Below are positions 1 through 64,000 of a DNA stretch of 64,000 nt, piece by piece; position 1 is the stretch's first letter; each line of letters starts with the position of its first letter. The position numbers and the translations under genes were made by a program. Location: positions 1-64,000 of IMG/VR virus record IMGVR_UViG_3300010334_006851. One strand, 5' to 3'. This stretch comes from a virus. A model generated the notes under the pieces. That model was given only the letters and a program-made list of their open reading frames with translations, was not told the DNA's origin and did not search any database.

Positions 1-1
1 A

Positions 2-1438
2 GACCAAAATGGTGACGGTTGCATAAACCATGTTCAATATGAGTCTGGACAGATTGATATAGGAGCTCCACCTTGCGATTTAGTAGAAAGATACTTCTGG
101 ACAGGAAGTGCGGGATCGGGGGGTTCATGGAACGCGTCCAATTGGTACTCTGATGCTGCCCATACAGTTTCGACGTCGGCACCAGATCAGTATACAGGTT
201 TAGTTGTAGTAGATTCTCCTTTAACTCACACTAGTAGTATAACACCACCTACAATTCTAAACTTGGTTGTAAACGCTGAGCTCGCGATAGGTTTAACGGT
301 TAATGGCACAGCTAACTTCAACAACAACGCATTACTTTCTGGCGACGGAGCAAACTATGGAAAATTATACATGATAAACAATCCTGTTGTCTTTAACGAT
401 AGTTCAAAGTGCGTTTCTATAGTGACCAACGATTACCCTATAGTCGGTGACGCAATATTTAACGACAACGCAGTGTGTCAAGGCACTGTATCGGGAAATG
501 CAACCTTTAACAACGATGCCTCGCTATCGAACGAACACGGAGATAACTTTTATGGCATAATAAATGGTAACGCTACATTTAATAACAACTCTATTATGAA
601 CGGAAGAGTTAAAGGAAATGCAACATTTAATGACAATTCATGTGCAGGTTTTGGTGGTAACAACGGTGGTGAGCCTTGGATAGGCGGTGTAATAGAAGGA
701 GACGCAACATTTAACAACAGCTCTGCTGCTGGGACGTATAATGGCGGAGTTAGTGACGTAAATTATGTAACTGTTAATCAAAATGCAACCTTCAACGATA
801 CCTCTGTTTTTAATTACGGTACAGTTCAAGGTAATGCAACATTTAATAACAGCTCTCGCATTGGACGAGACTTTGAGGTAGGAAATTGTGGAGTAGTAGC
901 AGGAAACGCTACTTTTAATGATTCTGCAATAAACTTAGGACAAGTTAATGGAAACGTTACATTTAATTATTTGACTTCGAACGAATATGGTGTTGCGGTA
1001 GATGTTACTGGCTATGCAAACGGAAGTGTTGGAGGACTAACTTATGTTAATAATGCTGGTGGTGGGGATGCAGAGATTACTACTTGGGAGTTTCGTAATA
1101 CATCAAACATTGGAATCGTTACAGGAGCGGCTCGGTTTTACACCTACAATAACAACCATGGCTTTACAAATGGAATAACCTCATTCTATGATAATTCAAA
1201 AAATTATAGAGACAACAACGTTCGTTACCTTGGAGGAGTTGTTAACGGAAATGCTACTTTCTATGATAATTCTGTTAACTACGACGGAACTTCAATTGTT
1301 AATGGTAACGCTATATTTAATGGCACATCAGTTAACGAGGGAACTATCAACGGAAATGCTACCTTTAATAATGCGTCCAATAATATAGGAACCGTTTCAG
1401 GAACAGTAACCTGTAATACTACAGGTACATGTAGTTAA
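2..1438 (+). CDS. Repetitive adhesin/tail-fibre-like protein (5' partial)
   Basis: The reading frame is open from the window edge, so the N-terminus is missing; 478 residues are visible. The first part has a tryptophan-rich segment (FWTGSAG...WNASNWYSD) of a type common in bacterial and phage surface proteins. From about residue 95 onward the protein is built of roughly twenty copies of a short degenerate unit around G-N-A-T-F-N-N-x-S, with loops of variable length between copies. Such units suggest a beta-helix or beta-solenoid, as in tail fibres and adhesins. No catalytic motif is visible. It is convergent with the next gene, 7 bases away. The virion role is inferred from the repeat style only. 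Confidence 0.75.
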   Translation, partial: DQNGDGCINHVQYESGQIDIGAPPCDLVERYFWTGSAGSGGSWNASNWYSDAAHTVSTSAPDQYTGLVVVDSPLTHTSSITPPTILNLVVNAELAIGLTVNGTANFNNNALLSGDGANYGKLYMINNPVVFNDSSKCVSIVTNDYPIVGDAIFNDNAVCQGTVSGNATFNNDASLSNEHGDNFYGIINGNATFNNNSIMNGRVKGNATFNDNSCAGFGGNNGGEPWIGGVIEGDATFNNSSAAGTYNGGVSDVNYVTVNQNATFNDTSVFNYGTVQGNATFNNSSRIGRDFEVGNCGVVAGNATFNDSAINLGQVNGNVTFNYLTSNEYGVAVDVTGYANGSVGGLTYVNNAGGGDAEITTWEFRNTSNIGIVTGAARFYTYNNNHGFTNGITSFYDNSKNYRDNNVRYLGGVVNGNATFYDNSVNYDGTSIVNGNAIFNGTSVNEGTINGNATFNNASNNIGTVSGTVTCNTTGTCS

Positions 1439-1445
1439 AAATAGA

Positions 1446-1709
1446 TTAAGACCTACGATATCTCTTTTTAGATATTTTGTGGGAGGTCATAGTTGTTCCT
1501 GTTATGGGGGACACATGGGTTGGACCTACGTAAACGTAGCTAGAAGACTTGTCGCCGTTAAAAGCTATGAGAGCTCCGTTTCCGTCTGGGTGCATCCCCA
1601 TGAACGTACCGACTCCCCTCTCGCCCAATTTAATTTTCTTTCCTTCTTTAGTGAGATAGTAAGGTCCGCCAGAAACCCTTACCTTATCTCCCTCTTTAAG
1701 TCTTTTCAT
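1446..1709 (-). CDS. Small basic protein, SH3-like beta-barrel possible
   Basis: This 87-residue protein starts MKRLKEGDKVRVSGG. The opening GDKVRV followed by glycine-rich strands is typical of small SH3/KOW-like barrels, and the C-terminal tail is basic (KISKKRYRRS). It overlaps the end of the upstream gene by 14 bases, so the two are probably cotranslated. No family was recognised and the function is unknown. Confidence 0.65.
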   Translation of the reverse strand: MKRLKEGDKVRVSGGPYYLTKEGKKIKLGERGVGTFMGMHPDGNGALIAFNGDKSSSYVYVGPTHVSPITGTTMTSHKISKKRYRRS

Positions 1710-2376
1710 TTATAAAATCTTCGAAAAGTGGACTTAAAAACTTTCTTAGTTCAAAGCCAAATCCAAAAAACTTAATGCAAAAAACATTATCGTGATGACT
1801 AAAGCTGAACTTAAAACCAAAGTCAAAGTTTTCTAGCATTAGTCCATAAGAATAGCAACCTCTAAAATCTCTTTTTCTAAGAAGTATCAATTTGGGCGAG
1901 TACAAAGAAATTATAGTGTTATCTTTTTCGAAGACACCAAGCCATTTAGACTTCAACCCAATAAAGCGGACAAAGAATGATTGCAGTCTTAAAAAAATAT
2001 TTTTTCTTCTTTTCTCTTCCCTATCCTTCAAAATCTTAAATTTTTCTTTTGTGCTTTCATGAAAAAACTTTTGGAATCTATGTAATTTAACTTCTACTAA
2101 GGTACCGTCTGTGTATTTTGCTCTAAAATCGATCAAGTAATCAATTAAGTCAGTTGTGTAATACGCACCAAAGTCTAGGACTCCATGAAACTGCTTATTG
2201 ACTAGTTTGCCGTCTTCTAGCAAGTACAATCCATCTTTTTTAAGAATGTAATCAGAAAGGCAGTTTTCTAAACATTTTGTTTGGAATTCAAGTTCAGAAA
2301 AATCGAAATTTCCAAAATCGTTAGGATAAGGAAGAGCAATTTCCTTGTGGACTTCTATTCGATCAAACATACCCAT
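1696..2376 (-). CDS. Conserved phage protein of unknown function (MGMFD-type)
   Basis: The 226-residue protein begins MGMFDRIEV and soon has EFQTKCLENCLSDY and G-L-Y-L-L-E-D-G. This resembles a family of uncharacterised phage proteins that start MGMFD and carry an EFQTK-DL block; I recall the pattern but cannot name a function. The C-terminal half is rich in Phe and Lys. A sigma70-like -35/-10 pair lies about 190 bases upstream, and an SD-like AAGAGGATT precedes the ATG. Confidence 0.7.
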   Translation of the reverse strand: MGMFDRIEVHKEIALPYPNDFGNFDFSELEFQTKCLENCLSDYILKKDGLYLLEDGKLVNKQFHGVLDFGAYYTTDLIDYLIDFRAKYTDGTLVEVKLHRFQKFFHESTKEKFKILKDREEKRRKNIFLRLQSFFVRFIGLKSKWLGVFEKDNTIISLYSPKLILLRKRDFRGCYSYGLMLENFDFGFKFSFSHHDNVFCIKFFGFGFELRKFLSPLFEDFINEKT

Positions 2377-2421
2377 AAAAGAATCCTCTTAAAAAGTATT
2401 TTAACATATAAAAGCCATGCG

Positions 2422-2559
2422 TCAAATGCTTTTTGAAAATAGGTAAAAGCCCGCAGACCAAGCAAGAGGAGGAACAAATAAAAGTTTGTATAATGAAGGT
2501 TGCCTTCTAACGTTCATCAAAAATAGAGTTTGGTCGTCATCTGTAAGGCCACATTCCAT
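2422..2559 (-). CDS. Possible 45-residue hydrophobic micropeptide
   Basis: A 45-codon frame runs from an ATG to TGA just upstream of the MGMFD gene, with a hydrophobic C-terminal half (LLFVPPLAWSAGFYLF). No SD is visible. The likely transcription start from the promoter at 2561-2589 falls inside the first codons, so this may be leader sequence rather than a gene. Low confidence. Confidence 0.3.
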   Translation of the reverse strand: MECGLTDDDQTLFLMNVRRQPSLYKLLFVPPLAWSAGFYLFSKSI

Positions 2560-2560
2560 A

Positions 2561-2589
2561 AAAATAAGTAAAAAGTAGCTGATTGTCAA
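2561..2589 (-). promoter_or_regulatory. Sigma70-like promoter
   Basis: TTGACA (2589-2584), a 17-base spacer and TATTTT (2566-2561), reading leftward toward the MGMFD gene. The -35 is perfect and the -10 matches at 4 of 6 positions. It sits directly after the terminator that closes the preceding leftward gene, which is a sensible place for a new unit. Confidence 0.5.
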
Positions 2590-2596
2590 ACAAAAA

Positions 2597-2623
2597 AACC
2601 CCTGCCTTTTTAGGGCAGGGGTT
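2597..2623. terminator. Rho-independent terminator, usable in both directions
   Basis: AACCCCTGCC pairs with GGCAGGGGTT across a short T-rich loop. It is followed by a T run on either strand (TTTTT rightward, TTTTTTT leftward). It lies 25 bases after the stop of the leftward gene 2648-3025. Confidence 0.85.
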
Positions 2624-2647
2624 TTTGAGATCTAAAAATAGGTAGCT

Positions 2648-3025
2648 TTACTCTTTTTTAGACGCAACAGCCGAAACAAAATCCTTCATATCCATGGAAC
2701 CCTTAACGTAATCCATTGAGTTTGGAAAAGAGCGTCTAGCCTTTGTAACATAAGAATCGGAATCATTAGACTCGTAGGAGTCATCAGACTGCTCGTCCAT
2801 ATGCTGCGATAGTCTTTCAAACTGCCTGTTGTCTAATTGGTCAATGAGATGAGTCATCGCAGAAGCGAGTCTATGGCCCAAGGCCATAAGCTGTTTGTCT
2901 TCTGTTCTCGATGCCTTAATAAGTTCACCAAGTCTCATTGCAACATGAACTTCGATGTTGACGTTGCAACAAAGATCTACCTTAAAGGGCGGATTAACGT
3001 TAGGTCTGGGTTCAAAGTGGGACAT
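2648..3025 (-). CDS. Unknown 125-residue protein
   Basis: Begins MSHFEPRPNVNPPFKVDLC. The middle is predicted helical and the region around residues 75-95 is a Ser/Asp-rich linker (DEQSDDSYESNDSDSY). A GGAGA SD precedes the ATG. It follows the sigma-like gene in the same direction and ends at a strong terminator, so it is the last gene of that unit. No family recognised. Confidence 0.6.
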   Translation of the reverse strand: MSHFEPRPNVNPPFKVDLCCNVNIEVHVAMRLGELIKASRTEDKQLMALGHRLASAMTHLIDQLDNRQFERLSQHMDEQSDDSYESNDSDSYVTKARRSFPNSMDYVKGSMDMKDFVSAVASKKE

Positions 3026-3092
3026 TTTAAATCTCCGATTCTAAATTGTGAAATTGAGTGTGAATTAACGAAGTAACAATAAAAGCAAGGAA

Positions 3093-3665
3093 CTAGAACA
3101 TAATATCACCCCCAGTTTCAAAAGATAAGTTGTGGTTCTCTCTAATTTTTTTAAGGCTTTTCTTGATTCTGTTGTATATCGTCACTCTTGTTGTATTGTA
3201 CTTTTTTGAAAGCTCGGCAACACTTCTTCCTGTGAGGTAGTGCTCCATAAGAATCATTCTGTCCTGAACGTCTCTAGGAGAGTCTTGAGAACATTCTGCC
3301 AAAAGAGTAGGAAGCAAATCAGTAGAGACAACATTGTTTGAACTAGGCTGGGGAAGGTTGTTTATATCTTCTTGGTCCATTGAAAAACAACCATGACATC
3401 TCTTCTTTCTTTTCGACCTTCTTACAAAATCTATGGCTTTGTTAAAAAGGTGAGAAGAAAGGTACTTATCAAAGGATGCTTTGGAGGGATTGAATCTTAA
3501 ACGGCAGGAGACCAGCTCTTGTGAAAGATATCCGTAGATTTCAGAGTCTCTAATGCTTCTTACGCGTTCGGAGTTAAACTTGTTCGATATTGCTTCGACC
3601 ATATAAAGGTAGTCTTCAACGTTTATATGGCTCTGTTCGTAACAGGGCTTTGGTTGGCAACTCAT
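3093..3665 (-). CDS. Sigma70-family-like transcription factor
   Basis: The 190-residue protein has a region-2-like N-terminal half (residues about 20-90, including FNPSKASFDKYLSSHLFNKAIDFVRR). Near the C-terminus is a region-4-like helix-turn-helix (SVAELSKKYNTTRVTIYNRIKKSLKKIRE). The size is close to T4 gp55 (about 185 residues), a late sigma factor, but similarity to gp55 itself was not established. It could direct phage late transcription. A 7-bp hairpin just upstream overlaps the SD (separate entry), suggesting translational control. It may instead be a non-sigma HTH regulator. Confidence 0.65.
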   Translation of the reverse strand: MSCQPKPCYEQSHINVEDYLYMVEAISNKFNSERVRSIRDSEIYGYLSQELVSCRLRFNPSKASFDKYLSSHLFNKAIDFVRRSKRKKRCHGCFSMDQEDINNLPQPSSNNVVSTDLLPTLLAECSQDSPRDVQDRMILMEHYLTGRSVAELSKKYNTTRVTIYNRIKKSLKKIRENHNLSFETGGDIMF

Positions 3666-3673
3666 TTTAGTAT

Positions 3674-3696
3674 CCTGCTAAGACAATAGTAGCAGG
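3674..3696 (-). promoter_or_regulatory. Hairpin overlapping the SD of the sigma-like gene
   Basis: On the leftward transcript CCTGCTA and TAGCAGG form a perfect 7-bp stem with a 9-base loop. The 3' arm contains the CAGGA that serves as SD, 7 to 8 bases before the ATG at 3665. When folded it would hide the ribosome site. Structure is seen in the sequence; regulation is inferred. Confidence 0.45.
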
Positions 3697-3773
3697 ACGC
3701 ATCGGGAAAAACAGGTGTAAAAAGTAATGAAGCAAGTTTTTATTACAAGTGCTTTTAAAACAAGGACTTATAA

Positions 3774-4523
3774 CTAACCAAGAAGTTTGTTTTCCATGTG
3801 ACATCTAATTTCACTGAAGCTCCAAGGGGTTCCAAATGGAACACCCTCTCTCTGGTTATCCACGCCAACATCGAGTGCAAAAAGTTTCTTTCGAAATATG
3901 CTAGAGATAGAGTTATATGCAGTGTTAATAGACGACTCATCAATAGATGGGCAGGAAGAACCAACCAAACTTTCTAGTGCATTTTTAAGAGCAGAAGACT
4001 CTGTGTCTGATAGAAGCCCATTATCTTGATGACATAATTGGTTGTGTACATGGCCATAAAGCATCCAGCTTCCATAAGAAGATCTATACCAAGATTTGCA
4101 AGGGTAGTGCATGGCAAATATATGCTGACCTTCTATGTGAAATACATATTGATCATATGTTGCCTTAAAAAAAGGTAAAAAAGTCTGTCTGTTATCGTGA
4201 TTTCCCCATATCAGATAAAGATTTTTACATCTTAACTTAGACACTAAATCACGAATTTGATCTTTAGGAGTAGAAGTCCAACAAAAGTCACCTAAAATTA
4301 CCAAGTTATCGGTTTCACAAACAACATTGTTTGTTGCTTCTATTATTGAGTTATTCATTCTATCTAAAGATTCTTGACTTATCTTAATGCTCTTTAAGGG
4401 TATTAAGCCTTTATAAGCAGATTCAATTAGCTCTTTTTCTTCGATGCTTGTGAAGGGTCGGTTACAGTACTTAATGATGTTAGAGTGGTTTAGATGCCAG
4501 TCAGAAGTAAAATACCATGCCAT
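3774..4523 (-). CDS. Calcineurin-like metallophosphoesterase
   Basis: The 249-residue protein shows the ordered metallophosphatase motifs: D-x-H in SDWHLNH near the N-terminus, G-D-F at about residue 78, GNHD, then HYP and GHVH. These bind a di-metal centre that hydrolyses phosphomonoesters or phosphodiesters. The substrate is unknown; phage relatives are often annotated only as phosphoesterases. A promoter-like element lies so close that the ATG would be near +1. Confidence 0.85.
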   Translation of the reverse strand: MAWYFTSDWHLNHSNIIKYCNRPFTSIEEKELIESAYKGLIPLKSIKISQESLDRMNNSIIEATNNVVCETDNLVILGDFCWTSTPKDQIRDLVSKLRCKNLYLIWGNHDNRQTFLPFFKATYDQYVFHIEGQHIFAMHYPCKSWYRSSYGSWMLYGHVHNQLCHQDNGLLSDTESSALKNALESLVGSSCPSIDESSINTAYNSISSIFRKKLFALDVGVDNQREGVPFGTPWSFSEIRCHMENKLLG

Positions 4524-4528
4524 ATTGG

Positions 4529-4556
4529 AGTATAACAGAAAAAGGGTGCGTGTAAA
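4529..4556 (-). promoter_or_regulatory. Sigma70-like promoter with near-leaderless start
   Basis: TTTACA (4556-4551), a 16-base spacer and TATACT (4534-4529). Only 5 bases separate the -10 from the ATG of the metallophosphatase, and no SD is present. If active, the mRNA would start at or next to the start codon. Confidence 0.4.
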
Positions 4557-4589
4557 ATGGGTATTTTGACTAATTCAAAATTAGGATTG

Positions 4590-5633
4590 TTAAACCCACC
4601 AAGGGTTATCTAAAGTCCATCTAACGATCCTCTCTAAGCCCCTTAGAAAGGGCACAGGAGCAGTCCAGCCCATTTCCCTGAGTTTTGATCCATCAAGGGC
4701 ATATCGCTTATCGTAGCCCTTTCTAACAGACTCAGAAGAAACTATACGGTATTTAAGCTTCTTTCCCATAATTTCAGAAACAAGCTCCGCCATATCAAGG
4801 TTGCTTAATTCAACATCGCCAACAACGTTATATCTATCTGGCAATGGGTCTCCGTCTTCATAAGAGGAAAGCGGCTTGTCTGCCAACCAAACAAAAACGT
4901 CAGCATGGTTTTGAGCGTGCAAGTAGAACCTAGTACCTGTTTCGTAATGTCCTGACTGATTCTTTTCGCCGTAGATTTCCATTTCTTGGTTTGTTGCAAC
5001 TTTCCATATAATTTTAGGCAAAAACTTTTCTTTGTCTTGCCATTCGCCTATTGTATTCATCGTGTTGGTAATAACAACAGGAACACCGTATGTACGCCAG
5101 TAAGATATAGCAAGAGCTTCCTGTGCTGCTTTGGACGCAGAATATGGATTGGAAGGAATTATAGTGTCCCACTCAAAATGAGAGCTATTGGGAGGGCAAT
5201 CTCCATAAACCTCATCAGTAGAAACTTGAAAAAAAACCTTAGGTTTAACTTTTCTTGCAAATTCAAGAACGTTAAAAATTAAGTTGCAGTTATTGGACCA
5301 ACAAGAACCAGGATTTAAAACAGATCTTTCCACGGCAGAATCTGATGCCATGTTTATAACGTAATCTATTTTAGAGCTTAGCACCAAACCAGATGGATCG
5401 ATGGATCTTGCTAAAATCTTGTTTTCTAGAACCTCATCTAGTGGAACCGACAAATCATGATTTAAGATGCAAACCCTGTCTTTTGGAATATCAATTTCGG
5501 AAAGCCTGGAGTAAGTGCCTTTGTGACGAAAAGAGTCTATTGCCACAACAAACCAGTCGGTATTTTCAATAAAATACTTTAAGCAATGTGTTCCTATAAA
5601 GCCGCTGGCCCCTGTTAATAGCACTCTTTTCAT
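4590..5633 (-). CDS. NAD-dependent epimerase/dehydratase, dTDP-glucose 4,6-dehydratase-like
   Basis: This 347-residue extended short-chain dehydrogenase has the NAD-binding GASGFIGTH at residues 8-16. It also has the dehydratase triplet T-D-E in STDEVYGD and the catalytic YSASK. Full length matches RmlB-type enzymes, which convert a nucleotide-glucose to the 4-keto-6-deoxy sugar. In this window it probably supplies a sugar donor for the several glycosyltransferases. The thioredoxin-like gene overlaps its ATG by 4 bases. Other dehydratases or epimerases of the same fold remain possible. Confidence 0.85.
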   Translation of the reverse strand: MKRVLLTGASGFIGTHCLKYFIENTDWFVVAIDSFRHKGTYSRLSEIDIPKDRVCILNHDLSVPLDEVLENKILARSIDPSGLVLSSKIDYVINMASDSAVERSVLNPGSCWSNNCNLIFNVLEFARKVKPKVFFQVSTDEVYGDCPPNSSHFEWDTIIPSNPYSASKAAQEALAISYWRTYGVPVVITNTMNTIGEWQDKEKFLPKIIWKVATNQEMEIYGEKNQSGHYETGTRFYLHAQNHADVFVWLADKPLSSYEDGDPLPDRYNVVGDVELSNLDMAELVSEIMGKKLKYRIVSSESVRKGYDKRYALDGSKLREMGWTAPVPFLRGLERIVRWTLDNPWWV

Positions 5634-5923
5634 AAAGACCTTTCAAGAGAAGATTGGGTTTGAACTCCTACAAGAGTTTCAAGAAGCTTAAAGTTTTTGA
5701 AGAATAGATAAGAAGGAGTTATTTTAACTTGATACTTCTCTGCGAATTCTTCATTGTCTTCTAAGTTAACTCTAAAAACGCAAACACCCCTATTGTGCTT
5801 TTGAAATTTTTCTAGATGTTCAACATCGAAGCAATCGCCACACCAAGCAGACCAAAACTGCAGGATGCAGACCTTGCCAGACTTTTGAAGTGAATCAAAC
5901 TTTTTTTTGTCAAAACTCTTCAT
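5630..5923 (-). CDS. Thioredoxin-like protein
   Basis: A 97-residue thioredoxin fold with active site WCGDC (usually WCGPC) in F-W-S-A-W-C-G-D-C and the conserved cis-proline region (ITPSYLFFKN). The internal ATG at 5923 is chosen over an upstream TTG. The C-terminal four bases overlap the next start (ATGA). Phage thioredoxins commonly serve ribonucleotide reduction or polymerase processivity; neither partner is shown here. Confidence 0.85.
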   Translation of the reverse strand: MKSFDKKKFDSLQKSGKVCILQFWSAWCGDCFDVEHLEKFQKHNRGVCVFRVNLEDNEEFAEKYQVKITPSYLFFKNFKLLETLVGVQTQSSLERSL

Positions 5924-6506
5924 GATAAAGCCCAATAAACTTTTTATACCAATTCATGTAATCTTCTTCAATAGGAGCAAGAAAACCTTTTTTCCACGCA
6001 CCAAGCATATGGTCAAAAGAAGAAGAGGAAGTCAATTCAGAAAGAGAGGCAAGCCTTTCTGAGGGGGTTGCGGTGGGGTCTAAAGTTTCAAAAAGCTTTT
6101 TCTTTACAAAGGTTGATTGGTTTAAAAACAAACATTCATTTACAGAAACAAAAATTTCCCACGCAGATAATAAAGATTCACTATCATAAACAGGACGCAA
6201 CCCTTCTAAACTAGGTTTCCATTTGTAAAAGAATTCCTCATATTCAAACCAAGATTTTTCAACAAAAAAATGAGTCTTGTCTAAGTGTAAAAGATTTTGC
6301 GGAATAACGTTGTTATAAGGTGACCTTAAGCAAATTTTGTACATTCCAGGATGATGCGGATTAGAATTCCACACCACAGTCAAAACACACAATTTTGCGT
6401 TCCATTTTCTTTTGTCTGATTCAAAAATAATCAAAGATGAGGAAGTATGATAAGCTATTGGATAGCTTATTTTTTTACGAGATGCGTACTCTTCAAAAAC
6501 ATTCAT
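5910..6506 (-). CDS. Unknown 198-residue protein
   Basis: Begins MNVFEEYASRKKISYP. No motif recognised; it is rich in aromatic residues, with a Ser-rich stretch (LSELTSSSSF) near residue 155. It overlaps the thioredoxin-like gene downstream by 14 bases and the upstream gene by 4, so it sits in a tight leftward operon. Confidence 0.6.
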   Translation of the reverse strand: MNVFEEYASRKKISYPIAYHTSSSLIIFESDKRKWNAKLCVLTVVWNSNPHHPGMYKICLRSPYNNVIPQNLLHLDKTHFFVEKSWFEYEEFFYKWKPSLEGLRPVYDSESLLSAWEIFVSVNECLFLNQSTFVKKKLFETLDPTATPSERLASLSELTSSSSFDHMLGAWKKGFLAPIEEDYMNWYKKFIGLYHEEF

Positions 6507-6715
6507 AGATCAAAATCTTGGAATAAGTAAGGATCGTTTGTGGTAATCCACCTGTATTCCTCTTCAGACCAAACTATTGGAAACTTCTTAGGAAATGAGT
6601 CGAGCATGTCAAAAAGCTCTGCGTCGTTCTTTGCTCGGCCTACACACCGATTAAAAACTAAAGGGTGCACATCATATCTTTGTCGAAGGCTTTCTACTAA
6701 GTCTTTAGTTAACAT
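6503..6715 (-). CDS. Small unknown protein (70 residues)
   Basis: Starts MLTKDLVESLRQRYDV; the ATG lies inside the end of the upstream membrane-protein gene. Helical N-terminal half, then E-E-E-Y-R-W. No family recognised. The longer in-frame extension upstream lies within the neighbouring gene and is rejected as the start. Confidence 0.55.
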   Translation of the reverse strand: MLTKDLVESLRQRYDVHPLVFNRCVGRAKNDAELFDMLDSFPKKFPIVWSEEEYRWITTNDPYLFQDFDL

Positions 6716-6968
6716 TTTTTGAAGAATACCAACGAAGAAAAGCAAAAAACACAACAGCTCCAATAACAGACATAAAAAGACCTGCGGGTCTAAAGTCCGA
6801 TAAAGTTCCGTACAGCGTATAGTTGACTAAACCTCCTACAAAGGAGCCGACCACGCCACCTATCAAAGAAGGGATAATCCCAACAGGGTCCTTTCCAGGA
6901 TGTATGTATTTTGCAACGATCCCTACTAAAAGACCGAACAAAATCCAGCCAAATAAATAAAACATCAA
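6705..6968 (-). CDS. GlsB/YeaQ/YmgE-family membrane protein
   Basis: This 87-residue protein has three hydrophobic segments with small-residue motifs (GIVAKYIHPGKDPVG, LIGGVVGSFVGG). This is the pattern of the transglycosylase-associated-protein family of small inner-membrane proteins, often stress-induced. The biochemical role is unknown even in bacteria. It overlaps both neighbours, within an envelope-flavoured operon with the secreted protein upstream. Confidence 0.75.
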   Translation of the reverse strand: MMFYLFGWILFGLLVGIVAKYIHPGKDPVGIIPSLIGGVVGSFVGGLVNYTLYGTLSDFRPAGLFMSVIGAVVFFAFLRWYSSKNVN

Positions 6969-7804
6969 TCAACTCCTTTCACAATAAAATAAAAGTCAGG
7001 AACCGTGTTAATCTTAGTTAACAAGTCATTGCAATACATTTTATATTTAGACTCAAAATCAGCCATGTCTTTGTATCCATAAACTTTACGAATATTGGAA
7101 TTAAAATCGGAACCATCTAAAAAAGACAACAGCTTAATTTGGCCAAGTTCTTTTCGAAGCATCAGGCAAAGAAGTAAAGACTGCGTATCGAAAGACTCTT
7201 TTTTGTCTTTAGATAAAGAGCCGTACTGTTCTGCTGTAAAAGAGAGAATGCTCTCACAAGAGAGGCCTAAGTCCTTTGTACGAAGTTTAGATTTAATAGA
7301 TGCCAAAGGGGAGTTCATTATCTCTGCCCCTCTAACAAACCAAACTGGTTTTGAAGATTGGGAGAAAAGTATGTGAGTTAAGTAAGGAGCAACCGATTCT
7401 TTGTTAAAAGATTCTAAGCTCAGCCAAATCACATTAATACTTATTGAACCATCCGTATTTCGTCTAACTTCTGCTTTAGAATCTTCTATGTTAAATAGTT
7501 TCTTTAATAAATGATTAGAGGGAACACAAAATATCCTGCACTCTTTCGATAGTGGTATGTCTTTTAACCCCCACCTACCTGTACACCATTTTGATACCAG
7601 GTCAATATTATCAATTAGCCATCTTCCTTGGCTTTCATCGATGCTAAGAACAACGTAATCGCCCTTTACATATCTGTTCCATTGCAAATTCTTAAGTTCA
7701 GGATCTTCATCTGCTACGGTAGAAGAAGATCCTTTGGGCGTAGCTTCTTGGGCAAAAGACTGTTGAAGGAGCAGAAAGCAAGCCAAAAAGTAAAATATTT
7801 TCAT
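6965..7804 (-). CDS. Secreted protein, possibly a degenerate zincin
   Basis: The 279-residue protein has a clear signal peptide (MKIFYFLACFLLLQQSFAQ, cleavage after A-Q). Around residue 140 it has a segment (LTHILFSQSSKPVWFVRGAE) laid out like the active-site helix of peptidase-MA/gluzincin proteins, but the HExxH glutamate and second histidine are absent. It may be an inactive peptidase-like protein exported to the periplasm. The peptidase relation is a weak inference; secretion is well supported. Confidence 0.6.
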   Translation of the reverse strand: MKIFYFLACFLLLQQSFAQEATPKGSSSTVADEDPELKNLQWNRYVKGDYVVLSIDESQGRWLIDNIDLVSKWCTGRWGLKDIPLSKECRIFCVPSNHLLKKLFNIEDSKAEVRRNTDGSISINVIWLSLESFNKESVAPYLTHILFSQSSKPVWFVRGAEIMNSPLASIKSKLRTKDLGLSCESILSFTAEQYGSLSKDKKESFDTQSLLLCLMLRKELGQIKLLSFLDGSDFNSNIRKVYGYKDMADFESKYKMYCNDLLTKINTVPDFYFIVKGVD

Positions 7805-7847
7805 AGTGATTCTCCTGCGTGTATTCTAGTAAATTGCATGGATAAAT

Positions 7848-8120
7848 TCAAGACTCTATAGATTCAAAAACGACCGGCTTCCTTCTAGAACCCCATCTTA
7901 TTTCTCTTAGATAGTCTCTCATTGCTCCAATTATTCTGAATTTAGCAAAAGACCTAAACCCATTATTTGGGTTTGATTTAAACTTGTTTGCTGCCTCTAC
8001 CAATCCAAGATAGGCTGCGGCTTGGAGTTCATCATAAGATACTAAATAAAACCTCTTTTTGAAATCAGCAGCCAATAGGTCAGCAAAGTATATATTGTCA
8101 ATAATTAAGTCATTTATCAT
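7848..8120 (-). CDS. Sigma70 region-2-only protein
   Basis: The 90-residue protein aligns with sigma region 2: SYDELQAAAYLGLVEAANKF, then FRSFAKFRIIGAMRDYLREI. This is the core-binding and -10-recognition helix pair of FliA/SigB-type sigmas. There is no region 3 or 4. It could act as an RNA-polymerase-binding partner, pairing with another DNA-binding protein, or as an anti-host factor. SD is AAGGAG. Alternatively it is a worn-down sigma gene, but it is intact as a frame. Confidence 0.75.
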   Translation of the reverse strand: MINDLIIDNIYFADLLAADFKKRFYLVSYDELQAAAYLGLVEAANKFKSNPNNGFRSFAKFRIIGAMRDYLREIRWGSRRKPVVFESIES

Positions 8121-8159
8121 AGTTCTCCTTAGTTAATTTTAGTTAAAGTTAGTAAAAGT

Positions 8160-9125
8160 TTACTTAGTATCTAGTGCCTGTTCATTCAAAAAAGACAACT
8201 TTTTTTTAGCCTTTTTTTTATAGAACTCTGGGGCGTTTAGGACCAAACGATTAAGCAACCAATTTCTAGTATCGAAAAGATCTTTGCTGAATATGAAGAA
8301 ATTGTTGTCCTTATGATTCAATCCAACAAATGAAAGAAAATCATCTATTGTGGAGCAAGGAACAAGATCGGAAGGCATAGGTTCATCTTTACAGCACTCT
8401 ATAAAGTTTAAAAAAAAGTAAAGCCAATTCTTTATCTCGTTATAATCTAGTGTTCCCTCTGGACATCTAAGCTCTAAGGTTCCTCTAGGGTTGCTTGCTT
8501 CTGGGAAAAGGACGTATTTTACATAGTTGACTAAATTCAAACAAACTCTTCTTTCTTCATTTTCAAACGTGGCTAAATTTTTAGGAGCAAATAAAACAAA
8601 AAGATCATGAGGCTTCCAAAGCTTAGACTTGTCAAAAGTTTTTAGCCCACAAAGAGACCTACAATATTTACTATTTCTCCTTTGAGGCGAAATCATGCTT
8701 TCAACCCAAGGTTCAATTTTTAACCATCTAGCCAATAAAATACCAGCATTGTTAATATCGAAGTCTTTTACTTCTGCGTGAATGTGGTATCCACAATTAG
8801 AGTTTGTTTTGCACCCAGACATAGACAACATTCTTCCGACAAAAGAAATGTGGTCTATGTCATCTAAACTCTCACCAACGTACGATGCAACTTCAACGCC
8901 CTTAGGACCGTTTTTGCCAAATATGCCGCAAGTTGAATCGTCTTTAACATGCCAGTAATTGTTGTTAGAACTTAACTTGTAACCAGTGCAAACAACAGGC
9001 TTGTCGGAAAAGCTTTTAATGATATTAGACACCCTAGATTTAGGAACGGTGTGACCCATTTCTAGCTCAACACCGAACCTCCTTTTAGACCTAAGATCTA
9101 AATATTTTACCGAAGTATATTTCAC
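8160..9125 (-). CDS. Amidoligase-family enzyme
   Basis: The 321-residue protein shows the COOH-amine-ligase (Amidoligase_2) pattern: FGVELEMG near residue 17, WHVKDDST, GVEVAS, CGYHIHAEV, and a late TLELRCPEGTLD. This glutamine-synthetase-like fold joins a carboxylate to an amine using ATP. Phage and bacterial copies are linked to peptide or cell-wall modification, but substrates are mostly unknown. Its ATG overlaps the end of the small membrane gene upstream (ATGA). Confidence 0.8.
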   Translation of the reverse strand: MKYTSVKYLDLRSKRRFGVELEMGHTVPKSRVSNIIKSFSDKPVVCTGYKLSSNNNYWHVKDDSTCGIFGKNGPKGVEVASYVGESLDDIDHISFVGRMLSMSGCKTNSNCGYHIHAEVKDFDINNAGILLARWLKIEPWVESMISPQRRNSKYCRSLCGLKTFDKSKLWKPHDLFVLFAPKNLATFENEERRVCLNLVNYVKYVLFPEASNPRGTLELRCPEGTLDYNEIKNWLYFFLNFIECCKDEPMPSDLVPCSTIDDFLSFVGLNHKDNNFFIFSKDLFDTRNWLLNRLVLNAPEFYKKKAKKKLSFLNEQALDTK

Positions 9126-9385
9126 AATTCACCATCAGCACTCTGCCGTAGTCTTCTTGAAACAATTTCAACCTCTTCTTCGTATTTCTCATCCCATGTT
9201 TTAGGTTTTGCGTCTACTAATTCTTGTGAAACAGGATGCTGCTTTACACGTAAGGAATCAGCTAAAAAGCTCATTAAATCCAGCCTAAATCGCACTAAAA
9301 AAGCAGAAACAAAAAACAAAATGACCAAATTTGAAAAAGATAAAACAAAAAATAGGGATAAAACCCAATAACTTACGTTCACCAT
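9122..9385 (-). CDS. Single-pass membrane protein, unknown
   Basis: An 87-residue protein whose residues 5-33 form one long hydrophobic segment, followed by a charged C-terminal tail (KTWDEKYEEEVEIVSRRLR) likely helical and cytoplasmic. It overlaps the amidoligase start by 4 bases, suggesting cotranslation. SD TTAGGAG is visible upstream. Confidence 0.6.
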   Translation of the reverse strand: MVNVSYWVLSLFFVLSFSNLVILFFVSAFLVRFRLDLMSFLADSLRVKQHPVSQELVDAKPKTWDEKYEEEVEIVSRRLRQSADGEL

Positions 9386-9410
9386 AAAGTATAGACTCCT
9401 AAACTATATT

Positions 9411-11513
9411 TTAGGGAAGTAAAGGAGATAAATCAACAGTTTGATATTGCGGAGAAACTGCTGACCTAGATATCCTAACGTCCAACCAAGGATCAGCGGT
9501 CCAAGTGGCATCTTTAAAAACACCAATTTTGTCTGATATGGAAACGAGATCTGTGACGTCTACGGTGCTATTGTCTACGTAACCTGTGATGGTGTTAAGA
9601 CTAAATGATAGGTCTACAGACAAATTGTTTATAAGACGGCATAGCTCCTGGGGTGGAAATGTAACATTAATTCTAGTATCAAAATCCTTACTTGAAAGTG
9701 ATCTGTTAATAAACATAGAGTACTTCCAATAAGGACTTGAGCTTTCACCGCCTATTTGATTTAAGCACGACCAGCTTAGGACGAAGTTCCAATTTTCTAT
9801 GCCAGAATCACCATAGCCTGAGAACTGATAGTTCGAAGTCCAAGATTTAAGCAAAGTGCTATAATACAAAGGAAAGTACTTTGGAAAGTTTATAGAATTC
9901 TTGCCTATCAATCTAGAAAGAAGATAGGACCTATCTAGATTAGTGTAACAATACATTGTAGATGGCATAGAAGTGCAAGATCCACACAAAGTTGATATTG
10001 TCGAAGAAGCTCCTACTAAAGTAGCAGTTGGTTGCTTAAATGATTGCACCGCCTCAATAAAGGTAATGTTAAAACTAAAATTTAAATCAACATTTAATAG
10101 ATCTTCCCAAGAACTTTCTACAAAAGCTTCACCCCCAACAGACAGCCCTCCATGTCCATTATAAGAATACAAGGATAGCCCAGGTTGAGAAAAGCTAAAC
10201 GAGGAGTTTCCCTCTAAATTCAAGCCACCAGAACCGGAATACTGAAATGAGGAGTAAACACGATCAGAATAGGATATCCTAACAAGGGTATCAGTGTGAA
10301 TTGAAACCTCTATACACTCAGGGTAACCAGCAAAAGGCACTTCAGTTAGTGTGTTGCAAGAATCTAATGCAGGACCAGCGGGATTGCTGTAAACTTGTAT
10401 GCTACAGACCTGCCACTTCATGTTGTATTGATTTAGTTGTCTACATACGTCCGCTACGCTGGTTGCCAATATGTTTTGAATAAAACGTTGCTTACCAGAA
10501 GCCCCAATACATTTGGAATCAGACGACTGAAAGTTTGATATATCGCATCCGCCCGCAAAAGAAGGTCCTGAAATTCCATACCCAGAGCCCTGCTTTGTTG
10601 GAAAAATGCAACAGCCTTCAACTCTGTACCATTTTTCTACACCCAGACCTACATTCCAGACTACGGCCGAGCCAACAGATATAATTTTGTCAACATTCCA
10701 AACAACTGGTTGAAAGAATCCAAAGTAATTTATGGCAAGAGAAGGGTTTAGACCTTCTTGAGAAGGTATGCCTCCCAAATTGTATAACATTGATAAAATC
10801 AAAGACCCATATCCGGAATCATAAATTCCAGGTAGACCTATAAACCCATCAACATATAAAGAACCAAGAGACTCTTGACTTGATAATCCTTGCTGTGAGA
10901 TTAAAAACAAACAAGCTAAATCACCTGCGTAATCATTGTTTTGTAAACCTAAGAGCGAGGCTGTTGCGGAAATTGTGAAGGATCCTACAGCACCATCAAA
11001 AAAGCCTTGGTTGTTAACTGTGTCTATGGCATTTAATATGAACATTTGTTCATAAGCATAATCGCCCTGCTCAGCTCTTACTCTTATCAGATACGTGTTT
11101 TTATCAAGAACGGAATAAATTAAAAGATTGTTATCTACTATTGTAAAATAACCATTATCATCGGAGCCTAAACCAGAAACAAGCGAATAAGAAAACTCAC
11201 CGTCTAGGCTAACAGAAAAGTATCCTAACTCAGTCCCAATAGGAAGACCATTTTCAATATTTAGAGTATAAGAAGAGAAGCTAAGGGGTGATCCCAAGAA
11301 CAAAAGACCAAACTCATTTTGAGTATCTAATGAGTTTGGGTTTAGGATTGATTCCAAGGAAAAAAGACCAAAATCATTTTGAGTTTCTACTGAGGTTGGG
11401 CTTAGATAGGAAACGGAAAGAAGGGACACAAAATCGCTACTGTCTGCTTGATCAACAGACAAAGTGCCGAACAGGTTTGGCTCTCCTATACCTCTAAGCT
11501 CAACAAAATCCAT
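9411..11513 (-). CDS. Large beta-rich structural/adhesin-like protein
   Basis: A 700-residue protein; the start at 11513 is fixed by AAGGAGGG. Near the N-terminus are three similar units around TQN(D/E)FGL, then a cadherin-like segment (GLPIGTELGYFSVSLDGEFS to LIRVRAEQGDYAYEQMF, about residues 90-160). Later come Gly/Ser-rich repeats, and cysteines near residues 300-390. The layout suggests an extended virion protein such as a fibre or baseplate decoration. No enzyme motif. The gene follows phoH. Confidence 0.65.
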   Translation of the reverse strand: MDFVELRGIGEPNLFGTLSVDQADSSDFVSLLSVSYLSPTSVETQNDFGLFSLESILNPNSLDTQNEFGLLFLGSPLSFSSYTLNIENGLPIGTELGYFSVSLDGEFSYSLVSGLGSDDNGYFTIVDNNLLIYSVLDKNTYLIRVRAEQGDYAYEQMFILNAIDTVNNQGFFDGAVGSFTISATASLLGLQNNDYAGDLACLFLISQQGLSSQESLGSLYVDGFIGLPGIYDSGYGSLILSMLYNLGGIPSQEGLNPSLAINYFGFFQPVVWNVDKIISVGSAVVWNVGLGVEKWYRVEGCCIFPTKQGSGYGISGPSFAGGCDISNFQSSDSKCIGASGKQRFIQNILATSVADVCRQLNQYNMKWQVCSIQVYSNPAGPALDSCNTLTEVPFAGYPECIEVSIHTDTLVRISYSDRVYSSFQYSGSGGLNLEGNSSFSFSQPGLSLYSYNGHGGLSVGGEAFVESSWEDLLNVDLNFSFNITFIEAVQSFKQPTATLVGASSTISTLCGSCTSMPSTMYCYTNLDRSYLLSRLIGKNSINFPKYFPLYYSTLLKSWTSNYQFSGYGDSGIENWNFVLSWSCLNQIGGESSSPYWKYSMFINRSLSSKDFDTRINVTFPPQELCRLINNLSVDLSFSLNTITGYVDNSTVDVTDLVSISDKIGVFKDATWTADPWLDVRISRSAVSPQYQTVDLSPLLP
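11290..11405. repeat. 60-bp tandem repeat inside the structural gene
   Basis: Two adjacent 60-bp copies (about 11290-11345 and 11350-11405) share blocks such as AAAGACCAAA, CATTTTGAGT and TTGGG. They encode the TQN(D/E)FGL units of the 700-residue protein. Confidence 0.7.
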
Positions 11514-11526
11514 ATCCCTCCTTAAA

Positions 11527-12231
11527 TTAGCTCTCAAGCCTCTCAAGCATGGAAGCAATCAAAGGATGCCTTACAATTGAACTGGCTTTGAAGTAGATGA
11601 CGCCCACTCCATTAAGGTTCTCCAGCTTTTTTACCGTATTCATTAGAGCTTGATCTTTAATGTGCAAGTCACTCTGTAGTGGGTCTCCTGTGACGATAAT
11701 TTTACTATTTGTGCCAAATCTTGTAAGGAAAAGCTTTAGTTGTGACATCGTAGCATTCTGTGCTTCATCAAAAATGCAAACCGAGTCGTGAAAAGTTCTA
11801 CCTCTTAAATAAGCCAAAGGAGCAACTTCAATAGATTTAGATATTATCTCTCTTTGAGGGCCATCTCTTCCAACACAACGATCTATGCAGTCATACATTG
11901 GCAACATGTATGGATTAACTTTCTCCTCGAAAGTTCCAGGAAGGTATCCCAAGGATTCTCCAGCCTCTACTATTGGACGAGTTAGTACTATCTTCTTTTT
12001 CTTCTTAGAAACTATTTCACTTATGCCAAAAGCACAAGCTAACATTGTTTTTCCACATCCTGCTGGACCTATTAGAAAAAGCACATCATGCTTATCAAAG
12101 GCTTCCCAGGCTAGTTTTTGTGCTTGATTCAAAAACTCTAGATGGAAGGACTTGTTCTTTGAGTCATGGTCATAAGCTCTTTGGTTGTCGTTTTGTGTTT
12201 TTTCCTTAGGCTTCTGCTTTCTTCTCTTCAT
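11527..12231 (-). CDS. phoH: PhoH-like ATPase
   Basis: The 234-residue protein has Walker A GPAGCGKT, followed by LTRPIVEAGESLGYLPG and Walker B CIFDEAQNAT, the standard PhoH-family order. PhoH proteins are P-loop ATPases related to the RNA-helicase-like half of superfamily 1, very common in phages; their role is unsettled. The first 30 residues are highly basic. Its ATG overlaps the HD gene stop (ATGA). Confidence 0.9.
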   Translation of the reverse strand: MKRRKQKPKEKTQNDNQRAYDHDSKNKSFHLEFLNQAQKLAWEAFDKHDVLFLIGPAGCGKTMLACAFGISEIVSKKKKKIVLTRPIVEAGESLGYLPGTFEEKVNPYMLPMYDCIDRCVGRDGPQREIISKSIEVAPLAYLRGRTFHDSVCIFDEAQNATMSQLKLFLTRFGTNSKIIVTGDPLQSDLHIKDQALMNTVKKLENLNGVGVIYFKASSIVRHPLIASMLERLES

Positions 12232-13109
12232 GTGCTCCTTAAAATGGATGATAGTTCTTCGTCTGTAATATTGGGAAACTTTCCCTTTATTGACTTTAGT
12301 ACAGATTCTTTAGAGAGACCTTTTTGTAACAATCCTCTAGCCATAGCAACAGGATCATTAAAGGACTTTTGTCTACTAGCTGTCTTTTCTTGATTTTGCT
12401 TTTGTTTAATGGATTCATTAGAGCAGTCAAGAAGCTTACGTTCGTTTTCGCTCATTGCCTTATTAACAGATTCTGGTGTTCTGCCCATTTTGTCTGCCCA
12501 CATCAAAACAAGCAGAAGTTTAAGCTTTTGAGTGTTTATGGCCTTTCCATTATTAAAATGCTCTCTTATAAAAGATTTTGGAAATTGACCTAATTGCATG
12601 TGATGGTCAATTATAAAATCTATGACGTCCTTGTTTTCTTCGTAAAGAGCTTTTGTCTCAGGTGGAGCGAAACCTCCAAGCCTGTTAATTAAAGGGGAGT
12701 AGTGTGCCGGAAGATCGTGTCCAACAGACTTTATCTTAGAGGCATCATTTTGATATTGAATGTCCATCTGCCTCAAGAACTCATAATTTACCCCACCTAT
12801 TGTTGTTGCGGTCGCCTTGCCTACATCGTGCAGCCAAGCACTTATGTAAAGTATCTGTAGCTCTTTTGGTGTTAAACTAAAGTCCATATCTTCAAGAATG
12901 TTAGAAAACGGTGGTGTGTTCTTTAGAACATTTAATCTACGTATAGCACCTGGGATGGCTTTTCTAACAAGCTTAACATGGGTAAGAACATCACCTTCAG
13001 GATGATGTTCCTTGTCTTGGGGGACGTTCTTGAGAAGACCAGCATAAACTTTTGCTAAACTTCTTGAGTCTTCATCCAAAAGCCAGAATTTAAAAGAGAG
13101 CTTTGACAT
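12228..13109 (-). CDS. HD-domain phosphohydrolase
   Basis: The ATG at 13109 gives 293 residues. HD-domain metal ligands are visible: HHPEGDVLTHV, WLHDVGKA, then H-D, D-HH, and ADKMGR. This is the layout of tRNA-nucleotidyltransferase-associated and related HD hydrolases acting on nucleotides or tRNA ends. No nucleotidyltransferase domain is present. The C-terminus is Lys/Gln-rich. Substrate unknown. Cotranslated with phoH through a 4-base overlap. Confidence 0.8.
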   Translation of the reverse strand: MSKLSFKFWLLDEDSRSLAKVYAGLLKNVPQDKEHHPEGDVLTHVKLVRKAIPGAIRRLNVLKNTPPFSNILEDMDFSLTPKELQILYISAWLHDVGKATATTIGGVNYEFLRQMDIQYQNDASKIKSVGHDLPAHYSPLINRLGGFAPPETKALYEENKDVIDFIIDHHMQLGQFPKSFIREHFNNGKAINTQKLKLLLVLMWADKMGRTPESVNKAMSENERKLLDCSNESIKQKQNQEKTASRQKSFNDPVAMARGLLQKGLSKESVLKSIKGKFPNITDEELSSILRST

Positions 13110-13149
13110 ATATGTATTTACCCATGTAGGCGTAAAAAGATTGCAGGAG

Positions 13150-13157
13150 CATAAATA
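13150..13157 (+). promoter_or_regulatory. Candidate late-type promoter element CATAAATA
   Basis: CATAAATA 4 bases before the ATG at 13162, one base from the T4 late consensus TATAAATA. The same or a near motif precedes the other rightward capsid-tag operons (16461, 38795, 57375). AT-rich sequence makes chance hits likely, so this rests on position. Confidence 0.35.
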
Positions 13158-13161
13158 CCAT

Positions 13162-13593
13162 ATGATGAATTTTAAGCTTTTTATAGAGGCAGAAGAAAAA
13201 GAAAACGTAGACCAGCTTATTTCTGCACTTCCCAAGAAGCATCAAGAAATACTCAACAAGTTTAAGTTTACCTATACCCCTAAAAACACTCTAAAAGGGG
13301 ACGAGGATCATATTGGCTATGTGCACAAGAAGAAAATAGTGGTAGCAGCACCGTGGAATTATTCAAGAAAGTTCACAACGCTACACGAAATAGCACACAT
13401 GGTATGGGAACACCTAATAGACAAAAGCAAGAAAAAAGAATGGTCAAAGATAGTTAAGGGAACAAAAAATAGGCAAAAACAAAATGACGAAGAGCTATTT
13501 TGTATGGCCTATGCTTGCTTCTATTCTGGGGATCATTGCCCTAGGATCCACGATCACGAAGAATGGAACAAATTCGTCTCTTCGCTTAAATAA
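13162..13593 (+). CDS. HEIAH metallopeptidase with capsid-targeting-like N-terminus
   Basis: The 143-residue protein starts MMNFKLFIEAEEKE, resembling the T4 capsid-targeting sequence MKTYQEFIAE with an I-E-A-E site for prohead protease. The rest is a small zincin: HEIAH at residues 75-79, with a later Glu/Asp-rich helix (DEELFCMAYA) that could supply the third ligand. It stands alone on the forward strand and converges on the next gene with 40 bases of overlap. I infer an injected internal-head protease. The target is unknown. Confidence 0.7.
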   Translation: MMNFKLFIEAEEKENVDQLISALPKKHQEILNKFKFTYTPKNTLKGDEDHIGYVHKKKIVVAAPWNYSRKFTTLHEIAHMVWEHLIDKSKKKEWSKIVKGTKNRQKQNDEELFCMAYACFYSGDHCPRIHDHEEWNKFVSSLK

Positions 13594-13901
13594 CCCTTTA
13601 CATCACCATTTTGCTCTATCTTTTTGTCTTCATATGGTGAAGCGACTCTACGGTAAAACTCTTGCTTAACGTTCTCAAGAACGCCTGTAATAATGGCTAC
13701 CTTAGCATACGTTGGTTTGTTTACGAGCAAAGAAGAACAAATTCTGGTCATGACGTAATTTAAATTACCAGAACAGTTCAGTAAATCATTTGCATCAAAT
13801 TCTGATATGTCCTTTTCCGAAACAGCATTGAACAAAGAGTCCACTAGTTTCTCTATGTGTATATCAAGTCTTTTTCTGAAGCTGTTTTCAATGTAGGGCA
13901 T
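13554..13901 (-). CDS. Conserved phage protein of unknown function
   Basis: The 115-residue protein begins MPYIENSFRKRLD and contains CSGNLNYVMTRI and VKQEFYRRVASPYEDKKIEQNGDV. I recognise this as a widespread uncharacterised family in phages and bacteria (MPYI...GDLNYV...EFYRR...YEDxKI..NGDV), probably DUF6899. No biochemical role is known. Confidence 0.7.
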   Translation of the reverse strand: MPYIENSFRKRLDIHIEKLVDSLFNAVSEKDISEFDANDLLNCSGNLNYVMTRICSSLLVNKPTYAKVAIITGVLENVKQEFYRRVASPYEDKKIEQNGDVKGYLSEETNLFHSS

Positions 13902-13902
13902 A

Positions 13903-14568
13903 TCAATCTTTCTTTTTGTAAAAGAAGGCTACTACAGAACGACGAAGAGCATCACCGGCAGAAGCATCAACTCTGTTGATGGCGTGCCAAACTTTTCCTT
14001 TTGTAAAAACAAGTCTGTTTGGAAGAGGAGAAATATATTGGCCAAGGCCATATTCATTTAATAGCTCTGGCATATATGATCGATCAATAGCATCGGATGG
14101 CTGAGAGGTGAGTCTGGCGTCCGACTCCGGAGAAGTCTTTGCAATAAAAAGTTCACCGCCCCAGTGGGGATCCCAAAAACTATGGGTGTAGAATATGGCA
14201 GCAGCTGAGTATCCATAGTCATTATGCCATGATATCTTTGTGTTAACAGGATATATGTATGGCGTTAAGAGAAAATCATCCCAATCTTCTCCCTTTTTTC
14301 CCACTATGGTTTCTAAGTGCTGTGTGGCCAATGTGTTTATAACTTCTATCATTCCGTCCATCATACAGTTATGAGGACCTTTAGAAGCATAGTACGGTGA
14401 GCCTGCTAAAACCTGGCCGTCTGAGATTCTCCAGACCTTCTGCCAGCCTGTGAGGGAGCGATACGCAAAGTCTAAGGTGTTAAAGTAGTGACAGAATTGC
14501 TTAAAATAAGCATCATCTAGCACCGAATCTAGAACGGCGTAGTTGTTGTCTTTGACAAGTAGTTTCAT
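13903..14568 (-). CDS. 2-oxoglutarate/Fe(II) oxygenase (prolyl-4-hydroxylase-like)
   Basis: The 221-residue protein has the iron-binding H-x-D in ISWHNDYGYS, a W-G-G-E-L strand, a distal His in GKVWHAINRV, and an Arg (RRSVV) expected to bind 2-oxoglutarate. These enzymes hydroxylate peptides, sugars or nucleobases. It abuts a GT2 glycosyltransferase (1 base apart), so hydroxylation followed by glycosylation is possible, but unproven. Confidence 0.8.
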   Translation of the reverse strand: MKLLVKDNNYAVLDSVLDDAYFKQFCHYFNTLDFAYRSLTGWQKVWRISDGQVLAGSPYYASKGPHNCMMDGMIEVINTLATQHLETIVGKKGEDWDDFLLTPYIYPVNTKISWHNDYGYSAAAIFYTHSFWDPHWGGELFIAKTSPESDARLTSQPSDAIDRSYMPELLNEYGLGQYISPLPNRLVFTKGKVWHAINRVDASAGDALRRSVVAFFYKKKD

Positions 14569-15306
14569 TTATATTGCCCTCGACTGTACATCGGTCATAA
14601 GTTTTGGAATATGAGACATAGCGTGTTCGGTCATTCTCTCGAATTCGCTTACATCTAGACTAAACATTCTGTAATGGTGTATAATCGGGTTCTTTACCAC
14701 CTGCGGCTTGTGACCCTTAGCTTGAGCTTTCATGGTCATGATAAAGGAATGACCGATCATTGGCAGTTCTTCTGGCCAGGGGCCAACGTCTTTCCAAGCT
14801 TCTTTAGTAAACAACAAGATATGATCTTGGAGAAAATCGACTTTTTTGTTGCTTATCATGTAAGATTGAGTGTCAACACCTATCACTCCAGATTGCTGTG
14901 CTTCAGAAACATTTATCAAAAGATCAATCCAAGCTGGGTTTAGAATTACAACATCGCAATGAAGAAAAATATAGTACTTAGAGTTCTTATCTGCTGCCTG
15001 AACGCCTTTATTGCAGGCACCAGACCAATAAAGATTGGTGTCATTTCTAACAACCTTTACTTCATTTTCTATGTCTGATAAAAAGTCTTGTGAGTCTTTG
15101 CCGCTATTATTATCAACAACAATTATTTCGTAATTATTGTTGAAAGAGGTAACAGCAATAGATTGAAGGCATATGTTCAAGTATTCTGGTCTGTCTTTAT
15201 GAACAATAATTATAGAAACGTGCTCATCTGTACTTTCGTGCAGTTTTATATTTAGTTCTGGCCTGTCGCCTTCTAGGGGATTATGTGGTGTTATTGGGGT
15301 GCTCAT
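14569..15306 (-). CDS. Family 2 glycosyltransferase
   Basis: The 245-residue GT-A protein has VSIIIVHKDRPEYLN, EIIVVDNNSG and the metal-binding region YIFLHCDVVILNPAW (D-x-x-like in place of a clean DxD). This matches short GT2 enzymes that transfer a sugar from a nucleotide donor. Start supported by AAGGAG. Likely part of virion or surface glycosylation with the dehydratase and other transferases in the window. Confidence 0.8.
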   Translation of the reverse strand: MSTPITPHNPLEGDRPELNIKLHESTDEHVSIIIVHKDRPEYLNICLQSIAVTSFNNNYEIIVVDNNSGKDSQDFLSDIENEVKVVRNDTNLYWSGACNKGVQAADKNSKYYIFLHCDVVILNPAWIDLLINVSEAQQSGVIGVDTQSYMISNKKVDFLQDHILLFTKEAWKDVGPWPEELPMIGHSFIMTMKAQAKGHKPQVVKNPIIHHYRMFSLDVSEFERMTEHAMSHIPKLMTDVQSRAI

Positions 15307-15356
15307 GATTGGTTCTCCTTGGTATCAAATAATTGTAACAAAAAAATAAAAGTTGA

Positions 15357-15566
15357 TCAATCCTCTATATCGATCTCAAAAATGCCTCTTTCACAAACGC
15401 AATCTATTGGACCATTTGGAGTCGATATTGTTTCGGCATATCTTTTGGAAAGGTTTTTTGCATAGGATTCAGCAAAAGAAGAGTCTTTGTATGCCTTTTC
15501 TATTTTAACTACACAATATTCTCCATCAACTTGTCTAGCAATGGATATGATTGCAAAAGCTTTCAT
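15357..15566 (-). CDS. Small unknown protein (69 residues)
   Basis: Start at 15566 chosen because AAGGAG lies 8 bases upstream; a longer frame begins inside the previous gene. Sequence begins MKAFAIISIARQVDG and ends acidic (EIDIED). No family recognised. Confidence 0.6.
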   Translation of the reverse strand: MKAFAIISIARQVDGEYCVVKIEKAYKDSSFAESYAKNLSKRYAETISTPNGPIDCVCERGIFEIDIED

Positions 15567-16150
15567 ATATTGTTCTCCTTGCAAACGTCAAAAGCACTAG
15601 AACCCTCTTCGTTCACCACCTCAATGATGGGCTCAGGATCAGAGTTTTGCGAAGCTTCAACATGATCAGATGCTTCAACATGATCAGATGCTTCAAGCTC
15701 TGTTGGCGTCTCTACGTTGCTTATAAGGCCATCTGCTTCTAGCTCATTACCTAACAAATCTTCATTTTCAAGCCCTTCATCTAGTTCTTCATCCTCAAAA
15801 CCAGAAAAATCGGACGCCCTCATTTCAACATGCCTTGAAAGATCTTCTTTCTTATCTTCTAGAGGTTTAACCTCAGGCTTCAATAAATTCTTTTTCTTTC
15901 TTAATCTAGAATGTGCCTTTGAAAGATGTTTATCAAAATCTCTTTGCCAGGCAGGAAGAGCTTGGTGGGGAAATCTTGAAGCACTTCTTTTCAGCTCAGC
16001 TTTTAAAAAGCTACTAACTTGCTGAGCATCTATCCAAGAAAATAATTTTTTCAAAGTTAAATTCGTAAAGTCACAGGGCACACGAGAGTCCACCTCGTCT
16101 CGACCGGTCTTAATTTGAACCTTAAAGTTCTCAGGATTCCCTACTGTCAT
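15563..16150 (-). CDS. Unknown protein with acidic repeat tail
   Basis: Start at 16150 chosen for its GGAGA SD and overlap with the upstream gene, giving 195 residues. The N-terminal half is basic (KHLSKAHSRLRKKKNL); the C-terminal third is Glu/Asp-rich with the duplicated unit EASDHVEASDHVEAS. Such bipolar proteins can be scaffold- or DNA-associated, but no function is recognised. A longer start is possible but lacks an SD. Confidence 0.55.
   Translation of the reverse strand: MTVGNPENFKVQIKTGRDEVDSRVPCDFTNLTLKKLFSWIDAQQVSSFLKAELKRSASRFPHQALPAWQRDFDKHLSKAHSRLRKKKNLLKPEVKPLEDKKEDLSRHVEMRASDFSGFEDEELDEGLENEDLLGNELEADGLISNVETPTELEASDHVEASDHVEASQNSDPEPIIEVVNEEGSSAFDVCKENNI
15655..15690. repeat. 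18-bp perfect tandem repeat
   Basis: CTTCAACATGATCAGATG occurs twice in direct succession and partly a third time, encoding the EASDHV repeat. A candidate for copy-number variation between isolates. Confidence 0.75.
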
Positions 16151-16463
16151 TGTTTTCTCCATTAATTTGATAATCGTCCATAAAAGAAGTAGCATAATTT
16201 CCCGATCTAACTTCTTTAACTTTCTCCAAATAGTCATAATAGACATTTGGAATTTCTACTACCGGAGGCTTAAAATAGTCAATGATTTGCCTCTCCAGAG
16301 CCTTAAGGTCTAAACCTTCAGGGGGATCTTCAAAATAAACCTTCTCATTTCTATAGTCTATTTTTACGTTCAAAAATTTTGGTGATTCCGCGTCTTGTTC
16401 ATCTCTGATCTCTACGGCCAGAGGGACTAAAGATGAAACAGATAAAATATTGTAGTTTTTCAT
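16131..16463 (-). CDS. Unknown 110-residue protein
   Basis: Begins MKNYNILSVSSLVPLAVEI. Predicted mixed alpha/beta with a Pro-rich middle (FKPPVVEIPNVYYDY). It overlaps the following gene by 20 bases and is divergent from the forward gene at 16494, sharing a 30-base intergenic region with a CATAAATA element facing the other way. Confidence 0.6.
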   Translation of the reverse strand: MKNYNILSVSSLVPLAVEIRDEQDAESPKFLNVKIDYRNEKVYFEDPPEGLDLKALERQIIDYFKPPVVEIPNVYYDYLEKVKEVRSGNYATSFMDDYQINGENNDSRES

Positions 16464-16468
16464 AAATA
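16461..16468 (+). promoter_or_regulatory. Candidate late-type promoter element CATAAATA
   Basis: CATAAATA 25 bases before the ATG at 16494; predicted transcription start near 16475. See the similar elements at 13150, 38795 and 57375. Confidence 0.4.
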
Positions 16469-16493
16469 TCTAAGAGTAATAGAGTAATAAACC

Positions 16494-16838
16494 ATGCAAT
16501 TTAACAAATTCCTAGAGATATCAGAGAATATACAAGAAGTTAAGTCTCTATGCATAGAGGAAAACTTCCTTTGGGCAAAAAAGATACACCTGCCTAGCTT
16601 GGATCTAGGTCTGCCTAGTGTCGAAAAAAAGTCTAAAATATCCATATTAAATGATAAAATAAACCCAATTTATATGCAACTAGAAGATGGGTCAAAGCTA
16701 TTCTTCACATACGATGAATTTAAAAGAATACAAGGAACGCCTTTGATTGGTAAAGTTATGCAACTAACAATGCAAAGGCTTGGAAATGATACCTCTGTGT
16801 ATCCTTCAAAAATAACAGCATGTAGAATTATAAACTAG
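16494..16838 (+). CDS. Unknown protein with capsid-targeting-like N-terminus
   Basis: The 114-residue protein starts MQFNKFLEISENIQEV, matching the F-x-x-F-(I/L)-x-x-x-E signature seen in several genes here, with I-S-E as a possible prohead-protease site at residues 9-11. The rest contains L-E-D-G-S-K-L-F-F-T-Y and a basic C-terminal half. Single forward gene between two leftward ones. Candidate internal-head protein; cargo function unknown. Confidence 0.6.
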   Translation: MQFNKFLEISENIQEVKSLCIEENFLWAKKIHLPSLDLGLPSVEKKSKISILNDKINPIYMQLEDGSKLFFTYDEFKRIQGTPLIGKVMQLTMQRLGNDTSVYPSKITACRIIN

Positions 16839-17040
16839 GATCGACCTTTATGTTCACCTTGTTTAGATCTATCTTATCAGGATCTATGGTTGGACCATAC
16901 GGAGAAGGCGAATAATCCTGTTTTAGCTTTTGGATTACACGGTCTGAGACCTTGTCTACAAAAAAGTTGATCCCAAGACTAAAAGTCAGAATCAGACCAG
17001 TTAAAGCTAAAAAAACATAAACCAGCTTGTTTGTACTCAT
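16828..17040 (-). CDS. Small single-pass membrane protein
   Basis: Start at 17040 chosen for AAAGGAG 8 bases upstream; 70 residues. Residues 5-25 form one hydrophobic segment (LVYVFLALTGLILTFSLGI), then a Pro/Asp-rich tail. It follows dnaJ by 4 bases. No family recognised. Confidence 0.6.
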   Translation of the reverse strand: MSTNKLVYVFLALTGLILTFSLGINFFVDKVSDRVIQKLKQDYSPSPYGPTIDPDKIDLNKVNIKVDPSL

Positions 17041-17044
17041 AATT

Positions 17045-18097
17045 TTACTCCTTTTGTGAATCACCAAACTTTTCGTTCCAGCTACTTCTACCAAGAGTTA
17101 TATACTTTTTCTCAAAAAAAGAAAGTCCTTCTAAATGCTTTTTGTATTCTTCGTCAAGTTCTTTAGGAACTTCAAGCCTTAAAGAAACTATCATGTCTCC
17201 AATATTTCCCTTGTAAGGAAGACCCTTGCCTCTTACTCTAAACTTGGAATAAGGTTGAGTAAATTGCGGAACTTTCAAAACAATTCTTTCGCCAGAAACG
17301 CATGGAATTGTTAAAGAACAACCTAAAACTATTTGTGTATAAGAAACAGGAACCTCTAAAAGGATTGATGCCCCATCCCTCTTAAAAAGAGGATCAGGTT
17401 TTACAACAACCAAGACTATGAGGTCACCGCTTTCACCGCCTTTAAGAGAAGGCTCCCCGCCTCCACTAATAGTTATTGAAGTACCATGTTCCACACCCGG
17501 TGGTATGTTAACCTCAACCGAGTCCTCTTCGTAAGAAGAGTAACCCATGCCAGAGCAAGAAGAACACTTTTTAACGTTTATCTTTCCTGTGCCTCCACAG
17601 AAGCCACAGGGACGATTTAAAGAAAATGGTGGCTGAAGTACCTGAGAAATTCCTTTGCCTTCGCATCGTTCACAAAATACGTAGTCTGTGAACCCCTCAC
17701 CAGAGCAGGAAGAACAAACAGTCTTCTTCTTTATCTTGATATTCTTTTTAACACCAGTTAAAACCTCTAAAAAGTTAACTTCTACTTTTGACTGTATGTT
17801 CCTTCCCCTGAATAGGGAGTTAGAGAAGAAGCTATTTAAATCTACTTCAACACTGTCATTAAATTTTGACTTGGAGCGGAACTTCATCCGCTCATCAAAG
17901 TCAAAAGCCGATGAGTTAGAAGTTTTTACTTTTTTAAGAATCTCATAGGCAGACTGAACATCTTTGAACTTGTCCGCTGCACCTGTATCCTCCGGATTAA
18001 GGTCAGGGTGATACTTTTTTGCAAGATCCCTATAGGCTTTTTCTACATCTTTTATCGAAGCAGAATTCTTAAGGCCAAGAACTTCATACGGATTCAT
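17045..18097 (-). CDS. dnaJ: DnaJ/Hsp40 co-chaperone
   Basis: The 350-residue type-I J-protein has a J domain at residues 1-65 with HPD in KKYHPDLN. Four zinc-binding repeats follow at about 130-200 (CSSCSGEGF, CERCEGKGI, CGFCGGTGK, CSSCSGMGY), then two beta-barrel substrate domains. The glycine/phenylalanine linker after the J domain is essentially missing, replaced by a Ser/Lys/Phe segment. The ATG lies inside the end of the GroES-like gene (14-base overlap). Probably steers host DnaK toward phage proteins. Confidence 0.92.
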   Translation of the reverse strand: MNPYEVLGLKNSASIKDVEKAYRDLAKKYHPDLNPEDTGAADKFKDVQSAYEILKKVKTSNSSAFDFDERMKFRSKSKFNDSVEVDLNSFFSNSLFRGRNIQSKVEVNFLEVLTGVKKNIKIKKKTVCSSCSGEGFTDYVFCERCEGKGISQVLQPPFSLNRPCGFCGGTGKINVKKCSSCSGMGYSSYEEDSVEVNIPPGVEHGTSITISGGGEPSLKGGESGDLIVLVVVKPDPLFKRDGASILLEVPVSYTQIVLGCSLTIPCVSGERIVLKVPQFTQPYSKFRVRGKGLPYKGNIGDMIVSLRLEVPKELDEEYKKHLEGLSFFEKKYITLGRSSWNEKFGDSQKE

Positions 18098-18401
18098 TTT
18101 GTTCAAGTAGAACGCTCTTTATAGAAGTTGGCTCCATAAAAAATCTATCTCTGTGTGAACTGTCGTAATTAGGTGCCATTACACCAGTCCCAGAGATAAG
18201 AACCCTATCTCCAACGTCATAGCCCCAAGACTCTGCCTTGAAAGAAGGACCTACTGCTTTTACATAACCTTGGAGTGGGACCTTGAGATCTACCTTGTCT
18301 GTAATTGCCAAACTTGTTCCCATCAACTCGTTGGGAGTCAATATCTCTACTAGAACCTGGGAGCCTGTTGGCTTAACACCCGCAACCTTTGGAACGCTCA
18401 T
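18084..18401 (-). CDS. GroES/gp31-like co-chaperonin
   Basis: This 105-residue protein shows the cpn10 barrel pattern: an N-terminal strand (GSQVLVEIL), a mobile-loop-like region (NELMGTSLAITD), then GYVKAVGPS and VGDRVLISGTG. Phage co-chaperonins such as T4 gp31 replace GroES so that the large capsid protein folds inside GroEL. Neighbouring dnaJ overlaps it, making a chaperone pair. Confidence 0.85.
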   Translation of the reverse strand: MSVPKVAGVKPTGSQVLVEILTPNELMGTSLAITDKVDLKVPLQGYVKAVGPSFKAESWGYDVGDRVLISGTGVMAPNYDSSHRDRFFMEPTSIKSVLLEQNESV

Positions 18402-18412
18402 ATAAACCTTTC

Positions 18413-18829
18413 TTAAAAATTGTGAAAAACATGAACTTCATTGCTATCAACGAGGATTTCTTCATCGTTTCCTATAACTTCATTAATAGTATTCCCAGAA
18501 GAATCTGCTTCGTTAAAAAGCAACAATTGTTGTTCAGTGGGGTTTGCTTCCCCAATTACATAGTTGGTTTGTCCAACTGTGCAGCTAAATGAAGGGTCAA
18601 ACCCGACAAAGTATTGCGAATTTTGTGGATTAGATGAAATAAATGTCATATTAGAAGTTGAAGAGGCAACAGAAATAGAAAAGTCTTTTTCAAGCGAATT
18701 AAAAAAACTATTAGTTTCTCCTATACAAACAGAGTCCTCTAAGTCGCAATAGCCATTTAAAGCCTGTTTGTATATCAACCTAGCAAAATCAATAAGGCCA
18801 CTTTTAGATACTTTTGCAAAATTTGACAT
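18413..18829 (-). CDS. Unknown 138-residue protein, possibly structural
   Basis: Begins MSNFAKVSKSGLIDFARLIY. An N-terminal helix is followed by Ser/Asn/Thr-rich, strand-prone sequence and an acidic tail. It overlaps the aldehyde dehydrogenase stop by one base. No family recognised. Confidence 0.55.
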   Translation of the reverse strand: MSNFAKVSKSGLIDFARLIYKQALNGYCDLEDSVCIGETNSFFNSLEKDFSISVASSTSNMTFISSNPQNSQYFVGFDPSFSCTVGQTNYVIGEANPTEQQLLLFNEADSSGNTINEVIGNDEEILVDSNEVHVFHNF

Positions 18830-20307
18830 TATTTTAATCCTTGTGGGAAAGAAAGTTCACCATAATTAACGGTCCAAGAAACCTTATGGACAATGCTGTC
18901 GAACAGTCCAGCAGCAGACGGTTGACCGTTCCCAGACTTTTTAACTCCACCAAAAGGAAGGTGAGACTCTGCTGCTATGCTTCCACCATTCCAGTAGCCC
19001 AAACCAAAATCACAATTGTCCCTGACTCTCTTGGCTTTCTTAAAGTCATTGGTCACCACGCCCAAGGAAAGGCCATACTCAGTGTCGTTATATATTTTTA
19101 TAGCATCCTCAATAGTATCAAAAGGTATTATGGCGACATGAGGACCAAAGACCTCCTGCTTCAAAAAGGCCTTATCTGACCACTCACACTGGTAAACAAA
19201 AGGAGAGAGAAAGTACCCTTTGTCTACGGGTGTCGAATTGTGATAAAGCACGGTGCAGTCTTTATCTTCCAAAACCATTTTGTTGAAGCTTTCAACACGA
19301 AGTTTTTGCTCATTGCTAATTAAAGGCCCAAAAGCGACAGAACAAACGCCCGGGACACTAGCAAAGGGATCTCCAACATGACACCTAGAGACTTCAGCAA
19401 CAAATTTCTGCTTAAACTCTTCAAGTATGCTTCTTTGTATAAGAAGACGACCCGAAGAAACACAACGTTGTCCACTAAGCTTAAAAGCACTGTTTACACA
19501 AGCAGGAATTGCCAAATCTAAATCAGCGTCATCAAAAACCATAACGGCAGACTTGCTGCCCATTTCACAACTACAAGTCTTATGCCAACTTTCTGCACAG
19601 GCTATTCTTATAAGTCTTCCTACCTCAGCACTTCCTGTGAAGCAAATGTGATCAACAAGATCATTTTTAACTATCGACTCACCAACCGATCCGTCGCCAT
19701 GAACAAGGTTAAAAACCCCGGCGGGAAAACCAGCTTCATGAAAAAGTTCAGCGGTTATTTGGCCGACCAAAGGAGTAAGCTCACTAGGCTTAAAAACAAC
19801 GGTATTGCCCTCAAGCAGAGAAGGACCGGCACACCAAAATCCACCAATTGCAAAAGGGAAGTTCCATGGGGCAATTATAGCCACAACCCCCTTAGGCTTC
19901 CTTATAACATTGCAATCTCTTTCTGCTATCTCTGATGGAACTATCTCGCCGTTGCTAATTCTTGCTTTTCCAAAACAGTATTGAGCCATATGCAAAGCTT
20001 CTATTGCTTCTGCTTTGCTCTCGTTGAGCGTCTTACCAGTTTCTAGCGATATCGCTTTTGATACATAATCAATTCTTTTCTCAAGAATATTACATAAGTT
20101 CCAAAAGTACTCAGCACGTTTTAACCTTGAGATTTCTTTCCAGCTTGAGAATGCGGTTTTAGCAACCTGTATTGTTGTACTGACCTCATCCACAGTGGAC
20201 TGCGGAAAATATCCTATTGCTGATTCGTCCGAGGGGTTCAAGCTAGGAAAGTCATTCCTCTGCTCACAGAACTTTCCGTTAATGTAATTAAAACCATTTC
20301 TTAACAT
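18829..20307 (-). CDS. Aldehyde dehydrogenase (succinate-semialdehyde dehydrogenase-like)
   Basis: The full-length 492-residue NAD(P)-dependent aldehyde dehydrogenase has PWNFPFAIGG, FKPSELTP, FTGSAEVGR, catalytic Cys in SGQRCVSSGR, EVFGPHVAI and LPFGGVKKSG. The usual E-L-G-G motif with the general-base Glu is E-M-G-S, but the Glu is kept. It oxidises aldehydes to acids. Rare in phages; the ThDP decarboxylase-like gene nearby could produce its aldehyde. SD GAGGTG supports the start. Confidence 0.9.
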   Translation of the reverse strand: MLRNGFNYINGKFCEQRNDFPSLNPSDESAIGYFPQSTVDEVSTTIQVAKTAFSSWKEISRLKRAEYFWNLCNILEKRIDYVSKAISLETGKTLNESKAEAIEALHMAQYCFGKARISNGEIVPSEIAERDCNVIRKPKGVVAIIAPWNFPFAIGGFWCAGPSLLEGNTVVFKPSELTPLVGQITAELFHEAGFPAGVFNLVHGDGSVGESIVKNDLVDHICFTGSAEVGRLIRIACAESWHKTCSCEMGSKSAVMVFDDADLDLAIPACVNSAFKLSGQRCVSSGRLLIQRSILEEFKQKFVAEVSRCHVGDPFASVPGVCSVAFGPLISNEQKLRVESFNKMVLEDKDCTVLYHNSTPVDKGYFLSPFVYQCEWSDKAFLKQEVFGPHVAIIPFDTIEDAIKIYNDTEYGLSLGVVTNDFKKAKRVRDNCDFGLGYWNGGSIAAESHLPFGGVKKSGNGQPSAAGLFDSIVHKVSWTVNYGELSFPQGLK

Positions 20308-20340
20308 AATTCACCTCAACAATATTCTACAAAATATAAA

Positions 20341-21303
20341 TCAGGAAACAAGGTCTATAAAATATAATTTGTTACTTTTTTCCCCAACAAGTACAGACTT
20401 AAAGACCTTATTTTTTACAAAAAACCTTAAAGCTTCTTTTTGATCTTTATCAGGAATCTTAACGGCACCACAACATGTGGGAACTATAAGTGCAAATACG
20501 TCAAAGATTGGTTTGCCATCAGCTTCTGGTAAGCCTTCTAAACAAGCAATTTTATCTTTTATAACAGGAGGAACATCATACAATATATCTTCTACAGGAC
20601 ATATAAAAGGACAATATTTTAGCTTGCCTTCTACAAAGATCCCGTGTTTATCAAAATAAAAGCCAAGCATTCGTGCTAGAATGACAGAAGCTGTTGTGGA
20701 CTTAATTTGATGAAAACCATAATGAGACTCAGCGGATCTCTTTATTTCATTTATGTCTTTATCAGCTTCTTCTGCTAAAGAATAAAAGCCTAAAGAAAGA
20801 TATGTATCTTTTTTGCTAAGAAGATCAGACACCTTCTGTTCATATAGTAAGCTATTTCTTTCATAATAGTCGAAACACTCAGGATAATCGTGCCAAAACT
20901 CAGAAGAAAAAAGGTAGTCTAGGTTTATCGCCTTATATTTTTTAAGAGACCTCATTTCTCGCCTTTGAGAGGAACTTTTCAGCAACCTGATGTTTGACAT
21001 CTTGTTGAGTAACTTTCCCCTAAAGAAAGAATTTAGTTTTTCTTCAAAAACTCCGGCTGAACTAGAGAAGCCATTTTGATTAGCGTACTTAATTGTTTTA
21101 ACGAATTCAAAACATCTATCTAGGAAAAGACCGTCCTCAGTATAAAACTCTTCGAAAAGAGCATTGAGTTCAGGATGGGTTAAGTCGGCAGCACCAACGA
21201 ATCTTTTAAGACCAAGACCGAAATCGCCCATAATACGATAGACAAGGTCTTCGTCAGACTCTGATATCTCTCTAAGAAGTTTGTACGCAGTAGCTTGGCT
21301 CAT
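20341..21303 (-). CDS. Unknown 320-residue protein
   Basis: Begins MSQATAYKLLREISESDEDL. Mostly helical; a cysteine-containing segment (KYCPFICPVEDILYDVPP) and IFDVFALIVPTCCG near the C-terminus look conserved in style with phage proteins of unknown function. It overlaps the IF3 gene by 4 bases (ATGA), so the two are coexpressed. No function assigned. Confidence 0.6.
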   Translation of the reverse strand: MSQATAYKLLREISESDEDLVYRIMGDFGLGLKRFVGAADLTHPELNALFEEFYTEDGLFLDRCFEFVKTIKYANQNGFSSSAGVFEEKLNSFFRGKLLNKMSNIRLLKSSSQRREMRSLKKYKAINLDYLFSSEFWHDYPECFDYYERNSLLYEQKVSDLLSKKDTYLSLGFYSLAEEADKDINEIKRSAESHYGFHQIKSTTASVILARMLGFYFDKHGIFVEGKLKYCPFICPVEDILYDVPPVIKDKIACLEGLPEADGKPIFDVFALIVPTCCGAVKIPDKDQKEALRFFVKNKVFKSVLVGEKSNKLYFIDLVS

Positions 21304-21836
21304 TTCTTAATCTGAACTTTAGGAGAAATAACACAAGTTATACAGTTTCCATCAAGCCTAGGATTTCTTTCGACCAAACCAGCATCTGATAGGCTCTCTA
21401 TAATTTGTTTAATAACAGAAAAACCCTGTTCTTTGTGAGACATCTCACGTTGTCCCTTGAAAACAATATTGAACTGTACTTTAGAGTTGTCCTCTAAAAA
21501 CTTCCTTGCCTGTGATATTTTGACTTCCATATCATGCTTTCCTATAACAGGTCTAAGTCTAAGTTCCTTAAGATTCACCTGAGAGGTTCGTTGTTTTTTC
21601 AACTGCTCTTTCTTTTTTAATTGTTTCTCGTACCTAAACTTGCCATAATCTGTTATTCTACAGACTGAGGTGCCATTGATAGGAGGAGAAACTTCTACCA
21701 AGTCTAGATTGGCGTCCTGCGCCATCTTTAAGGCTTTTTCAAAAGGAAAAACGCCTAGCTGCCTATCTTCTAAAATTACACGAACCTGGCGACTTCTTAT
21801 CTGTCTGTTGACAGGAAGGTCTTCTTCAAAAGACAT
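21300..21836 (-). CDS. infC: Translation initiation factor IF-3
   Basis: The 178-residue protein is a complete bacterial-type IF3. The N-domain has NRQIRSRQVRVI and EKALKMAQDANLDLVEVSP. After a basic linker (KKKEQLKKQR), the C-domain has KELRLRPVIGKHDMEVKI and MSHKEQG. IF3 binds the 30S subunit, keeps it apart from 50S and rejects non-canonical start codons. Phage copies are unusual. Unlike bacterial infC, which starts at AUU for autoregulation, this one starts at ATG, while two other genes here appear to start at ATT. Confidence 0.93.
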   Translation of the reverse strand: MSFEEDLPVNRQIRSRQVRVILEDRQLGVFPFEKALKMAQDANLDLVEVSPPINGTSVCRITDYGKFRYEKQLKKKEQLKKQRTSQVNLKELRLRPVIGKHDMEVKISQARKFLEDNSKVQFNIVFKGQREMSHKEQGFSVIKQIIESLSDAGLVERNPRLDGNCITCVISPKVQIKK

Positions 21837-21850
21837 TTTTAATAAATACC

Positions 21851-23398
21851 TCAGACTTGAGATGAAACATCGAGAACAACATTGATAACGGATAAGGACT
21901 TTTTCTTAAGACAGGCGTTAATTGCATTATCAAGCTCTGTCTCATCGTTTACGAGATAACCAACTCCTCCAATTGTATCACATATTTTTTCGTAATTCCA
22001 ACTTTTAATTGAATTTTTTTTCTGATTGATAACCAAAATTATTGGATTTAAATTATTTTGTACAAGGGTGCTAATTTCCATAGAAGAAGTTTGAAAAGAG
22101 TCTTCGCTAACAACCACTAAGGGACGAATGCCCGCATTAAGCAGTTGGACGCTCATTGCACCGGGCAAAGCCAAGCCAGTGCTGCAGTAAAAGGCAGAGC
22201 TTATAAAACGATGATGTGGCACAACAAGCTCAGCGGCATCAAGCATGTACTCACCGATATCAGCTAACACAACAAAGTTTTCGTCTAATATACTATTCAA
22301 TTTTTCAAAAAATCTTTTTAAACTTATCCCTTGTCCTTCTATGGGAACAAACTTTGTTCTATTGCTCTTAGTCGAAGAAACAAATTCTTTTTTTCCTAAA
22401 TCAATTCTAAAAAAGTCTTTGCAAAAGTCAATGAACCTAATTCCACAATAAATGTGGTTTTTAACTCTTAAGTTTTCTATAGAGCAAAAAATAGTATTGC
22501 TGTTGTCAAACTTGGGCGTAACAAACCCAAAGCCAGTATCAGTTAGCATTTCTCCAAATATCAGCAAGCAGTCTGATGACTCTACGCGATTCTTAACCTC
22601 TAAATTACGGGTTTGTTCGCCAAAATAAACACCAGAAAATAATGGATGGGTTTCACAAATAGAAGACTTACTCAAAAAGGTTGTAACTATAGGGATATTA
22701 TGCTTCTCTGCAAACTTGATTAAAGAGTCCTCAAGATTAAACCTTGTGATTTGAACTCCCATAATTATAACGGGATTTTTAGAAGATTTTAGGTAGCTAG
22801 AGACATCTTCTATAGCTTCTTTTAAACTGGCTCCATCGCTTTTATCGTTATTAGGGGTGCCTTGCGTATAAACGTCATACTTTATAGGTTGTGAAGCAAC
22901 ATCCCTTGGAATTTCGATATAAACAGGTTGCTTTGTTTCTTTTAAAATATTGAGAGCGTTATCAATCTTCCAGCCAGCTGTTGTTGCATTATCTAAAACG
23001 ACACTATGTGCGGTAATGTGGTCGAACATCTCTTTTTGAGAACTAAAGCTTTCAACCAAATGATTAGATAGAAAGTCTTTATTCCTGTCCTTCATACCTG
23101 GGGAACCGCCTATGATAACAACAGGCGACCTTTCGGCGTAAGCACCGGCAACCGAATTGCACAGCTTTAACGCACCAACGTTGTAAGTAGCACAAACGCA
23201 GCCTATTCCATTAAATCTAGCGTACGCGTTAGCCGCAAAGCCCGCGTGGCTTTCATCAGTGTTACTGATGAACTTGATTCTGTCACTTTGAGAGATTACA
23301 TCTAAAAAATTGTTTATGTAAGGGCCTTGTACACCAAAAATGTGCTTAACGCCTGCGTTTCCCAATCTTTCGCATAAAAATTCAGATACCAATGGCAT
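21851..23398 (-). CDS. Thiamine-diphosphate-dependent decarboxylase/synthase-like enzyme
   Basis: The 515-residue protein has the three-domain ThDP layout. The N-terminal pyrimidine-binding domain has the catalytic Glu in NTDESHAGFAANAYARF; a central domain follows; the C-terminal domain has STGLALPGAM and EISTLVQNNLNPIILVINQ. The cofactor motif normally reading GDGSF is SEDSF here, so diphosphate/Mg binding may be altered or the enzyme inactive. Closest in style to pyruvate/indolepyruvate/phosphonopyruvate decarboxylases and acetolactate synthase; specificity unknown. Confidence 0.82.
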   Translation of the reverse strand: MPLVSEFLCERLGNAGVKHIFGVQGPYINNFLDVISQSDRIKFISNTDESHAGFAANAYARFNGIGCVCATYNVGALKLCNSVAGAYAERSPVVIIGGSPGMKDRNKDFLSNHLVESFSSQKEMFDHITAHSVVLDNATTAGWKIDNALNILKETKQPVYIEIPRDVASQPIKYDVYTQGTPNNDKSDGASLKEAIEDVSSYLKSSKNPVIIMGVQITRFNLEDSLIKFAEKHNIPIVTTFLSKSSICETHPLFSGVYFGEQTRNLEVKNRVESSDCLLIFGEMLTDTGFGFVTPKFDNSNTIFCSIENLRVKNHIYCGIRFIDFCKDFFRIDLGKKEFVSSTKSNRTKFVPIEGQGISLKRFFEKLNSILDENFVVLADIGEYMLDAAELVVPHHRFISSAFYCSTGLALPGAMSVQLLNAGIRPLVVVSEDSFQTSSMEISTLVQNNLNPIILVINQKKNSIKSWNYEKICDTIGGVGYLVNDETELDNAINACLKKKSLSVINVVLDVSSQV

Positions 23399-23400
23399 AT

Positions 23401-24093
23401 TCAAGACTCGCTGGTAAAAGTATCCGTTATCTTGATCAAGAAGCCTTCTTTGTCAGCAGGAAAACGCCTGATCCACTGATCAGGAGCAGAAACCTGTGTC
23501 ATGAGTTTAAACTCAAGGTAATAGCAGCCAGGAGCGTCTGTCTCAGGGAGCGACCACTCATGAATAAAATAACTTTCCTGTAGAACATTCTGTGTTGTTG
23601 TTCCATCTATTTCTAAAATGTCTTCGTAAACCATTTCTACCTTTGAAGGTCTATTCATAAACTTAACAATTTTAATTGGATTTCCTCTGCTCCAATCCTG
23701 TGCTGTGGTGCCGTCTTGCCCCCTATCAACATAAACTAATTTATTGTTCTCGTCAAAGGAAGTAACGAGAACTTTTTCTGAGCCTCTTGTTCTTTCTATT
23801 ATTAGCATGTCGCCAACTATTATTTGGTTAAATCCTATGTTGTCGGCTAAAGAGAGGGCAGTATCTGTGCTTGTTATGTTCGTTTTCAGTTTGGACTTTG
23901 CCCACATGGTAGACTCTAAAATTAAGTCCGTAAGGTCCATAGGCCCATTGCAGTCCTCCATAAGAACCCTGTAGTCGGGTTTGGTGTCATATCTTCTGAT
24001 TAAGAAGTCTGGGCAAATCCCGGAAGGACAGCCACATTGGTCAGAACAGGCACTATTGTTGTTGTTTGAACAGCTCATAATGTATTTATGCAT
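23401..24093 (-). CDS. Probable virion structural protein
   Basis: The 230-residue protein has a Cys-rich opening (CSNNNNSACSDQCGCPSG), then beta-rich sequence including VYVDRGQDGTTAQDWSRGN. This R-G-Q-x-G-T-x-A-x-x-x-S-x-G pattern is seen in phage tail and receptor-binding-type proteins. The ATG overlaps the upstream stop as TAATG, so translation is probably coupled; an ATG five codons in is the alternative. Function inferred from pattern only. Confidence 0.6.
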   Translation of the reverse strand: MHKYIMSCSNNNNSACSDQCGCPSGICPDFLIRRYDTKPDYRVLMEDCNGPMDLTDLILESTMWAKSKLKTNITSTDTALSLADNIGFNQIIVGDMLIIERTRGSEKVLVTSFDENNKLVYVDRGQDGTTAQDWSRGNPIKIVKFMNRPSKVEMVYEDILEIDGTTTQNVLQESYFIHEWSLPETDAPGCYYLEFKLMTQVSAPDQWIRRFPADKEGFLIKITDTFTSES

Positions 24094-24506
24094 TAGTTAA
24101 AAATATCAAAACTCTTCATCAAAGCCACCTTGTCTCTAATCCAATTTATGTTGCCTTGAAATCTTATGAACTCAAATTTTGTAAAGCTTGCCTCTTCGGT
24201 ACAAAGAGGGTTTGTTTCAAAGTAAACAATTCTTCGAGGCAGAAAATGAGATAGATGATTAAGGACTACAACTGAAGGTGTGTGGTCTAAATAAATCTCG
24301 TAGTTGGAAAGTGAGTCGCTAATACTGCACGTAGCAAGAAATTCTGCACTGCCTTCTAACGGACCCAAGAGATCTACGCTGCTGAATCCTGAGGATATGA
24401 TTCTCTTCTTTTTGACAACCAAGCAAGCTTGCGGTCTTTTATCTTTTGAGAGAGAAGAAAAAAGAAAGCAAAGGCCTAAGAAGAAATCGGGTTCATTCAG
24501 ATTCAT
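24093..24506 (-). CDS. Degenerate cytidine/dCMP-deaminase-like protein
   Basis: The 137-residue protein follows the deaminase fold order: RPQACLVVKKKRIISSGFSS, then G-S-A-E-F-L-A where H-A-E is expected, then YEIYLDHTPSVVVLNHL where a PCxxC motif is expected, then RIVYFET. The zinc ligands (His, two Cys) are gone, so it is probably inactive or a binding protein. The relation is by eye and moderate at best. Confidence 0.5.
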   Translation of the reverse strand: MNLNEPDFFLGLCFLFSSLSKDKRPQACLVVKKKRIISSGFSSVDLLGPLEGSAEFLATCSISDSLSNYEIYLDHTPSVVVLNHLSHFLPRRIVYFETNPLCTEEASFTKFEFIRFQGNINWIRDKVALMKSFDIFN

Positions 24507-24919
24507 ACATTAGGGTCCAACATTTGAATGTAAAAAGAAGAGACTTTTACATCAAATTTAGAGAGGAAGCTTTTTATTTCCCTCTTATGTTTTAAGCTTA
24601 AATGTCTTTTAATTATTTTCTCAGGCAAAGGAATCTTAACACTCCAACCGGGACAGTTTTTCATTGTGGCAATGATGCTTATTGGTATGGTTGCAACTTC
24701 TAGACAACCAATACAGCTAACAACATAATTATCAGACTTAGAATCATAAACCAAGTTACTAAGGGGCAAAAGATTTTTACAACTTAAGAACCTAGTTTCA
24801 TTTAACTCTTTAACTTCACTATAAGCAGCGAGAAATATACGTGTCCCACAACTATCTAGGACAGAAAAAACCAGATCGTTTTTTATTGGACTAACAATCT
24901 TATTGTCGGCAGCATTCAT
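24503..24919 (-). CDS. Unknown 138-residue protein
   Basis: Begins MNAADNKIVSPIKNDLVFSV. Contains several cysteines (CGTRIF, SCKNLL, SCIGCLE, NCPGW) and a basic stretch (KRHLSLKHKREIKS). Overlaps its neighbours by 4 and 1 bases in a small leftward operon. No family recognised. Confidence 0.55.
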   Translation of the reverse strand: MNAADNKIVSPIKNDLVFSVLDSCGTRIFLAAYSEVKELNETRFLSCKNLLPLSNLVYDSKSDNYVVSCIGCLEVATIPISIIATMKNCPGWSVKIPLPEKIIKRHLSLKHKREIKSFLSKFDVKVSSFYIQMLDPNV

Positions 24920-25263
24920 TACTTAGTATCTTCTTTGGCTTCTTTTTGCTTTTTACCTTTTACGGAAGGTTTCTCAAGCTTCTTTTCGTCTTTCTTTTTT
25001 ACGTCTTGCTTTTTCTTGTCTGTTCGAGAGGACTTTGTTTTTTCTAATTCTTTTGAAGGTTCCGTCTGCTTTTCCTTGGTATCTATCTTACTCTTGCCTG
25101 TGGGGGTTTTTAACTTGGAAATCTTTTGCTTAAACTTCTCTTTTGCCGATTTGAGCTCTTCTATAGACTTAGATAGTTTGTCTACAGCGATAAGCCATCT
25201 GTCTATCTGTGTGTTTATGCCCAGCGTGGCTTTTCCTTCAAACCAAGGTTTATTGTTTTCCAC
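24919..25263 (-). CDS. Lysine/glutamate-rich coiled-coil protein
   Basis: GTG start at 25263 with a perfect AGGAGG five bases upstream. The 114 residues have a short globular-looking N-terminus (MENNKPWFEGKATLGI), a heptad-like helix, then about 60 residues almost entirely Lys, Glu, Asp, Ser and Thr. Likely disordered or coiled-coil. No function assigned. Confidence 0.6.
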   Translation of the reverse strand: MENNKPWFEGKATLGINTQIDRWLIAVDKLSKSIEELKSAKEKFKQKISKLKTPTGKSKIDTKEKQTEPSKELEKTKSSRTDKKKQDVKKKDEKKLEKPSVKGKKQKEAKEDTK

Positions 25264-25573
25264 CGTTCCTCCTAATCTTATATTTTCCAGATTCTATCTT
25301 CAATAGAGTTTCTAGGTCTACATTAGATTTCGCTTCCCTATGTAATGACTCTAGGCTGATTAATTTATTGTGGAGTATTTTAAGCCATCTAGTTTGACAA
25401 TAAAAGCCGGTATGGTCCACAAAGTTGTCAAAACTATTAAACGCAAAGAAATATCTAATAAATTTCTGTTGGATTTCTTTTCTAAAGTATTTGAAAAGAT
25501 AGTTTTTTTCTTTAGGCAGATCAATTTCATCAAAATTACCTGCTAAGAATAGTAGATCTCTTTTGCTAACCAA
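25250..25573 (-). CDS. Unknown protein with TTG start
   Basis: The TTG at 25573 lies 6 bases after GAGGGGG and gives 107 residues starting MVSKRDLLFLAGN; earlier in-frame TTGs have no SD. Aromatic-rich (FRKEIQQKFIRYFFAFNSF). Overlaps genes on both sides. No family recognised. Confidence 0.5.
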   Translation of the reverse strand: MVSKRDLLFLAGNFDEIDLPKEKNYLFKYFRKEIQQKFIRYFFAFNSFDNFVDHTGFYCQTRWLKILHNKLISLESLHREAKSNVDLETLLKIESGKYKIRRNGGKQ

Positions 25574-26006
25574 TATGAACCCCCTCAACAAACTTAAGAT
25601 ACAAAATAATCATACCCCCAGCAAACTGCTGTGGTATGTTTGCTGCCGAAAGTTTGTTCAATATATCCACAACCAGCCTTATGTCTTCTTGGGAATCTGT
25701 GTAATCTTGTGAAACATCATGCGTTTTTAAAGAATGGTAGGCAAGATCAACCCCTCTGATAATATCATAGTTTATTACCATAGAAAGATTAGAGTTATCA
25801 TTTAATAATGCATAAGGTATCTTTCCACCTTGGTGAAAGCTCTGTTGAGCAAAGAAATCAACCATATACTTTTTAGCAATATATTTTAACTCCCCAACAA
25901 AACTAGTGGCAAATAACAGTAACTGCCGCTCTAAATCTGGGTTATAATCTGCGGTTTCTAAGGAGTCTTCTTCTAGCCCACAATCACAAAAGTCTATACT
26001 AGCCAT
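25566..26006 (-). CDS. Unknown 146-residue protein
   Basis: Begins MASIDFCDCGLEEDSLET; mostly helical with FVGELKYIAKKYMVDFF and a hydrophobic C-terminus (FAGGMIILYLKFVEG). Divergent from the forward lipoprotein gene 66 bases away. No family recognised. Confidence 0.55.
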   Translation of the reverse strand: MASIDFCDCGLEEDSLETADYNPDLERQLLLFATSFVGELKYIAKKYMVDFFAQQSFHQGGKIPYALLNDNSNLSMVINYDIIRGVDLAYHSLKTHDVSQDYTDSQEDIRLVVDILNKLSAANIPQQFAGGMIILYLKFVEGVHIG

Positions 26007-26072
26007 TGTCTATTTTCTCCAATAGAGGCAAAAGATTTGACAAAAAATCCAATAGATAACAAAGGAGGAAAT

Positions 26073-26573
26073 ATGAAAGCAATAAAAGCTCTATGCTTGG
26101 TTTTATCGATAATGGTTTTTTCTGGGTGTTCTGTAAGTCCCTTTAGCCCAAGAAACCAACAAAAAATAAACAATAGTAATGGTAAAATAGAAGAGATTAA
26201 ATCAAACCAAAACGGGCTGATGGCAGAAGTAGGGAAACTAAAACAAGACTTTGACTTAATTAACAGCCAATTAAAAGAAGTACAGAGTGGATTGCTTAAT
26301 ATTAACGGTACATTATCTAGAAATGAGAATAGCGGTATACAAATTTTGCAAGGGGATGGATCACTAATACTTGTATTTTCTATGTTTATCGTAGGTGCAA
26401 CGCTTTGGTACAGAGTAAGAGCAATAAAAAGCGAGAAGAATCTTTCTATAATTGCTAAAGAGGTTGCAAAACACAACCTAGTAGAATTAAATGACGACAT
26501 AATAAAAAGTGCTATAAAAGCAGGACAAGGAAAGCAAGTATTCAAAATTTTGAACCAGGCTGTTATTGACTAG
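26073..26573 (+). CDS. Membrane lipoprotein, coiled-coil, one TM segment
   Basis: ATG at 26073 with AAAGGAGG upstream. The 166 residues have a type II signal with lipobox VFSGC (Cys near residue 19). Then come an Asn/Lys coiled-coil-like region (residues 40-85), one membrane segment (LILVFSMFIVGATLWY), and a cytoplasmic-type charged tail. An isolated forward gene among leftward ones. Phage lipoproteins often act in superinfection exclusion or lysis; nothing here decides. Confidence 0.7.
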   Translation: MKAIKALCLVLSIMVFSGCSVSPFSPRNQQKINNSNGKIEEIKSNQNGLMAEVGKLKQDFDLINSQLKEVQSGLLNINGTLSRNENSGIQILQGDGSLILVFSMFIVGATLWYRVRAIKSEKNLSIIAKEVAKHNLVELNDDIIKSAIKAGQGKQVFKILNQAVID

Positions 26574-26845
26574 TTTTTATCGTAACCCTGCTCTTTATTG
26601 CGAAGAATAACATACCCAGAACAATTGTTCCCTATTGGAACATTCTGTCTTTTGGGGTCTTTTCCTTTCATTTGCATTTCTGCTAAGAAGTCTTGAACCT
26701 CAATGTCTATATCCTTGGCCTTGGACGACTTTTTTAAACAGTGGTACTTTCCTGCTTCATTCTCGTCTTCTGCTAAGTACCTGCACTTATTGTGGTTGTT
26801 GCTATCTACCAAACAAACATCTTTGAGATGGTTTTTACTAAGCAT
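26570..26845 (-). CDS. Unknown 91-residue protein
   Basis: Begins MLSKNHLKDVCLVDSNNHNK; four cysteines (CLV, KCRYL, HCLKK, NCSG) may bind metal. Its stop codon overlaps the convergent lipoprotein stop as CTAG. One base downstream of the deformylase gene. No family recognised. Confidence 0.55.
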   Translation of the reverse strand: MLSKNHLKDVCLVDSNNHNKCRYLAEDENEAGKYHCLKKSSKAKDIDIEVQDFLAEMQMKGKDPKRQNVPIGNNCSGYVILRNKEQGYDKN

Positions 26846-26846
26846 A

Positions 26847-27320
26847 TTAAGAGAGATAAATTTCTTTACCTATGTCCTTGATGAAGATACCAAAAGAATG
26901 GTCTATTTCGTGCTGGAAAACTATAGAATAGAGTCCAACTTCAGTTGAATTAAAGTCCTCGACATCAACTCCATTCAAACGCTGGCCTTTTACAATAACG
27001 CTAGAGTGTCTTTGAACCTCAAACCTTCTTATGGAACCAGATTCATCTAGCAAAGAAAGACAGCCCTCAATAGAATGAACCTTATCTCCTGCTGGTTCGT
27101 ATCTACAGTTCAAATAGTACTCGTAAGATTCATTTCTATTCAAAACAAAAAGGTCCAAGGGAAGCCCAACCTGAACCGCTGATAGACCTATACCATTATT
27201 GTCTCTGCAGACCTTTTCCATTTGGTTACAGATTTTAAAAATTTCTATTGGCCCCATGCTCTCCAAAGGATTTTTTGTAGAGGGGGGTATATCTTTGAGT
27301 TCAACTAGCCTGTATTGCAT
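26847..27320 (-). CDS. def: Peptide deformylase
   Basis: The 157-residue protein has all three deformylase motifs: GIGLSAVQ (G-x-G-L-A-A-x-Q), EGCLS (metal Cys), and QHEIDH (two His ligands and catalytic Glu). It removes the formyl group from nascent N-terminal methionine on the ribosome. Phage deformylases are known, mainly from marine phages. Here it clusters with bS21 and, farther off, IF3 and tmRNA, suggesting tuning of host translation. Confidence 0.93.
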   Translation of the reverse strand: MQYRLVELKDIPPSTKNPLESMGPIEIFKICNQMEKVCRDNNGIGLSAVQVGLPLDLFVLNRNESYEYYLNCRYEPAGDKVHSIEGCLSLLDESGSIRRFEVQRHSSVIVKGQRLNGVDVEDFNSTEVGLYSIVFQHEIDHSFGIFIKDIGKEIYLS

Positions 27321-27359
27321 CCTTGCATTTTACAAAAAAAATTTGAAAAATCAATAGCT

Positions 27360-27626
27360 CTATTTTGAAGTTAAATTCTTTACGATTAATTCGACCCTTG
27401 GCTTAAGCCAATTATTCAGGGTTTCAGAGTCGGCCTTAGCCTCACTGGGAACTTTGAGAATTATCGTATCGTAAACAGTGCCATCGTTTGATTCAGGAGG
27501 CAGACTCTTTTCTACAATGTCACGAATAAGCTTAGAAACAGAAACATCCTTCCTCTTGGCCTCTTTCTTGACCCTCTCTTGAAAATCAGTGTCTATTGAT
27601 AAACTTAAAATCTTATTAGAACTCAT
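27360..27626 (-). CDS. Ribbon-helix-helix-like DNA-binding protein
   Basis: The 88-residue protein has an N-terminal strand (NKILSLSIDTDF) followed by two helices with VSVSKLIRDIVEKSL, the layout of CopG/Arc/MetJ dimers. The C-terminal 40 residues form a separate small domain. A plausible phage repressor and a possible ligand for palindromic operators such as those at 42988-43087; that link is speculative. Its ATG touches the bS21 stop. Confidence 0.65.
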   Translation of the reverse strand: MSSNKILSLSIDTDFQERVKKEAKRKDVSVSKLIRDIVEKSLPPESNDGTVYDTIILKVPSEAKADSETLNNWLKPRVELIVKNLTSK

Positions 27627-27871
27627 TATTCACCGTATCTTTCTGGAAAGTTTTCTCTTAACTTAGACTTTAGTATTTGATTTTGCTGTTCCTTCTTTTT
27701 TCTTCTTCTTTTTTCACCTGGACTCTCATAGAACTCTCTCTTCTTATATTCTTGAAGAATCCCAGCGTCTACAACAGCCTTTTTAAATATAGAAAACATC
27801 CTTTTGAACGCGTACTCTCTATCTTGAGAACTAGCATTTGCTGGGAGATCTTTCTGGTAAACTTTAACCAT
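27626..27871 (-). CDS. rpsU: Ribosomal protein bS21-like
   Basis: The 81-residue protein matches bS21: an N-terminal VKVYQKDLPANASSQDREYA, then FKRMFSIFKKAVVDAGIL, YKKREFYESPGEKRRRKKK and a basic tail. bS21 sits on the 30S platform near the anti-SD and affects initiation. Phage bS21 homologues are known and can enter host ribosomes. Grouped with the deformylase. Confidence 0.88.
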   Translation of the reverse strand: MVKVYQKDLPANASSQDREYAFKRMFSIFKKAVVDAGILQEYKKREFYESPGEKRRRKKKEQQNQILKSKLRENFPERYGE

Positions 27872-27880
27872 TTATTTTCC

Positions 27881-29017
27881 TCATTCTTTTGGTACTCTTA
27901 ACAATTTAGTGCCTAACTTCCTAAGTTTTAACTCTCTAACTTTGTCGTAAGACACGATTTCAAAAGACTCGCCGGTTGAAGGAAGCGAATCCCTATCAAC
28001 CTCTGGAAGCAACTTTTCGATCTTAGAGGAAACAATCTTAAAGAGATCATTTCTCCAGTTAAAAGGACTTCCGTTAATTAATATAGTAGAAAACGTAAAA
28101 ATATGATTATTTTTAACACAAGGAAACAAGTCCTCTAATTCATAGTCCTTTTGTAAAAAGTACCTCGGACGTTCGTCAAAAGAGATACAAGGACATCTAG
28201 CCATAAGGGAAAAATAGGACAAATAGCCAAAGAAATCTAGGCAAAGACCGGTAGCTCTCATTGCAGGTAAAACCCTAGAAATATCGTTTTCTCTAAAAAA
28301 TATGCATTTATTGTTTGTTTCTTCTTGTAAGTTATATGAAAGATAATTTTGCCACACCACGGGTGTGCAGTTGTTTGAAACCAAATAAGAAATAAGCTCC
28401 TGCCAAAAGTCTTTACTCAAAGGTGTAATTTGTGCCTTGCCATTATTCCATCTATTAAAAGTAAATGATGGGTGTATAAAAACCTTATAGCCAGGATAGG
28501 TTGAAAGATCCTTCAGAAACTCTCTTCCAAGAACAGCAGATGAAGCGACAAACGGCAAAAACCTTTCAACAGATTTGAACTTATCAAAAAAGTTATCTCT
28601 AAATCCATTGATATAGAATTCTGAGAAAGACTTGGGGTTTATGACATCTCGAAAAAATTCATTTAGGTTTCTTGAAAAGATAGTATTTAAATCAGTATCG
28701 TTAGAAAAACCGTCCGCCCCCTCATAGAACCTTTTAACCTGTGAGAAGTCGTTGATAGACCAATACTCATCAACGTAGGGAAATAAACTCTGCATTCCGG
28801 GCCAAGATGCTAATACAAAGTACTTAGAAGACTTAAACTGCTTCCTATAGCTCGAAAGCAAAAAGGAAGAAAGAACAAAAGAACTTCTTATATCCCCAAA
28901 AAAAGGAAGGATGCTAATTCCAGAAAAGTCGGTGGGTATCCTTCTTTCCTCAAACCTTTCTCTGTTAAAGCCGTTTCTATCGGCAGCTCTTTTTAAAAAG
29001 TCAGCAACTGAATTCAT
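27881..29017 (-). CDS. Glycosyltransferase-like protein (GT-B style)
   Basis: The 378-residue protein has an N-terminal Rossmann-like region (SGISILPFFGDIRSSF, YFVLASWPGMQSLFPYVDEY) and a second half with NNCTPVVWQNY and LCLDFFGYLSYFS. This resembles the heptosyltransferase-like (GT9) layout and the next gene, though sequence motifs are weak. Probably paired with 29019-30176 (2-base gap) in glycan addition. Annotated by fold impression only. Confidence 0.45.
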   Translation of the reverse strand: MNSVADFLKRAADRNGFNRERFEERRIPTDFSGISILPFFGDIRSSFVLSSFLLSSYRKQFKSSKYFVLASWPGMQSLFPYVDEYWSINDFSQVKRFYEGADGFSNDTDLNTIFSRNLNEFFRDVINPKSFSEFYINGFRDNFFDKFKSVERFLPFVASSAVLGREFLKDLSTYPGYKVFIHPSFTFNRWNNGKAQITPLSKDFWQELISYLVSNNCTPVVWQNYLSYNLQEETNNKCIFFRENDISRVLPAMRATGLCLDFFGYLSYFSLMARCPCISFDERPRYFLQKDYELEDLFPCVKNNHIFTFSTILINGSPFNWRNDLFKIVSSKIEKLLPEVDRDSLPSTGESFEIVSYDKVRELKLRKLGTKLLRVPKE

Positions 29018-29018
29018 T

Positions 29019-30176
29019 TTACCTCCAAGACTCCTGTTTCTGGAGCATGTTTTTTATCACACCAGGATTCTCCACAGGGCCTATGATATCGTCCCAATTA
29101 TTCGACTCTAGATCGCTTATAGCCTGATCTAGGTACTTAAAAGCTATAGATTCATTCTCAGCAATGTTCTTATATTGTGCTAGAATTAGCTTCCTTTTGT
29201 TAAAGTCAGATGTAAGGGCAATTCTTAAGCCCTCTTGACCATTACCTACTATTTGGTCAGGAGACTCAAACAATATCCAAGGAGTGTCAACCATGGATGC
29301 TAGTCTTGTAGAAGCAGTCCAAAACTGCACGGTGAACTTCAATTTTGATATTAATGCTAATGTAAGTTCCAATTTTGAAGCATCTTCAGTAACGCTAAAG
29401 TCTGTTACATCAGAAACAGGACATGGAAGAATGCTCTGTTTCTCTCCTAGCCAGATTGGATCATACCCTTTTGATCTAAGAAAGTTTATAAGTTCAACAT
29501 AAAAGTCTTTACTTAAGTTTCTGCCCCAACAGGCTCTTCCTCTTGCGAAAATACCGACTGAATTTGTTTTTAAGTACTTTGCTACATGGTCCAAACAATC
29601 TTTACTAGGCGAAGGGATCTTGATAGCTTTTGACTTATTGCTCTTTACATCATTAAGTATTCCCCATTCTGTGTCGCTAGATCCGCACTTAGTACAAGGA
29701 AGTTTAGATTTATACCAAACATTACCACAAGACTTGCATTTATTCTGGAAGCATATGGCCGAGAAGTGATAATGGTTACACAGCCTGCCGTACTTTGAAA
29801 GGCTCTTCTCTAAATTAACAATGTTCTTTGAGCTGTTTTTAAGTCCATTTGAATACTCCCTCATCCATTGATACTCTTTTTTAACGCCCCAAAATTCATC
29901 GACCAAGTGTCTATAAAGATACTCCCTGCCATGCCAACCGACACAAATGGTATAATAATTGGTGTCTTGAACGATTCTAGGTATGCAATACATCAAAGCC
30001 ATAGACTCACAGCCAAACTCACCAAAACAGCTTATAAACAGAATATCCTTCTTGTCAGAAGGAGGTTGTCTGCTGGTGAATTTGAATTTATCGAATTTTA
30101 TATCGCTAAGGACCTTTTCTTCTTCTCTAGGAGAGCCACACCCCAGATTTCTTAGGGTCCGTTTAATTAGTTTCAT
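29019..30176 (-). CDS. Glycosyltransferase-like protein with inserted zinc ribbon
   Basis: ATG at 30176 (inside the end of the zinc-ribbon gene); 385 residues. GT9-like features: FISCFGEFGCESM at the N-terminus and GYDPIWLGEKQS with FWTASTRLASMVDTPWILFESP in the C-terminal Rossmann half. Between them is a four-cysteine zinc ribbon (CKSCGNVW...CTKCGSS). The insertion is unusual for such enzymes. Donor and acceptor unknown. Confidence 0.5.
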   Translation of the reverse strand: MKLIKRTLRNLGCGSPREEEKVLSDIKFDKFKFTSRQPPSDKKDILFISCFGEFGCESMALMYCIPRIVQDTNYYTICVGWHGREYLYRHLVDEFWGVKKEYQWMREYSNGLKNSSKNIVNLEKSLSKYGRLCNHYHFSAICFQNKCKSCGNVWYKSKLPCTKCGSSDTEWGILNDVKSNKSKAIKIPSPSKDCLDHVAKYLKTNSVGIFARGRACWGRNLSKDFYVELINFLRSKGYDPIWLGEKQSILPCPVSDVTDFSVTEDASKLELTLALISKLKFTVQFWTASTRLASMVDTPWILFESPDQIVGNGQEGLRIALTSDFNKRKLILAQYKNIAENESIAFKYLDQAISDLESNNWDDIIGPVENPGVIKNMLQKQESWR

Positions 30177-30351
30177 TCTTTGCCCTGAACATCTTGACCT
30201 TGTTGCCACATCTGGGACAAAGGAACTGTCTAGGCTTGCCGCATTTGGAGCAAGAAGACACTACCTCTTTAAGGTCATCCAATTCGTCAGAACGACCTTT
30301 AGATAGCCTAAGCCAGGAGCAAAAGTTGCATCTTAAAATAAAGTTAGCCAC
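30163..30351 (-). CDS. Small zinc-ribbon protein
   Basis: The 62 residues contain three CxxC knuckles (CNFC, CSKCGKP, CPRCGNK) separated by a charged helix. Likely binds two zinc ions or serves as an adaptor. It overlaps the start of the zinc-ribbon-bearing glycosyltransferase-like gene by 14 bases, suggesting a shared task. Confidence 0.7.
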   Translation of the reverse strand: MANFILRCNFCSWLRLSKGRSDELDDLKEVVSSCSKCGKPRQFLCPRCGNKVKMFRAKNETN

Positions 30352-30371
30352 TAATTATAAGAGTAAACATA

Positions 30372-31502
30372 TTATTTCTTTATTATTTTGAATACTCTTT
30401 TTAGCTCTCTATCATTTAAGCATTCCCAAAGCTTATCGCGGGAAGAATCCTCGCTATCGTTGTCTAATGACAAGCTTCCAAGATTAAAATAATATGCACC
30501 TTTTCCTAGTTTTCCCCCTCCTCCGCCGTAACTACCGCCTAGCTCTTTGCAAAGGGACGGGACAGCCAAAGCAGCGTTGGTGCTTCTAACACACCCTTCA
30601 ACCCGAACACCATCAACTATAGCAAATGCGACAGATGTCTCTACGTTTTCCCAAGAAAGCATCTCATCCGCTACAATTGCAATCAAATCTCGGTTACTAC
30701 TTGTTATAAAACCTATACCATGAATCAAGACTCCATCTTTTATTCTATCATGAGCTTTTTGTGCAACATTTGCTCTGGCTTGAACCCAATCTCTAGGGTG
30801 TTTAAATTTTGTTATCTGTTTAAGTGCAACCGGATTGCGAAAGTTGAAAAGTTCGCTATAAGCTTTGTGATCTATTTCAGAGGTGTCATCAGAAGTTTGA
30901 TAATCTGTATCTATTATAATTCCAACAAGCAAAGCAGTGGCAACCTTTGAGTCGTTATCATTGTCCTCTTCAAAAGATAAGCCATGTTGTTTGATAAGCT
31001 GATAAACCGTAGAGCAAGCACTCCCTGCCTTAAGATTTAAATAAAGTCCTTTAAAAGAATTGCTAGGTGCTTCTTTATGGTGGTCTATAACCAAATCAAA
31101 GGAAATATTAGGAGGACATGCAGCATGAGATGGAATTACATCAATAGAAACTTTAATGTCATAAGAAGACGGATCGCACTCAGTGTACAACTTCAAATCT
31201 GGGTCTAGCAGATTCACCATTCTTTGGTTTTGTGGATGAGATATTATTCCATCGTAAAAGCAATCTACTTCTAAATTCTCATAAGATTTTTTAAGCATCC
31301 AAGCAAAACCCATAAGACCACCAACAGCATCTGGGTCTGGTGAGGGGTGCGTAAAAACGGCAACCTTGACATGGCCTCTTTCACACACAACTTTGCTAAT
31401 CTTATCAGACAAGAATTTATGACACCTAGAAACAGTTGTTTCTCTTATCTTCTTTTTAGGTCTTTCTTTTATAGAGATTCCAGATTCTTCTTCCTTCTTC
31501 AT
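30372..31502 (-). CDS. DHH/DHHA1 phosphoesterase
   Basis: The ATG overlapping the upstream stop (ATGA at 31499-31502) gives 376 residues. The RecJ/NrnA/GdpP motifs are visible: HPSPDPDAVGG (D-x-D), SIDVIP, VIDHHKEA (DHH), then a DHHA1-type glycine loop (GGSYGGGGGKLGKG). Such enzymes degrade nano-RNA, pAp or cyclic dinucleotides. An NrnA-like or cyclic-dinucleotide role is possible; the latter would matter against nucleotide-signalling defence. Substrate not decided by sequence. Confidence 0.85.
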   Translation of the reverse strand: MKKEEESGISIKERPKKKIRETTVSRCHKFLSDKISKVVCERGHVKVAVFTHPSPDPDAVGGLMGFAWMLKKSYENLEVDCFYDGIISHPQNQRMVNLLDPDLKLYTECDPSSYDIKVSIDVIPSHAACPPNISFDLVIDHHKEAPSNSFKGLYLNLKAGSACSTVYQLIKQHGLSFEEDNDNDSKVATALLVGIIIDTDYQTSDDTSEIDHKAYSELFNFRNPVALKQITKFKHPRDWVQARANVAQKAHDRIKDGVLIHGIGFITSSNRDLIAIVADEMLSWENVETSVAFAIVDGVRVEGCVRSTNAALAVPSLCKELGGSYGGGGGKLGKGAYYFNLGSLSLDNDSEDSSRDKLWECLNDRELKRVFKIIKK

Positions 31503-31912
31503 TTGTCTACCCTGCGAGAGTTCAGCCAACTTCCTAAGCTAGTTCTTTTATTACCTAAGGTAAAATTTATTTTTAAAAGCCAAACATCATTGCTCTGTTT
31601 TTGAATTAAAACAGCTTTAGGTTTAGTTGCTTTTCTAAATAAGTCTCTAAGCTCAGAATCTGTGCAGTTAATTGCATCACAATCTATCTTTCCAACAATA
31701 GACATGGAGCTAGATTGATCCTCTAAAACTAAATCAAAAAGATTATCGCCTAAAATAGAAATTTTTCTTATATCTATTTCTTCTTCACTAAGGCTTAAGC
31801 TTTTGGCTATTATGGGGGCGCCATTTTTAGCAAGGTCAACTTGAACGTAGAGAACAACAGCGATAAGTATCCAAAGACCTAAAATGATAAAATCAAATAC
31901 CCTATTTTGCAT
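31499..31912 (-). CDS. Membrane-anchored protein of unknown function
   Basis: The 137 residues have an N-terminal membrane anchor at residues 6-26 (FDFIILGLWILIAVVLYV) and a beta-rich outer domain. A near-consensus promoter places +1 on the A of the ATG, and there is no SD, so the mRNA is predicted to be leaderless. Stop overlaps the DHH gene start. Confidence 0.6.
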   Translation of the reverse strand: MQNRVFDFIILGLWILIAVVLYVQVDLAKNGAPIIAKSLSLSEEEIDIRKISILGDNLFDLVLEDQSSSMSIVGKIDCDAINCTDSELRDLFRKATKPKAVLIQKQSNDVWLLKINFTLGNKRTSLGSWLNSRRVDK

Positions 31913-31918
31913 GGAGCT

Positions 31919-31947
31919 ATTGTAATCAACTAGAAATTCAGTGTCAA
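31919..31947 (-). promoter_or_regulatory. Strong sigma70 promoter
   Basis: TTGACA (31947-31942), 17-base spacer, TACAAT (31924-31919). Standard spacing puts the transcription start at 31912, the first base of the downstream ATG. Confidence 0.65.
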
Positions 31948-32505
31948 CTAAGCAGATTTAGGATCAAACCTGTTGCCCGCTAGTGAATCACTCAATTTGT
32001 CTATTTCATTTTTTAAGGAATCTATCTTGGATTGAACCCCTTCAACCTTTGAATCTTGATCTTTAGAAACTAAAGAATTCAATTTTGATTCAAGTTCATG
32101 TAGTTCTACTTTTAGTTTCTCTAGCTCTTCTATCTCTTTGCCGCCAGACCCCCAGTTTGGAGTTACGTTTAAATCCTGGTCCTTTCCTACAGAATTAGGA
32201 TATACTGGGTTTTGAGAAGTACCTATGGCGTTAACAACGGTCTTTAAAGGATTATTCTCTTCACTCAACGGGTCTGCTTTTCTAGAAAGTATGGCCCAAT
32301 ATTTGGTATCAACTTCATTTAAAGGCTTATCTCTGTCGTAATCGTCTGCTAGATATTGACCAAAAAAGTCTGTACCTCTGTCGGTCTCTTCTTCTCTTTC
32401 TGCTTCTGTGTTAGCAGGCAATGAAGGGGCATTGAAGATGCCTTTTTGTACAGCATTATCCCATATTTTAGCAAACTTGTTAATATCGTCCATCATGTCG
32501 CCCAT
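31948..32505 (-). CDS. Unknown protein with C-terminal coiled coil
   Basis: The 185 residues begin MGDMMDDINKFAKIWDNAVQK with a GGAGG SD. The N-terminal 100 residues are mixed; residues 120-175 form a strong heptad coiled coil (EIEELEKLKVELHELESKL). Could be a virion assembly or scaffold-type protein, in line with neighbouring small phage genes, but no family recognised. Confidence 0.55.
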   Translation of the reverse strand: MGDMMDDINKFAKIWDNAVQKGIFNAPSLPANTEAEREEETDRGTDFFGQYLADDYDRDKPLNEVDTKYWAILSRKADPLSEENNPLKTVVNAIGTSQNPVYPNSVGKDQDLNVTPNWGSGGKEIEELEKLKVELHELESKLNSLVSKDQDSKVEGVQSKIDSLKNEIDKLSDSLAGNRFDPKSA

Positions 32506-32528
32506 AAATAACCTCCAATTAGTTAATA

Positions 32529-33095
32529 CTATATAGGCTCTACCAACAAAGAATCTATTGTCTTTTTATTAAGTCTAACCTCATAAAATTGGTCTAACCA
32601 TCCTTTTTTTGTTCCAGTATAAAGCGTATAACCCCTTAAAAACCTTTTTATGGCGTATTTAGTTGCAAGAGCATAAGGATCACTGAAAAGTGATTCCTCA
32701 AAATTCTTCTTGCTTGGCGAATAGCTGTTACCGCATCTCAAAAGTATAGTAAATAAAGACCTTCTCATGGATCTTATGGTCCACCAAGCAGAAGGCCTAA
32801 TCCACATAATAGATTTCCTCTGTGTTGGACCGTATTCTGATGGGAAGTCTATATCCACCATATTTTCTAATCTTTCCATAAAACGAGCTACATTGTAGCT
32901 TTTATTAGGGTCGTGAGAAAAGAAAAAAAGATCTAAGTTATAAAGCTGTGGGTGGAATATATCCCTGCAGTAATGCCACTGTGGTATTCTATACTTATCT
33001 CCAGAAAAACCCTTATACCTTGCAAAGCTTCCTGGCTCTGGTCTATACGGTGTTGTTACATATAGCGTTTCATTGAACTTCCTGTTGTTGCTCAT
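32529..33095 (-). CDS. Unknown 188-residue protein
   Basis: Begins MSNNRKFNETLYVTTPYRP; rich in aromatic and Arg residues (WHYCRDIF, RPSAWWTIRSMRRS, FLRGYTLYTG). Overlaps the upstream gene by 26 bases. Possibly nucleic-acid- or virion-associated by composition; no family recognised. Confidence 0.55.
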   Translation of the reverse strand: MSNNRKFNETLYVTTPYRPEPGSFARYKGFSGDKYRIPQWHYCRDIFHPQLYNLDLFFFSHDPNKSYNVARFMERLENMVDIDFPSEYGPTQRKSIMWIRPSAWWTIRSMRRSLFTILLRCGNSYSPSKKNFEESLFSDPYALATKYAIKRFLRGYTLYTGTKKGWLDQFYEVRLNKKTIDSLLVEPI

Positions 33096-33567
33096 CCCCT
33101 TCCTTTGTAGGATTTGAATTTAACTTCGACTCCATTCTAAGTTTGTTGCCTGACTTGTCTAGGAACTCATCTAAGTTCGCTATGCCGATTAAGGACCAAT
33201 GGGGATCGTCTAATGGTACGAATTCCTTTTTCGTATAATAGAACGATTCCATTTGGTATTTATACACTTTACTCTCAACTTCTTCAGGTTTCATACCAGA
33301 AAACAGGTCTTGACATATGTCCTTACAAATACGTATAGCATCTTTTTCTGTGGCACAGCCTAATTTCCTCATAACCTGGATGGCTGCATTTACCTTGTTA
33401 TCTTTGTTGTAAAGAAGATCTATTATATCTTTCTTCATCCTGCCGTCTACGAACTCAGCGATAGCAGTGAATCTTGCCATAATGTCTCCCTTTTCAGGAC
33501 GGCAATTTCTGCAATCTCTAAAGTACTGTGTAAAGTTGTTCTCATCTATAACAAGTTCTTGGTTCAT
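33070..33567 (-). CDS. Unknown 165-residue protein
   Basis: Begins MNQELVIDENNFTQYFRDCR; helical with ATEKDAIRICKDICQDLFSG. AAAGGAA SD. It directly follows the polymerase C-terminal gene (42 bases) in the same direction, so a replication link is possible but not shown. Confidence 0.55.
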   Translation of the reverse strand: MNQELVIDENNFTQYFRDCRNCRPEKGDIMARFTAIAEFVDGRMKKDIIDLLYNKDNKVNAAIQVMRKLGCATEKDAIRICKDICQDLFSGMKPEEVESKVYKYQMESFYYTKKEFVPLDDPHWSLIGIANLDEFLDKSGNKLRMESKLNSNPTKEGDEQQQEVQ

Positions 33568-33609
33568 AATTTTTCCTTTTGCCTATAAATAAGTTAGTTT
33601 CCAATAAAT

Positions 33610-36600
33610 CTAACTACTAAGAACAACAATCCTAATATCGTCCTTCTTGTCAGGGTACTTTTTGACGCCCTTCCATCTAAATCCGCTACTGTTCGATTCA
33701 AGTGTAAAAGTAGCGAATCCATTAGAAGGCGGCTGAAGCCTTATTCTAAGTAGATTGTTTGGAGAAAGCTCCTCGCTCCATCTTTCCCAATCGTCCAACC
33801 AAACTATTATCTTGTTCGATTGCCCTGTGACGTCTTCGGCCTGAATTTGGTAATATTCTGTGCCTTTTTTACTCTTTGTTTTCGTAGCCTTAAGTACCTT
33901 AATCTCTACTGCCCCCACAGCAACGTCTTCTGATGCTTTTAAATTGTTAAAGGTGAGATTGCCCCTATAGTCTGGGCTGTTCTCCAATGGATGTATCCAG
34001 CTAAATCCATAGTACTTATTTTCACAAAAGTCTAAGTTGCTAAGTTCTTCTTCAAGGTTTCCATCAATATCGTGTTTTGATGGATCAAAAGTTGCAAGCG
34101 TTGGACTGTCCTTTGATATGAGCTTATACCTTTCAATGGACTTGTTTCTCTTGTTCCAAAGCGATCTAAAAGCAACTAACCGATTCCAGTTTCTTCTGAC
34201 TTTAACCTTTTTATAGTACTTAACAGTCTCTTTCTCTATGGTCAAACCGCAATCCAAAGTTACTGGGGTGTTTACGACTTTTGCATAAGCTCCTTCATCA
34301 TCTTTATCACACTCAACTCTTTTCTCTATAAATTGGTCGCCGTCTGCATTGTACTTGATCCAATAAGGATCTTCAAAAGGAGAGTCTCCTTTTATATCAC
34401 TAAGCCTTATGCTCTCCTCAGGAAAAAGCTCCTTAAACTCTTCTTCGTACTTTTCTAAAGCAGCAATGTACCTTTTCTTTTTGTCTTCGTTTCTTTTTGA
34501 AAAAAGTTTATAACACTCTGAGAACTTCCACAAAGTGACCGGGTCGCTTTCATTAAAACACCTAAGGCCAATTAAAGGTTTGAGAACGTTGGCATCAGTC
34601 CCAAATCTTTCTAGAAAATCTTCAAACCCACTGAACGGTTGTAGGTCTACTATTCTCTTCGCGGGAGCTTCTCCTACTCCTTTAACGTTGGATAGTCCAA
34701 AGTATATGTCTTCACCTTGAAGATCAAAATTGACCTTTGATCGATTAACTTCTATAGGAAGCACGTTTACATCATGGAGTTTAGCCTCCATTTTGTATTC
34801 TTTTATTTTGTCGCTTAGTGTTTCACAACTAAGTATGCTGGTATAAAACTCGTGGGGATAATGAGACTTTAGATAAAGAAGATATGCAGAGACATAGCTA
34901 TAAGCAACGGCATGGCTATTACTTGTTACTACTCCATTTGGCAAAATAAAGTTGTGTGTTAGGCAGGAAACTTCAAGATCGTACATTTGTCGTTCGCCCA
35001 CGGGCACAACTCGTACAATTTTCCTAGACACCAAACCCCGGGTATTGGAGATTGGAGCATGTTCTGAAAGGTGGTCCACCATTCTAACGTCATTCTTCCT
35101 GTGCTGCTGTGGAAGCAAGACATCTCTAGCCTGGGGAACTTCTTTTTGCACTTCGACATCCAACCATCTTCTCTTCTCTTCGGCATAATTTCCTCCAAAT
35201 TCTTTTTCACAAAGAACAGAAGTCTTATTCAATATAATTTCATGGAGAGGCTTCTGTCCCTCTTGTGTGAGAAACTTATGGTCTAAAGTGCAAACTATTT
35301 TATAGCCATCATCAAATTCTACTTTATAACCTTGTAAGATCCCATGATAGTGAAGATTGACCACTTCCGTTTCTACCGTGTTGCCTAATTCATCGATACA
35401 ATAAACTATGTCCCCTTTTTGAAAATCACAAATTTTCTTAAGTCCTTTAGGCGTAGATATATATGTATCTTGGTGCATAGATTTATTGAAACCATATTCG
35501 CTAAAAGCCTCAATAGCTCGCCAAAGATCTTCAACCTCTTTTTCGTTAACGCCTAAATTCTTTTGGCCGTTACGAACAAACATCTCTTTGTACTTTATGA
35601 AGCTATCTATCTTCTTCTTGCTTATTGCTTTTCGAACAAGCTCGCAATCCTTAAGAGGAATCTCTCCAACCACGTTAAGGATTTTCATGACTTGTTCTTG
35701 ATAAATCATAACCCCATAAGTGTCGCCTAATATGGGTTCTATCAAAGAATGTAGTGAATAATCTTCCCGACCCCTTTTTCTTTCGATGTATCGTTCCTGC
35801 ATCTTCATGTTAAGAGGACCGGGACGATTCAAACTCGTATAAGCAACTAAATCTTCAAATCTGTCCACACCACCATTCTGGCACATGCCTCTTACAGTTT
35901 CACTATCAAACTGAAAGATGCCTTTGAGATCACCGGAGTTTGCCATCTCTAAAGCAACAGAGTCGTTTCGCCAGGCTTTAACGTCTGACCAGTCTGCCTG
36001 TCCCTCTAATGCACAAATACCCTTTAGGTTATGTCTGTTCTTAACTAACTCGCAGCATTTAGCTATCTGTAGCAGATTTGATATAACTAGAAGATCAAAT
36101 TTAACAAGGCCGACCGGCTGAAGGTCTTGGCCGTGCAAGCCCTCAACCCAAGCAGACGCTTGAGGGTTATCTTTTCTTTTTACAAGTGGAACTAGTTCGG
36201 GCAGTGGAGAGTTAGATATTATCAACCCTCCAGCATGAACACCCATTCCTCTATTTCTATTCAGAAGTTTTTTCGCGGACTCAGCTATCTCAGGATATCT
36301 GTCACAATACTTTTTAAGATCAGGATTCAGCTTCATGGCTGAGTCCCAAGTCATAGCCTTGCCTTCATCGTCTTTGGCATCTAAGTTCTTGGTTAAGGCT
36401 AAAATTTCATCACGGCTTTCACCATGAACACGAGCCATGTCTATTAAAGCGGACTTAATCCCGAAGGTAGTATAATTTCCTATGTTGCAAACGTACTCTT
36501 CACCGAAAGTAGAAGGAGCCCAAGTATTTTTTAAATACTCTCTCACAACCGGAATAAAATCTACGTCGATATCGGGATAATCCCCATACTCACATTTAGG

Positions 36601-36843
36601 CTCTTTGTTGATATCAACGCTAGAAACGATACCCAGAAGCCAACAAGTCAGTAAGTTATTCTCATTACTTGGATAAAAAACTTTTCTTTTGTGTAGATCT
36701 AAGAAATAGTTGGACCTATTCTTTGCCTTGATCTCCTCAAGCTCCCACCTAAGCCTTTTATAAAAATTAGGATCATTATCTAGCTTCTTGTTTTTAAGAG
36801 AAGAAACACACAATGCTTCAAGGTCTTCATCTTCTTTTGACAT
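33610..36843 (-). CDS. dnaE: DNA polymerase III alpha subunit, C-terminal part, with intein
   Basis: The 1077-residue protein (889 after splicing) starts with a worn copy of the palm entry, lacking the GPxRGSAAG loop (VFYPSNENNLLTCWLLGI instead). It then has intact PDIDVDF (residues 90-96) and VKFDLL, supplying the three catalytic Asp of C-family polymerases. Next come fingers (NRPGPL, MIYQEQVM), the conserved FNKSHAVAY interrupted by an intein, a helix-hairpin-helix (VKGVGEAPAKRI) and an OB-like C-terminal domain. It has no PHP domain; that lies on a separate gene 6.9 kb away. Replicative polymerase of the phage. Confidence 0.93.
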   Translation of the reverse strand: MSKEDEDLEALCVSSLKNKKLDNDPNFYKRLRWELEEIKAKNRSNYFLDLHKRKVFYPSNENNLLTCWLLGIVSSVDINKEPKCEYGDYPDIDVDFIPVVREYLKNTWAPSTFGEEYVCNIGNYTTFGIKSALIDMARVHGESRDEILALTKNLDAKDDEGKAMTWDSAMKLNPDLKKYCDRYPEIAESAKKLLNRNRGMGVHAGGLIISNSPLPELVPLVKRKDNPQASAWVEGLHGQDLQPVGLVKFDLLVISNLLQIAKCCELVKNRHNLKGICALEGQADWSDVKAWRNDSVALEMANSGDLKGIFQFDSETVRGMCQNGGVDRFEDLVAYTSLNRPGPLNMKMQERYIERKRGREDYSLHSLIEPILGDTYGVMIYQEQVMKILNVVGEIPLKDCELVRKAISKKKIDSFIKYKEMFVRNGQKNLGVNEKEVEDLWRAIEAFSEYGFNKSMHQDTYISTPKGLKKICDFQKGDIVYCIDELGNTVETEVVNLHYHGILQGYKVEFDDGYKIVCTLDHKFLTQEGQKPLHEIILNKTSVLCEKEFGGNYAEEKRRWLDVEVQKEVPQARDVLLPQQHRKNDVRMVDHLSEHAPISNTRGLVSRKIVRVVPVGERQMYDLEVSCLTHNFILPNGVVTSNSHAVAYSYVSAYLLYLKSHYPHEFYTSILSCETLSDKIKEYKMEAKLHDVNVLPIEVNRSKVNFDLQGEDIYFGLSNVKGVGEAPAKRIVDLQPFSGFEDFLERFGTDANVLKPLIGLRCFNESDPVTLWKFSECYKLFSKRNEDKKKRYIAALEKYEEEFKELFPEESIRLSDIKGDSPFEDPYWIKYNADGDQFIEKRVECDKDDEGAYAKVVNTPVTLDCGLTIEKETVKYYKKVKVRRNWNRLVAFRSLWNKRNKSIERYKLISKDSPTLATFDPSKHDIDGNLEEELSNLDFCENKYYGFSWIHPLENSPDYRGNLTFNNLKASEDVAVGAVEIKVLKATKTKSKKGTEYYQIQAEDVTGQSNKIIVWLDDWERWSEELSPNNLLRIRLQPPSNGFATFTLESNSSGFRWKGVKKYPDKKDDIRIVVLSS
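34918..35481 (-). other. Mini-intein in DnaE
   Basis: Residues 455-642 (188 aa) interrupt the conserved FNK/SHAVAY segment. Block A reads SMHQDTYISTPKGLKK with Ser as first residue, block B TLDHKFLT, block F MYDLEVSCLTHNFIL, block G VVTSN followed by Ser+1. There is no LAGLIDADG or HNH endonuclease. The penultimate His of block G is Ser, which some inteins tolerate. It should restore the DnaE sequence precisely on splicing. Confidence 0.92.
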
Positions 36844-36847
36844 ATCT

Positions 36848-37054
36848 CTACCAGTGATGGATAATACTTGCTATTACAAAAGCACACGTAATAAAATTGA
36901 CCAATACAATAAAAAACTTGATAAAAAAAGAAACCAAAGCTTCTTGCATGGTCAACACAGGTATGTCAGGTGCATCAGAATCTGTCTTCCCAACTCTATG
37001 GTCTATAGTACGGGCCAAGACCAAAAAGAAACGATATACAAAAGAATTTTCCAT
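36848..37054 (-). CDS. Small single-pass membrane protein
   Basis: The 68 residues have one C-terminal hydrophobic segment (FFIKFFIVLVNFITCAFVIASII). It starts 4 bases after tRNA-Asn and ends 4 bases before the polymerase gene, so it shares their transcript. No family recognised. Confidence 0.55.
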   Translation of the reverse strand: MENSFVYRFFLVLARTIDHRVGKTDSDAPDIPVLTMQEALVSFFIKFFIVLVNFITCAFVIASIIHHW

Positions 37055-37057
37055 AAG

Positions 37058-37129
37058 CTGCTTGGATAAGACTCGAACTTATAACCCGCCGGTTAACAGC
37101 CGGCTGCTCTACCATTGAGCTACCAAGCA
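37058..37129 (-). tRNA. tRNA-Asn (GTT)
   Basis: A 72-nt cloverleaf: acceptor TGCTTGG/CCAAGCA, anticodon stem GCCGG/CCGGC with loop CTGTTAA (anticodon GTT), T arm ATAAG-TTCGAGT-CTTAT. CCA is not encoded. Asn AAC/AAT codons are abundant in these genes. Confidence 0.93.
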
Positions 37130-37143
37130 ATTTCTTTTATAAT
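37115..37143 (+). promoter_or_regulatory. Sigma70 promoter for the methyltransferase
   Basis: TTGAGC (37115-37120), 17-base spacer, perfect TATAAT (37138-37143). The -35 lies inside the oppositely oriented tRNA-Asn. Start near 37150; the transcript begins with GGAGG and a short upstream frame (MSNHAHKIK) that overlaps the methyltransferase ATG. Confidence 0.6.
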
Positions 37144-37170
37144 AGACTATGGAGGGACAAATGTCAAATC

Positions 37171-38190
37171 ATGCCCATAAAATTAAATAGAATATTTGCC
37201 CTCCAAAACTTGACCATATCAAGTCCTTTTGGTGGCTGCAAGTTCAAAGATGAAGCATTCAAAAACTCACCATCGTTCAAAATAGTGCCAATTGAAGAAA
37301 CAGTAAATTTTAAAGCACTATCTTCGAACAATTTTGAAGAATATGAAAAGTACATCAAAGAAGCTGAACAGTATGGACGAAGTAAAGAAAAGTTTCTTCA
37401 ACTAGCATCGGACATCAAAAACCTAGAAAGAGTAAAGATAAGTGTGTTTCACTCTTTAGAATTAGATAAATTTGTAATAATAGATGGACTTCATAGAATC
37501 TGCGTGTGTATAAACAATAGGTTGGTAACCGATCAGTTGAAGGAAAATAATTTTGATTTGTATTTTGATCGTCTTTCAATAGACTTTGTAGAAAAAGAAA
37601 TAAAAAAAACTTGTGGAAAGTCCGACCAAACTAATCCGTGGTTCAACAGAACAGAAAATGGGTATCATTCTTTTAACATTGGAAACATAAACCTTAAAGG
37701 ACAAAGAACACCAAAGAAAAGAATAGAAAGTCTAAAAAAATATTACAACTTCGAAGGCAAGACAGTGCTAGATCTAGGATGCAACAATGGAGGAATGCTA
37801 TTTCACTTGACTGAGATCAAAAGAGGTGTTGGTTTAGAATTTGACAAAAGATGTATAGATTGTGCAAACCAACTTAAAAAGATATTTCAATTTACGTACA
37901 ATCTTGAATTTCAAAAAAAAGACTTGAATCTGCCGCTTGACATAAAAGAAGAGTTCGATGTAGCTTTCCTGTTTTCTTTAGGATCATGGATTAAAAACTG
38001 GCGTGGCTTGTATCTTAACGTCTCTAGGATTGCAAAAACAATATTTTTAGAAACAAACAATGATAAAGAGGGATACGAACAATTAAAATATATGAATGAT
38101 TTAGGATTCAAAATCAACATGGTGTCAGACAATTCCAAAGATGATAACACAGGAAATTTTGGAAGAAAAACGTATATGTTAAATAGATAA
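37171..38190 (+). CDS. ParB-like domain fused to SAM methyltransferase
   Basis: The 339 residues comprise an N-terminal segment with FVIIDGLHRICVCINN (residues about 100-116), the ParB/Srx-like motif, and a C-terminal class I methyltransferase with motif I VLDLGCNNGGML and an acidic residue ending the next strand (GVGLEFD). Likely modifies a small molecule, glycan or protein; DNA-methylation motifs are absent. Similar fusions occur near glycan genes in phages and bacteria. Start without a well-spaced SD. Confidence 0.7.
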   Translation: MPIKLNRIFALQNLTISSPFGGCKFKDEAFKNSPSFKIVPIEETVNFKALSSNNFEEYEKYIKEAEQYGRSKEKFLQLASDIKNLERVKISVFHSLELDKFVIIDGLHRICVCINNRLVTDQLKENNFDLYFDRLSIDFVEKEIKKTCGKSDQTNPWFNRTENGYHSFNIGNINLKGQRTPKKRIESLKKYYNFEGKTVLDLGCNNGGMLFHLTEIKRGVGLEFDKRCIDCANQLKKIFQFTYNLEFQKKDLNLPLDIKEEFDVAFLFSLGSWIKNWRGLYLNVSRIAKTIFLETNNDKEGYEQLKYMNDLGFKINMVSDNSKDDNTGNFGRKTYMLNR

Positions 38191-38193
38191 ACT

Positions 38194-38322
38194 ATGAAAA
38201 CATTTAATCAATGGCTTTTAGAAAACCAATTAAATCAAAATCATTTTGATCAATCGTTTTACACAATTAATGGAAGTAACTACTCAATAACAGTTAATCA
38301 GGATCTGGGATGTCGCTTATAA
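38194..38322 (+). CDS. 42-residue protein made largely of a capsid-targeting-like tag
   Basis: Starts MKTFNQWLLENQLNQ, the closest match in the window to T4 MKTYQEFIAE, with L-L-E as a protease site after residue 10. Only 32 more residues follow. It begins 4 bases after the methyltransferase. Could be a small internal-head peptide or the stub of a larger packaged protein truncated at its 3' end. Confidence 0.6.
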   Translation: MKTFNQWLLENQLNQNHFDQSFYTINGSNYSITVNQDLGCRL

Positions 38323-38353
38323 CTTTTCCTAAACAACTGTCTAAACATTTAAC

Positions 38354-38390
38354 AAAAAAAGGGAGGACCACTTTTTAGTAGTCCTCCCTT
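38354..38390 (-). terminator. Rho-independent terminator of the tmRNA
   Basis: On the leftward strand AGGGAGGAC and GTCCTCCCT pair, with further inner pairing, followed by TTTTTTT. It sits 3 bases beyond the tmRNA 3' end. Confidence 0.88.
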
Positions 38391-38393
38391 TAG

Positions 38394-38742
38394 TGGAGTC
38401 GAGGGGAGTCGAACCCCTGTCCGTAAGCGTACTTGATATGGCTTCTACACGTTTGTTTCATTGTTCATAAGACTTCATTGACCACAATGAACAAAGGTCT
38501 TTGAGTCTTTCGGCCTATTTTCTCATACCAAACTAAGCCGACCAGTTTGATACCAGCAGGATTTTGCGACGAATCTTTGGACGCTTCCCGCGTGGCTTCC
38601 TAGATTCGTGGATACCTTCTCAGGCAGCCATTGCGTAAGAAACTTCGCCAGTTAAGGCTTTAGTCGATTTTTACGAGGCCATCGACCAACCTCGACGTGC
38701 CACCAATACCTCCTATCACTACGTCGATACCTTTACGACCCC
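38394..38742 (-). ncRNA. ssrA: tmRNA
   Basis: 349 nt. The ends pair as GGGGTCG/CGACTCC with the G3-U wobble used by alanyl-tRNA synthetase; a T arm AGGGG-TTCGACT-CCCCT follows. The tag frame (38658-38620) reads ALTGEVSYAMAA and then TGA, with resume codon GCC after CTAAA. The ending YAMAA resembles the usual YALAA degradation signal. CCA is not encoded. Rescues stalled ribosomes and marks products for proteolysis; a phage copy may change the tag during infection. Confidence 0.95.
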
Positions 38743-38794
38743 ATTAATAGCATTATAGCACACAAATTAGGGCTCGTAAAATTGAATTTAGCAC

Positions 38795-38802
38795 CATATA
38801 TA
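38795..38802 (+). promoter_or_regulatory. Candidate late-type promoter element CATATATA
   Basis: CATATATA 22 bases before the ATG at 38825, in the same position relative to a capsid-tag operon as CATAAATA at 16461 and CATATATA at 57375. SD AAAGGAG follows. Confidence 0.35.
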
Positions 38803-38824
38803 TCACAAAAGGAGAAAAATCCCC

Positions 38825-40252
38825 ATGTTCAAAAGTTTTCAAGAATACATTGATCAAAACAAAAAGCTAGTAGAAAAGCCAAAAGTTGCAAAAGTAGCAG
38901 ACTTTGAAGGGAAACAACCCAGAAAACCAGAAAAGGAATCCTTGAAGAAAACCGATTGCGGTTGCTCAAGTGGTGGAAAAGGACAAGTTGGGGATGCAAG
39001 TCCTTATTCAAACGGTGAGAACGCAAAGGATCCAAACAAAGAAGACAAAAACGGATTGGTTTACAAAGGCGACCAAAAACTAGTTTACCAACCAAATGTA
39101 GATGAAAAATCAAAAGAAACAAGAACATGGCCCAAAACAGGCGTATCAGAATGGGTAAAAGATACAAAGAACCTATCAATAGCAGAACTTGCAAAAAGAA
39201 TGAAGAAAGAAAGCAATTGCTCAGAAGGTGTACACGAAGCAGCAAAAAAACTAGTTGAAGCATGTCAGTGCAATAAAAAGAACCTACTCACATTTGTAAG
39301 AGAAGCTAAAAGAGGAAAGATACTAGAAGGATTGATGAAGGAAGTTTTCAACACTCCAGAATCATACGACATACTTTCTAAGCTAATTGAAAGTAAGAAC
39401 TACTCAACAAATTTTGACAAAATGTTTAACGAAATGGTCGCTGAGCCTGTTGGTTTAGAAGATGAGGAAGGAATGGGCGATGAAGAAGGCCACAAAGACC
39501 ATGATCATGAAGGAGATGAAGATTACGAAAACGAAGACGGAGACATGGAAGACGAAGAAGGTGAAGATCACGATCATGAAGACATGGACGACGATGAAGA
39601 CCATGACCATGAAGACATGGAAGAAATGGGCGACGAAGAAGGTGAAGACCACGACCATGACCATGAAGACCATGAAGACATGGAAGATGAAGAAGGCCAT
39701 GATGACATGGACATGGGAGACGAAGAAGACCATGAAGGAGCAGGAATGGGAATGGGCATGAACATGGGACCAAATAGCAATGAAAACCCATTTCTACCAA
39801 AAGAAGCAACATGGCACCCTAGAATGATGGCATCACTAGGGAGTGTAGATGCTCCAGAAAGTGCAAGAGAAAGACTAACATCAATGAGAGAGCCATTTTC
39901 GGATGAAGAAAAAAGAACAGATGGAAGACCATACTCAAAGCTTAAGATCCAGCTAGCAGATGCAAAAAAAAGAGTAAAAGAAATAGAAGCAAAAATGGTT
40001 ACACTCGTACAAATGGGGATGGCTGATGACGTGTATGAAGCTAAAAAGTGGACCGATACTAGAGGAACAGTCGGAAAATTCACTGACGGGGGGAGCAGGG
40101 CACGTCGTGCGGCGGTTCGCGGATATTCGAACACACCAGAAGGGGCAAAGGTCCGAGAGCTTGAATCCGAACTACAGAAAGCCAAACAAAAAGTAAAAGA
40201 ACTAGAATCAAAAATGGCTAAATTACTTCAAACGAAAGGAAAAAATGCATAG
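38825..40252 (+). CDS. Acidic His/Asp-rich protein with capsid-targeting-like tag
   Basis: The 475 residues start MFKSFQEYIDQNKKLVE (tag, with L-V-E). Next come a Lys/Glu linker, a small Cys-rich spot (CGCSS), a helical domain at about residues 110-205, then about 100 residues of D/E/H/M repeats (DHDHED, MEDEE). The C-terminal half has an Arg-rich piece (GSRARRAAVRG) and a coiled coil. Acidic prohead-core proteins are known in T4-like phages; the His/Asp array may also bind metal. The GC-rich patch at 40090-40125 differs from its surroundings. Confidence 0.65.
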   Translation: MFKSFQEYIDQNKKLVEKPKVAKVADFEGKQPRKPEKESLKKTDCGCSSGGKGQVGDASPYSNGENAKDPNKEDKNGLVYKGDQKLVYQPNVDEKSKETRTWPKTGVSEWVKDTKNLSIAELAKRMKKESNCSEGVHEAAKKLVEACQCNKKNLLTFVREAKRGKILEGLMKEVFNTPESYDILSKLIESKNYSTNFDKMFNEMVAEPVGLEDEEGMGDEEGHKDHDHEGDEDYENEDGDMEDEEGEDHDHEDMDDDEDHDHEDMEEMGDEEGEDHDHDHEDHEDMEDEEGHDDMDMGDEEDHEGAGMGMGMNMGPNSNENPFLPKEATWHPRMMASLGSVDAPESARERLTSMREPFSDEEKRTDGRPYSKLKIQLADAKKRVKEIEAKMVTLVQMGMADDVYEAKKWTDTRGTVGKFTDGGSRARRAAVRGYSNTPEGAKVRELESELQKAKQKVKELESKMAKLLQTKGKNA

Positions 40253-40748
40253 CTATAATTTTTCTTTTAACGAGTGGGTTAAATCTAGAATTCTTCAGGA
40301 AAATTACCAACCAGAGCACACTGGTATACTGAAGGTCAAACCAAATCCAACCCAAATAGTAGAAATACAAAATAAAGTTCTAGAAAAGTTTCCTGACTTG
40401 AAGCCTTTGCCACAAGACAAGCTACATGTAACCATGTTACACCAACAGCTTGCAAAGCCTTTAAAAGGAGCTGTTCTGCCTCCTTTGCAGACAGAAATAA
40501 CTTTTAATCCAAGCCAAATTTATTCAGTAGAAAGAGATGGCAAAAAGTCAGTTTTTGCTGTGGTAGTCGAACAAGAAGCACTTAAAAGATACATGGAAGA
40601 ACTTGCACAGCAGACAAACATTCAAATAGAACCAAATAGAGTCTATCACGTAACCGTGGCCAATTTGACTGGCAATGTAGCCGATAGTGTTGGACACAGT
40701 GAAGACAATCCAATAATGAACGGTGCACAACAAATAAGCTTAGAATAA
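40245..40748 (+). CDS. 2H phosphoesterase with capsid-targeting-like tag
   Basis: The 167 residues carry a tag around FSFNEWVKSRILQE (residues 6-19). The remainder is a 2H phosphoesterase/LigT-like fold with HVT at 61-63 and HVT at 135-137, the two catalytic H-x-T motifs. The family cleaves 2',3'-cyclic phosphates or cyclic oligonucleotides; the phage anti-CBASS enzyme Acb1 belongs to it. Packaging plus this fold suggests an injected counter-defence enzyme, an inference. Overlaps the acidic protein gene by 8 bases. Confidence 0.72.
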   Translation: MHSYNFSFNEWVKSRILQENYQPEHTGILKVKPNPTQIVEIQNKVLEKFPDLKPLPQDKLHVTMLHQQLAKPLKGAVLPPLQTEITFNPSQIYSVERDGKKSVFAVVVEQEALKRYMEELAQQTNIQIEPNRVYHVTVANLTGNVADSVGHSEDNPIMNGAQQISLE

Positions 40749-40758
40749 CAGATAAAAC

Positions 40759-42525
40759 ATGAAATTAAATGAAAGCCCAGATAACTTTTATATAAATAAT
40801 GAACGTGTAGGGTATACGAGAGAAGACGCAGTATCTTTCATAGCCTTCACAGAAGGATACGTGGTCTATTCAACAGCTGGTGTTGAAGGAGCACGGGCCA
40901 ACAGTTCTAACAGTGGACACGTAGCATTAGCAGAAGCATGGGCCCTTAAGCTTAGACAAGAAAACAATATATCACTTGATGAAGATCAAGAAGATGCTTG
41001 GGAGTTTTACAAAGATCACCTAAAAACAATAGGACAAATGGGTCCTGCGGCAAAGTCTTTAGCAAAAGATTTCCTGTCTGGTGATAAATCTCCTTGGTCT
41101 TATGACGCATCAGAATTAATGTTAAAAGGAAGATTGTGGCGAGGCACAGGAATTACTGCACACAATGCTCCGGAAATGCCAGAAGAGGGCGAAGAAGTCT
41201 ACGAGGAACCACTAACAGATAAGGTAGTTTCTTTCTGGGGACTTTATTCACCCGAACAGCTCAAACCATCATTGGGGCTAATCACAAAATTAATTAAAGC
41301 TTTAGGAGAAGATCCAGAAGAGTTTTATTTTCAACTTGGAAATTCCTTTTATCCATATTCCTCAGTTTCAGCAGGAGTCGAGTCAAAAACTGACTTTGAT
41401 AAAGAGTACAAAGTCGGAAGCTCAATGTACACATATTCAGACTTTGAGAAACTTAGAACGGCAATGCATAGTGCCGGGGCGACCCTAGAAGGAAAACGAG
41501 CAAAAGAAACGTTGTGCAGAATTTTCACCCAAGAATTTGTAGAGGAAAACCCAGAGCTAAGAGGGTTTTTACCATCCAGTGATTGTATAGATATAACATA
41601 CCAAGGAGCGAAAAAAGACGGGTTATATTCTGTCAAACCAGAGATTGAGAGAGGACTCGCACCAACACGAGAACTACTTCGCCGCAAATATGGTGGTGCA
41701 GCAGCTAAAGGACAGATCAAAGGATTCATGCAAGGACGTGGTACAGAACCTGTTCTACCTACAACTTCTGAGCCGGGGCAGACAGCAGGAATGCGTGGTC
41801 GAACCCTTGGCGGATTTCGTGGAAGAACTCAAAAAGAGATAGATGCCGCATGGGACGATTTCATGAGAAAGAGAGAACAAACAAGTCCAGAACAAATAAG
41901 CTTTAAAGAATGGCTCTCTTTTCTAGAATCTTTTTTTTTTGAAGGATTAGAGCTACTAAAAGAAGATCCAAACGAAGTCTCAAGAAACCCTATTACGGGA
42001 AGGCCTAAACTCAAAGCTATAGATTCGTTTGCTGTTACGTTCATATTGTTCAAAGACTACTCAGTTTATGCACCAACTGTGAAAGGTGCATTTCATGATG
42101 ATTTATGTCATTGGTTAGCTTTTAAAGTAATAGCAAACTCATATCCTGGTGGTGAAGAACATCTCACAAACTTTGAAAAAGCGAATCCTTGGACAGGTGC
42201 TGCTAGAGAAGTAGGAAGAATGGGGCCAGGAACAATTAAAACAATAAGAAAAGTAACAGATGAACTTGAATGGACAGACGGTAGAAGTTCATTACTTCGT
42301 GTTAATCCCGAAGTTATTCTAGGTCGCTTATGGTTGGACCACAGAGTTGTTAGTTTCTGGAACTATTGGCCTTATGTTACAAAAGCATCAGAAAGAATAT
42401 TGCAATTTGTATCTATGTTCGATGATCCTAGCAAATTTGAGTACGACATCAGAAATATGCCAGCAACATACGAAGACATAGAAAAAAAGAAACCAGTACC
42501 TTCCTCTAGAAGCGTAGAAGCCTAG
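40759..42525 (+). CDS. Large unknown protein of the capsid-tag cassette
   Basis: 588 residues, no recognised family. The N-terminal third contains FTEGYVVYSTAGVEGARANSS; the middle is Gly/Arg-rich. At about residues 380-391 it has an internal ISFKEWLSFLES matching the tag otherwise seen at N-termini, directly followed by a run of ten T bases encoding Phe-Phe-Phe. The protein may be two units joined, or have an internal start near 41862. Last gene of a three-gene forward operon, converging on the next gene at CTAG. Confidence 0.6.
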   Translation: MKLNESPDNFYINNERVGYTREDAVSFIAFTEGYVVYSTAGVEGARANSSNSGHVALAEAWALKLRQENNISLDEDQEDAWEFYKDHLKTIGQMGPAAKSLAKDFLSGDKSPWSYDASELMLKGRLWRGTGITAHNAPEMPEEGEEVYEEPLTDKVVSFWGLYSPEQLKPSLGLITKLIKALGEDPEEFYFQLGNSFYPYSSVSAGVESKTDFDKEYKVGSSMYTYSDFEKLRTAMHSAGATLEGKRAKETLCRIFTQEFVEENPELRGFLPSSDCIDITYQGAKKDGLYSVKPEIERGLAPTRELLRRKYGGAAAKGQIKGFMQGRGTEPVLPTTSEPGQTAGMRGRTLGGFRGRTQKEIDAAWDDFMRKREQTSPEQISFKEWLSFLESFFFEGLELLKEDPNEVSRNPITGRPKLKAIDSFAVTFILFKDYSVYAPTVKGAFHDDLCHWLAFKVIANSYPGGEEHLTNFEKANPWTGAAREVGRMGPGTIKTIRKVTDELEWTDGRSSLLRVNPEVILGRLWLDHRVVSFWNYWPYVTKASERILQFVSMFDDPSKFEYDIRNMPATYEDIEKKKPVPSSRSVEA

Positions 42526-42935
42526 TCTTCTAGTTCGACCTTTCTAACATCCTTGTTTTTAAGAAGTAAATCAATGAGTGATGCTAAACTTTTTCTAGTA
42601 GAAAGCTTTACTTCATAAGTTGAATCGCTCTTTTGCTCAACCGAAACGACATGGTCTCCACCATCTGTTACAATCTTTGAAACTGTGTCAGGGTCTGAGT
42701 TGTTGGCGTGTAAAACAACTGTGACGTTCTGTGTGGACAACTTGTTGTAAGTCATTAATCCACTTATTCCCACAAATAGAATAGCAACAGATAGGTAAGA
42801 AGCAGCTTTTAGCCAGCTTTTTCTTGGGGAAACTATTGTGCCCATATCTACAACCATTCCATCTCCTAAAGAACCGTTTCTTTGGAGCGACTTTAGATAC
42901 TCAGGGAGATCCTCAAGAGGCATTGGGCCTTTCAT
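42522..42935 (-). CDS. Single-pass membrane protein with C-terminal domain
   Basis: 137 residues: an N-terminal cytoplasmic-like part, one membrane segment at about 45-63 (AASYLSVAILFVGISGLMTY), and a beta/alpha outer domain with TVVLHANNSDPDTV. SD AAAGGAT; upstream lie a CATAAATA element and three operator-like palindromes. Function unknown. Confidence 0.6.
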   Translation of the reverse strand: MKGPMPLEDLPEYLKSLQRNGSLGDGMVVDMGTIVSPRKSWLKAASYLSVAILFVGISGLMTYNKLSTQNVTVVLHANNSDPDTVSKIVTDGGDHVVSVEQKSDSTYEVKLSTRKSLASLIDLLLKNKDVRKVELED

Positions 42936-42953
42936 ATGATCCTTTCTACTTGT

Positions 42954-42961
42954 TATTTATG
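42954..42961 (-). promoter_or_regulatory. Candidate late-type promoter element CATAAATA
   Basis: CATAAATA on the leftward strand, 18 bases before the ATG at 42935, with SD AAAGGAT lying between the expected start (about 42947) and the ATG. Confidence 0.35.
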
Positions 42962-42987
42962 AACAAACAACAGTTTTATTTAAAATT

Positions 42988-43087
42988 TACCGAACGGGAA
43001 ATTTATCACAAAATTTGTCAATATTAATTAAAAAATTCCCGTGCAGGAAAATTTAGTAACATCATATTGGAAAAATCCCGTACAGGA
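42988..43087. promoter_or_regulatory. Three operator-like palindromes
   Basis: TACCGAACGGGA (42988-42999), TCCCGTGCAGGA (43037-43048) and TCCCGTACAGGA (43076-43087) are each within one or two changes of the perfect palindrome TCCCGTACGGGA. Starts are 49 and 39 bases apart. They fill the 157-base gap before the leftward gene 42522-42935 and flank a TTGACA (43021-43016). Likely binding sites of a dimeric regulator. Confidence 0.55.
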
Positions 43088-43092
43088 AGATT

Positions 43093-43302
43093 TTATAGCA
43101 ACAAAAAATACATAAAGCTGCTTATCCATGATATTATTGTTATAATTGTAGTAAGTGAAAATACCCAATAAGCATCTACACCATTGTTTAAACGAAATGT
43201 TTTCACTAAAGCAGCAAAAAGAAACAAAGTAGCAATCAAAACAACAAGAGAAACAGAGACCGATAGCACAAAGCTACCAATAATTTTAACTAAAGTAATC
43301 AT
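43093..43302 (-). CDS. Small two-TM membrane protein
   Basis: 69 residues with two hydrophobic segments (IIGSFVLSVSVSLVVLIATL and VFSLTTIITIISWISSFMYF). It follows the next small membrane gene by 0 bases. No family recognised. Confidence 0.55.
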   Translation of the reverse strand: MITLVKIIGSFVLSVSVSLVVLIATLFLFAALVKTFRLNNGVDAYWVFSLTTIITIISWISSFMYFLLL

Positions 43303-43494
43303 TCAATAAGGCCCTGTGTCTTCTGTTAGCTCGTCATAATGAAGGTTGTTTTCGAAATATTCCTCAGATTGCTCTACAATCTTAGGATAACGAGGCTCCT
43401 GCTCCTTGGGGTAAAAGATATCTATAGTAATAAAGAACATACCCAAGAATGTAACCAGTAATATTGAGCCTACTAAAATAAGACCAGCACTCAT
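43303..43494 (-). CDS. Small single-TM membrane protein
   Basis: 63 residues: an N-terminal membrane segment (LILVGSILLVTFLGMFFI) and an acidic cytoplasmic tail (EQSEEYFENNLHYDEL). Overlaps the upstream stop. Part of a cluster of three tiny genes between the operator region and the polymerase N-terminal gene. Confidence 0.55.
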   Translation of the reverse strand: MSAGLILVGSILLVTFLGMFFITIDIFYPKEQEPRYPKIVEQSEEYFENNLHYDELTEDTGPY

Positions 43495-43706
43495 TCATCA
43501 CACTCGGAACACAAGCCCATTATTTTAGCCCAAAAAGTGCATTTAGGAGGCTTCTCAATACTCCAACATCCGCAACATTTCTTTTCATCAATATAAGACC
43601 TGTTTGAAGCTTCAACAGACCGCTCAAAAGCTTTGACTACCTCTTCTTCGGTTAAGAGAAGGTCTAGGCACCTATCATCTTTATTAATTGTTGTATGGTA
43701 TAACAT
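43491..43706 (-). CDS. Small cysteine-rich protein
   Basis: 71 residues with clustered cysteines near the end (KKCCGCWSIEKPPKCTF, LCSEC) that could bind zinc. No family recognised. 40 bases after the polymerase N-terminal gene. Confidence 0.55.
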   Translation of the reverse strand: MLYHTTINKDDRCLDLLLTEEEVVKAFERSVEASNRSYIDEKKCCGCWSIEKPPKCTFWAKIMGLCSECDE

Positions 43707-43746
43707 GAATTATCCTTTCTAATCTATTAAAGTAAGTTTAAAGCTT

Positions 43747-45153
43747 TTATTGATCGTTAAAAACCTCTTTTGGGGGAAATGGGTCCAAGTTCTTAAACTC
43801 TAAGCAAATAGACCTACCGCCTCTAGCCTCACTCATAAATCTACTAAACAGTAGACCTTCTTTCACAGGGTCAACCGTAGTTATGCCCAAGCAGTAACAA
43901 GTTAAAGCACCCGCTGCAGAGCCTCTAGCAGGCCCTACAGCCTGACTTCCATCTCCCCAGCCCAAAAGACTCCTACAAACTCTTCTGGCTTCGTCGGTCA
44001 TTTTCTTTTGTATAAGGAAGTAGCTAGAAAAACCCTTTCTAGTTATTAAGGAGTATTCTTCTTTAATCCTGCCTAGGTATTCTTTGGTTCTAGGAAGGTT
44101 CTTTTCAGCAAAACCCTTCATTATCTCTTCTTTTAGTATATCATCAGCATCAGGAAGCACAGGCAACTTAAGGCTACGGTCTAATTGAACACCTTTTGCT
44201 TTGTTGCATATGGTAACGGTGTTCTTTTTTGCTTGTTGAAAGAGTTCGTATGGAATCGTGTCGGAATATTCTTCTTGCCACTTTTTATTTAGCTCTTCTT
44301 CGCTCTTCATCCAAAGGTTAGCATCCTGAAGCTCGAAGAAATCTTGCATATTGTCTTCAGCCATAGCTCGCTGAATGTCTTGAACGGTCCTATTTGTTTG
44401 AACCATCAACATAAGCCTCTGGAACTTGCTGTCTTCTTGATTGCAGTAATGACAGTCGTTGGTTAAAATCAAAGGAAGCTTATACTTTTCATGGGCCTTA
44501 ATTATAAAAGCGTCATAGGGTTTTTGTTTCTTAAAGTCTAAGAGCATTATCTCTAAGAAATAATGACTCCTACCAAACATTTCAATATAACGCTCTATAA
44601 CAGCATTAGCGGCGTCTTCACCGTGTCTGTCAAAAGCCCTGCCTACTTCACTGTTATAACAACAGCTAGTAAAGAACAGACCTTCTTTGTGCTTTAAAAG
44701 CTGATCGTAATTGACTCTAGGCTTTCTATAAAAGCCTTTAGTCCATCCCCAGCTGGTTAAGCGAACAAGGTTTTTATAACCAACGTCGCTGTAAGCTATT
44801 GCTAAAAGGTGAGCACTAGCCTTGATGTCCTTTTTTTCTTCTTCGTTTAAATCTGCAGTGAACTTCTGCATATCCTCCAAACAGCTAGACTCTGGCTGGA
44901 GCGGGTTCACATAGAGTTCTGCTGCGAATATATAGGAAAGGGTGTCTTTTCCCTTTTTTTCATTTATTTTTTCGCAAGCACGAATTTGTCTAGGGACCGC
45001 TCCCAGCATACCGTGATCACTCACGGTAAGAAATTTCTGATTTATTTGAGTTGCTCTTTGGGCAAATTCCTCTACCATGCCGAAGCCATCGAGTAATGAA
45101 AAATCCGTATGGAGATGCAAATGTTCAAAGCCAACAATTTCGCAGTTTTTCAT
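43747..45153 (-). CDS. dnaE: DNA polymerase III alpha subunit, N-terminal (PHP) part
   Basis: 468 residues. The PHP domain opens with HLHLHTDFSLLDG and continues through LTNDCHYC and the thumb-side region (LPRTKEYLGRIKEEY). The palm entry VGPARGSAAG (about residues 406-415) and LTCYCLGITTVDP are intact. The protein ends just past the place of the first catalytic motif, where PDIDxDF is replaced by RSICLEF. It thus has no polymerase aspartates and must work with the distant C-terminal part, which has the opposite pattern of loss. SD GGGAGA. Confidence 0.92.
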   Translation of the reverse strand: MKNCEIVGFEHLHLHTDFSLLDGFGMVEEFAQRATQINQKFLTVSDHGMLGAVPRQIRACEKINEKKGKDTLSYIFAAELYVNPLQPESSCLEDMQKFTADLNEEEKKDIKASAHLLAIAYSDVGYKNLVRLTSWGWTKGFYRKPRVNYDQLLKHKEGLFFTSCCYNSEVGRAFDRHGEDAANAVIERYIEMFGRSHYFLEIMLLDFKKQKPYDAFIIKAHEKYKLPLILTNDCHYCNQEDSKFQRLMLMVQTNRTVQDIQRAMAEDNMQDFFELQDANLWMKSEEELNKKWQEEYSDTIPYELFQQAKKNTVTICNKAKGVQLDRSLKLPVLPDADDILKEEIMKGFAEKNLPRTKEYLGRIKEEYSLITRKGFSSYFLIQKKMTDEARRVCRSLLGWGDGSQAVGPARGSAAGALTCYCLGITTVDPVKEGLLFSRFMSEARGGRSICLEFKNLDPFPPKEVFNDQ

Positions 45154-45186
45154 TTACTATCTCCCTTCTAGGAAGATCATTTTACT

Positions 45187-45344
45187 AAAAGAAAGAGCCC
45201 TTGACAAGAGGCGAGAGCAATCTTATCAAGGGCTTCGGTCTTACCGAACACTGAGCAACATGCTTCTTGTGCAGTTTGTGTTAGAACGCGTAACTTATAA
45301 AAAGCTAAAGTAGTATTCTTTAGAGACTAATACCAATTGTCTAA
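45187..45344 (-). ncRNA. Structured RNA repeat, copy 1 (omegaRNA-like candidate)
   Basis: 158 bp, about 90 percent like copy 2 at a constant 169-bp offset. Leftward folding: hairpin GGTATT/AATACT, hairpin TTCGGT/ACCGAA, then a long stem AGCCCTTGATAAG/CTTGTCAAGGGCT. Two positions pair as G-U only on the leftward strand. Lies between tnpB and the polymerase gene. Confidence 0.6.
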
Positions 45345-45355
45345 ATTAGTTATAG

Positions 45356-45513
45356 AAAAGAAAGAGCCCTTGACAAGAGGCGAGAGCAATCTTATCAAGG
45401 GCTTCGGAATTTCCGAACACTGGATCTTATGCTTCTTGTGCAGTTTGTGTAAAAACGCGTAACTTGTAAAAAGCTAAAGTAGTATTCTTTAAAGACTAAT
45501 ACTAATTGTCTAA
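45356..45513 (-). ncRNA. Structured RNA repeat, copy 2, abutting the tnpB stop codon
   Basis: This copy begins on the leftward strand exactly at the tnpB stop codon. It has hairpin AGTATT/AATACT, hairpin TTCGGA/TCCGAA (a compensatory change against copy 1) and the same long terminal stem. Position directly 3' of tnpB on the same strand is where TnpB omegaRNA is made. On the other strand a TTGACA-17-TATCAA promoter-like pair falls in the stem, a competing reading. Confidence 0.62.
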
Positions 45514-46958
45514 TTTCTATGCTTAAGTATATTAGCATTATAAGCTAAATACTTAAAGTAAGTTTCATATAGACCGTCGAACCAAATACTCTTCCCTATA
45601 TTTTCTATATTTTTTGCAGCGTTCTCGTCCCTATAGATATGGGCATTGCACTTTTGACAATCAAACTCTCTTACCCCAAGGGGAATTTTTCCAGCAACGT
45701 AATTACAAATGCTGCACAGCTGCGTTGTGTATGGAGTAGGGACCAAAACAAATGGAATTCTTTCTTTTTCACACAATCTTACCAGCAAAAGTATAATTTT
45801 GTCTTGCCCAAATGAACCGTTCTTTTTTCCACTTTTTAAATTATCAATACAGATGCAAAGCTTATTCTTTTTGCAGTAGTCAGCAATTTCTCTTACTAAA
45901 GGAAAATATAGCTTTTCAAGTCGTTTATGGATTGACTTTACTTGCCCTCTAACTTTAAACCCAATCTTATTTAATTGTCTTAGCTGCTCTTCCAATGATT
46001 GAATTTCACTATCTAGTTCAGACTTCATTATAACTTTGGTTAGAACCCCTAGATATGAAATCTCTCTAGAAAAGGTCAAAAAAGAATTACCACTCTTATT
46101 AATATCGAAGCCTAAAAAGTCCTCAGGACTATAGAGCCATTTATTAGTGAACCTAGCCATGACATGAAAAATGACTTTGTTTTTTAGTATTTGAAGATTT
46201 CCACCATTTTCAAAGCTCACAAAATTCAAAATTTTATTCTCTTCTTGAGCACTTAGCTTATACCCTCTCCTGTAAACACTAAACTTAGAACTAAACGATT
46301 CTTTAAACCCAAAAGGAAATATAGAAATGCGTTTGTTTTTTTTATCCAAAGAAACCTGAGAAGCGTGCAAGCGAATACATTTATCAGAAGGGTACGGAAA
46401 CCTAATATTCTTTATGTCTTTCCTCTTACATCCCTTGAATCTTTTAATTATGGCCTGAGAAGCTTCGTAAACAGGTTTAAGGAAACCACGCTTAGGTGCT
46501 GTCATCTCTTCGGGGGTCTTAGTTTTGCCATTTTGCATGGTTTGACAAGGAAAGTTTAAATCAGAAAAAAAACTAGTGAATCCAAGACCGCCTTCAGAGA
46601 CGGGTCTACATATTTTTTCGGGAAAACTCTTATCGTAAACTAATATCTTTGTTAAAGGAATTTTTCCTTTTTCAACTAAGTTATACAAAGATCGACAAAT
46701 CTTTTTTTGATATTTTATTATAACATTAAAGACCCTACAGTTGATGGACTCTATGCTGGCTTCCAGCAATAACTTTACATCCCGTAATACTTCAAATTGA
46801 GTTTTTCTATTTTTATTGTATTCGCTTTGCTTTGGCGAAGGCATCCAGCCTTTCTTCTTTTTATCAAATTTATACAAAAGATCCTCGTCCACTACATAAT
46901 ATCTACATTCGCTGTCTGTCAAACCAGACTTATCTTGAGTTCTTAAAATTTTATTCAT
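45510..46958 (-). CDS. tnpB: TnpB-like RNA-guided nuclease
   Basis: 482 residues. The C-terminal RuvC-like core shows Asp in FLGFDINKSGNS, then CICIDNLKSG (Asp where most TnpB have Glu), a zinc finger CSICN...CQKCN and final Asp in YRDENAAKNI. Slightly longer than common TnpB (about 400). No tnpA transposase and no clear left end: the ATG overlaps the preceding gene by 4 bases. This suggests a resident or domesticated copy. TnpB cleaves DNA guided by an RNA read from the element's 3' end. Confidence 0.85.
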   Translation of the reverse strand: MNKILRTQDKSGLTDSECRYYVVDEDLLYKFDKKKKGWMPSPKQSEYNKNRKTQFEVLRDVKLLLEASIESINCRVFNVIIKYQKKICRSLYNLVEKGKIPLTKILVYDKSFPEKICRPVSEGGLGFTSFFSDLNFPCQTMQNGKTKTPEEMTAPKRGFLKPVYEASQAIIKRFKGCKRKDIKNIRFPYPSDKCIRLHASQVSLDKKNKRISIFPFGFKESFSSKFSVYRRGYKLSAQEENKILNFVSFENGGNLQILKNKVIFHVMARFTNKWLYSPEDFLGFDINKSGNSFLTFSREISYLGVLTKVIMKSELDSEIQSLEEQLRQLNKIGFKVRGQVKSIHKRLEKLYFPLVREIADYCKKNKLCICIDNLKSGKKNGSFGQDKIILLLVRLCEKERIPFVLVPTPYTTQLCSICNYVAGKIPLGVREFDCQKCNAHIYRDENAAKNIENIGKSIWFDGLYETYFKYLAYNANILKHRN

Positions 46959-47185
46959 TTTCTCCCCAACGCCTCACTCGAAAAATCTAAAAATTTTTTA
47001 CCGTCTGACTCGTACAAACTATAGAAGTCTGAGTCTATATTGACTTCTAGTTCTTCACATTTTAAATCATAATCTTCGAAGGTTCCGTCTTCTTTGTAGA
47101 TTCTAAAGAAGTATCTTTCTTCATCTCGTCCAAAAGGGGAATAAAGAATAAAACCTTTCACACCTTTTGCATTTTTTTCGTTCAT
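46955..47185 (-). CDS. Unknown 76-residue protein
   Basis: Begins MNEKNAKGVKGFILYSPFGR; acidic C-terminal half. The ATG comes right after a terminator hairpin and has no SD. An internal site (AAAGG followed by ATT CTT TAT) could be the real start. Overlaps the tnpB ATG, so it may lead the tnpB transcript. No family recognised. Confidence 0.5.
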   Translation of the reverse strand: MNEKNAKGVKGFILYSPFGRDEERYFFRIYKEDGTFEDYDLKCEELEVNIDSDFYSLYESDGKKFLDFSSEALGRK

Positions 47186-47223
47186 ATAAAAAACGGGACG
47201 AAGCACATAGCATCGTCCCGTTT
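47186..47223 (-). terminator. Rho-independent terminator
   Basis: AAACGGGACGA/TCGTCCCGTTT, an 11-bp stem, followed on the leftward strand by TTTTTTAT and at once by an ATG. Ends the two-gene small membrane operon 47248-47629. Confidence 0.88.
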
Positions 47224-47247
47224 AAAGTTTTGTAAAAAATTGATAAA

Positions 47248-47484
47248 CTAGGATACTGAGGGGATATCAACAAAAGAGTCCAAGCTAGACGAGGGATTGA
47301 TGGACTCACTCATTACCCCAAGGTCAGAGACAAGCTTTTCTTTAATCATCAAATTGTTTTTTTCTTTTTCCGTAATTTCGGCTTCCTTTTCCTTGTATCC
47401 AAGATGAACCATGTACACAAGGATTCCCATGCCAGACATCATGGCCACAGCCAAGCCACAAACGAATAAGGCAATATTATTCAC
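47248..47484 (-). CDS. Small membrane protein with GTG start
   Basis: The GTG at 47484 overlaps the preceding stop and has AAGGT upstream, giving 78 residues. One membrane segment (NIALFVCGLAVAMMSGMGILVYMV) is followed by a charged helix and a Ser-rich end. The longer in-frame extension lies in another gene and is rejected. Confidence 0.6.
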   Translation of the reverse strand: MNNIALFVCGLAVAMMSGMGILVYMVHLGYKEKEAEITEKEKNNLMIKEKLVSDLGVMSESINPSSSLDSFVDIPSVS

Positions 47485-47629
47485 TAAAGTACCTTCCGAG
47501 TGAGAGAATGCTAGGAACCCAGATTCCAACGAATATTGCTTGGCTCTCATTGCCGGAAAGGAACCAAATTCCAACGCTGAGGAGAAAGCTGAGGAACGCA
47601 GCTACAATAAAAAAGTACTTGCTTTTCAC
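47477..47629 (-). CDS. 50-residue two-TM membrane protein with GTG start
   Basis: GTG at 47629 with AAGGA seven bases upstream. Two hydrophobic segments (FFIVAAFLSFLLSVGIWFL and AIFVGIWVPSILSLG). It is the first gene after a strong promoter and overlaps the next gene. Holin-like in size and topology, but this is only a suggestion. Confidence 0.55.
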   Translation of the reverse strand: MKSKYFFIVAAFLSFLLSVGIWFLSGNESQAIFVGIWVPSILSLGRYFSE

Positions 47630-47671
47630 TTTTAATCCTTGGTTAGTGGTGAGTTTCTGCGGAACGTACCT

Positions 47672-47700
47672 ATTGTACTCTAATTAATTCGAGGTGTCAA
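47672..47700 (-). promoter_or_regulatory. Strong sigma70 promoter
   Basis: TTGACA (47700-47695), 17-base spacer, TACAAT (47677-47672). Transcription start expected near 47665, a 36-base leader before the GTG at 47629. Same -10 as the promoter at 31919. Confidence 0.75.
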
Positions 47701-47849
47701 CTGGCCGCGTTATCCACAGCTTCTTTTAATTTTTTTTCTACATTACCTATTGTCTTGGCAACGGCAACACTAACGGCATAATCTTTTTTATATGCGGCTA
47801 AGGCATCAAGTATCTTCCAAACTTCTTGTTGATTCAGATCTATATTCAT
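47697..47849 (-). CDS. Small unknown protein (50 residues)
   Basis: ATG at 47849 with AAAGGAA upstream. Begins MNIDLNQQEVWKILDALAAY; a single amphipathic helix is likely (VAKTIGNVEKKLKEAV). Overlaps the nuclease-like gene (ATGA). No family recognised. Confidence 0.5.
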   Translation of the reverse strand: MNIDLNQQEVWKILDALAAYKKDYAVSVAVAKTIGNVEKKLKEAVDNAAS

Positions 47850-48430
47850 CGCTTCTTCCTTTCTTTTTCCTTGGAAAGTAGTTCCCAATTATCTTCTATC
47901 AGCTCCCTACACGATTGCGTCCATTCCTTAACCATTATTTCTTTCTTGACCATAAACTTTTCTATATCACTTTTGTAGATTCTAACAGCAGGATCATTAG
48001 GAGAGAATCTATCGTATATTTTGTGAGGATATTTTCTATACAACTCTTCGCAAATGCTAGTTGAATATGTATAGAAAACAAACCTTTTAGGAACAACTAT
48101 GTAAGCGTTTTGCCTAAAGCAGGACCTTAAAGAGCTAGCTTTGAAGGTCATAAAGTTTTCAACAAACTCTGGTATGGTTTTGATCTCTATCTTTCTTTGA
48201 TTCTCTCCAAACACAAAAATATTATCTACGTTGTCATTTTCTAGGTTACCATGAACGACGTTTCCGTCATTATCTACCCCATACTCTATCTTCTCACAGA
48301 CCTTGTTTGTTTTTTCTTGAAAATAATTCTGTAGTATCTCGGCCCAAACCCGCTGTTTGGCAGTATCGAGTGCTATATCGAGGGCAAATTGCTCGTCTGT
48401 TCTGTTGTCTTTTCGAGTTACATAGCTCAT
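47846..48430 (-). CDS. Possible PD-(D/E)XK nuclease beside the Dam methylase
   Basis: ATG at 48430 after GAGGTG; 194 residues. A DNIFVFGENQRKIEIKT segment (residues about 77-93) carries the D...E-x-K of the PD-(D/E)XK fold, followed by a helix and strands (AYIVVPKR, VFYTYS). Its gene starts 9 bases beyond the methylase stop. A type II restriction partner is one reading; a lone phage nuclease another. Motif spacing is plausible but short motifs can arise by chance. Confidence 0.5.
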   Translation of the reverse strand: MSYVTRKDNRTDEQFALDIALDTAKQRVWAEILQNYFQEKTNKVCEKIEYGVDNDGNVVHGNLENDNVDNIFVFGENQRKIEIKTIPEFVENFMTFKASSLRSCFRQNAYIVVPKRFVFYTYSTSICEELYRKYPHKIYDRFSPNDPAVRIYKSDIEKFMVKKEIMVKEWTQSCRELIEDNWELLSKEKERKKR

Positions 48431-48438
48431 AGAACACC

Positions 48439-49248
48439 TCAAAAATTTGATATAATTAGTTCTTTGCCAACTCTCTTGGTCTTGCTCTGTGCATCAGCAC
48501 TAGACGTTCCACAATAGGTCCAGCCCTCTGATCTTGAATGAGAGGTTCCTAAACCTCTGCCGAAGTTGAAGCCTTTGTACAGCTTTCTTATAAACGGATT
48601 GTCATCGTAACTCAAGACAATTTTGTGTTTACAATTTTTTATATCTTCACATAGTTTCCTGTGATCTTCCATTTCAAAATTATGTCTGTAGAGCCTTGAA
48701 TTCTTATCGAGCTTTGTGTTTAAATAATAAGGAGGATCAATATAAATCAATACATCGTCACCATCCTCATTCAACAGATCAGAATAGCTTGTGCTAGACA
48801 CCCTAGCTTCTTTTAGAACACCGGCTGCTTTCTCAAGCTTGTTTGTATTAATTATGTTCCAGCCGGTAGGATTAGAAAAGTAGAGCCGAGACCTTATTGT
48901 GTAATTAACACGGCCTCCCCAGACTGTTCTATTGATAAAAAAATACTTTAAGTCTTTATCGTAATCGTCTGTGTCTATCATTCTATTGAAAGTCTCTTTA
49001 AGGTCTCCAGAAAGACTTCTACATCTAGTCATAAAGCCTTGTGGGTCGTCTTTTAAAGACTGGTATACAGACATCAGATTATCATCAACATCGTTAATCC
49101 ACCTCCGCTTATCAAGAGGAATATGGAAAAAGAGACCTCCTCCACCAACCATGGGTTCCCTGTATTCTGAATAACTCTTAGGAAACCTTTTTAATATCTT
49201 TTCACGTACAGACTTCTTGCTTTTTCCGCCTGGATAACGAAATATCAT
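48439..49248 (-). CDS. Dam-like adenine-N6 DNA methyltransferase (D12 class)
   Basis: 269 residues with FRYPGGKSK at the N-terminus (SAM-binding FxxGxK), YREPMVGGGGLFFHIP, and the catalytic IDPPYY. The overall order matches Dam/M.EcoRV alpha-class enzymes. Methylates adenine, perhaps in GATC or a related site; could protect phage DNA from host restriction. Followed by a nuclease-like gene. Confidence 0.9.
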   Translation of the reverse strand: MIFRYPGGKSKKSVREKILKRFPKSYSEYREPMVGGGGLFFHIPLDKRRWINDVDDNLMSVYQSLKDDPQGFMTRCRSLSGDLKETFNRMIDTDDYDKDLKYFFINRTVWGGRVNYTIRSRLYFSNPTGWNIINTNKLEKAAGVLKEARVSSTSYSDLLNEDGDDVLIYIDPPYYLNTKLDKNSRLYRHNFEMEDHRKLCEDIKNCKHKIVLSYDDNPFIRKLYKGFNFGRGLGTSHSRSEGWTYCGTSSADAQSKTKRVGKELIISNF

Positions 49249-49267
49249 AATAAAGCCTTAAAAAGAA

Positions 49268-49342
49268 TCGGGGCGAGAAGATTCGAACTTCCGGCCTCCT
49301 GGTCCCAAACCAGGCGCTCTAACCAGACTGAGCTACGCCCCG
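49268..49342 (-). tRNA. tRNA-Pro (TGG)
   Basis: 75-nt cloverleaf: acceptor CGGGGCG/CGCCCCG, D arm GCTC..GAGC, anticodon stem CCTGG/CCAGG with loop TTTGGGA (anticodon TGG), T arm GGAAG-TTCGAAT-CTTCT. CCA not encoded. Confidence 0.94.
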
Positions 49343-49346
49343 GACA

Positions 49347-49610
49347 TTATTTCCTATAATACCTATTTGTCACACCATCCCAATCACCTTCTAGAATCTC
49401 ATAAATAAAGGCATTAAAAACTTCATACAAGAATGGCAGTAAAATTAAAAAGAAAAAAAAGAATGTAAAAAAAGACACAATCTTAGGTGGCAAAGACATA
49501 AAGAAAAACGGCAGAGAAACATGGAATAGCAGTAAAAAAAGAAGAAGGGTAATCTTGGAGCGTCTGTTGCTCTTGCTCCAACGGTCTAGTTCAGGATTTC
49601 TGCTCATCAA
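49347..49610 (-). CDS. Two-TM membrane protein
   Basis: 87 residues, basic N-terminus (RWSKSNRRSK), two hydrophobic segments (LLLFLLLFHVSLPFFFM and IVSFFTFFFFFLILLPFLY). Starts inside the end of the upstream gene and ends just before tRNA-Pro. No family recognised. Confidence 0.55.
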   Translation of the reverse strand: MMSRNPELDRWSKSNRRSKITLLLFLLLFHVSLPFFFMSLPPKIVSFFTFFFFFLILLPFLYEVFNAFIYEILEGDWDGVTNRYYRK

Positions 49611-49782
49611 ACAATCCTTCTTCTATCCATTTTAACGTTTCAAGAATGATAATCAGATCTTTTTCTTTGAGATTCTTTTCGAAGGGAACAAAAGACCAGC
49701 CACTTGATTCTAGAAAGAAGTAACCATACTCTGATCGATAATGGGACTGGCTCATCTTGACCAGAGGAAGAGTGTTGCTCAC
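49591..49782 (-). CDS. Small unknown protein (63 residues)
   Basis: Begins MSNTLPLVKMSQSHYRSEYG; aromatic-rich middle, helical end. Overlaps the acyl-carrier gene by 4 bases and the membrane gene by 20. No family recognised. Confidence 0.5.
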   Translation of the reverse strand: MSNTLPLVKMSQSHYRSEYGYFFLESSGWSFVPFEKNLKEKDLIIILETLKWIEEGLFDEQKS

Positions 49783-49985
49783 CTTTCTAAGACCTCTATC
49801 AGCTCACCAAAAGTCTCAATTTCTATAACCTCATCTTGAGGCAAAGAACGACCAAGTTCTTTTTCTATCTCAAACAAGAGCTCGATTTTGCTAAGACTAT
49901 CTTCTACAATCTCTGAGATTGTAGTTTGATTGGTTACCTCAACTCCATATCTATCAAGAACTAATTTTTTAATCTTTTCTTCCAC
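49779..49985 (-). CDS. Acyl carrier protein-like
   Basis: 68 residues with a four-helix ACP pattern and the phosphopantetheine site D-S-L (Ser30) in EDSLSKIELLFEIEKELG; the rest (DEVIEIETFGELIEVL) fits ACP helices III-IV. ACPs carry acyl or aminoacyl groups. No synthase is seen nearby, so it may borrow host enzymes or serve the amidoligase or glycan genes; that is open. Confidence 0.75.
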   Translation of the reverse strand: MEEKIKKLVLDRYGVEVTNQTTISEIVEDSLSKIELLFEIEKELGRSLPQDEVIEIETFGELIEVLER

Positions 49986-49987
49986 AG

Positions 49988-50227
49988 TTAGTTACCTAAG
50001 ATATCTTCTACTTGAGGACTTGATATGTCGCCGCATTTGACAAGAGAAGAAAAGGTTTCAAAAACACGTTGGCATCTCATTTCATGAAGCTGTGAAAGGC
50101 CGCTTAAAGCGTCACAAATCTGTTCTTCTGAGAAGCTCTTAGATGTTATGGATTCAACTAAAAGGTCTATATCGTCTTTTGTGTTCCAACAAGCCTGAAT
50201 CTGGTCTTCTAAATCAAAACGATTCAT
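49988..50227 (-). CDS. Small helical protein, unknown
   Basis: 79 residues beginning MNRFDLEDQIQACWNTKDD, all-helical by composition (SFSEEQICDALSGLSQLHEM). Resembles the small helical proteins seen in many phages without assigned function. Two bases before the ACP-like gene. Confidence 0.55.
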   Translation of the reverse strand: MNRFDLEDQIQACWNTKDDIDLLVESITSKSFSEEQICDALSGLSQLHEMRCQRVFETFSSLVKCGDISSPQVEDILGN

Positions 50228-50272
50228 TTTGAACTCCTTGTTCAGAACATTTTATTTAAAACTGTCTGTGAG

Positions 50273-50500
50273 TCAAGCTTCTTCTTGCTTTTGTTTAAAA
50301 GCTTCAAAGTCTTGCTCGGCCTGTTTTGCCTCATCTTCCAAAACTTTTAATTCATTTTGGATCTTCTCGTAAAATGTCTTGAGTTCAAGTTTCTTGGCCT
50401 TTTTAGACTCAAAAATCTTAGCTATTTTCTGTGAAAACTCGACAAACTCTTCGGTAAGAAGATATTCATTTTTTTCTGTTTTCTTTTCCATTTTAATCAA
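50273..50500 (-). CDS. Coiled-coil protein
   Basis: 75 residues, nearly all Lys/Glu/Gln/Ala with heptads (FYEKIQNELKVLEDEAKQAE). Starts within the SpoVR-like gene end (ATG at 50500, 4-base overlap), so cotranslated with the kinase-linked operon. Confidence 0.6.
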   Translation of the reverse strand: MIKMEKKTEKNEYLLTEEFVEFSQKIAKIFESKKAKKLELKTFYEKIQNELKVLEDEAKQAEQDFEAFKQKQEEA

Positions 50501-52095
50501 TCACCTTTTAGGTGCTCCTCCCTAGAAATTACTTCAACATCACGCTCTATGTCTGTTCCATAACAGCAATAGACCTTTTCATTCCCGTCAACATCTTTGG
50601 TTGATAAGAAAACGTCTTTTCCCCAAATAGCTCTTAGAGCAACCAAGACATCAGAAACATACGGCTCATAAAGAGTTCTACCATCATAGGTGTGCTCTAA
50701 CATCATGGCTCCCTTGCCACGATAATTTGGCTCAGTCAATCTAATTTCAGGCAAACCACCGTTTATGTGTCTTCTCATAAGAAGACGTTTTATTTCTTTG
50801 TAGTCTCTGCTTTCTAGTCTGAATTCTCCGTTAGGGTAATGGACCCAATGGAAGTATTCTTGTTTTCGGCAAAACTCCTCTGTAAAGAATTCATGTATCA
50901 AAGTAAGATCATCATAATACTTTCTTACTTCAAATATCTTTTCTTTACCAAGGTTTGTCTTTAAGTCCCAATTTTCTTTTTGGTGAAGATCCTTGCAGTC
51001 CTCCCACTCTGTGCCGAACCTGCCTTTGTCCCAACGTTCCCTAATATCTGAGAGAAGGTAGTATCCCAGCTTATATGGATTTGTAGAATACTTGCCACCT
51101 AGGACGCCCATCTTGTGATCGGAGTATTCTATAATTCCACAATCATGCCCTTTTTGGCCTAAGGAAACAAAGCCTTGCTCAGCCATAATAACGCTATCCG
51201 TCATGCTGGCCCAGCCTTCGTTCAAAACCTTGGTTTGCCTCTGAGGATAGAAGTATAAGGCCTCATCATACAACATAGAGATTATGTCCGCTTGCCAAGG
51301 CTTGAGAGGAGCATTGTCTCTAAGATATCCTAGAATATTCTTAGTAGGTTCCTTAAAGACACCCAGCTCATCAGCTATGTCTTCTTCTTGAACGCGTTCA
51401 TTCTCTCTATCTTTAAATTCCTTTGTATTAATAAAAGGATCCATGTACATGCGATCCTTTCCAACAGTCAACCTTCTAGGGTGACGATACTTTCTTTGAT
51501 CTGTGACTATCACATCTTTAGAGATTTTTTCTGCCCATGCTTCGGAACCATCTATTAAGGTCTCAAGCCTCATTACCCAGTCTAAGAATTCAATTACTCT
51601 TTCTTTGCCCCAGCGGGCAATATAGTTCCTAATTCTAGTGCCGTGATTTGCCATCTTGTTCAACATGTTGGTGTCGGTGGCACTAAAATGAATGTTATTC
51701 TTAAAAAAGTCATTATGACCAGTAGCATGTGCAATTACGGTCAAATGATCCAAAAGAGTGTTGCTACTAAGGCAATATATGTAGCAGGGATTAACATTTA
51801 TGACCATTTCATAAATTTTATGCATCCCAAACTCATAACCTCTCTGGAGCTCCTCGTACTCCATGCCAAAGGACCAGTGAGGAAACCGAACCGGAAAACC
51901 GTTATATGCAGCAATTTCGCTGATTTCATCATAAGTAAGCAGCTGAACTACTGTTGGATAAAAATCTAGTCCCCAATCCCTGCAAGCCTGAAGTATCTTG
52001 GGGGCTAACTCTTTGAGTTCTTTAGAAAGCTGTACTCCAGGTACAGTGCTGTCCCCTAACAAAATAGGAGAACCGTGCATGAATTTGTTTGACAT
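50497..52095 (-). CDS. spoVR: SpoVR/YcgB-family protein
   Basis: 532 residues, full length for the SpoVR family, with YPTVVQLLTYDEISEIAAYNG, RFPHWSFGMEYEEL, HVIAHATGHNDFF-type His cluster, and FTEEFCRKQEYFHW. Bacterial SpoVR (B. subtilis) affects the spore cortex; E. coli YcgB is co-regulated with the kinase YeaG and YeaH. Its biochemistry is unsettled. Here it is third in a PrkA-YeaH-SpoVR operon, the usual bacterial grouping. Confidence 0.9.
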   Translation of the reverse strand: MSNKFMHGSPILLGDSTVPGVQLSKELKELAPKILQACRDWGLDFYPTVVQLLTYDEISEIAAYNGFPVRFPHWSFGMEYEELQRGYEFGMHKIYEMVINVNPCYIYCLSSNTLLDHLTVIAHATGHNDFFKNNIHFSATDTNMLNKMANHGTRIRNYIARWGKERVIEFLDWVMRLETLIDGSEAWAEKISKDVIVTDQRKYRHPRRLTVGKDRMYMDPFINTKEFKDRENERVQEEDIADELGVFKEPTKNILGYLRDNAPLKPWQADIISMLYDEALYFYPQRQTKVLNEGWASMTDSVIMAEQGFVSLGQKGHDCGIIEYSDHKMGVLGGKYSTNPYKLGYYLLSDIRERWDKGRFGTEWEDCKDLHQKENWDLKTNLGKEKIFEVRKYYDDLTLIHEFFTEEFCRKQEYFHWVHYPNGEFRLESRDYKEIKRLLMRRHINGGLPEIRLTEPNYRGKGAMMLEHTYDGRTLYEPYVSDVLVALRAIWGKDVFLSTKDVDGNEKVYCCYGTDIERDVEVISREEHLKGD

Positions 52096-52096
52096 A

Positions 52097-53317
52097 TTAT
52101 TCTTCGCTTAAGCTTGCGGACTCCTCATCGGGGACTTCAACGTTTCCAAGAAGTTTCTTTATGGCGGTAATAATTTGCTTATTACGATCTTCTTCACTAA
52201 GCCCAGAGGACCAGTGAGTACCACCTTCGCCTATAGAAACGGTTCTTACATATTCCCTGTCCAAAGTGCCATTTCTTATGGCATCATCAACAAAGCTTTT
52301 TACACTATTGCCCTGCATAGTGGATAGTATTTGGGTAATGCCTGTGAAGTTGACAACATTTGGCGTAAACTCTTGTGCAAGGGTAGATACAAACAAAGAG
52401 TTGTCATCATCCCAATTCTCACCATCAGTAAAATAAAACACATAAATGTTCCATTTGTTCGGTGGATAGCGGTTTTCAAATTGCTTTGAAATAAACTTTA
52501 AAGCGCTGCTACAGGTGGTGCCACCACCAAAGCGATACTTATAAAACTTCTCTTCGTCTACTTCCATAGCAGCAGAATCATGCCAGACATAAAGCCTGTC
52601 TACTCTGGTATAGAATCTTCTAATCCATGTATCGATCCACCAACACATATCAGATACTATGTCGCACTTAGTTGCATCCATACTTCCAGAACCGTCTCTG
52701 GCAAACACTATCAGTGCGTTACTCGATGGAATTTTTATTTCGTTATATTGTCTGTATCTTTTGTCTTCGTTGATTGGTTTTAATATTCTTATAGGGTCTT
52801 TTAAGCCCGGAACATGAGAAAGGTTGTTCAAAGTCCCCTCTGCAGCCTGCCTCTTGAGGGTCTGCATAAGAGTTCGTCTGTTGTGCCTGAGTGACTCTGG
52901 TCCAACTAAGGATATATTGTTATACTTTACCTTTATCTCATCATACGTTTCATTGGGCTTCTGCTTTAAGTTGGGCAACTTAAGTTCGTCCTGCATGAAC
53001 TTAAGGACATCCTCTAAATCAAGGTTTATGGTTATACCTTCGGCATCCCCTTGCCCAGCACTATTTCCTTTTCCCGGCTTAGGGTCTTTGCCAATAACGT
53101 CTCCGTCTTTTCCAGCACCTCTTCCTACGCCCTCGCCGCTGTCTCCGAAGACAATGTGAGGTATATCTATTTTAGGAATAGTTATGGAGACTTTGCCATT
53201 CTTACCACGGTTACGTACTATTTGGCCGCTCTTAATGAATTTTTTAAGAGCCTTTCTAATACGTCCGGATACAACATCTCTAAAGTCTTTATGGTCTTCT
53301 TCTATACGACGAGGAAT
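52097..53317 (-). CDS. DUF444/YeaH-family VWA protein with ATT start
   Basis: 406 residues when started at ATT 53317. AAGGAGGT lies 5 bases upstream and an in-frame TAG sits 5 codons before it; no ATG, GTG or TTG is available until residue 108. The 107 residues before the first ATG are coding and match the family: PRRIEEDHKDFRDVVSGRIR, then VSITIPKIDIPHIVFGD and a Gly-rich linker, then NLDLEDVLKF joined to DELKLPNL. The VWA domain has MIDAS DGSGSM. In bacteria YeaH works with the kinase YeaG (PrkA). Confidence 0.85.
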   Translation of the reverse strand: MPRRIEEDHKDFRDVVSGRIRKALKKFIKSGQIVRNRGKNGKVSITIPKIDIPHIVFGDSGEGVGRGAGKDGDVIGKDPKPGKGNSAGQGDAEGITINLDLEDVLKFMQDELKLPNLKQKPNETYDEIKVKYNNISLVGPESLRHNRRTLMQTLKRQAAEGTLNNLSHVPGLKDPIRILKPINEDKRYRQYNEIKIPSSNALIVFARDGSGSMDATKCDIVSDMCWWIDTWIRRFYTRVDRLYVWHDSAAMEVDEEKFYKYRFGGGTTCSSALKFISKQFENRYPPNKWNIYVFYFTDGENWDDDNSLFVSTLAQEFTPNVVNFTGITQILSTMQGNSVKSFVDDAIRNGTLDREYVRTVSIGEGGTHWSSGLSEEDRNKQIITAIKKLLGNVEVPDEESASLSEE

Positions 53318-53332
53318 GGTACACCTCCTTAA

Positions 53333-53551
53333 CTAGGTGGGAAAGGTTAGCTCTATACGAAATGTTTCATCGTTTATTTCGCAAGAGAAATCAGCTAATT
53401 GCATTGATAAGAGAAAGCTTCTTTGTTCACGATTCAAACTCTTGAGTAGATCCTCAAGTGTTCCATCTGAACTCCAAACCTCCATCCCAACATCGTCAAT
53501 TGCCCTGAGGAGCTTTTTCTTTTTAACAGAACTTAGCCAATGATTGTTCAT
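53333..53551 (-). CDS. Small unknown protein between PrkA and YeaH
   Basis: 72 residues starting MNNHWLSSVKKKKLLRAID; helical N-terminal half, strand-rich acidic end. It is 1 base after PrkA and 15 before the ATT start, so it belongs to the operon. No family recognised. Confidence 0.6.
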   Translation of the reverse strand: MNNHWLSSVKKKKLLRAIDDVGMEVWSSDGTLEDLLKSLNREQRSFLLSMQLADFSCEINDETFRIELTFPT

Positions 53552-53552
53552 C

Positions 53553-55634
53553 TCAGTCCTCCGACTCGGCTAAGTCCCCCCTAGCAAATATACCGCCAAC
53601 AAAGTCCAAAACGTCTGTAGCAGAACGCTCGTTATAGCCATACTGCTTTATGAGTCTTGTTTTTATTGCGTCGATCTTTTCTTGGATGTCTTTGTCTACA
53701 ACTGTGGCACCGCTAACATTTAGTGCGGACAACTTGATGGTATCCTTTACATCCTCGAAAAGTTTGGCCTCAAGAGCCTTCTTAAGCTTAGGATTTGAAT
53801 CCCATCTAAACTGCTTGTTCTTATGAGCTAGATCACCGATAAAAGCAGCAATCTGGCGTCTAAAGTCTTCAGCACCAGTTTCTGGTATCTGAATCTTTTC
53901 TTCTATCTGCCTCATAAGCCTTTCATCCGGCTTGCGGTCTTGACCCGTGATCGGATCCTTGATCTTAGACTTATTAATATAAGCCATGACATTGTCGATA
54001 TAATTAGTACAAAGTCTAATAATTGCATCTTCGTCTCCGACCAGTGCCTTTTGCACCTCAGCTTTAAGTATTTCTGTTAGCTTCTTGAGAGCTAGATCTA
54101 CACAAGAAATATATCTACCTACTTGCTCCTTGTTTGTTAAAAGGGAGCAATTGTCTAGGCCCTCTTTCAACTCGTTAAGAACCATGAACATATTGACATA
54201 TTCATGATTGTTAGCCAAGCAATTAGATATTTTGTCCTGTAGGTATCTGACAGACACACCGCCAGACATACCCTCTTCAGGATACTTATCTCTCATTTCT
54301 TTTACAGAGTCTTCTGTCCAACCAGGCAGTAGTCTTCCATCATACAATTCTGCTTTTTCTACTAGTGTGATCTTTCCGTCTTTATCGTCATGAAGTCTAG
54401 TGAGAACAGAGAAGAGAGCAGCGATTTCCAAAGTGTGTGGAGCTATATGTTGTTTGACCTTTTCAGAACCATAATCTTTTTCAAGAATCTTTAGTTCTTC
54501 TGACCAACGTAAAGTATATGGAACGTCTATCTTTGTGGTTCTGTCCCTAAAAGCTTCCATATACTGATTGCTCTTTAGCTTTTGAAACTCTGGATCGTTC
54601 GTATGAGCGATAATAGCCTCATCGATTGATACCTGAGAGAACTTCTTTGGCTTAATTGATTGTTCTTGGCTTGCACCAAGAAGATCATATAAGAACGCTG
54701 TGTCGAGCTTCAAAACCTCGATAAATTCAATCAGGCCTCTATTCCCAGCACAAAATTCACCATCAAAAGAAAATGCTCTTGGATCAGAATCCGAACCAAA
54801 GTTACCAATCTGACGGAAGTTTATATCTCCAGTTAGCTCAGTCGAATCCTGATTCTTCTCGTCCTTTGGTTGGAAGGTTGCTATTCCGCAACGGTCTGAT
54901 TCGCTGTAAACCTTCCTTACAACTCTGATGTGATTTTCTAAAACTTTTTCTAAATCTCCATCATACTTCTTAAGTAGTGCATTCATGAACTTCTTGCACA
55001 ATGGGTCAAGCTCGTCATTGCACTTGAGAGTGTAAGTATCAGACCTTTTATCATCTGATAGGGACTCTTCATATATTTCATTAATTTTCTTTACAAATGG
55101 AAGTCTCACTTCCAGTGGTAATAGCTTGAGAGGCTGCTCGTGCATGGGGCATTCGCAGGTTGTATCATTATAAATACCATCTGCACCTGTGGGTAGATTT
55201 ACCCATTTAAAGGAATACCAAGCACCGTTATCGGTCTTAGAGAACCTTTCAAGACCTCTCTTTATTAGTCTGCATATTGTTGACTTAGAGCTTCCCACTG
55301 GGCCGTGAAGCAAAAGGATTCTTCGCTCTGTGCCGTACCCACCAGCGGCTCCCTTGATAAACTTTACTAGAGCATCCTTCATAGGAGTCAAGCCGACAAT
55401 TGGTAGATCACAGTCGTCAAAAAAGTTATAGTGAACATAGGTCTTTCTATATTCTTCGACAGTCTTGCTGCCCTTCTCCATTATCATTTCATAAATATTC
55501 TGCCATGAGTTTCTAAGCAGAGAAGGCTTTTGCTTGACCAAGTCCAAATATTCACTGAAACTCATTTCAGTGTTTAATGTTTGAAACTGTTCTTTGTTGA
55601 AACTGTTGATGATTTCTTTTAGCGTGTCAGTCAT
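53553..55634 (-). CDS. prkA: PrkA/YeaG-family serine protein kinase
   Basis: ATG at 55634 after GGAGG; 693 residues. The N-terminal AAA+ module has Walker A LLLHGPVGSSKST; the family signature FPVPxW-like and DGEF regions follow, and the C-terminal kinase-like domain includes QEKIDAIKTRLIKQYGYNE. Length fits PrkA (about 640 residues), also described as an AAA+ protease in Bacillus. It heads the operon, behind a TTGATC-16-TATAAT promoter. Phage purpose unknown; may push the host into a stress state. Confidence 0.9.
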   Translation of the reverse strand: MTDTLKEIINSFNKEQFQTLNTEMSFSEYLDLVKQKPSLLRNSWQNIYEMIMEKGSKTVEEYRKTYVHYNFFDDCDLPIVGLTPMKDALVKFIKGAAGGYGTERRILLLHGPVGSSKSTICRLIKRGLERFSKTDNGAWYSFKWVNLPTGADGIYNDTTCECPMHEQPLKLLPLEVRLPFVKKINEIYEESLSDDKRSDTYTLKCNDELDPLCKKFMNALLKKYDGDLEKVLENHIRVVRKVYSESDRCGIATFQPKDEKNQDSTELTGDINFRQIGNFGSDSDPRAFSFDGEFCAGNRGLIEFIEVLKLDTAFLYDLLGASQEQSIKPKKFSQVSIDEAIIAHTNDPEFQKLKSNQYMEAFRDRTTKIDVPYTLRWSEELKILEKDYGSEKVKQHIAPHTLEIAALFSVLTRLHDDKDGKITLVEKAELYDGRLLPGWTEDSVKEMRDKYPEEGMSGGVSVRYLQDKISNCLANNHEYVNMFMVLNELKEGLDNCSLLTNKEQVGRYISCVDLALKKLTEILKAEVQKALVGDEDAIIRLCTNYIDNVMAYINKSKIKDPITGQDRKPDERLMRQIEEKIQIPETGAEDFRRQIAAFIGDLAHKNKQFRWDSNPKLKKALEAKLFEDVKDTIKLSALNVSGATVVDKDIQEKIDAIKTRLIKQYGYNERSATDVLDFVGGIFARGDLAESED

Positions 55635-55655
55635 ATTGTCCTCCGGTACCAACTA

Positions 55656-55683
55656 ATTATAGGAATAAAAAGATCTAGATCAA
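55656..55683 (-). promoter_or_regulatory. Sigma70 promoter of the PrkA operon
   Basis: TTGATC (55683-55678), 16-base spacer, perfect TATAAT (55661-55656). Start near 55649, a 15-base leader containing the GGAGG SD. Confidence 0.65.
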
Positions 55684-55700
55684 GAACCAATATCGAAAAT

Positions 55701-56036
55701 TTAATTTCCGTCCCAGGATTCGTTTTTGTTTAAATCATTAATTTCATTATAGGGGGCATTGGGCGATTTTGAAGCGATCTCTGCTTTTTTACGCTGCTCG
55801 ATTACAGATGGCAAGTTATGCTTAAACCTGTAGTCATGCCCTGAATTCTCACTATTCCACCTGTCTGTGCCAACAGGGTTGGAAAAATTGAAGTTGCAAG
55901 CGGAAGCTAATTTTTCTTTTTTATCTGAGCCGCATTTTGGGCAAATGACAGAGGGATACCCTCCTGTTTCATCGTAGCTCGTAAATTCATCAAAAATAAT
56001 ATTGCAACTAAGGCACTGAAAGTCATAGATTGGAAT
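55701..56036 (-). CDS. FmdB-like zinc-ribbon phage protein with ATT start
   Basis: 111 residues when started at ATT 56036: (M)PIYDFQCLSCNIIFDEF, then CPKCGS, then FNFSNPVGTDRWN, HDYRFKHNLPSVIEQR. FmdB-type proteins begin MP(I/T)Y(D/E)(F/Y)xCxxC, so the ATT falls exactly on the initiator. AGGTG lies 4 bases upstream, and an in-frame TGA two codons before ATT excludes any earlier start. No ATG, GTG or TTG lies nearby. The four cysteines bind zinc. Known phage family of unknown function. Confidence 0.85.
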   Translation of the reverse strand: MPIYDFQCLSCNIIFDEFTSYDETGGYPSVICPKCGSDKKEKLASACNFNFSNPVGTDRWNSENSGHDYRFKHNLPSVIEQRKKAEIASKSPNAPYNEINDLNKNESWDGN

Positions 56037-56043
56037 AAATCAC

Positions 56044-56358
56044 CTATTTTTCTTCTTGTTCTAACTCCAACAAAAGATTTAGTTTTTTGTAAACCTTTTC
56101 TATATGATTTAATCTAGTATTTAAAGAATAAAATTTCCACAAGAAGGAACCTTTTGAAAGATCTATGGCATTGAGTAGCAATTTATACTTGAGTTTCTGT
56201 GATGTCTCTCTAAATTTGGCCTCGTAAAGAACCATTTCTTCTTCCAATATTCCTTTATACTCCTCAGGTGTAATTAAATACTCTTGAGAGTCGGAGTTGA
56301 GAAACCTTTCTACTTCCTCTCTATCTGGATCTTCGTCATCAAAATCAAACCTTCTCAT
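56044..56358 (-). CDS. Unknown 104-residue helical protein
   Basis: Begins MRRFDFDDEDPDREEVERF; acidic N-terminus then long helices (EEEMVLYEAKFRETSQKL). SD AGGAGG. Its stop codon overlaps the SD of the ATT-started gene, so the two are coupled. No family recognised. Confidence 0.6.
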   Translation of the reverse strand: MRRFDFDDEDPDREEVERFLNSDSQEYLITPEEYKGILEEEMVLYEAKFRETSQKLKYKLLLNAIDLSKGSFLWKFYSLNTRLNHIEKVYKKLNLLLELEQEEK

Positions 56359-56936
56359 TGTAAAACTCCTCCTGAAATCGTTTGGAACAACTTTAGACTA
56401 GCATTCCACAAGCTTTCAATTTTTCTTTCGTTTAAAGACATACCTTGTTTAGAAAACTTTTTCACAAACAAAAAATACAAAGGACATTCTTCCTTATGTA
56501 TCCAATCGGCCGTGATAAAATGGCCCCAACCTCTTTTGTATGAACAAAAAGAAGATGGATCATCGGAAGAGGCTTTTGAAACTAAATCCGTATCATTCAG
56601 ATAGAGCAAATCACCTTCTTTTATAGTGCCTGTATCAAACCCAGATTCTTCAAAATCTCTAACACACATACAATATGGAGGAACAATCACAGTTGGTCTA
56701 AGCTCTATAGTTTCCTCACAGGATGAACCGTTGTACATTTTAAATTGTATTCCAATCTTTTTAGTCCATAAAAACATAGTGCCAGAAACGTTGTTCCTTT
56801 TACAAACAATGTTTACCTTGGCATCAGGTAAATTTTGGTTAATCGAATACCAACATAAATAAGACATCCAATTGTGACCAGGCAAATAGTCACAGGATAT
56901 AGTTATGTTCAATCCTTCACCCAAATAAGAAATCAT
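56355..56936 (-). CDS. Unknown 193-residue protein
   Basis: Begins MISYLGEGLNITISCDYLPG; beta-rich with many cysteines and aromatics (MSYLCWYSINQ, PPYCMCVRDF, CSYKRGWGHF). Overlaps the following gene by 4 bases. No SD visible. No family recognised. Confidence 0.55.
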   Translation of the reverse strand: MISYLGEGLNITISCDYLPGHNWMSYLCWYSINQNLPDAKVNIVCKRNNVSGTMFLWTKKIGIQFKMYNGSSCEETIELRPTVIVPPYCMCVRDFEESGFDTGTIKEGDLLYLNDTDLVSKASSDDPSSFCSYKRGWGHFITADWIHKEECPLYFLFVKKFSKQGMSLNERKIESLWNASLKLFQTISGGVLQ

Positions 56937-56948
56937 AAAATAATAGAG

Positions 56949-57071
56949 TTATTTTATTTTTCTTTTAGGAATAAAAGGCTTAGCAGGCTTTATAGATGTA
57001 GACATAAGCCTACCTGGCGTGTGTCCTCTCTTAATTCCGTACAGCCATTCTTTAAAGGCCAGAACGACCAT
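56949..57071 (-). CDS. 40-residue basic protein with capsid-targeting-like tag
   Basis: Starts MVVLAFKEWLYGIKRGHTPG and ends strongly basic (FIPKRKIK). The FKEWL core equals that of 57401 and 58756. Its ATG lies inside the end of the neighbouring tag protein gene (different frame, 20-base overlap). Could be a DNA-binding internal peptide. Confidence 0.5.
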   Translation of the reverse strand: MVVLAFKEWLYGIKRGHTPGRLMSTSIKPAKPFIPKRKIK

Positions 57072-57354
57072 TTTGGGCTGCCATTTGGGACTTCTTAAGA
57101 TCATCCTGCTTTCTCTTTAACGAAGAGGATATTTCTCCCTTGATAGAATCCATATCAGGCCTTAGGCCTTTTGGGGTCGCTCCTTTTAATTTGGGATCGT
57201 TCATTACAGATTTAGCTATTATATCTGGGTTTGGGTTGTTGCCAGAAGAGGCTAAAGCCTGTGCAACAGAAGCAGTTTTTTGGGAATCATATTTGGCGTA
57301 AAGGTCATTTTCGACCACGCCCTTTTTAGCCAGCCATTCTGTGAATGAAATCAT
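57052..57354 (-). CDS. Unknown protein with capsid-targeting-like N-terminus
   Basis: 100 residues starting MISFTEWLAKKGVVENDLYA (tag; V-V-E after residue 14). The rest is Ala/Ser/Lys-rich with low-complexity helices (SSLKRKQDDLKKSQ). GGAGG SD. Divergent from the ArdC-like gene, one of only two tag proteins on the reverse strand. Confidence 0.6.
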   Translation of the reverse strand: MISFTEWLAKKGVVENDLYAKYDSQKTASVAQALASSGNNPNPDIIAKSVMNDPKLKGATPKGLRPDMDSIKGEISSSLKRKQDDLKKSQMAAQNGRSGL

Positions 57355-57374
57355 TACAAACCTCCGTATGTAAA

Positions 57375-57382
57375 CATATATA
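57375..57382 (+). promoter_or_regulatory. Candidate late-type promoter element CATATATA
   Basis: CATATATA 18 bases before the ATG at 57401, with AAGGA between. Being nearly palindromic (TATATA) it could also serve the divergent tag gene at 57354. Confidence 0.35.
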
Positions 57383-57400
57383 GTACTAAGGATTCATATT

Positions 57401-58759
57401 ATGAGACTAAATTTTAAAGAATGGATGTTAACGGAGGAGACCGCGAGCACGCTCCTAACGCCAAACCCAACAAAACAAAACGATCCAAAATACGACTTTT
57501 TGGTTGTACTTAACGCAAAAGAAATATATCAGGTTCTTAAAAAATATGGATTTAGGTTTTACAAGCCAGATCTCAGCTGGAGCCTACCTAGGTTTGCATA
57601 TGAAAAGCTAGATGACAATGCAAAAAATGAGCTAAAAAGCGTAGGGGTAGAAATAGATCTGTTCAATATGGATAGACAAGCAGCCATTTCACAGGGACAA
57701 GCTAAAAAAGCACAGGCAGTTTCTGATAGAGAAAAACAAGCCCAGCAAGCACAAGCAGATGCAGAAAACAGAAAAACTTTAGACTATACAGGAAGTAAAG
57801 TTGATCAGTTAATAAAAGGAGAATTAGAAGCAGTAAAAGAACTAAGTAAAAAAGAGGATAACGAAAAAGTAGAGCAAATGCTTGATACAATAATTCATCA
57901 AGTAGCCAACATGGTAGATGAAGCCAAAAAAAGTAAAATAATAAAAGACTTTTTAGAAATGGCAAGCAGGCTTTATCAGTACTCTGCTAGAAATCAGTGG
58001 CTAATTTACGCACAAAACCCAGAAGCAACAGATGTACAAAGCAAAACAAAATGGCTAGAACTTGGCAGACAAGTAACTCCAGAAGGAGAAAAAAACGCCA
58101 TGATAATATTCAGGCCAGTAGGCGTAAGACAAAGAATAGTGAAATCAAAAGAAATAGACAAGGCAACTGGGGAAGAAAAAGAGATAAAGAAAAGAGTACA
58201 ATTTGGAATTCCGAAAAGTTACGCAGTTGAATACGTCTATGACATATCTGACACGATAGAAAAAGCTGGTGCCAAATCTGTTTATAAACCACACTCGTGG
58301 AGACAAGACAGCAACGAGCCTGTAGAAGAATTGGGAGGAATAATTGCTGGCGTTCTAAAGTACGCCGAAGACAATCAAATACCTGTAGAGTTTAAAGATC
58401 TTAACTACGGACTTGGAGGATATGCTACTAAGCACGGAGTAACAATAAACAGTAAGTTTGATGGAATCAATAAAGCGTCAACCCTAATTCACGAAATAGC
58501 ACACAAAATGATGCACTTCGTAGGAAAGAAAACAGATATAACAAGATCAGAAGCAGAACACGACGCAGAGACAGTCGCCTTCACAGTTCTGAAGTTCTTT
58601 GGCTTTGAAAGCAAAGACTCACCAGTCTACCTTTCATTGTGGGGAGGAACAAAAGAAAAGATCAAGTTACGCTCTAAGGGAATCAAAGAAACAGTGTCTT
58701 TGTTAATTAGGGCAATACAAGAGTACTATAAATCAGAAGGAATCCAACAGACCGTATGA
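57401..58759 (+). CDS. ArdC-like antirestriction/metallopeptidase protein with capsid tag
   Basis: 452 residues starting MRLNFKEWMLTEE (tag, L-T-E site). Residues 60-180 are a Gln/Ala/Lys linker and coiled coil. Residues about 190-250 match the ArdC N-terminal domain (YSARNQWLIYAQNPEATDV, WLELGRQVTPEGE, IIFRPV). The C-terminal zincin has HEIAH at 364-368 and EAEHDAE downstream. ArdC proteins bind ssDNA and block restriction of incoming plasmid DNA. With a packaging tag, this is a strong candidate for an injected antirestriction protein. Confidence 0.8.
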   Translation: MRLNFKEWMLTEETASTLLTPNPTKQNDPKYDFLVVLNAKEIYQVLKKYGFRFYKPDLSWSLPRFAYEKLDDNAKNELKSVGVEIDLFNMDRQAAISQGQAKKAQAVSDREKQAQQAQADAENRKTLDYTGSKVDQLIKGELEAVKELSKKEDNEKVEQMLDTIIHQVANMVDEAKKSKIIKDFLEMASRLYQYSARNQWLIYAQNPEATDVQSKTKWLELGRQVTPEGEKNAMIIFRPVGVRQRIVKSKEIDKATGEEKEIKKRVQFGIPKSYAVEYVYDISDTIEKAGAKSVYKPHSWRQDSNEPVEELGGIIAGVLKYAEDNQIPVEFKDLNYGLGGYATKHGVTINSKFDGINKASTLIHEIAHKMMHFVGKKTDITRSEAEHDAETVAFTVLKFFGFESKDSPVYLSLWGGTKEKIKLRSKGIKETVSLLIRAIQEYYKSEGIQQTV

Positions 58760-59001
58760 TAGACTTTAAAGAATGGAGAAAAAAAGAAGCAACGGTAGAA
58801 GTTGGACAGTATAAAATAATACTCCAAGACATAGGGAACGGAAGAATCTTATTGTCAGCAAGTTCGTCAGAGCAGATGATAGACAGTAAAAAAGAAGTAA
58901 AACAGGTAATAGATTTAACGGAGTTAAACAAACCAATAATGACAGGACTAGCTCTGTCCGCTCCGCTCATCGAGCCATACAACAGTAGAAACAACAACTA
59001 G
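58756..59001 (+). CDS. Small protein with capsid-targeting-like N-terminus
   Basis: 81 residues starting MIDFKEWRKKEATVE. The rest is a small beta-rich domain (YKIILQDIGNGRILLSASSS). Overlaps the ArdC-like gene by 4 bases (ATGA), so cotranslated and possibly copackaged. Converges on the HNH gene with stops sharing CTAG. Confidence 0.6.
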   Translation: MIDFKEWRKKEATVEVGQYKIILQDIGNGRILLSASSSEQMIDSKKEVKQVIDLTELNKPIMTGLALSAPLIEPYNSRNNN

Positions 59002-59273
59002 TCGTACTTTTCAACACCGTTTTCATCAAAATAATGTAAAACCCAGCCAGCGGTGGAAAAAAACTTTCTATCAACCTTTATAATGCCAGCATGAATTTTT
59101 CTGTGGCACAACGAGCAAACAGTGACAGTGTTGTGGTCTGTGTATTTACCGCCTTTATTGCCCTCTATTATACGATGCACGTCTAAAAGCTCATAAGTAG
59201 AACAATCACAGAACTTGCACTTTTTATCTATAAGCTTTTTTATTTTTTTATTTATAAGCTTATGCTTTTTCAT
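58998..59273 (-). CDS. HNH endonuclease
   Basis: 91 residues: a Lys-rich N-terminus, CKFCDC, then VHRIIEGNKGGKYTDHNTV and CSLCHRKIH, giving the H-N-H core and two zinc CxxC pairs. Small free-standing HNH proteins in phages act as homing or packaging nucleases; which is undecided. Confidence 0.85.
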   Translation of the reverse strand: MKKHKLINKKIKKLIDKKCKFCDCSTYELLDVHRIIEGNKGGKYTDHNTVTVCSLCHRKIHAGIIKVDRKFFSTAGWVLHYFDENGVEKYD

Positions 59274-60559
59274 TAAATAGAGCCGTTAATCTGATTGCAC
59301 CATCCTTTAGATTTGCTGTGCGGCCATACAACCCATGACTTAGGCCTAACAACAGTATCAAACTGTCGCCAAATCTTGCAATATTTATCGGGGTCCCTTT
59401 TCATTACATTAATCTCATTAATATCAGCATCCTTCCTGAATATCTCTGTTCCATTTTCGTCTTTAAAAACAACAACCCAAAAATCGTAGTCATCTTCAGG
59501 AACTTGAGAATACTGAACGTCGATACAATGCTTAAAAACAAAAGAAAAACTATCCAGCCATTCCTCTTCAGATTGCGAAGGAGGATTTGGTGGGTACTTT
59601 TTATCTAAAGTGTATCTTTGAACACCTCTTTTTGAAAATAGAATACCTGCGTATTTTTCGTAGTCGCGTAAGGTTCTTTCCTTGCCAAAACCATAAGGAC
59701 CATCATGCCCTTCTTGGGCCTCACCATCCATTCCAAATAACTTCCTGTTTATTAGATGACAAGCTTGGTTCTTTTTCCACCAAGACTTATCGTCATCCCA
59801 ATGTTTAGTTCTTCCTTTTCTAGTATATTCATGCCAACAAACGATTTTGTGAGGGTGGAAAAGATCATAACCATGGGTATATGCTCTAGCAGCTATAGAA
59901 ATTTCTTCGCCATGAAAGTAGTAGTCGGGGTTGTGCTGAACTTCTTTACAAAAAGCACCTAAAGTAAAACAGAAATGAGCCGAATAAAACCTAGCTGCAA
60001 TCGGCTCAGTTAAAGATTCGTGTTGAGGTATTCCTTCTGGAAGAAAGAAAACAACCCCCTCTGGGGTGAATCTGTCAAAAACCATACGCCAAGGTTGTTG
60101 AACCCTGCCTTTGGGGTCATTATCTGGGTCAAAAGAAGAAACGTATCCGGTCAATAGAGGCTTCTTGTGCCCCTTTGCTTGTAGTTCCTTAACCATGTTG
60201 ATAAGAATCTCATCCCAGTCCTTAACAAACCTCATATGAGAGTCTATTTGAAGAGTGTATGCTTCAGAACCGTATTGCTGTTGAACAAGATTTCTTGCCC
60301 AACACACACCCTTAGACTCGTTATGATCTATATCAACAATTTTAAATCTTGCATCATTCTCAAACTCAGATAAGTTGTCCCACGCATCTTCTTTACTATG
60401 CTGCCATGATATCCCAACAGAAAGGGCGTTGGGGTTTTTGGCCTGTTGGAGCATATCCTTTAGAGTAGGCACAAGTTGTGGGTCTCTATATGCGGCAATT
60501 TGGACAAATATAGTGTCCTTAGATAAACTTTTTTTAATAAATGAAGTCAAAGATTGCAT
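59273..60559 (-). CDS. GlcNAc-transferase-type glycosyltransferase
   Basis: ATG at 60559; 428 residues. IFVQIAAYRDPQLVPTLKDM, then GVCWARNLVQQQYG, the DxD-like DSHMRF, and YFHGEEISIAARAYTHGYD with H-E-Y fit the GlcNAc (Skp1-type/PF11397) family of GT-A enzymes, known from eukaryotes, giant viruses and some phages. Adds a hexosamine to protein or glycan. First of three large sugar-transfer genes ending the window. Confidence 0.82.
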   Translation of the reverse strand: MQSLTSFIKKSLSKDTIFVQIAAYRDPQLVPTLKDMLQQAKNPNALSVGISWQHSKEDAWDNLSEFENDARFKIVDIDHNESKGVCWARNLVQQQYGSEAYTLQIDSHMRFVKDWDEILINMVKELQAKGHKKPLLTGYVSSFDPDNDPKGRVQQPWRMVFDRFTPEGVVFFLPEGIPQHESLTEPIAARFYSAHFCFTLGAFCKEVQHNPDYYFHGEEISIAARAYTHGYDLFHPHKIVCWHEYTRKGRTKHWDDDKSWWKKNQACHLINRKLFGMDGEAQEGHDGPYGFGKERTLRDYEKYAGILFSKRGVQRYTLDKKYPPNPPSQSEEEWLDSFSFVFKHCIDVQYSQVPEDDYDFWVVVFKDENGTEIFRKDADINEINVMKRDPDKYCKIWRQFDTVVRPKSWVVWPHSKSKGWCNQINGSI

Positions 60560-60604
60560 ATTAAAATAGCCTGTGTGTGGGTACAAGCTAATTAAGTAAC
60601 AACA

Positions 60605-61996
60605 TTATATTTTTGTACTGTGAAACTCTGTCTTTGTTTCTTTTAGGGCATTTTCTACAAATTCTATAATTCTACTATTCTCAGAATTCCTTGAGTCATG
60701 CCACTCTACCCAGAGTTTTTTTATGTTATTAGGCCAACCCAACTTAACCATACGCTCCAGAACCTTATATTCAGAATGTTCTATATCCATGAACAAATAG
60801 ATTTCCTTATTTGGATCAAAGGACTTTATAAATGACAAAATATCAATTGATTCCACAATAACACTACCAAAGTAATTCCCATACCAACGTCCAGCGTCGG
60901 TCTCCTCCAACAAGGAACCTTGATTTTTGCCGTCTGTGCCGTATTGATTGAATATGGTTCGACCGTCTCTAATCCAAACAGCTTTTTTGTGCACCTTAAC
61001 CCTACAGGAGGAAAAAGCACTAGAAAATTTCTCCGTATCCACTATAGGATTTGGCTCAAATACATGAACGTCCCAACTGGAGTCTATGTCCAGCTCATCT
61101 ACTTTCTTTCGTAAAGAAGAACATTCATAAGAACCGCAGTCTATAAAAACGTTATTAGATTGATTGCCTTTCTTGTCATACAAATCAGGAGAATTTTGCT
61201 TTAGAATGTTAAAGTATGTTCTCCAGTCACATTTAATTAAATTGTACTTAGAAGGATCTTTACAATAGGTTATATCAAATATCTTTTCGTCGCTTCCAAT
61301 GTATCCATTTTCTAAGCATTCATCTACTGTTGTTTTGAACTCCTGGGCGAGGTTGTCTATTAGGTTCGAGGGAGCCATAAAAGCAGTTCCTTGAATGAAC
61401 CTGACTTGGGACAGAGCGTGCGACTCTTTGTTGTTGACAATTATATTTTTTGAGTGGCTAAAAAAAGTTACTTTTGAGTTGTCTAACTGATTAACCTTGT
61501 CCAAGGATGGCCAAATCTCACCCTTGTATTTACCTATATTATCTCTTAAACCACCAGCGTCCACCCACATTAGCAAGTCATTGTCAAAATATCTTTTATC
61601 CTTAACATCTTTCAAAAACTCTACTTTGTTAAACATAATAATGTTGTAGAGAGGACGAATCATCTCAGGAACGTCAGAGTGGGTCTTGTTTCTAAAGCCT
61701 TCTGAGTTCATCAAGTCAGAAAATTTATCATAATAGTGCTTGTAATAATAAAGCTGTTCGAGGGGCTCTTTAATTAAAACTGTATTTTCAAAAGAAGGAT
61801 CAAACTCTTTTCTATATCCCTCAATTTCTTCTATGAACTTTTCTTCTGTGTAGATGACGATCTTGCAATTCAAAGAAAGTGTGTTTCTCATCCAATGGAG
61901 ATAAGTGTCATAAGACAAACTAAAAGAACTCCATCCATCCCTCCCTATATCGTAGAGGGACATCACCAATACAGGACTATTTATAGCCATTCCCAT
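60605..61996 (-). CDS. HtrL/YibB-like transferase fused to FkbM methyltransferase
   Basis: 463 residues. The N-terminal half (YDIGRDGWSSFSLSYDTYL, KIVIYTEEKFIEEI, LMWVDAGGLRDN) fits the HtrL/YibB family of putative glycosyltransferases. The C-terminal half is an FkbM-type SAM methyltransferase (FIDCGSYECSS, VHVFEPNP, LFMDIEHSEYKVLERM). One chain could add and O-methylate a sugar. AAGGAG SD. Overlaps the dual glycosyltransferase by 16 bases. Confidence 0.78.
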   Translation of the reverse strand: MGMAINSPVLVMSLYDIGRDGWSSFSLSYDTYLHWMRNTLSLNCKIVIYTEEKFIEEIEGYRKEFDPSFENTVLIKEPLEQLYYYKHYYDKFSDLMNSEGFRNKTHSDVPEMIRPLYNIIMFNKVEFLKDVKDKRYFDNDLLMWVDAGGLRDNIGKYKGEIWPSLDKVNQLDNSKVTFFSHSKNIIVNNKESHALSQVRFIQGTAFMAPSNLIDNLAQEFKTTVDECLENGYIGSDEKIFDITYCKDPSKYNLIKCDWRTYFNILKQNSPDLYDKKGNQSNNVFIDCGSYECSSLRKKVDELDIDSSWDVHVFEPNPIVDTEKFSSAFSSCRVKVHKKAVWIRDGRTIFNQYGTDGKNQGSLLEETDAGRWYGNYFGSVIVESIDILSFIKSFDPNKEIYLFMDIEHSEYKVLERMVKLGWPNNIKKLWVEWHDSRNSENSRIIEFVENALKETKTEFHSTKI

Positions 61997-63573
61997 GTGA
62001 ACTTAGCTCCTTTATGATAAAGTGTACAATTAACATCACTTTCGATAAAGAAATTGTTGAACTCATCCATCATACTAGAAACTTTAAAGCCAGCTGATGC
62101 CAAGGATGTAGGAACAAATCCTTCGTGGTATCCGTAATAGCCTTCTTCATGAATCCTAAACAAATAATTCAAAGCTCTTTTGGAGAACCTAGTTATAGGG
62201 AAAAAGCACCCAAAGTGCCTGTGAACTGATTTGAATTTATCTCCAGGACCAGGACACCAACCCAACCAAGCACCACGGGAACCAAGCATCCTAGAATTAA
62301 GAACACTTACCCTAGGAAACTCAGAATATTCCTCTTTCTTAAAAGCTTGTATGGCCATAAAATCGTCATCCAAATAATTATAGGAATCTAAGAAGCCCTT
62401 GATATCTCCATCAAAAGAAATATCATCATCTAAGAACCAATAATAATCAAAGTTAGGATGGTTCAAATAGAACATTAGCATTCTATAGTGAGCATAAAAA
62501 TACTTCGGGTTTTGATGGCTGCCCCACCTGTGACTTCTATCTATAGGCTTGTCGAAAGAATGCTTAGCAAAATCTTCATCGTTATATGAACAAACATTAG
62601 ACTCATACTTCTCTGATACCTCTGTTGGGTCCTTGTTTGTTTGATTGTCAAACAAAACGTAAAAAGATTCGCCAAAATTTTTAGAAAACTTTTTAATTTG
62701 ATTGTTACCATCGCCTTCTAACGTCCTATAGTATGAGCTAACAACATAGGTGCTGTTAACAGAGATGGACTTCTTTATTATTTTATCCCATATTGGGATT
62801 CTGTTGAATTGGTGAACCAGGTCATATCGTTTGCCATCGGCTGTTAAAACAAGATTATTTTCAATCTTAGGCAAACCATACTTTATATTGTTCTTGTATC
62901 CCCAAGCTTCAAAAAAATGGGAGGGACCAGAAACATGGCAATGCATAGCCCAAGCATCGTCTAAATTAAACTTCTTTAACCTGGGTATCTCGTCCTCTCC
63001 CACAAGAACGATAAGAGCCGCTTGGTCTTTTATATTGTGTGCGTCTGTGCTAACGTTTTCACACAAATCAATCATTTTTTCATAAAGGCTTATCATGGGA
63101 AGCCTTTTGCCCGCAATTATGCCAGAGTTTATTATTTCTTTAGGCCGACAGCTATCAACACTATTTGGAAAAAGGACCGAAACATTTTGATGGTTCCATG
63201 GACACTGATTAACGTTAACGCCCTCTCCTGAAACCCAAATATCGTAATTATCTATATCAAGCTTCTCAAAGGGATCGCCTTGAAAGAAGACATCAAAGAC
63301 GTCAGTAGAAAGAACTAAGTCAGTATCAGATTTCTGGAGCCAACATTTAATGTGCTCCAGTCTTTTATGATTTATATGATAAGTGTCTTCTATTGTACAA
63401 GTTTCAAAATCAATTCCCAGCCTATCACACGCTAGCTTGTCCTCCTCGGACATATTTGCGACGAGGAGAACAATGTTCCCATCAGAATGATTTCTAAAGC
63501 TTTTGGACCAAAGCCTTATTTTTTCTTCGTGGTAGAATACGTTATTGCATAAACCTATCAAAGTCTTTTTCAT
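61981..63573 (-). CDS. Protein with two glycosyltransferase domains
   Basis: ATG at 63573; 530 residues. Domain 1 (to about 270) has LCNNVFYHEEKIRLWSKSF and LVLSTDVFDVFFQGDP (DxD region). Domain 2 has YWFLDDDISFDGD and YHEGFVPTSLASAGF, typical of family-2/DUF707-like transferases. The start lies 10 bases after a 19-bp hairpin and has no SD. Likely builds the same glycan as the two downstream genes. Confidence 0.75.
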   Translation of the reverse strand: MKKTLIGLCNNVFYHEEKIRLWSKSFRNHSDGNIVLLVANMSEEDKLACDRLGIDFETCTIEDTYHINHKRLEHIKCWLQKSDTDLVLSTDVFDVFFQGDPFEKLDIDNYDIWVSGEGVNVNQCPWNHQNVSVLFPNSVDSCRPKEIINSGIIAGKRLPMISLYEKMIDLCENVSTDAHNIKDQAALIVLVGEDEIPRLKKFNLDDAWAMHCHVSGPSHFFEAWGYKNNIKYGLPKIENNLVLTADGKRYDLVHQFNRIPIWDKIIKKSISVNSTYVVSSYYRTLEGDGNNQIKKFSKNFGESFYVLFDNQTNKDPTEVSEKYESNVCSYNDEDFAKHSFDKPIDRSHRWGSHQNPKYFYAHYRMLMFYLNHPNFDYYWFLDDDISFDGDIKGFLDSYNYLDDDFMAIQAFKKEEYSEFPRVSVLNSRMLGSRGAWLGWCPGPGDKFKSVHRHFGCFFPITRFSKRALNYLFRIHEEGYYGYHEGFVPTSLASAGFKVSSMMDEFNNFFIESDVNCTLYHKGAKFTWEWL

Positions 63574-63583
63574 AAAATATATA

Positions 63584-63627
63584 TAGCTTTTATGGCTGTT
63601 GAATTTGATCAACAGCCATAAAAGCTA
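63584..63627. terminator. Perfect 19-bp hairpin
   Basis: TAGCTTTTATGGCTGTTGA (63584-63602) and its exact complement (63609-63627) with a 6-base loop. It lies between two leftward genes. The leftward tail is TATATATTTT, a weak terminator tail, so it may act as a partial terminator or an RNase III site. Confidence 0.65.
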
Positions 63628-63642
63628 AAGAAAAGGCGAAAA

Positions 63643-63930
63643 TTATATTTGAACGCCCTTATTAGGCAATACAATTCCACTACCAAACTGGCTGTTATAG
63701 CCATTTTTGATATCCGGGTCAGGATCTGCTATCAGCAAAACATGATTAAAGCTAATCGTGTATGTCTCATCATTAGAAAAAGGAACCAAAGGAATTGAAC
63801 CGACTCCCTCTGATGTGACCATAAATCTCTGTGGCTTTTTCATAACAACCACCTTGCCCGAACTTTGATCAATAATCTCTATGTCTGCCACGACATCCTC
63901 GCCGGTAACTAATTTAACAACCTTAATCAT
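63643..63930 (-). CDS. Sm-like (LSm) small phage protein
   Basis: 95 residues: KLVTGEDVVADIEIIDQSSG, VVMKKPQRFMV and a C-terminal strand resemble the Sm-fold proteins commonly found in T4-like and marine phages. Function unknown; an RNA role is assumed from the fold. SD AAAGGAAG. Confidence 0.6.
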   Translation of the reverse strand: MIKVVKLVTGEDVVADIEIIDQSSGKVVVMKKPQRFMVTSEGVGSIPLVPFSNDETYTISFNHVLLIADPDPDIKNGYNSQFGSGIVLPNKGVQI

Positions 63931-63942
63931 ATTCGCTTCCTT

Positions 63943-64000
63943 TCATTTTGAAGAAAAATGTTCTGCTTGCTCCGACTCTATCATCTTCCTTATCAAGTTA
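63943..64000 (-). CDS. C-terminal end of an unidentified gene (partial)
   Basis: The last 18 codons of a leftward frame (NLIRKMIESEQAEHFSSK, then TGA) enter from beyond the window. Open to the edge and placed 12 bases before the next ATG, so probably the preceding gene of the operon. Too short to identify. Confidence 0.45.
   Translation of the reverse strand, partial: NLIRKMIESEQAEHFSSK

Follow-up and report, generated by a model that had tools for sequence, protein, structure and literature searches.

A putative T4-type capsid-targeting tag at the start of scattered genes in a huge T4-type phage

Scattered genes of a huge T4-type phage begin with a common N-terminal tag that is likely a capsid-targeting sequence of the T4 type, deployed on a larger scale than in T4 itself; no virion data are available. 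In kind, we regard it as an enlarged variant of the T4 internal-protein (IP) system. The window, the whole 64,000-nucleotide stretch that was analyzed (positions 1 to 64,000 of IMG/VR record IMGVR_UViG_3300010334_006851), is a piece of this phage, whose closest large relative is LR756511 (595 kb). The window's record (G000) was joined to an overlapping contig from the same virus, giving 180,408 bp, referred to here as the joined sequence.

The tag consists of two aromatic residues at positions i and i+3, the second of which is usually preceded by an acidic or amide residue and followed by a hydrophobic one; of 169 tags, 74 have the first aromatic at residue 4 and 32 have it at residue 3. A tag profile was trained on LR756511 only, and proteins scoring 8 or more were taken as tagged. 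The seed pattern imposed the aromatic pair; enrichment at N termini and recovery of the T4 proteins ipI to ipIII were not imposed. Stretches following internal methionines served as controls, and proteins shorter than 50 residues were excluded from the tag rates of all genomes (the joined sequence, LR756511, G012, G020, T4, and others). In the joined sequence, the profile marked 19 of 218 called proteins, compared to 5 of 665 control stretches, and revealed tagged genes beyond those already described. Two further large contigs, G012 and G020, which were picked from contigs that match the MKTFx[EQ]W[LF]E codon pattern one or more times, yielded 37/422 and 30/390 (controls, 11/1733 and 6/1001). 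Enrichment of the tag at N termini was shown in four phages. Genes and starts were called with a simple program of our own, and miscalled starts may account for some of the apparent tag gains and losses. A scan that used no gene caller, looking instead for an upstream TAWATA box, a start codon, and the tag, found 43, 22, and 19 matches in three large genomes or contigs, with 0 to 3 matches in controls. When a collection of viral contigs was searched with the MKTFx[EQ]W[LF]E codon pattern, 41 stretches had an ATG start, while the controls comprised 4 with a CTN start and 2 with the aromatics swapped; several of the 41 are near duplicates, and a few are open reading frames (ORFs) of 23 to 26 residues or otherwise doubtful.

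The tag pattern is not perfectly clean. Among the matches are plain replication proteins: three phages have a tagged DnaG-like primase, and the window's phage has a RecA-like protein (76436). We consider these to be probable false positives; gene 33070 is likely another in the joined sequence. Presence of the tag on plain cytoplasmic enzymes at an equal rate would have refuted a targeting role, and the few replication proteins marked are far from that.

A preliminary description of the window had grouped nine scattered proteins by a common N-terminal tag and placed most of their genes in forward islands of a reverse-strand genome. Both claims held: all nine are present as ORFs, eight of them score 8 or more, and 7 of the 11 forward genes among the 83 lying wholly inside the window are tagged (six by score, plus 16494), compared to 4 of 72 reverse genes scoring 8 or more, 33070 included. 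The exception by score, 16494 (16494..16838, +; MQFNKFLEISE), is weakly tagged in itself (score 4.2, with a box 31 nt before its ATG), while a search with its body alone identified an LR756511 orthologue that starts MDFREFYKLNEG and scores 9.7. The description had missed a reverse-strand gene, 12228, an internal copy of the tag in 40759, and the tagged genes outside the window. Gene 12228 (12228..13109, −; 293 residues, starting MSKLSFKFWLLDE; score 9.3) encodes an HD-like protein for which HD families appeared only below the Pfam cutoff, and its orthologue in G020 is also tagged (phmmer E value of 5.6e-31). The ATG of 12228, at 13109, lies 11 nt downstream of the 5′ end of a TAAATA box (13115..13120, −), and another such box (13152..13157, +) begins 10 nt before the ATG of 13162 (13162..13593, +), a putative zinc metallopeptidase with an HEIAH motif that starts MMNFKLFIEAEE and scores 9.5. 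In the tagged LR756511 orthologue of 13162, M1, F4, F7, and E9 are identical; ATLF and Peptidase_M78 were found only below the Pfam cutoff.

The forward genes also include a tagged 42-residue ORF (38194..38322, +; starting MKTFNQWLLENQ; score 17.6) behind a TAAATA box (38180..38185, +) whose 5′ end is 14 nt from the ATG. The next tagged protein (38825..40252, +; starting MFKSFQEYIDQNKKLVE; score 10.6) is a long, acidic, His-rich, low-complexity protein preceded by a TATATA box (38797..38802, +) 28 nt before the ATG and then by an SD-like AGGAG; its tag is retained in the orthologues of G002, LR756511, and G012. The following protein (40245..40748, +; starting MHSYNFSFNEWVKSRILQE; score 16.3) resembles 2H phosphoesterases and has two HVT motifs that are invariant in its G002 orthologue, which is also tagged. 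This assignment is no more than a possibility, LigT_PEase scoring 19.6 bits, under the cutoff of 23.3, and an AlphaFold model built from two sequences being unusable (mean pLDDT of 44). In the same run of genes as 40245, the 588-residue protein 40759 (40759..42525, +) has an internal tag copy, ISFKEWL, near residue 380 (score 10.8). Its halves resemble each other only weakly (E value of 0.012), and no match was found in Pfam or PHROG; it may conceivably be a fusion of two related halves and belong to the tagged set.

Further along, a palindromic TATATA box (57377..57382) lies between two divergent tagged genes, 28 nt from the ATG of 57052 and 24 nt from that of 57401. The reverse gene (57052..57354, −; starting MISFTEWLAKKGVVE; score 14.4) encodes 100 residues and is tagged in its G002 orthologue, as is the neighboring 40-residue ORF 56949 (56949..57071, −; starting MVVLAFKEWLYG; score 11.0), which was likewise found in G002; together with 12228, these are the reverse-strand members of the set within the window. 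The forward gene (57401..58759, +; 452 residues, starting MRLNFKEWMLTEE; score 15.5) encodes an ArdC-type protein with an HEIAH motif and a tagged G002 orthologue. Its ArdcN match, at 23.9 bits, is just above the cutoff of 22.6, which supports an ArdC N-terminal domain; antirestriction activity is inferred from sequence alone. It is followed by a tagged protein of 81 residues, MIDFKEWRKKE (58756..59001, +; score 9.9), with a tagged G002 orthologue. Beyond the window, the record holds six believable tagged genes (66244−, 66711+, 83829+, 91654−, 118816−, and 125540−, the last tagged after its start was moved to 125875), and the overlapping contig holds five.

Trained only on LR756511, the profile marked 4 of 235 T4 proteins, and these included ipI, ipII, and ipIII, which are all of the annotated T4 internal proteins. 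As a count, 4 of 235 does not exceed the rate in controls (10 of 731 internal-Met stretches), which weighs against the T4 comparison. The profile also predicts a tag on T4 gp61.1. In T4 IPIII, residues 4 and 7 are targeting residues, and residues 8 and 10 are processing residues (PMC9026906); the two aromatics of the tag correspond to residues 4 and 7. The likeness to IPI to IPIII extends to a short tag at the N terminus, its aromatics at 4 and 7, a following (L/I)xE, unrelated bodies, a gp21/gp23-type head (in LR756511, G012, and G020), and antirestriction, here inferred, among the functions (PMC3012670, PMC9026906, PMC12373910). The systems differ in that T4 has three IPs, whereas the huge phages examined have 19 to 70 tag matches per phage or contig, many with enzymatic cargo, and in that no T4 match has an ATG-proximal TAWATA box.

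A potential cleavage site is enriched behind the tag. In the joined sequence, (L/I/V/M)xE follows 16 of 21 tags, compared to 24.8%; LxE follows 36 of 70 in LR756511 (compared to 27%) and 16 of 37 in G012 (10.1 expected), both weak excesses, and 21 of 30 in G020. The 5 of 9 seen in G002 was reached by 16 of 500 shuffles. A caveat is that the tag profile itself favors L and E in those columns. LR756511 encodes a gp21-type prohead protease (E value of 6.7e-28) and a gp23-type capsid protein (E value of 5e-87); homologues of both are present in G012 and G020, and the capsid proteins of LR756511 and G020 both contain TGLLEG close to their N termini. In LR756511, tagged genes, one encoding a NADAR protein, lie 1 to 3.4 kb from the capsid gene, and a 310-residue gene without assignment sits between gp21 and gp23. 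No homologue of gp22 (with a profile from four T4-type phages), gp33, or gp45 was found in any huge phage examined, and because no gp22 homologue was found, the scaffold docking partner remains unidentified. In Pfam searches, Peptidase_S77 was not found in G000 or G001, both incomplete records of the window's virus, nor Gp23 in G000, nor Portal_T4 in G001 or G002. We read these negatives as incompleteness rather than absence because the control genomes were mostly silent too. A survey of 26 records (25 from the 41 tag loci and 1 from the 4 CTN-control loci) found S77 in 13 of the 25 tag-locus records and in 9 of the 12 of those that are at least 100 kb long; there is no base rate for untagged contigs. 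The preliminary claim that an (L/I/V)-x-E site usually follows the tag held in the joined sequence and was weaker in LR756511, G002, and G012. Its claim of a T4-type capsid-targeting tag is supported, every sequence-level test that could be run being favorable, with blemishes; for its further claim of an injected effector set, packaging, cleavage, and injection remain inferred.

The tag might instead sort proteins to the cell membrane, an infection compartment, or a different part of the virion, such as the neck or tail. The destination rests on the T4 analogy alone, and a short amphipathic start could have other binding partners. Against this alternative, which we consider very unlikely, the profile recovers the three T4 IPs, LxE sites lie behind the tag, and an excess of aromatic pairs, measured without the PSSM, tracks phages with gp23/gp21-type heads, phiM12 being an exception (P = 0.11), and is not seen in phiKZ or SPO1. 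The profile likewise showed no tag excess in phiKZ (1/326, compared to 15/1369 in the control); in SPO1, which is not T4 type, it marked 3/165 compared to 1/542, which counts against the capsid reading. In a separate phage, LR756502, of which the first 260 kb of 642 kb were analyzed, aromatic-pair starts occur in 40/355 proteins compared to 42/1023, with a different wording; this phage was rejected as a carrier of the same tag: the profile marked 8/355 (control, 10/1023), and there was no excess of the box-start-tag combination (3, compared to 3 and 4 in controls).

Tagged genes are also distinguished by a TAWATA/TAGATA box that resembles the T4 late promoter and often lies 10 to 11 bases before the ATG. 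In the T4 late promoter, a TATA-like 8-mer stands roughly one turn upstream of the RNA start, and there is no −35 element. Upstream TAWATA boxes were present at 13/21 tagged compared to 18/209 untagged genes in the joined sequence, 40/72 compared to 93/987 in LR756511, 21/37 compared to 25/385 in G012, and 21/30 compared to 46/360 in G020. AT richness is an unlikely source of this excess, which G012 shows at 55.8% GC, and first-gene position alone is insufficient, the odds ratios relative to untagged first genes being 13.0, 7.8, 13.8, and 14.3. Homologues of the gp55-type late sigma factor are encoded by LR756511 and G012. Where the box lies at 9 to 15 nt, an SD-like motif was found in 4 of 74 tagged genes, compared to 722 of 1981 untagged genes. 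Since the box is often 10 to 11 bases from the ATG and there is then almost no Shine-Dalgarno sequence, leaderless late mRNAs are predicted. The box on tagged genes and this prediction constitute a new element, inferred from sequence alone without RNA ends.

The near absence of SD motifs at box-proximal tagged genes means that the first codons could matter, and the conserved start might then be a nucleotide signal for SD-less or leaderless initiation rather than a protein signal. We give this explanation very little credence. Among 100 boxed tags, the second aromatic is encoded by TGG in 55, TTT in 17, TAT in 11, TTC in 9, and TAC in 8; because these codons vary, it is the residue class that is kept, not the codon. 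Moreover, the same tag is found in 42 genes that do have an SD-like motif (W in 17, F in 13, and Y in 12), and the T4 IPs have the tag without such a box.

We scanned 60 hand-picked proteins, longer ones first, for families (57 tagged by score or by eye and 3 untagged neighbors). A Pfam family above the cutoff was found for 19 of the 57, mostly enzymes or counterdefense proteins, including ArdC, NADAR, Acb1-like, CCA-adding, RNA-repair, kinase, protease, and ADP-ribosyltransferase-like proteins; 38 had none. Recognizable cargo is largely counterdefense or RNA repair, with individual roles inferred. PHROGs returned little for tagged proteins, and tblastn searches of annotated phages with the window's cargo returned either 8 distant peptidase matches or nothing. 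Tag status follows the protein body: 461 pairs (proteins shorter than 60 residues excluded) comprised 24 with both tagged, 413 with neither, and 24 discordant, and some cargo proteins are tagged in one phage and untagged in a sister phage.

A remaining possibility is that tagged proteins are packaged but serve mainly as core or scaffold broken down during head maturation. T4 gp22, gp67, and gp68, core proteins that gp21 cleaves into fragments (PMC5694885), offer a precedent; 38825, long, acidic, and of low complexity, retains its tag in four phages, and most scanned tagged proteins lack a Pfam family. We nevertheless judge this highly improbable, because the families that are recognized are mostly enzymes and counterdefense proteins and because the tag varies between sister phages, unlike a structural core.

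In the capsid-targeting model that we favor, tagged genes would be transcribed late from T4-type late promoters, often close enough to the ATG to yield a leaderless mRNA. The tag would dock the protein on the prohead core, a gp21-type protease would cut at (L/I/V)xE behind it, and the freed cargo would be packaged with the DNA, injected at the next infection, and active before phage gene expression. Putative cargo roles are antirestriction, removal of cyclic-nucleotide or ADP-ribose signals, tRNA repair, and proteolysis. What each cargo protein does is inferred, as are docking, cleavage, packaging, injection, and leaderless translation. A bolder reading, which taken jointly could as readily prove wrong as right, is that this lineage of huge T4-type phages uses portable cargo cassettes: some 7 to 9% of genes would combine a late promoter placing the RNA start on the ATG with a capsid-targeting tag, a gene landing behind this ∼50-bp head would become virion cargo, the virion would bring a first-response kit (antirestriction, anti-CBASS, ADP-ribose, tRNA end repair, and proteases), and cargo turnover would consist of tag gain and loss on otherwise ordinary enzymes.

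Comparable signals are known. In P1, an N-terminal signal, of which 30 residues are enough, brings DarB into the head for injection (PMC9024508); the Dar system resembles the present one in coupling an N-terminal signal to a defense-related protein and head loading, no sequence comparison having been made. Propeptides of SPN3US and phiKZ are thought to target internal proteins and are cut by a gp21-type protease (PMC5694885), but they are far longer than the huge-phage tag, often exceeding 100 residues. Head packaging in myoviruses has been argued from gene context for NAD+/ADP-ribose enzymes (Alt, NADAR, Macro, and Nudix; PMC9503650). Similar cases here are the tagged NADAR protein encoded next to the LR756511 capsid gene and an Arr-ms-like protein of G002 that is also tagged, but the argument for the huge phages rests on a common targeting tag rather than on neighborhood or fusion.

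Huge phages have hundreds of genes without known function. A readable virion-import tag would show which products arrive with the DNA and likely act in the first minutes, chiefly against defense, and the combination of box, start codon, and tag provides a sequence-only screen for such cargo. If the leaderless-cassette reading is true, the ease of cargo exchange would be explained. We infer that phages of this group probably inject ready-made enzymes and counterdefense proteins together with their DNA.

All nine starts that the preliminary description had listed as sharing a tag, i.e., a short N-terminal sequence with two aromatics spaced i, i+3 and likened to the T4 capsid-targeting sequence, proved to be ORFs with the pattern (window 13162, 16494, 38194, 38825, 40245, 57401, and 58756 [+]; 57052 and 56949 [-]), 16494 being the weakest. 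The IMG/VR record of which the window is bases 1-64000 is 126,562 bp long. It is 99.99% identical across 69 kb to a second contig, G001 (122,854 bp), which represents the same virus and reaches 53.8 kb further left. The union of the two (OWN; 180,408 bp; window coordinate = OWN − 53,846) was analyzed with G002, a 36.5-kb relative (75-84% identity within aligned pieces); the nearest large record found, LR756511.1 (uncultured phage; 595,163 bp; SpoVR, 59.5% identity; gp46-like, 43%); and two further tag-bearing contigs, G012 (343 kb, 56% GC) and G020 (323 kb, 36% GC).

Several other features of this virus were observed. SpoVR, DUF444, and PrkA genes, a stress-response trio unusual for a phage, cluster at window 50497-55634 (-) (E values of 9.7e-104, 1.4e-41, and 5e-80). 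A DnaE-type polymerase is split over two ORFs, 33610-36843 (-) and 43747-45153 (-), whose matches to PF07733 complement each other (positions 3-98 and 100-259); the larger ORF also has a below-threshold intein-splicing match. Between them sits a forward island (37171-42525) holding three tagged genes, and a TnpB/Cas12f1-like protein (45510-46958 [-]; Cas12f1-like_TNB, E 5e-13) adjoins the N-terminal polymerase ORF. Long Thr/Pro-repeat ORFs (TPTETPTE, SPTPSP) lie at 106602-109037 (-) of the window's record and at 67571-70639 (-) of G001, the latter ending at window 1438 (+).

A nine-column tag profile was trained on 65 LR756511 N termini chosen by a pattern requiring two aromatics. Residues 2 to 22 of called proteins of ≥50 aa were scanned, the 21 residues behind internal Met in the same proteins served as controls, and scores of ≥8 were counted as tagged. 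Tags were found in 19/218 OWN proteins versus 5/665 controls (21 tagged once shorter ORFs were included), 8/44 versus 0/146 in G002, 37/422 versus 11/1733 in G012, 30/390 versus 6/1001 in G020, and 70/1001 versus 11/2195 in LR756511, the training set itself. Of 169 tags drawn from five sets, 74 had their first aromatic at residue 4 and 32 at residue 3. A profile-free pattern, aromatic-x-polar-aromatic beginning at residues 3 to 8, gave 18/218 proteins versus 19/665 internal-Met controls in OWN, 82/1001 versus 74/2195 in LR756511, 50/422 versus 51/1733 in G012, and 37/390 versus 28/1001 in G020, with no excess in phiKZ (10/326 versus 43/1369) or SPO1 (3/165 versus 17/542). When a collection of viral contigs was scanned for codons matching MKTFx[EQ]W[LF]E, 41 stretches had the pattern with ATG first, compared with 4 control stretches with a leucine codon first and 2 with the aromatics swapped. 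Profile counts for other phages were 7/274 versus 0/878 (P-SSM2), 6/349 versus 9/1038 (KVP40), 2/282 versus 7/685 (phiM12), 8/355 versus 10/1023 (the first 260 kb of LR756502), 3/165 versus 1/542 (SPO1), and 1/326 versus 15/1369 (phiKZ). Many protein starts in that part of LR756502 carry a differently worded aromatic pair, e.g., MKYIKEYNDFLLE or MRNIKSYKDFANEE (loose pattern, 40/355 versus 42/1023), and could conceivably form a separate tag family.

The number of profile matches in T4 (4/235 versus 10/731 control stretches) was no more than chance. The four are ipII (65416), ipIII (65834), ipI (73591), and gp61.1 (18966); by our own arithmetic, the probability that all three annotated T4 internal virion proteins (IPs) fall among four matches is ∼2e-6. 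According to a review, residues 4 and 7 are particularly important for the targeting of IPIII, and residues 8 and 10 for its processing (PMC9026906); in MKTYQEFIAE, the targeting residues are Y and F, and the processing residues are I and E. Many T-even ip genes were identified via their signal sequence (PMC12373910). gp61.1 (NC_000866, 18966-19130 [-]; MKTFKEFIKED...) scored highest of all T4 proteins (13.2), alongside the three IPs, and is possibly a fourth tagged T4 protein.

Putative cleavage sites were sought as (L/I/V/M)xE within 18 residues starting directly after the second aromatic. Such motifs followed 16/21 OWN tags, against 24.8% for N termini without a tag (shuffles, 7.7 ± 2.1; 0/500 reached 16), 36/70 LR756511 tags versus 27% (shuffles, 24.4 ± 3.6; 1/500 as high), 5/9 in G002 (16/500 shuffles as high), 21/30 in G020 (expected, 8.5 ± 2.4), and 16/37 in G012 (expected, 10.1 ± 2.8). 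The profile itself prefers hydrophobic residues and E in these columns, inflating the counts by an unknown amount. LR756511 encodes a gp21-type prohead protease (Peptidase_S77; 526118-526534, E 6.7e-28) and a gp23-type capsid protein (523572-524777, E 5e-87). In LR756511 and G020, residues 21 to 26 of the capsid protein read TGLLEG, a sequence lacking from the G012 capsid protein as called. In LR756511, the distance between the capsid gene and the end of a tagged gene is 1 to 3.4 kb for three genes: 516905 (1,076 aa), 520504 (the called start places the tag at residue 20; an alternative GTG start behind GGAGG would yield MDFKEWYFINEG), and 521964 (NADAR, E 2.3e-19). G012 and G020 encode gp17, gp20, gp21, and gp23 homologues, and Peptidase_S77 was present in 13/25 tag-bearing contigs examined (9/12 of those of ≥100 kb). 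No gp22, gp33, or gp45 homologues were found in the huge phages. LR756511 also has a second S77-like protease gene (242621-242989 [-]) and two more gp23-like genes (195953 [+] and 588014 [+]).

A T4-late-promoter-like box (TAWATA or TAGATA beginning ≤32 nt upstream of the start codon) preceded 13/21 tagged versus 18/209 untagged genes in OWN, 40/72 versus 93/987 in LR756511, 21/37 versus 25/385 in G012, and 21/30 versus 46/360 in G020. Against untagged genes heading transcription units, the odds ratios were 13.0, 7.8, 13.8, and 14.3, respectively. Tagged genes of T4 (0/4), P-SSM2 (1/8), and KVP40 (2/6) were also scored. When the combination of box, start codon, and tag was sought without recourse to gene calls, 9 instances (8 loci), 43, 22, and 19 were found in OWN, LR756511, G012, and G020, versus 1, 3, 1, and 2 with the box shifted 50 nt and 0 each with the profile reversed; there were none in T4, KVP40, P-SSM2, phiKZ, SPO1, or phiM12. 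Box starts peaked 10 to 11 nt upstream of ATG (27 boxes at this spacing among 72 tagged LR756511 genes). T4 late promoters lack a −35 element and consist of a TATA box of 8 bp that includes −13 and sits roughly one helical turn upstream of the RNA start (PMC2988020); the 8-mer spans −13 to −6. Given this placement, RNA from genes with a box at the observed peak would start at or next to the ATG. Shine-Dalgarno-like motifs preceded 4/74 tagged genes with a box at 9 to 15 nt, 36/86 other tagged genes, and 722/1981 untagged genes. Homologues of the gp55-type late sigma factor are present in G012 and, twice, in LR756511 (464287 [+] and 400576 [+]).

Inheritance of the tag was assessed with reciprocal best matches among OWN, LR756511, G012, and G020 after stripping the first 22 residues. 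Among 461 pairs, which are not independent, 24 were tagged in both members, 413 in neither, and 24 in one only. Some one-sided pairs were near threshold (e.g., 16494) or false matches (RecA-like 76436); others, judged from sequence alone, look like true gain or loss of the tag. An AAA_33 kinase is tagged in G020 and untagged in LR756511 and G012, a HAD_SAK protein is tagged in LR756511 and untagged in its G012 counterpart, and an Acb1-like protein is tagged in G012 and untagged in LR756511. G002 carries two tagged proteins absent from the corresponding OWN places, one Arr-ms-like (26.3 bits; cutoff, 25) and one weakly DUF3990-like (below cutoff).

A Pfam family exceeded its cutoff in 19/57 tagged proteins scanned and none did in 38. 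These families were ArdcN (57401), PolyA_pol/CCA-adding (OWN and LR756511), tRNA_lig_CPD, HAD_SAK_1, NADAR, Peptidase_C39 (LR756511 and G012), AstE_AspA, KOW4_SPT5, a phosphoribosyltransferase domain, DUF5661, Arr-ms, AAA_33, SNF2/helicase, DUF3293, Radical_SAM, and 2_5_RNA_ligase2/Acb1. A DnaG-like Toprim protein, also among the 19, was reckoned a false-positive tag. Antirestriction and antisignal cargo fits, because all three T4 IPs inhibit GmrSD-type restriction enzymes (PMC12373910). The CCA-adding, cyclic phosphodiesterase, HAD_SAK, and kinase cargo may serve tRNA repair; this reading, like the activities themselves, is our inference.

Work on targeting sequences retrieved from the open-access literature concerned T4, P1, and SPN3US. 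Within that limited coverage, we came across no description of this tag in huge phages as a group, nor of tagged genes with late promoters close to the ATG. The proposal that a T4-like capsid-targeting tag marks an injected effector set is supported, the step from tag to virion remaining an inference. T4 internal proteins embody the same principle; the tagged set here is greatly enlarged and has its own gene architecture.
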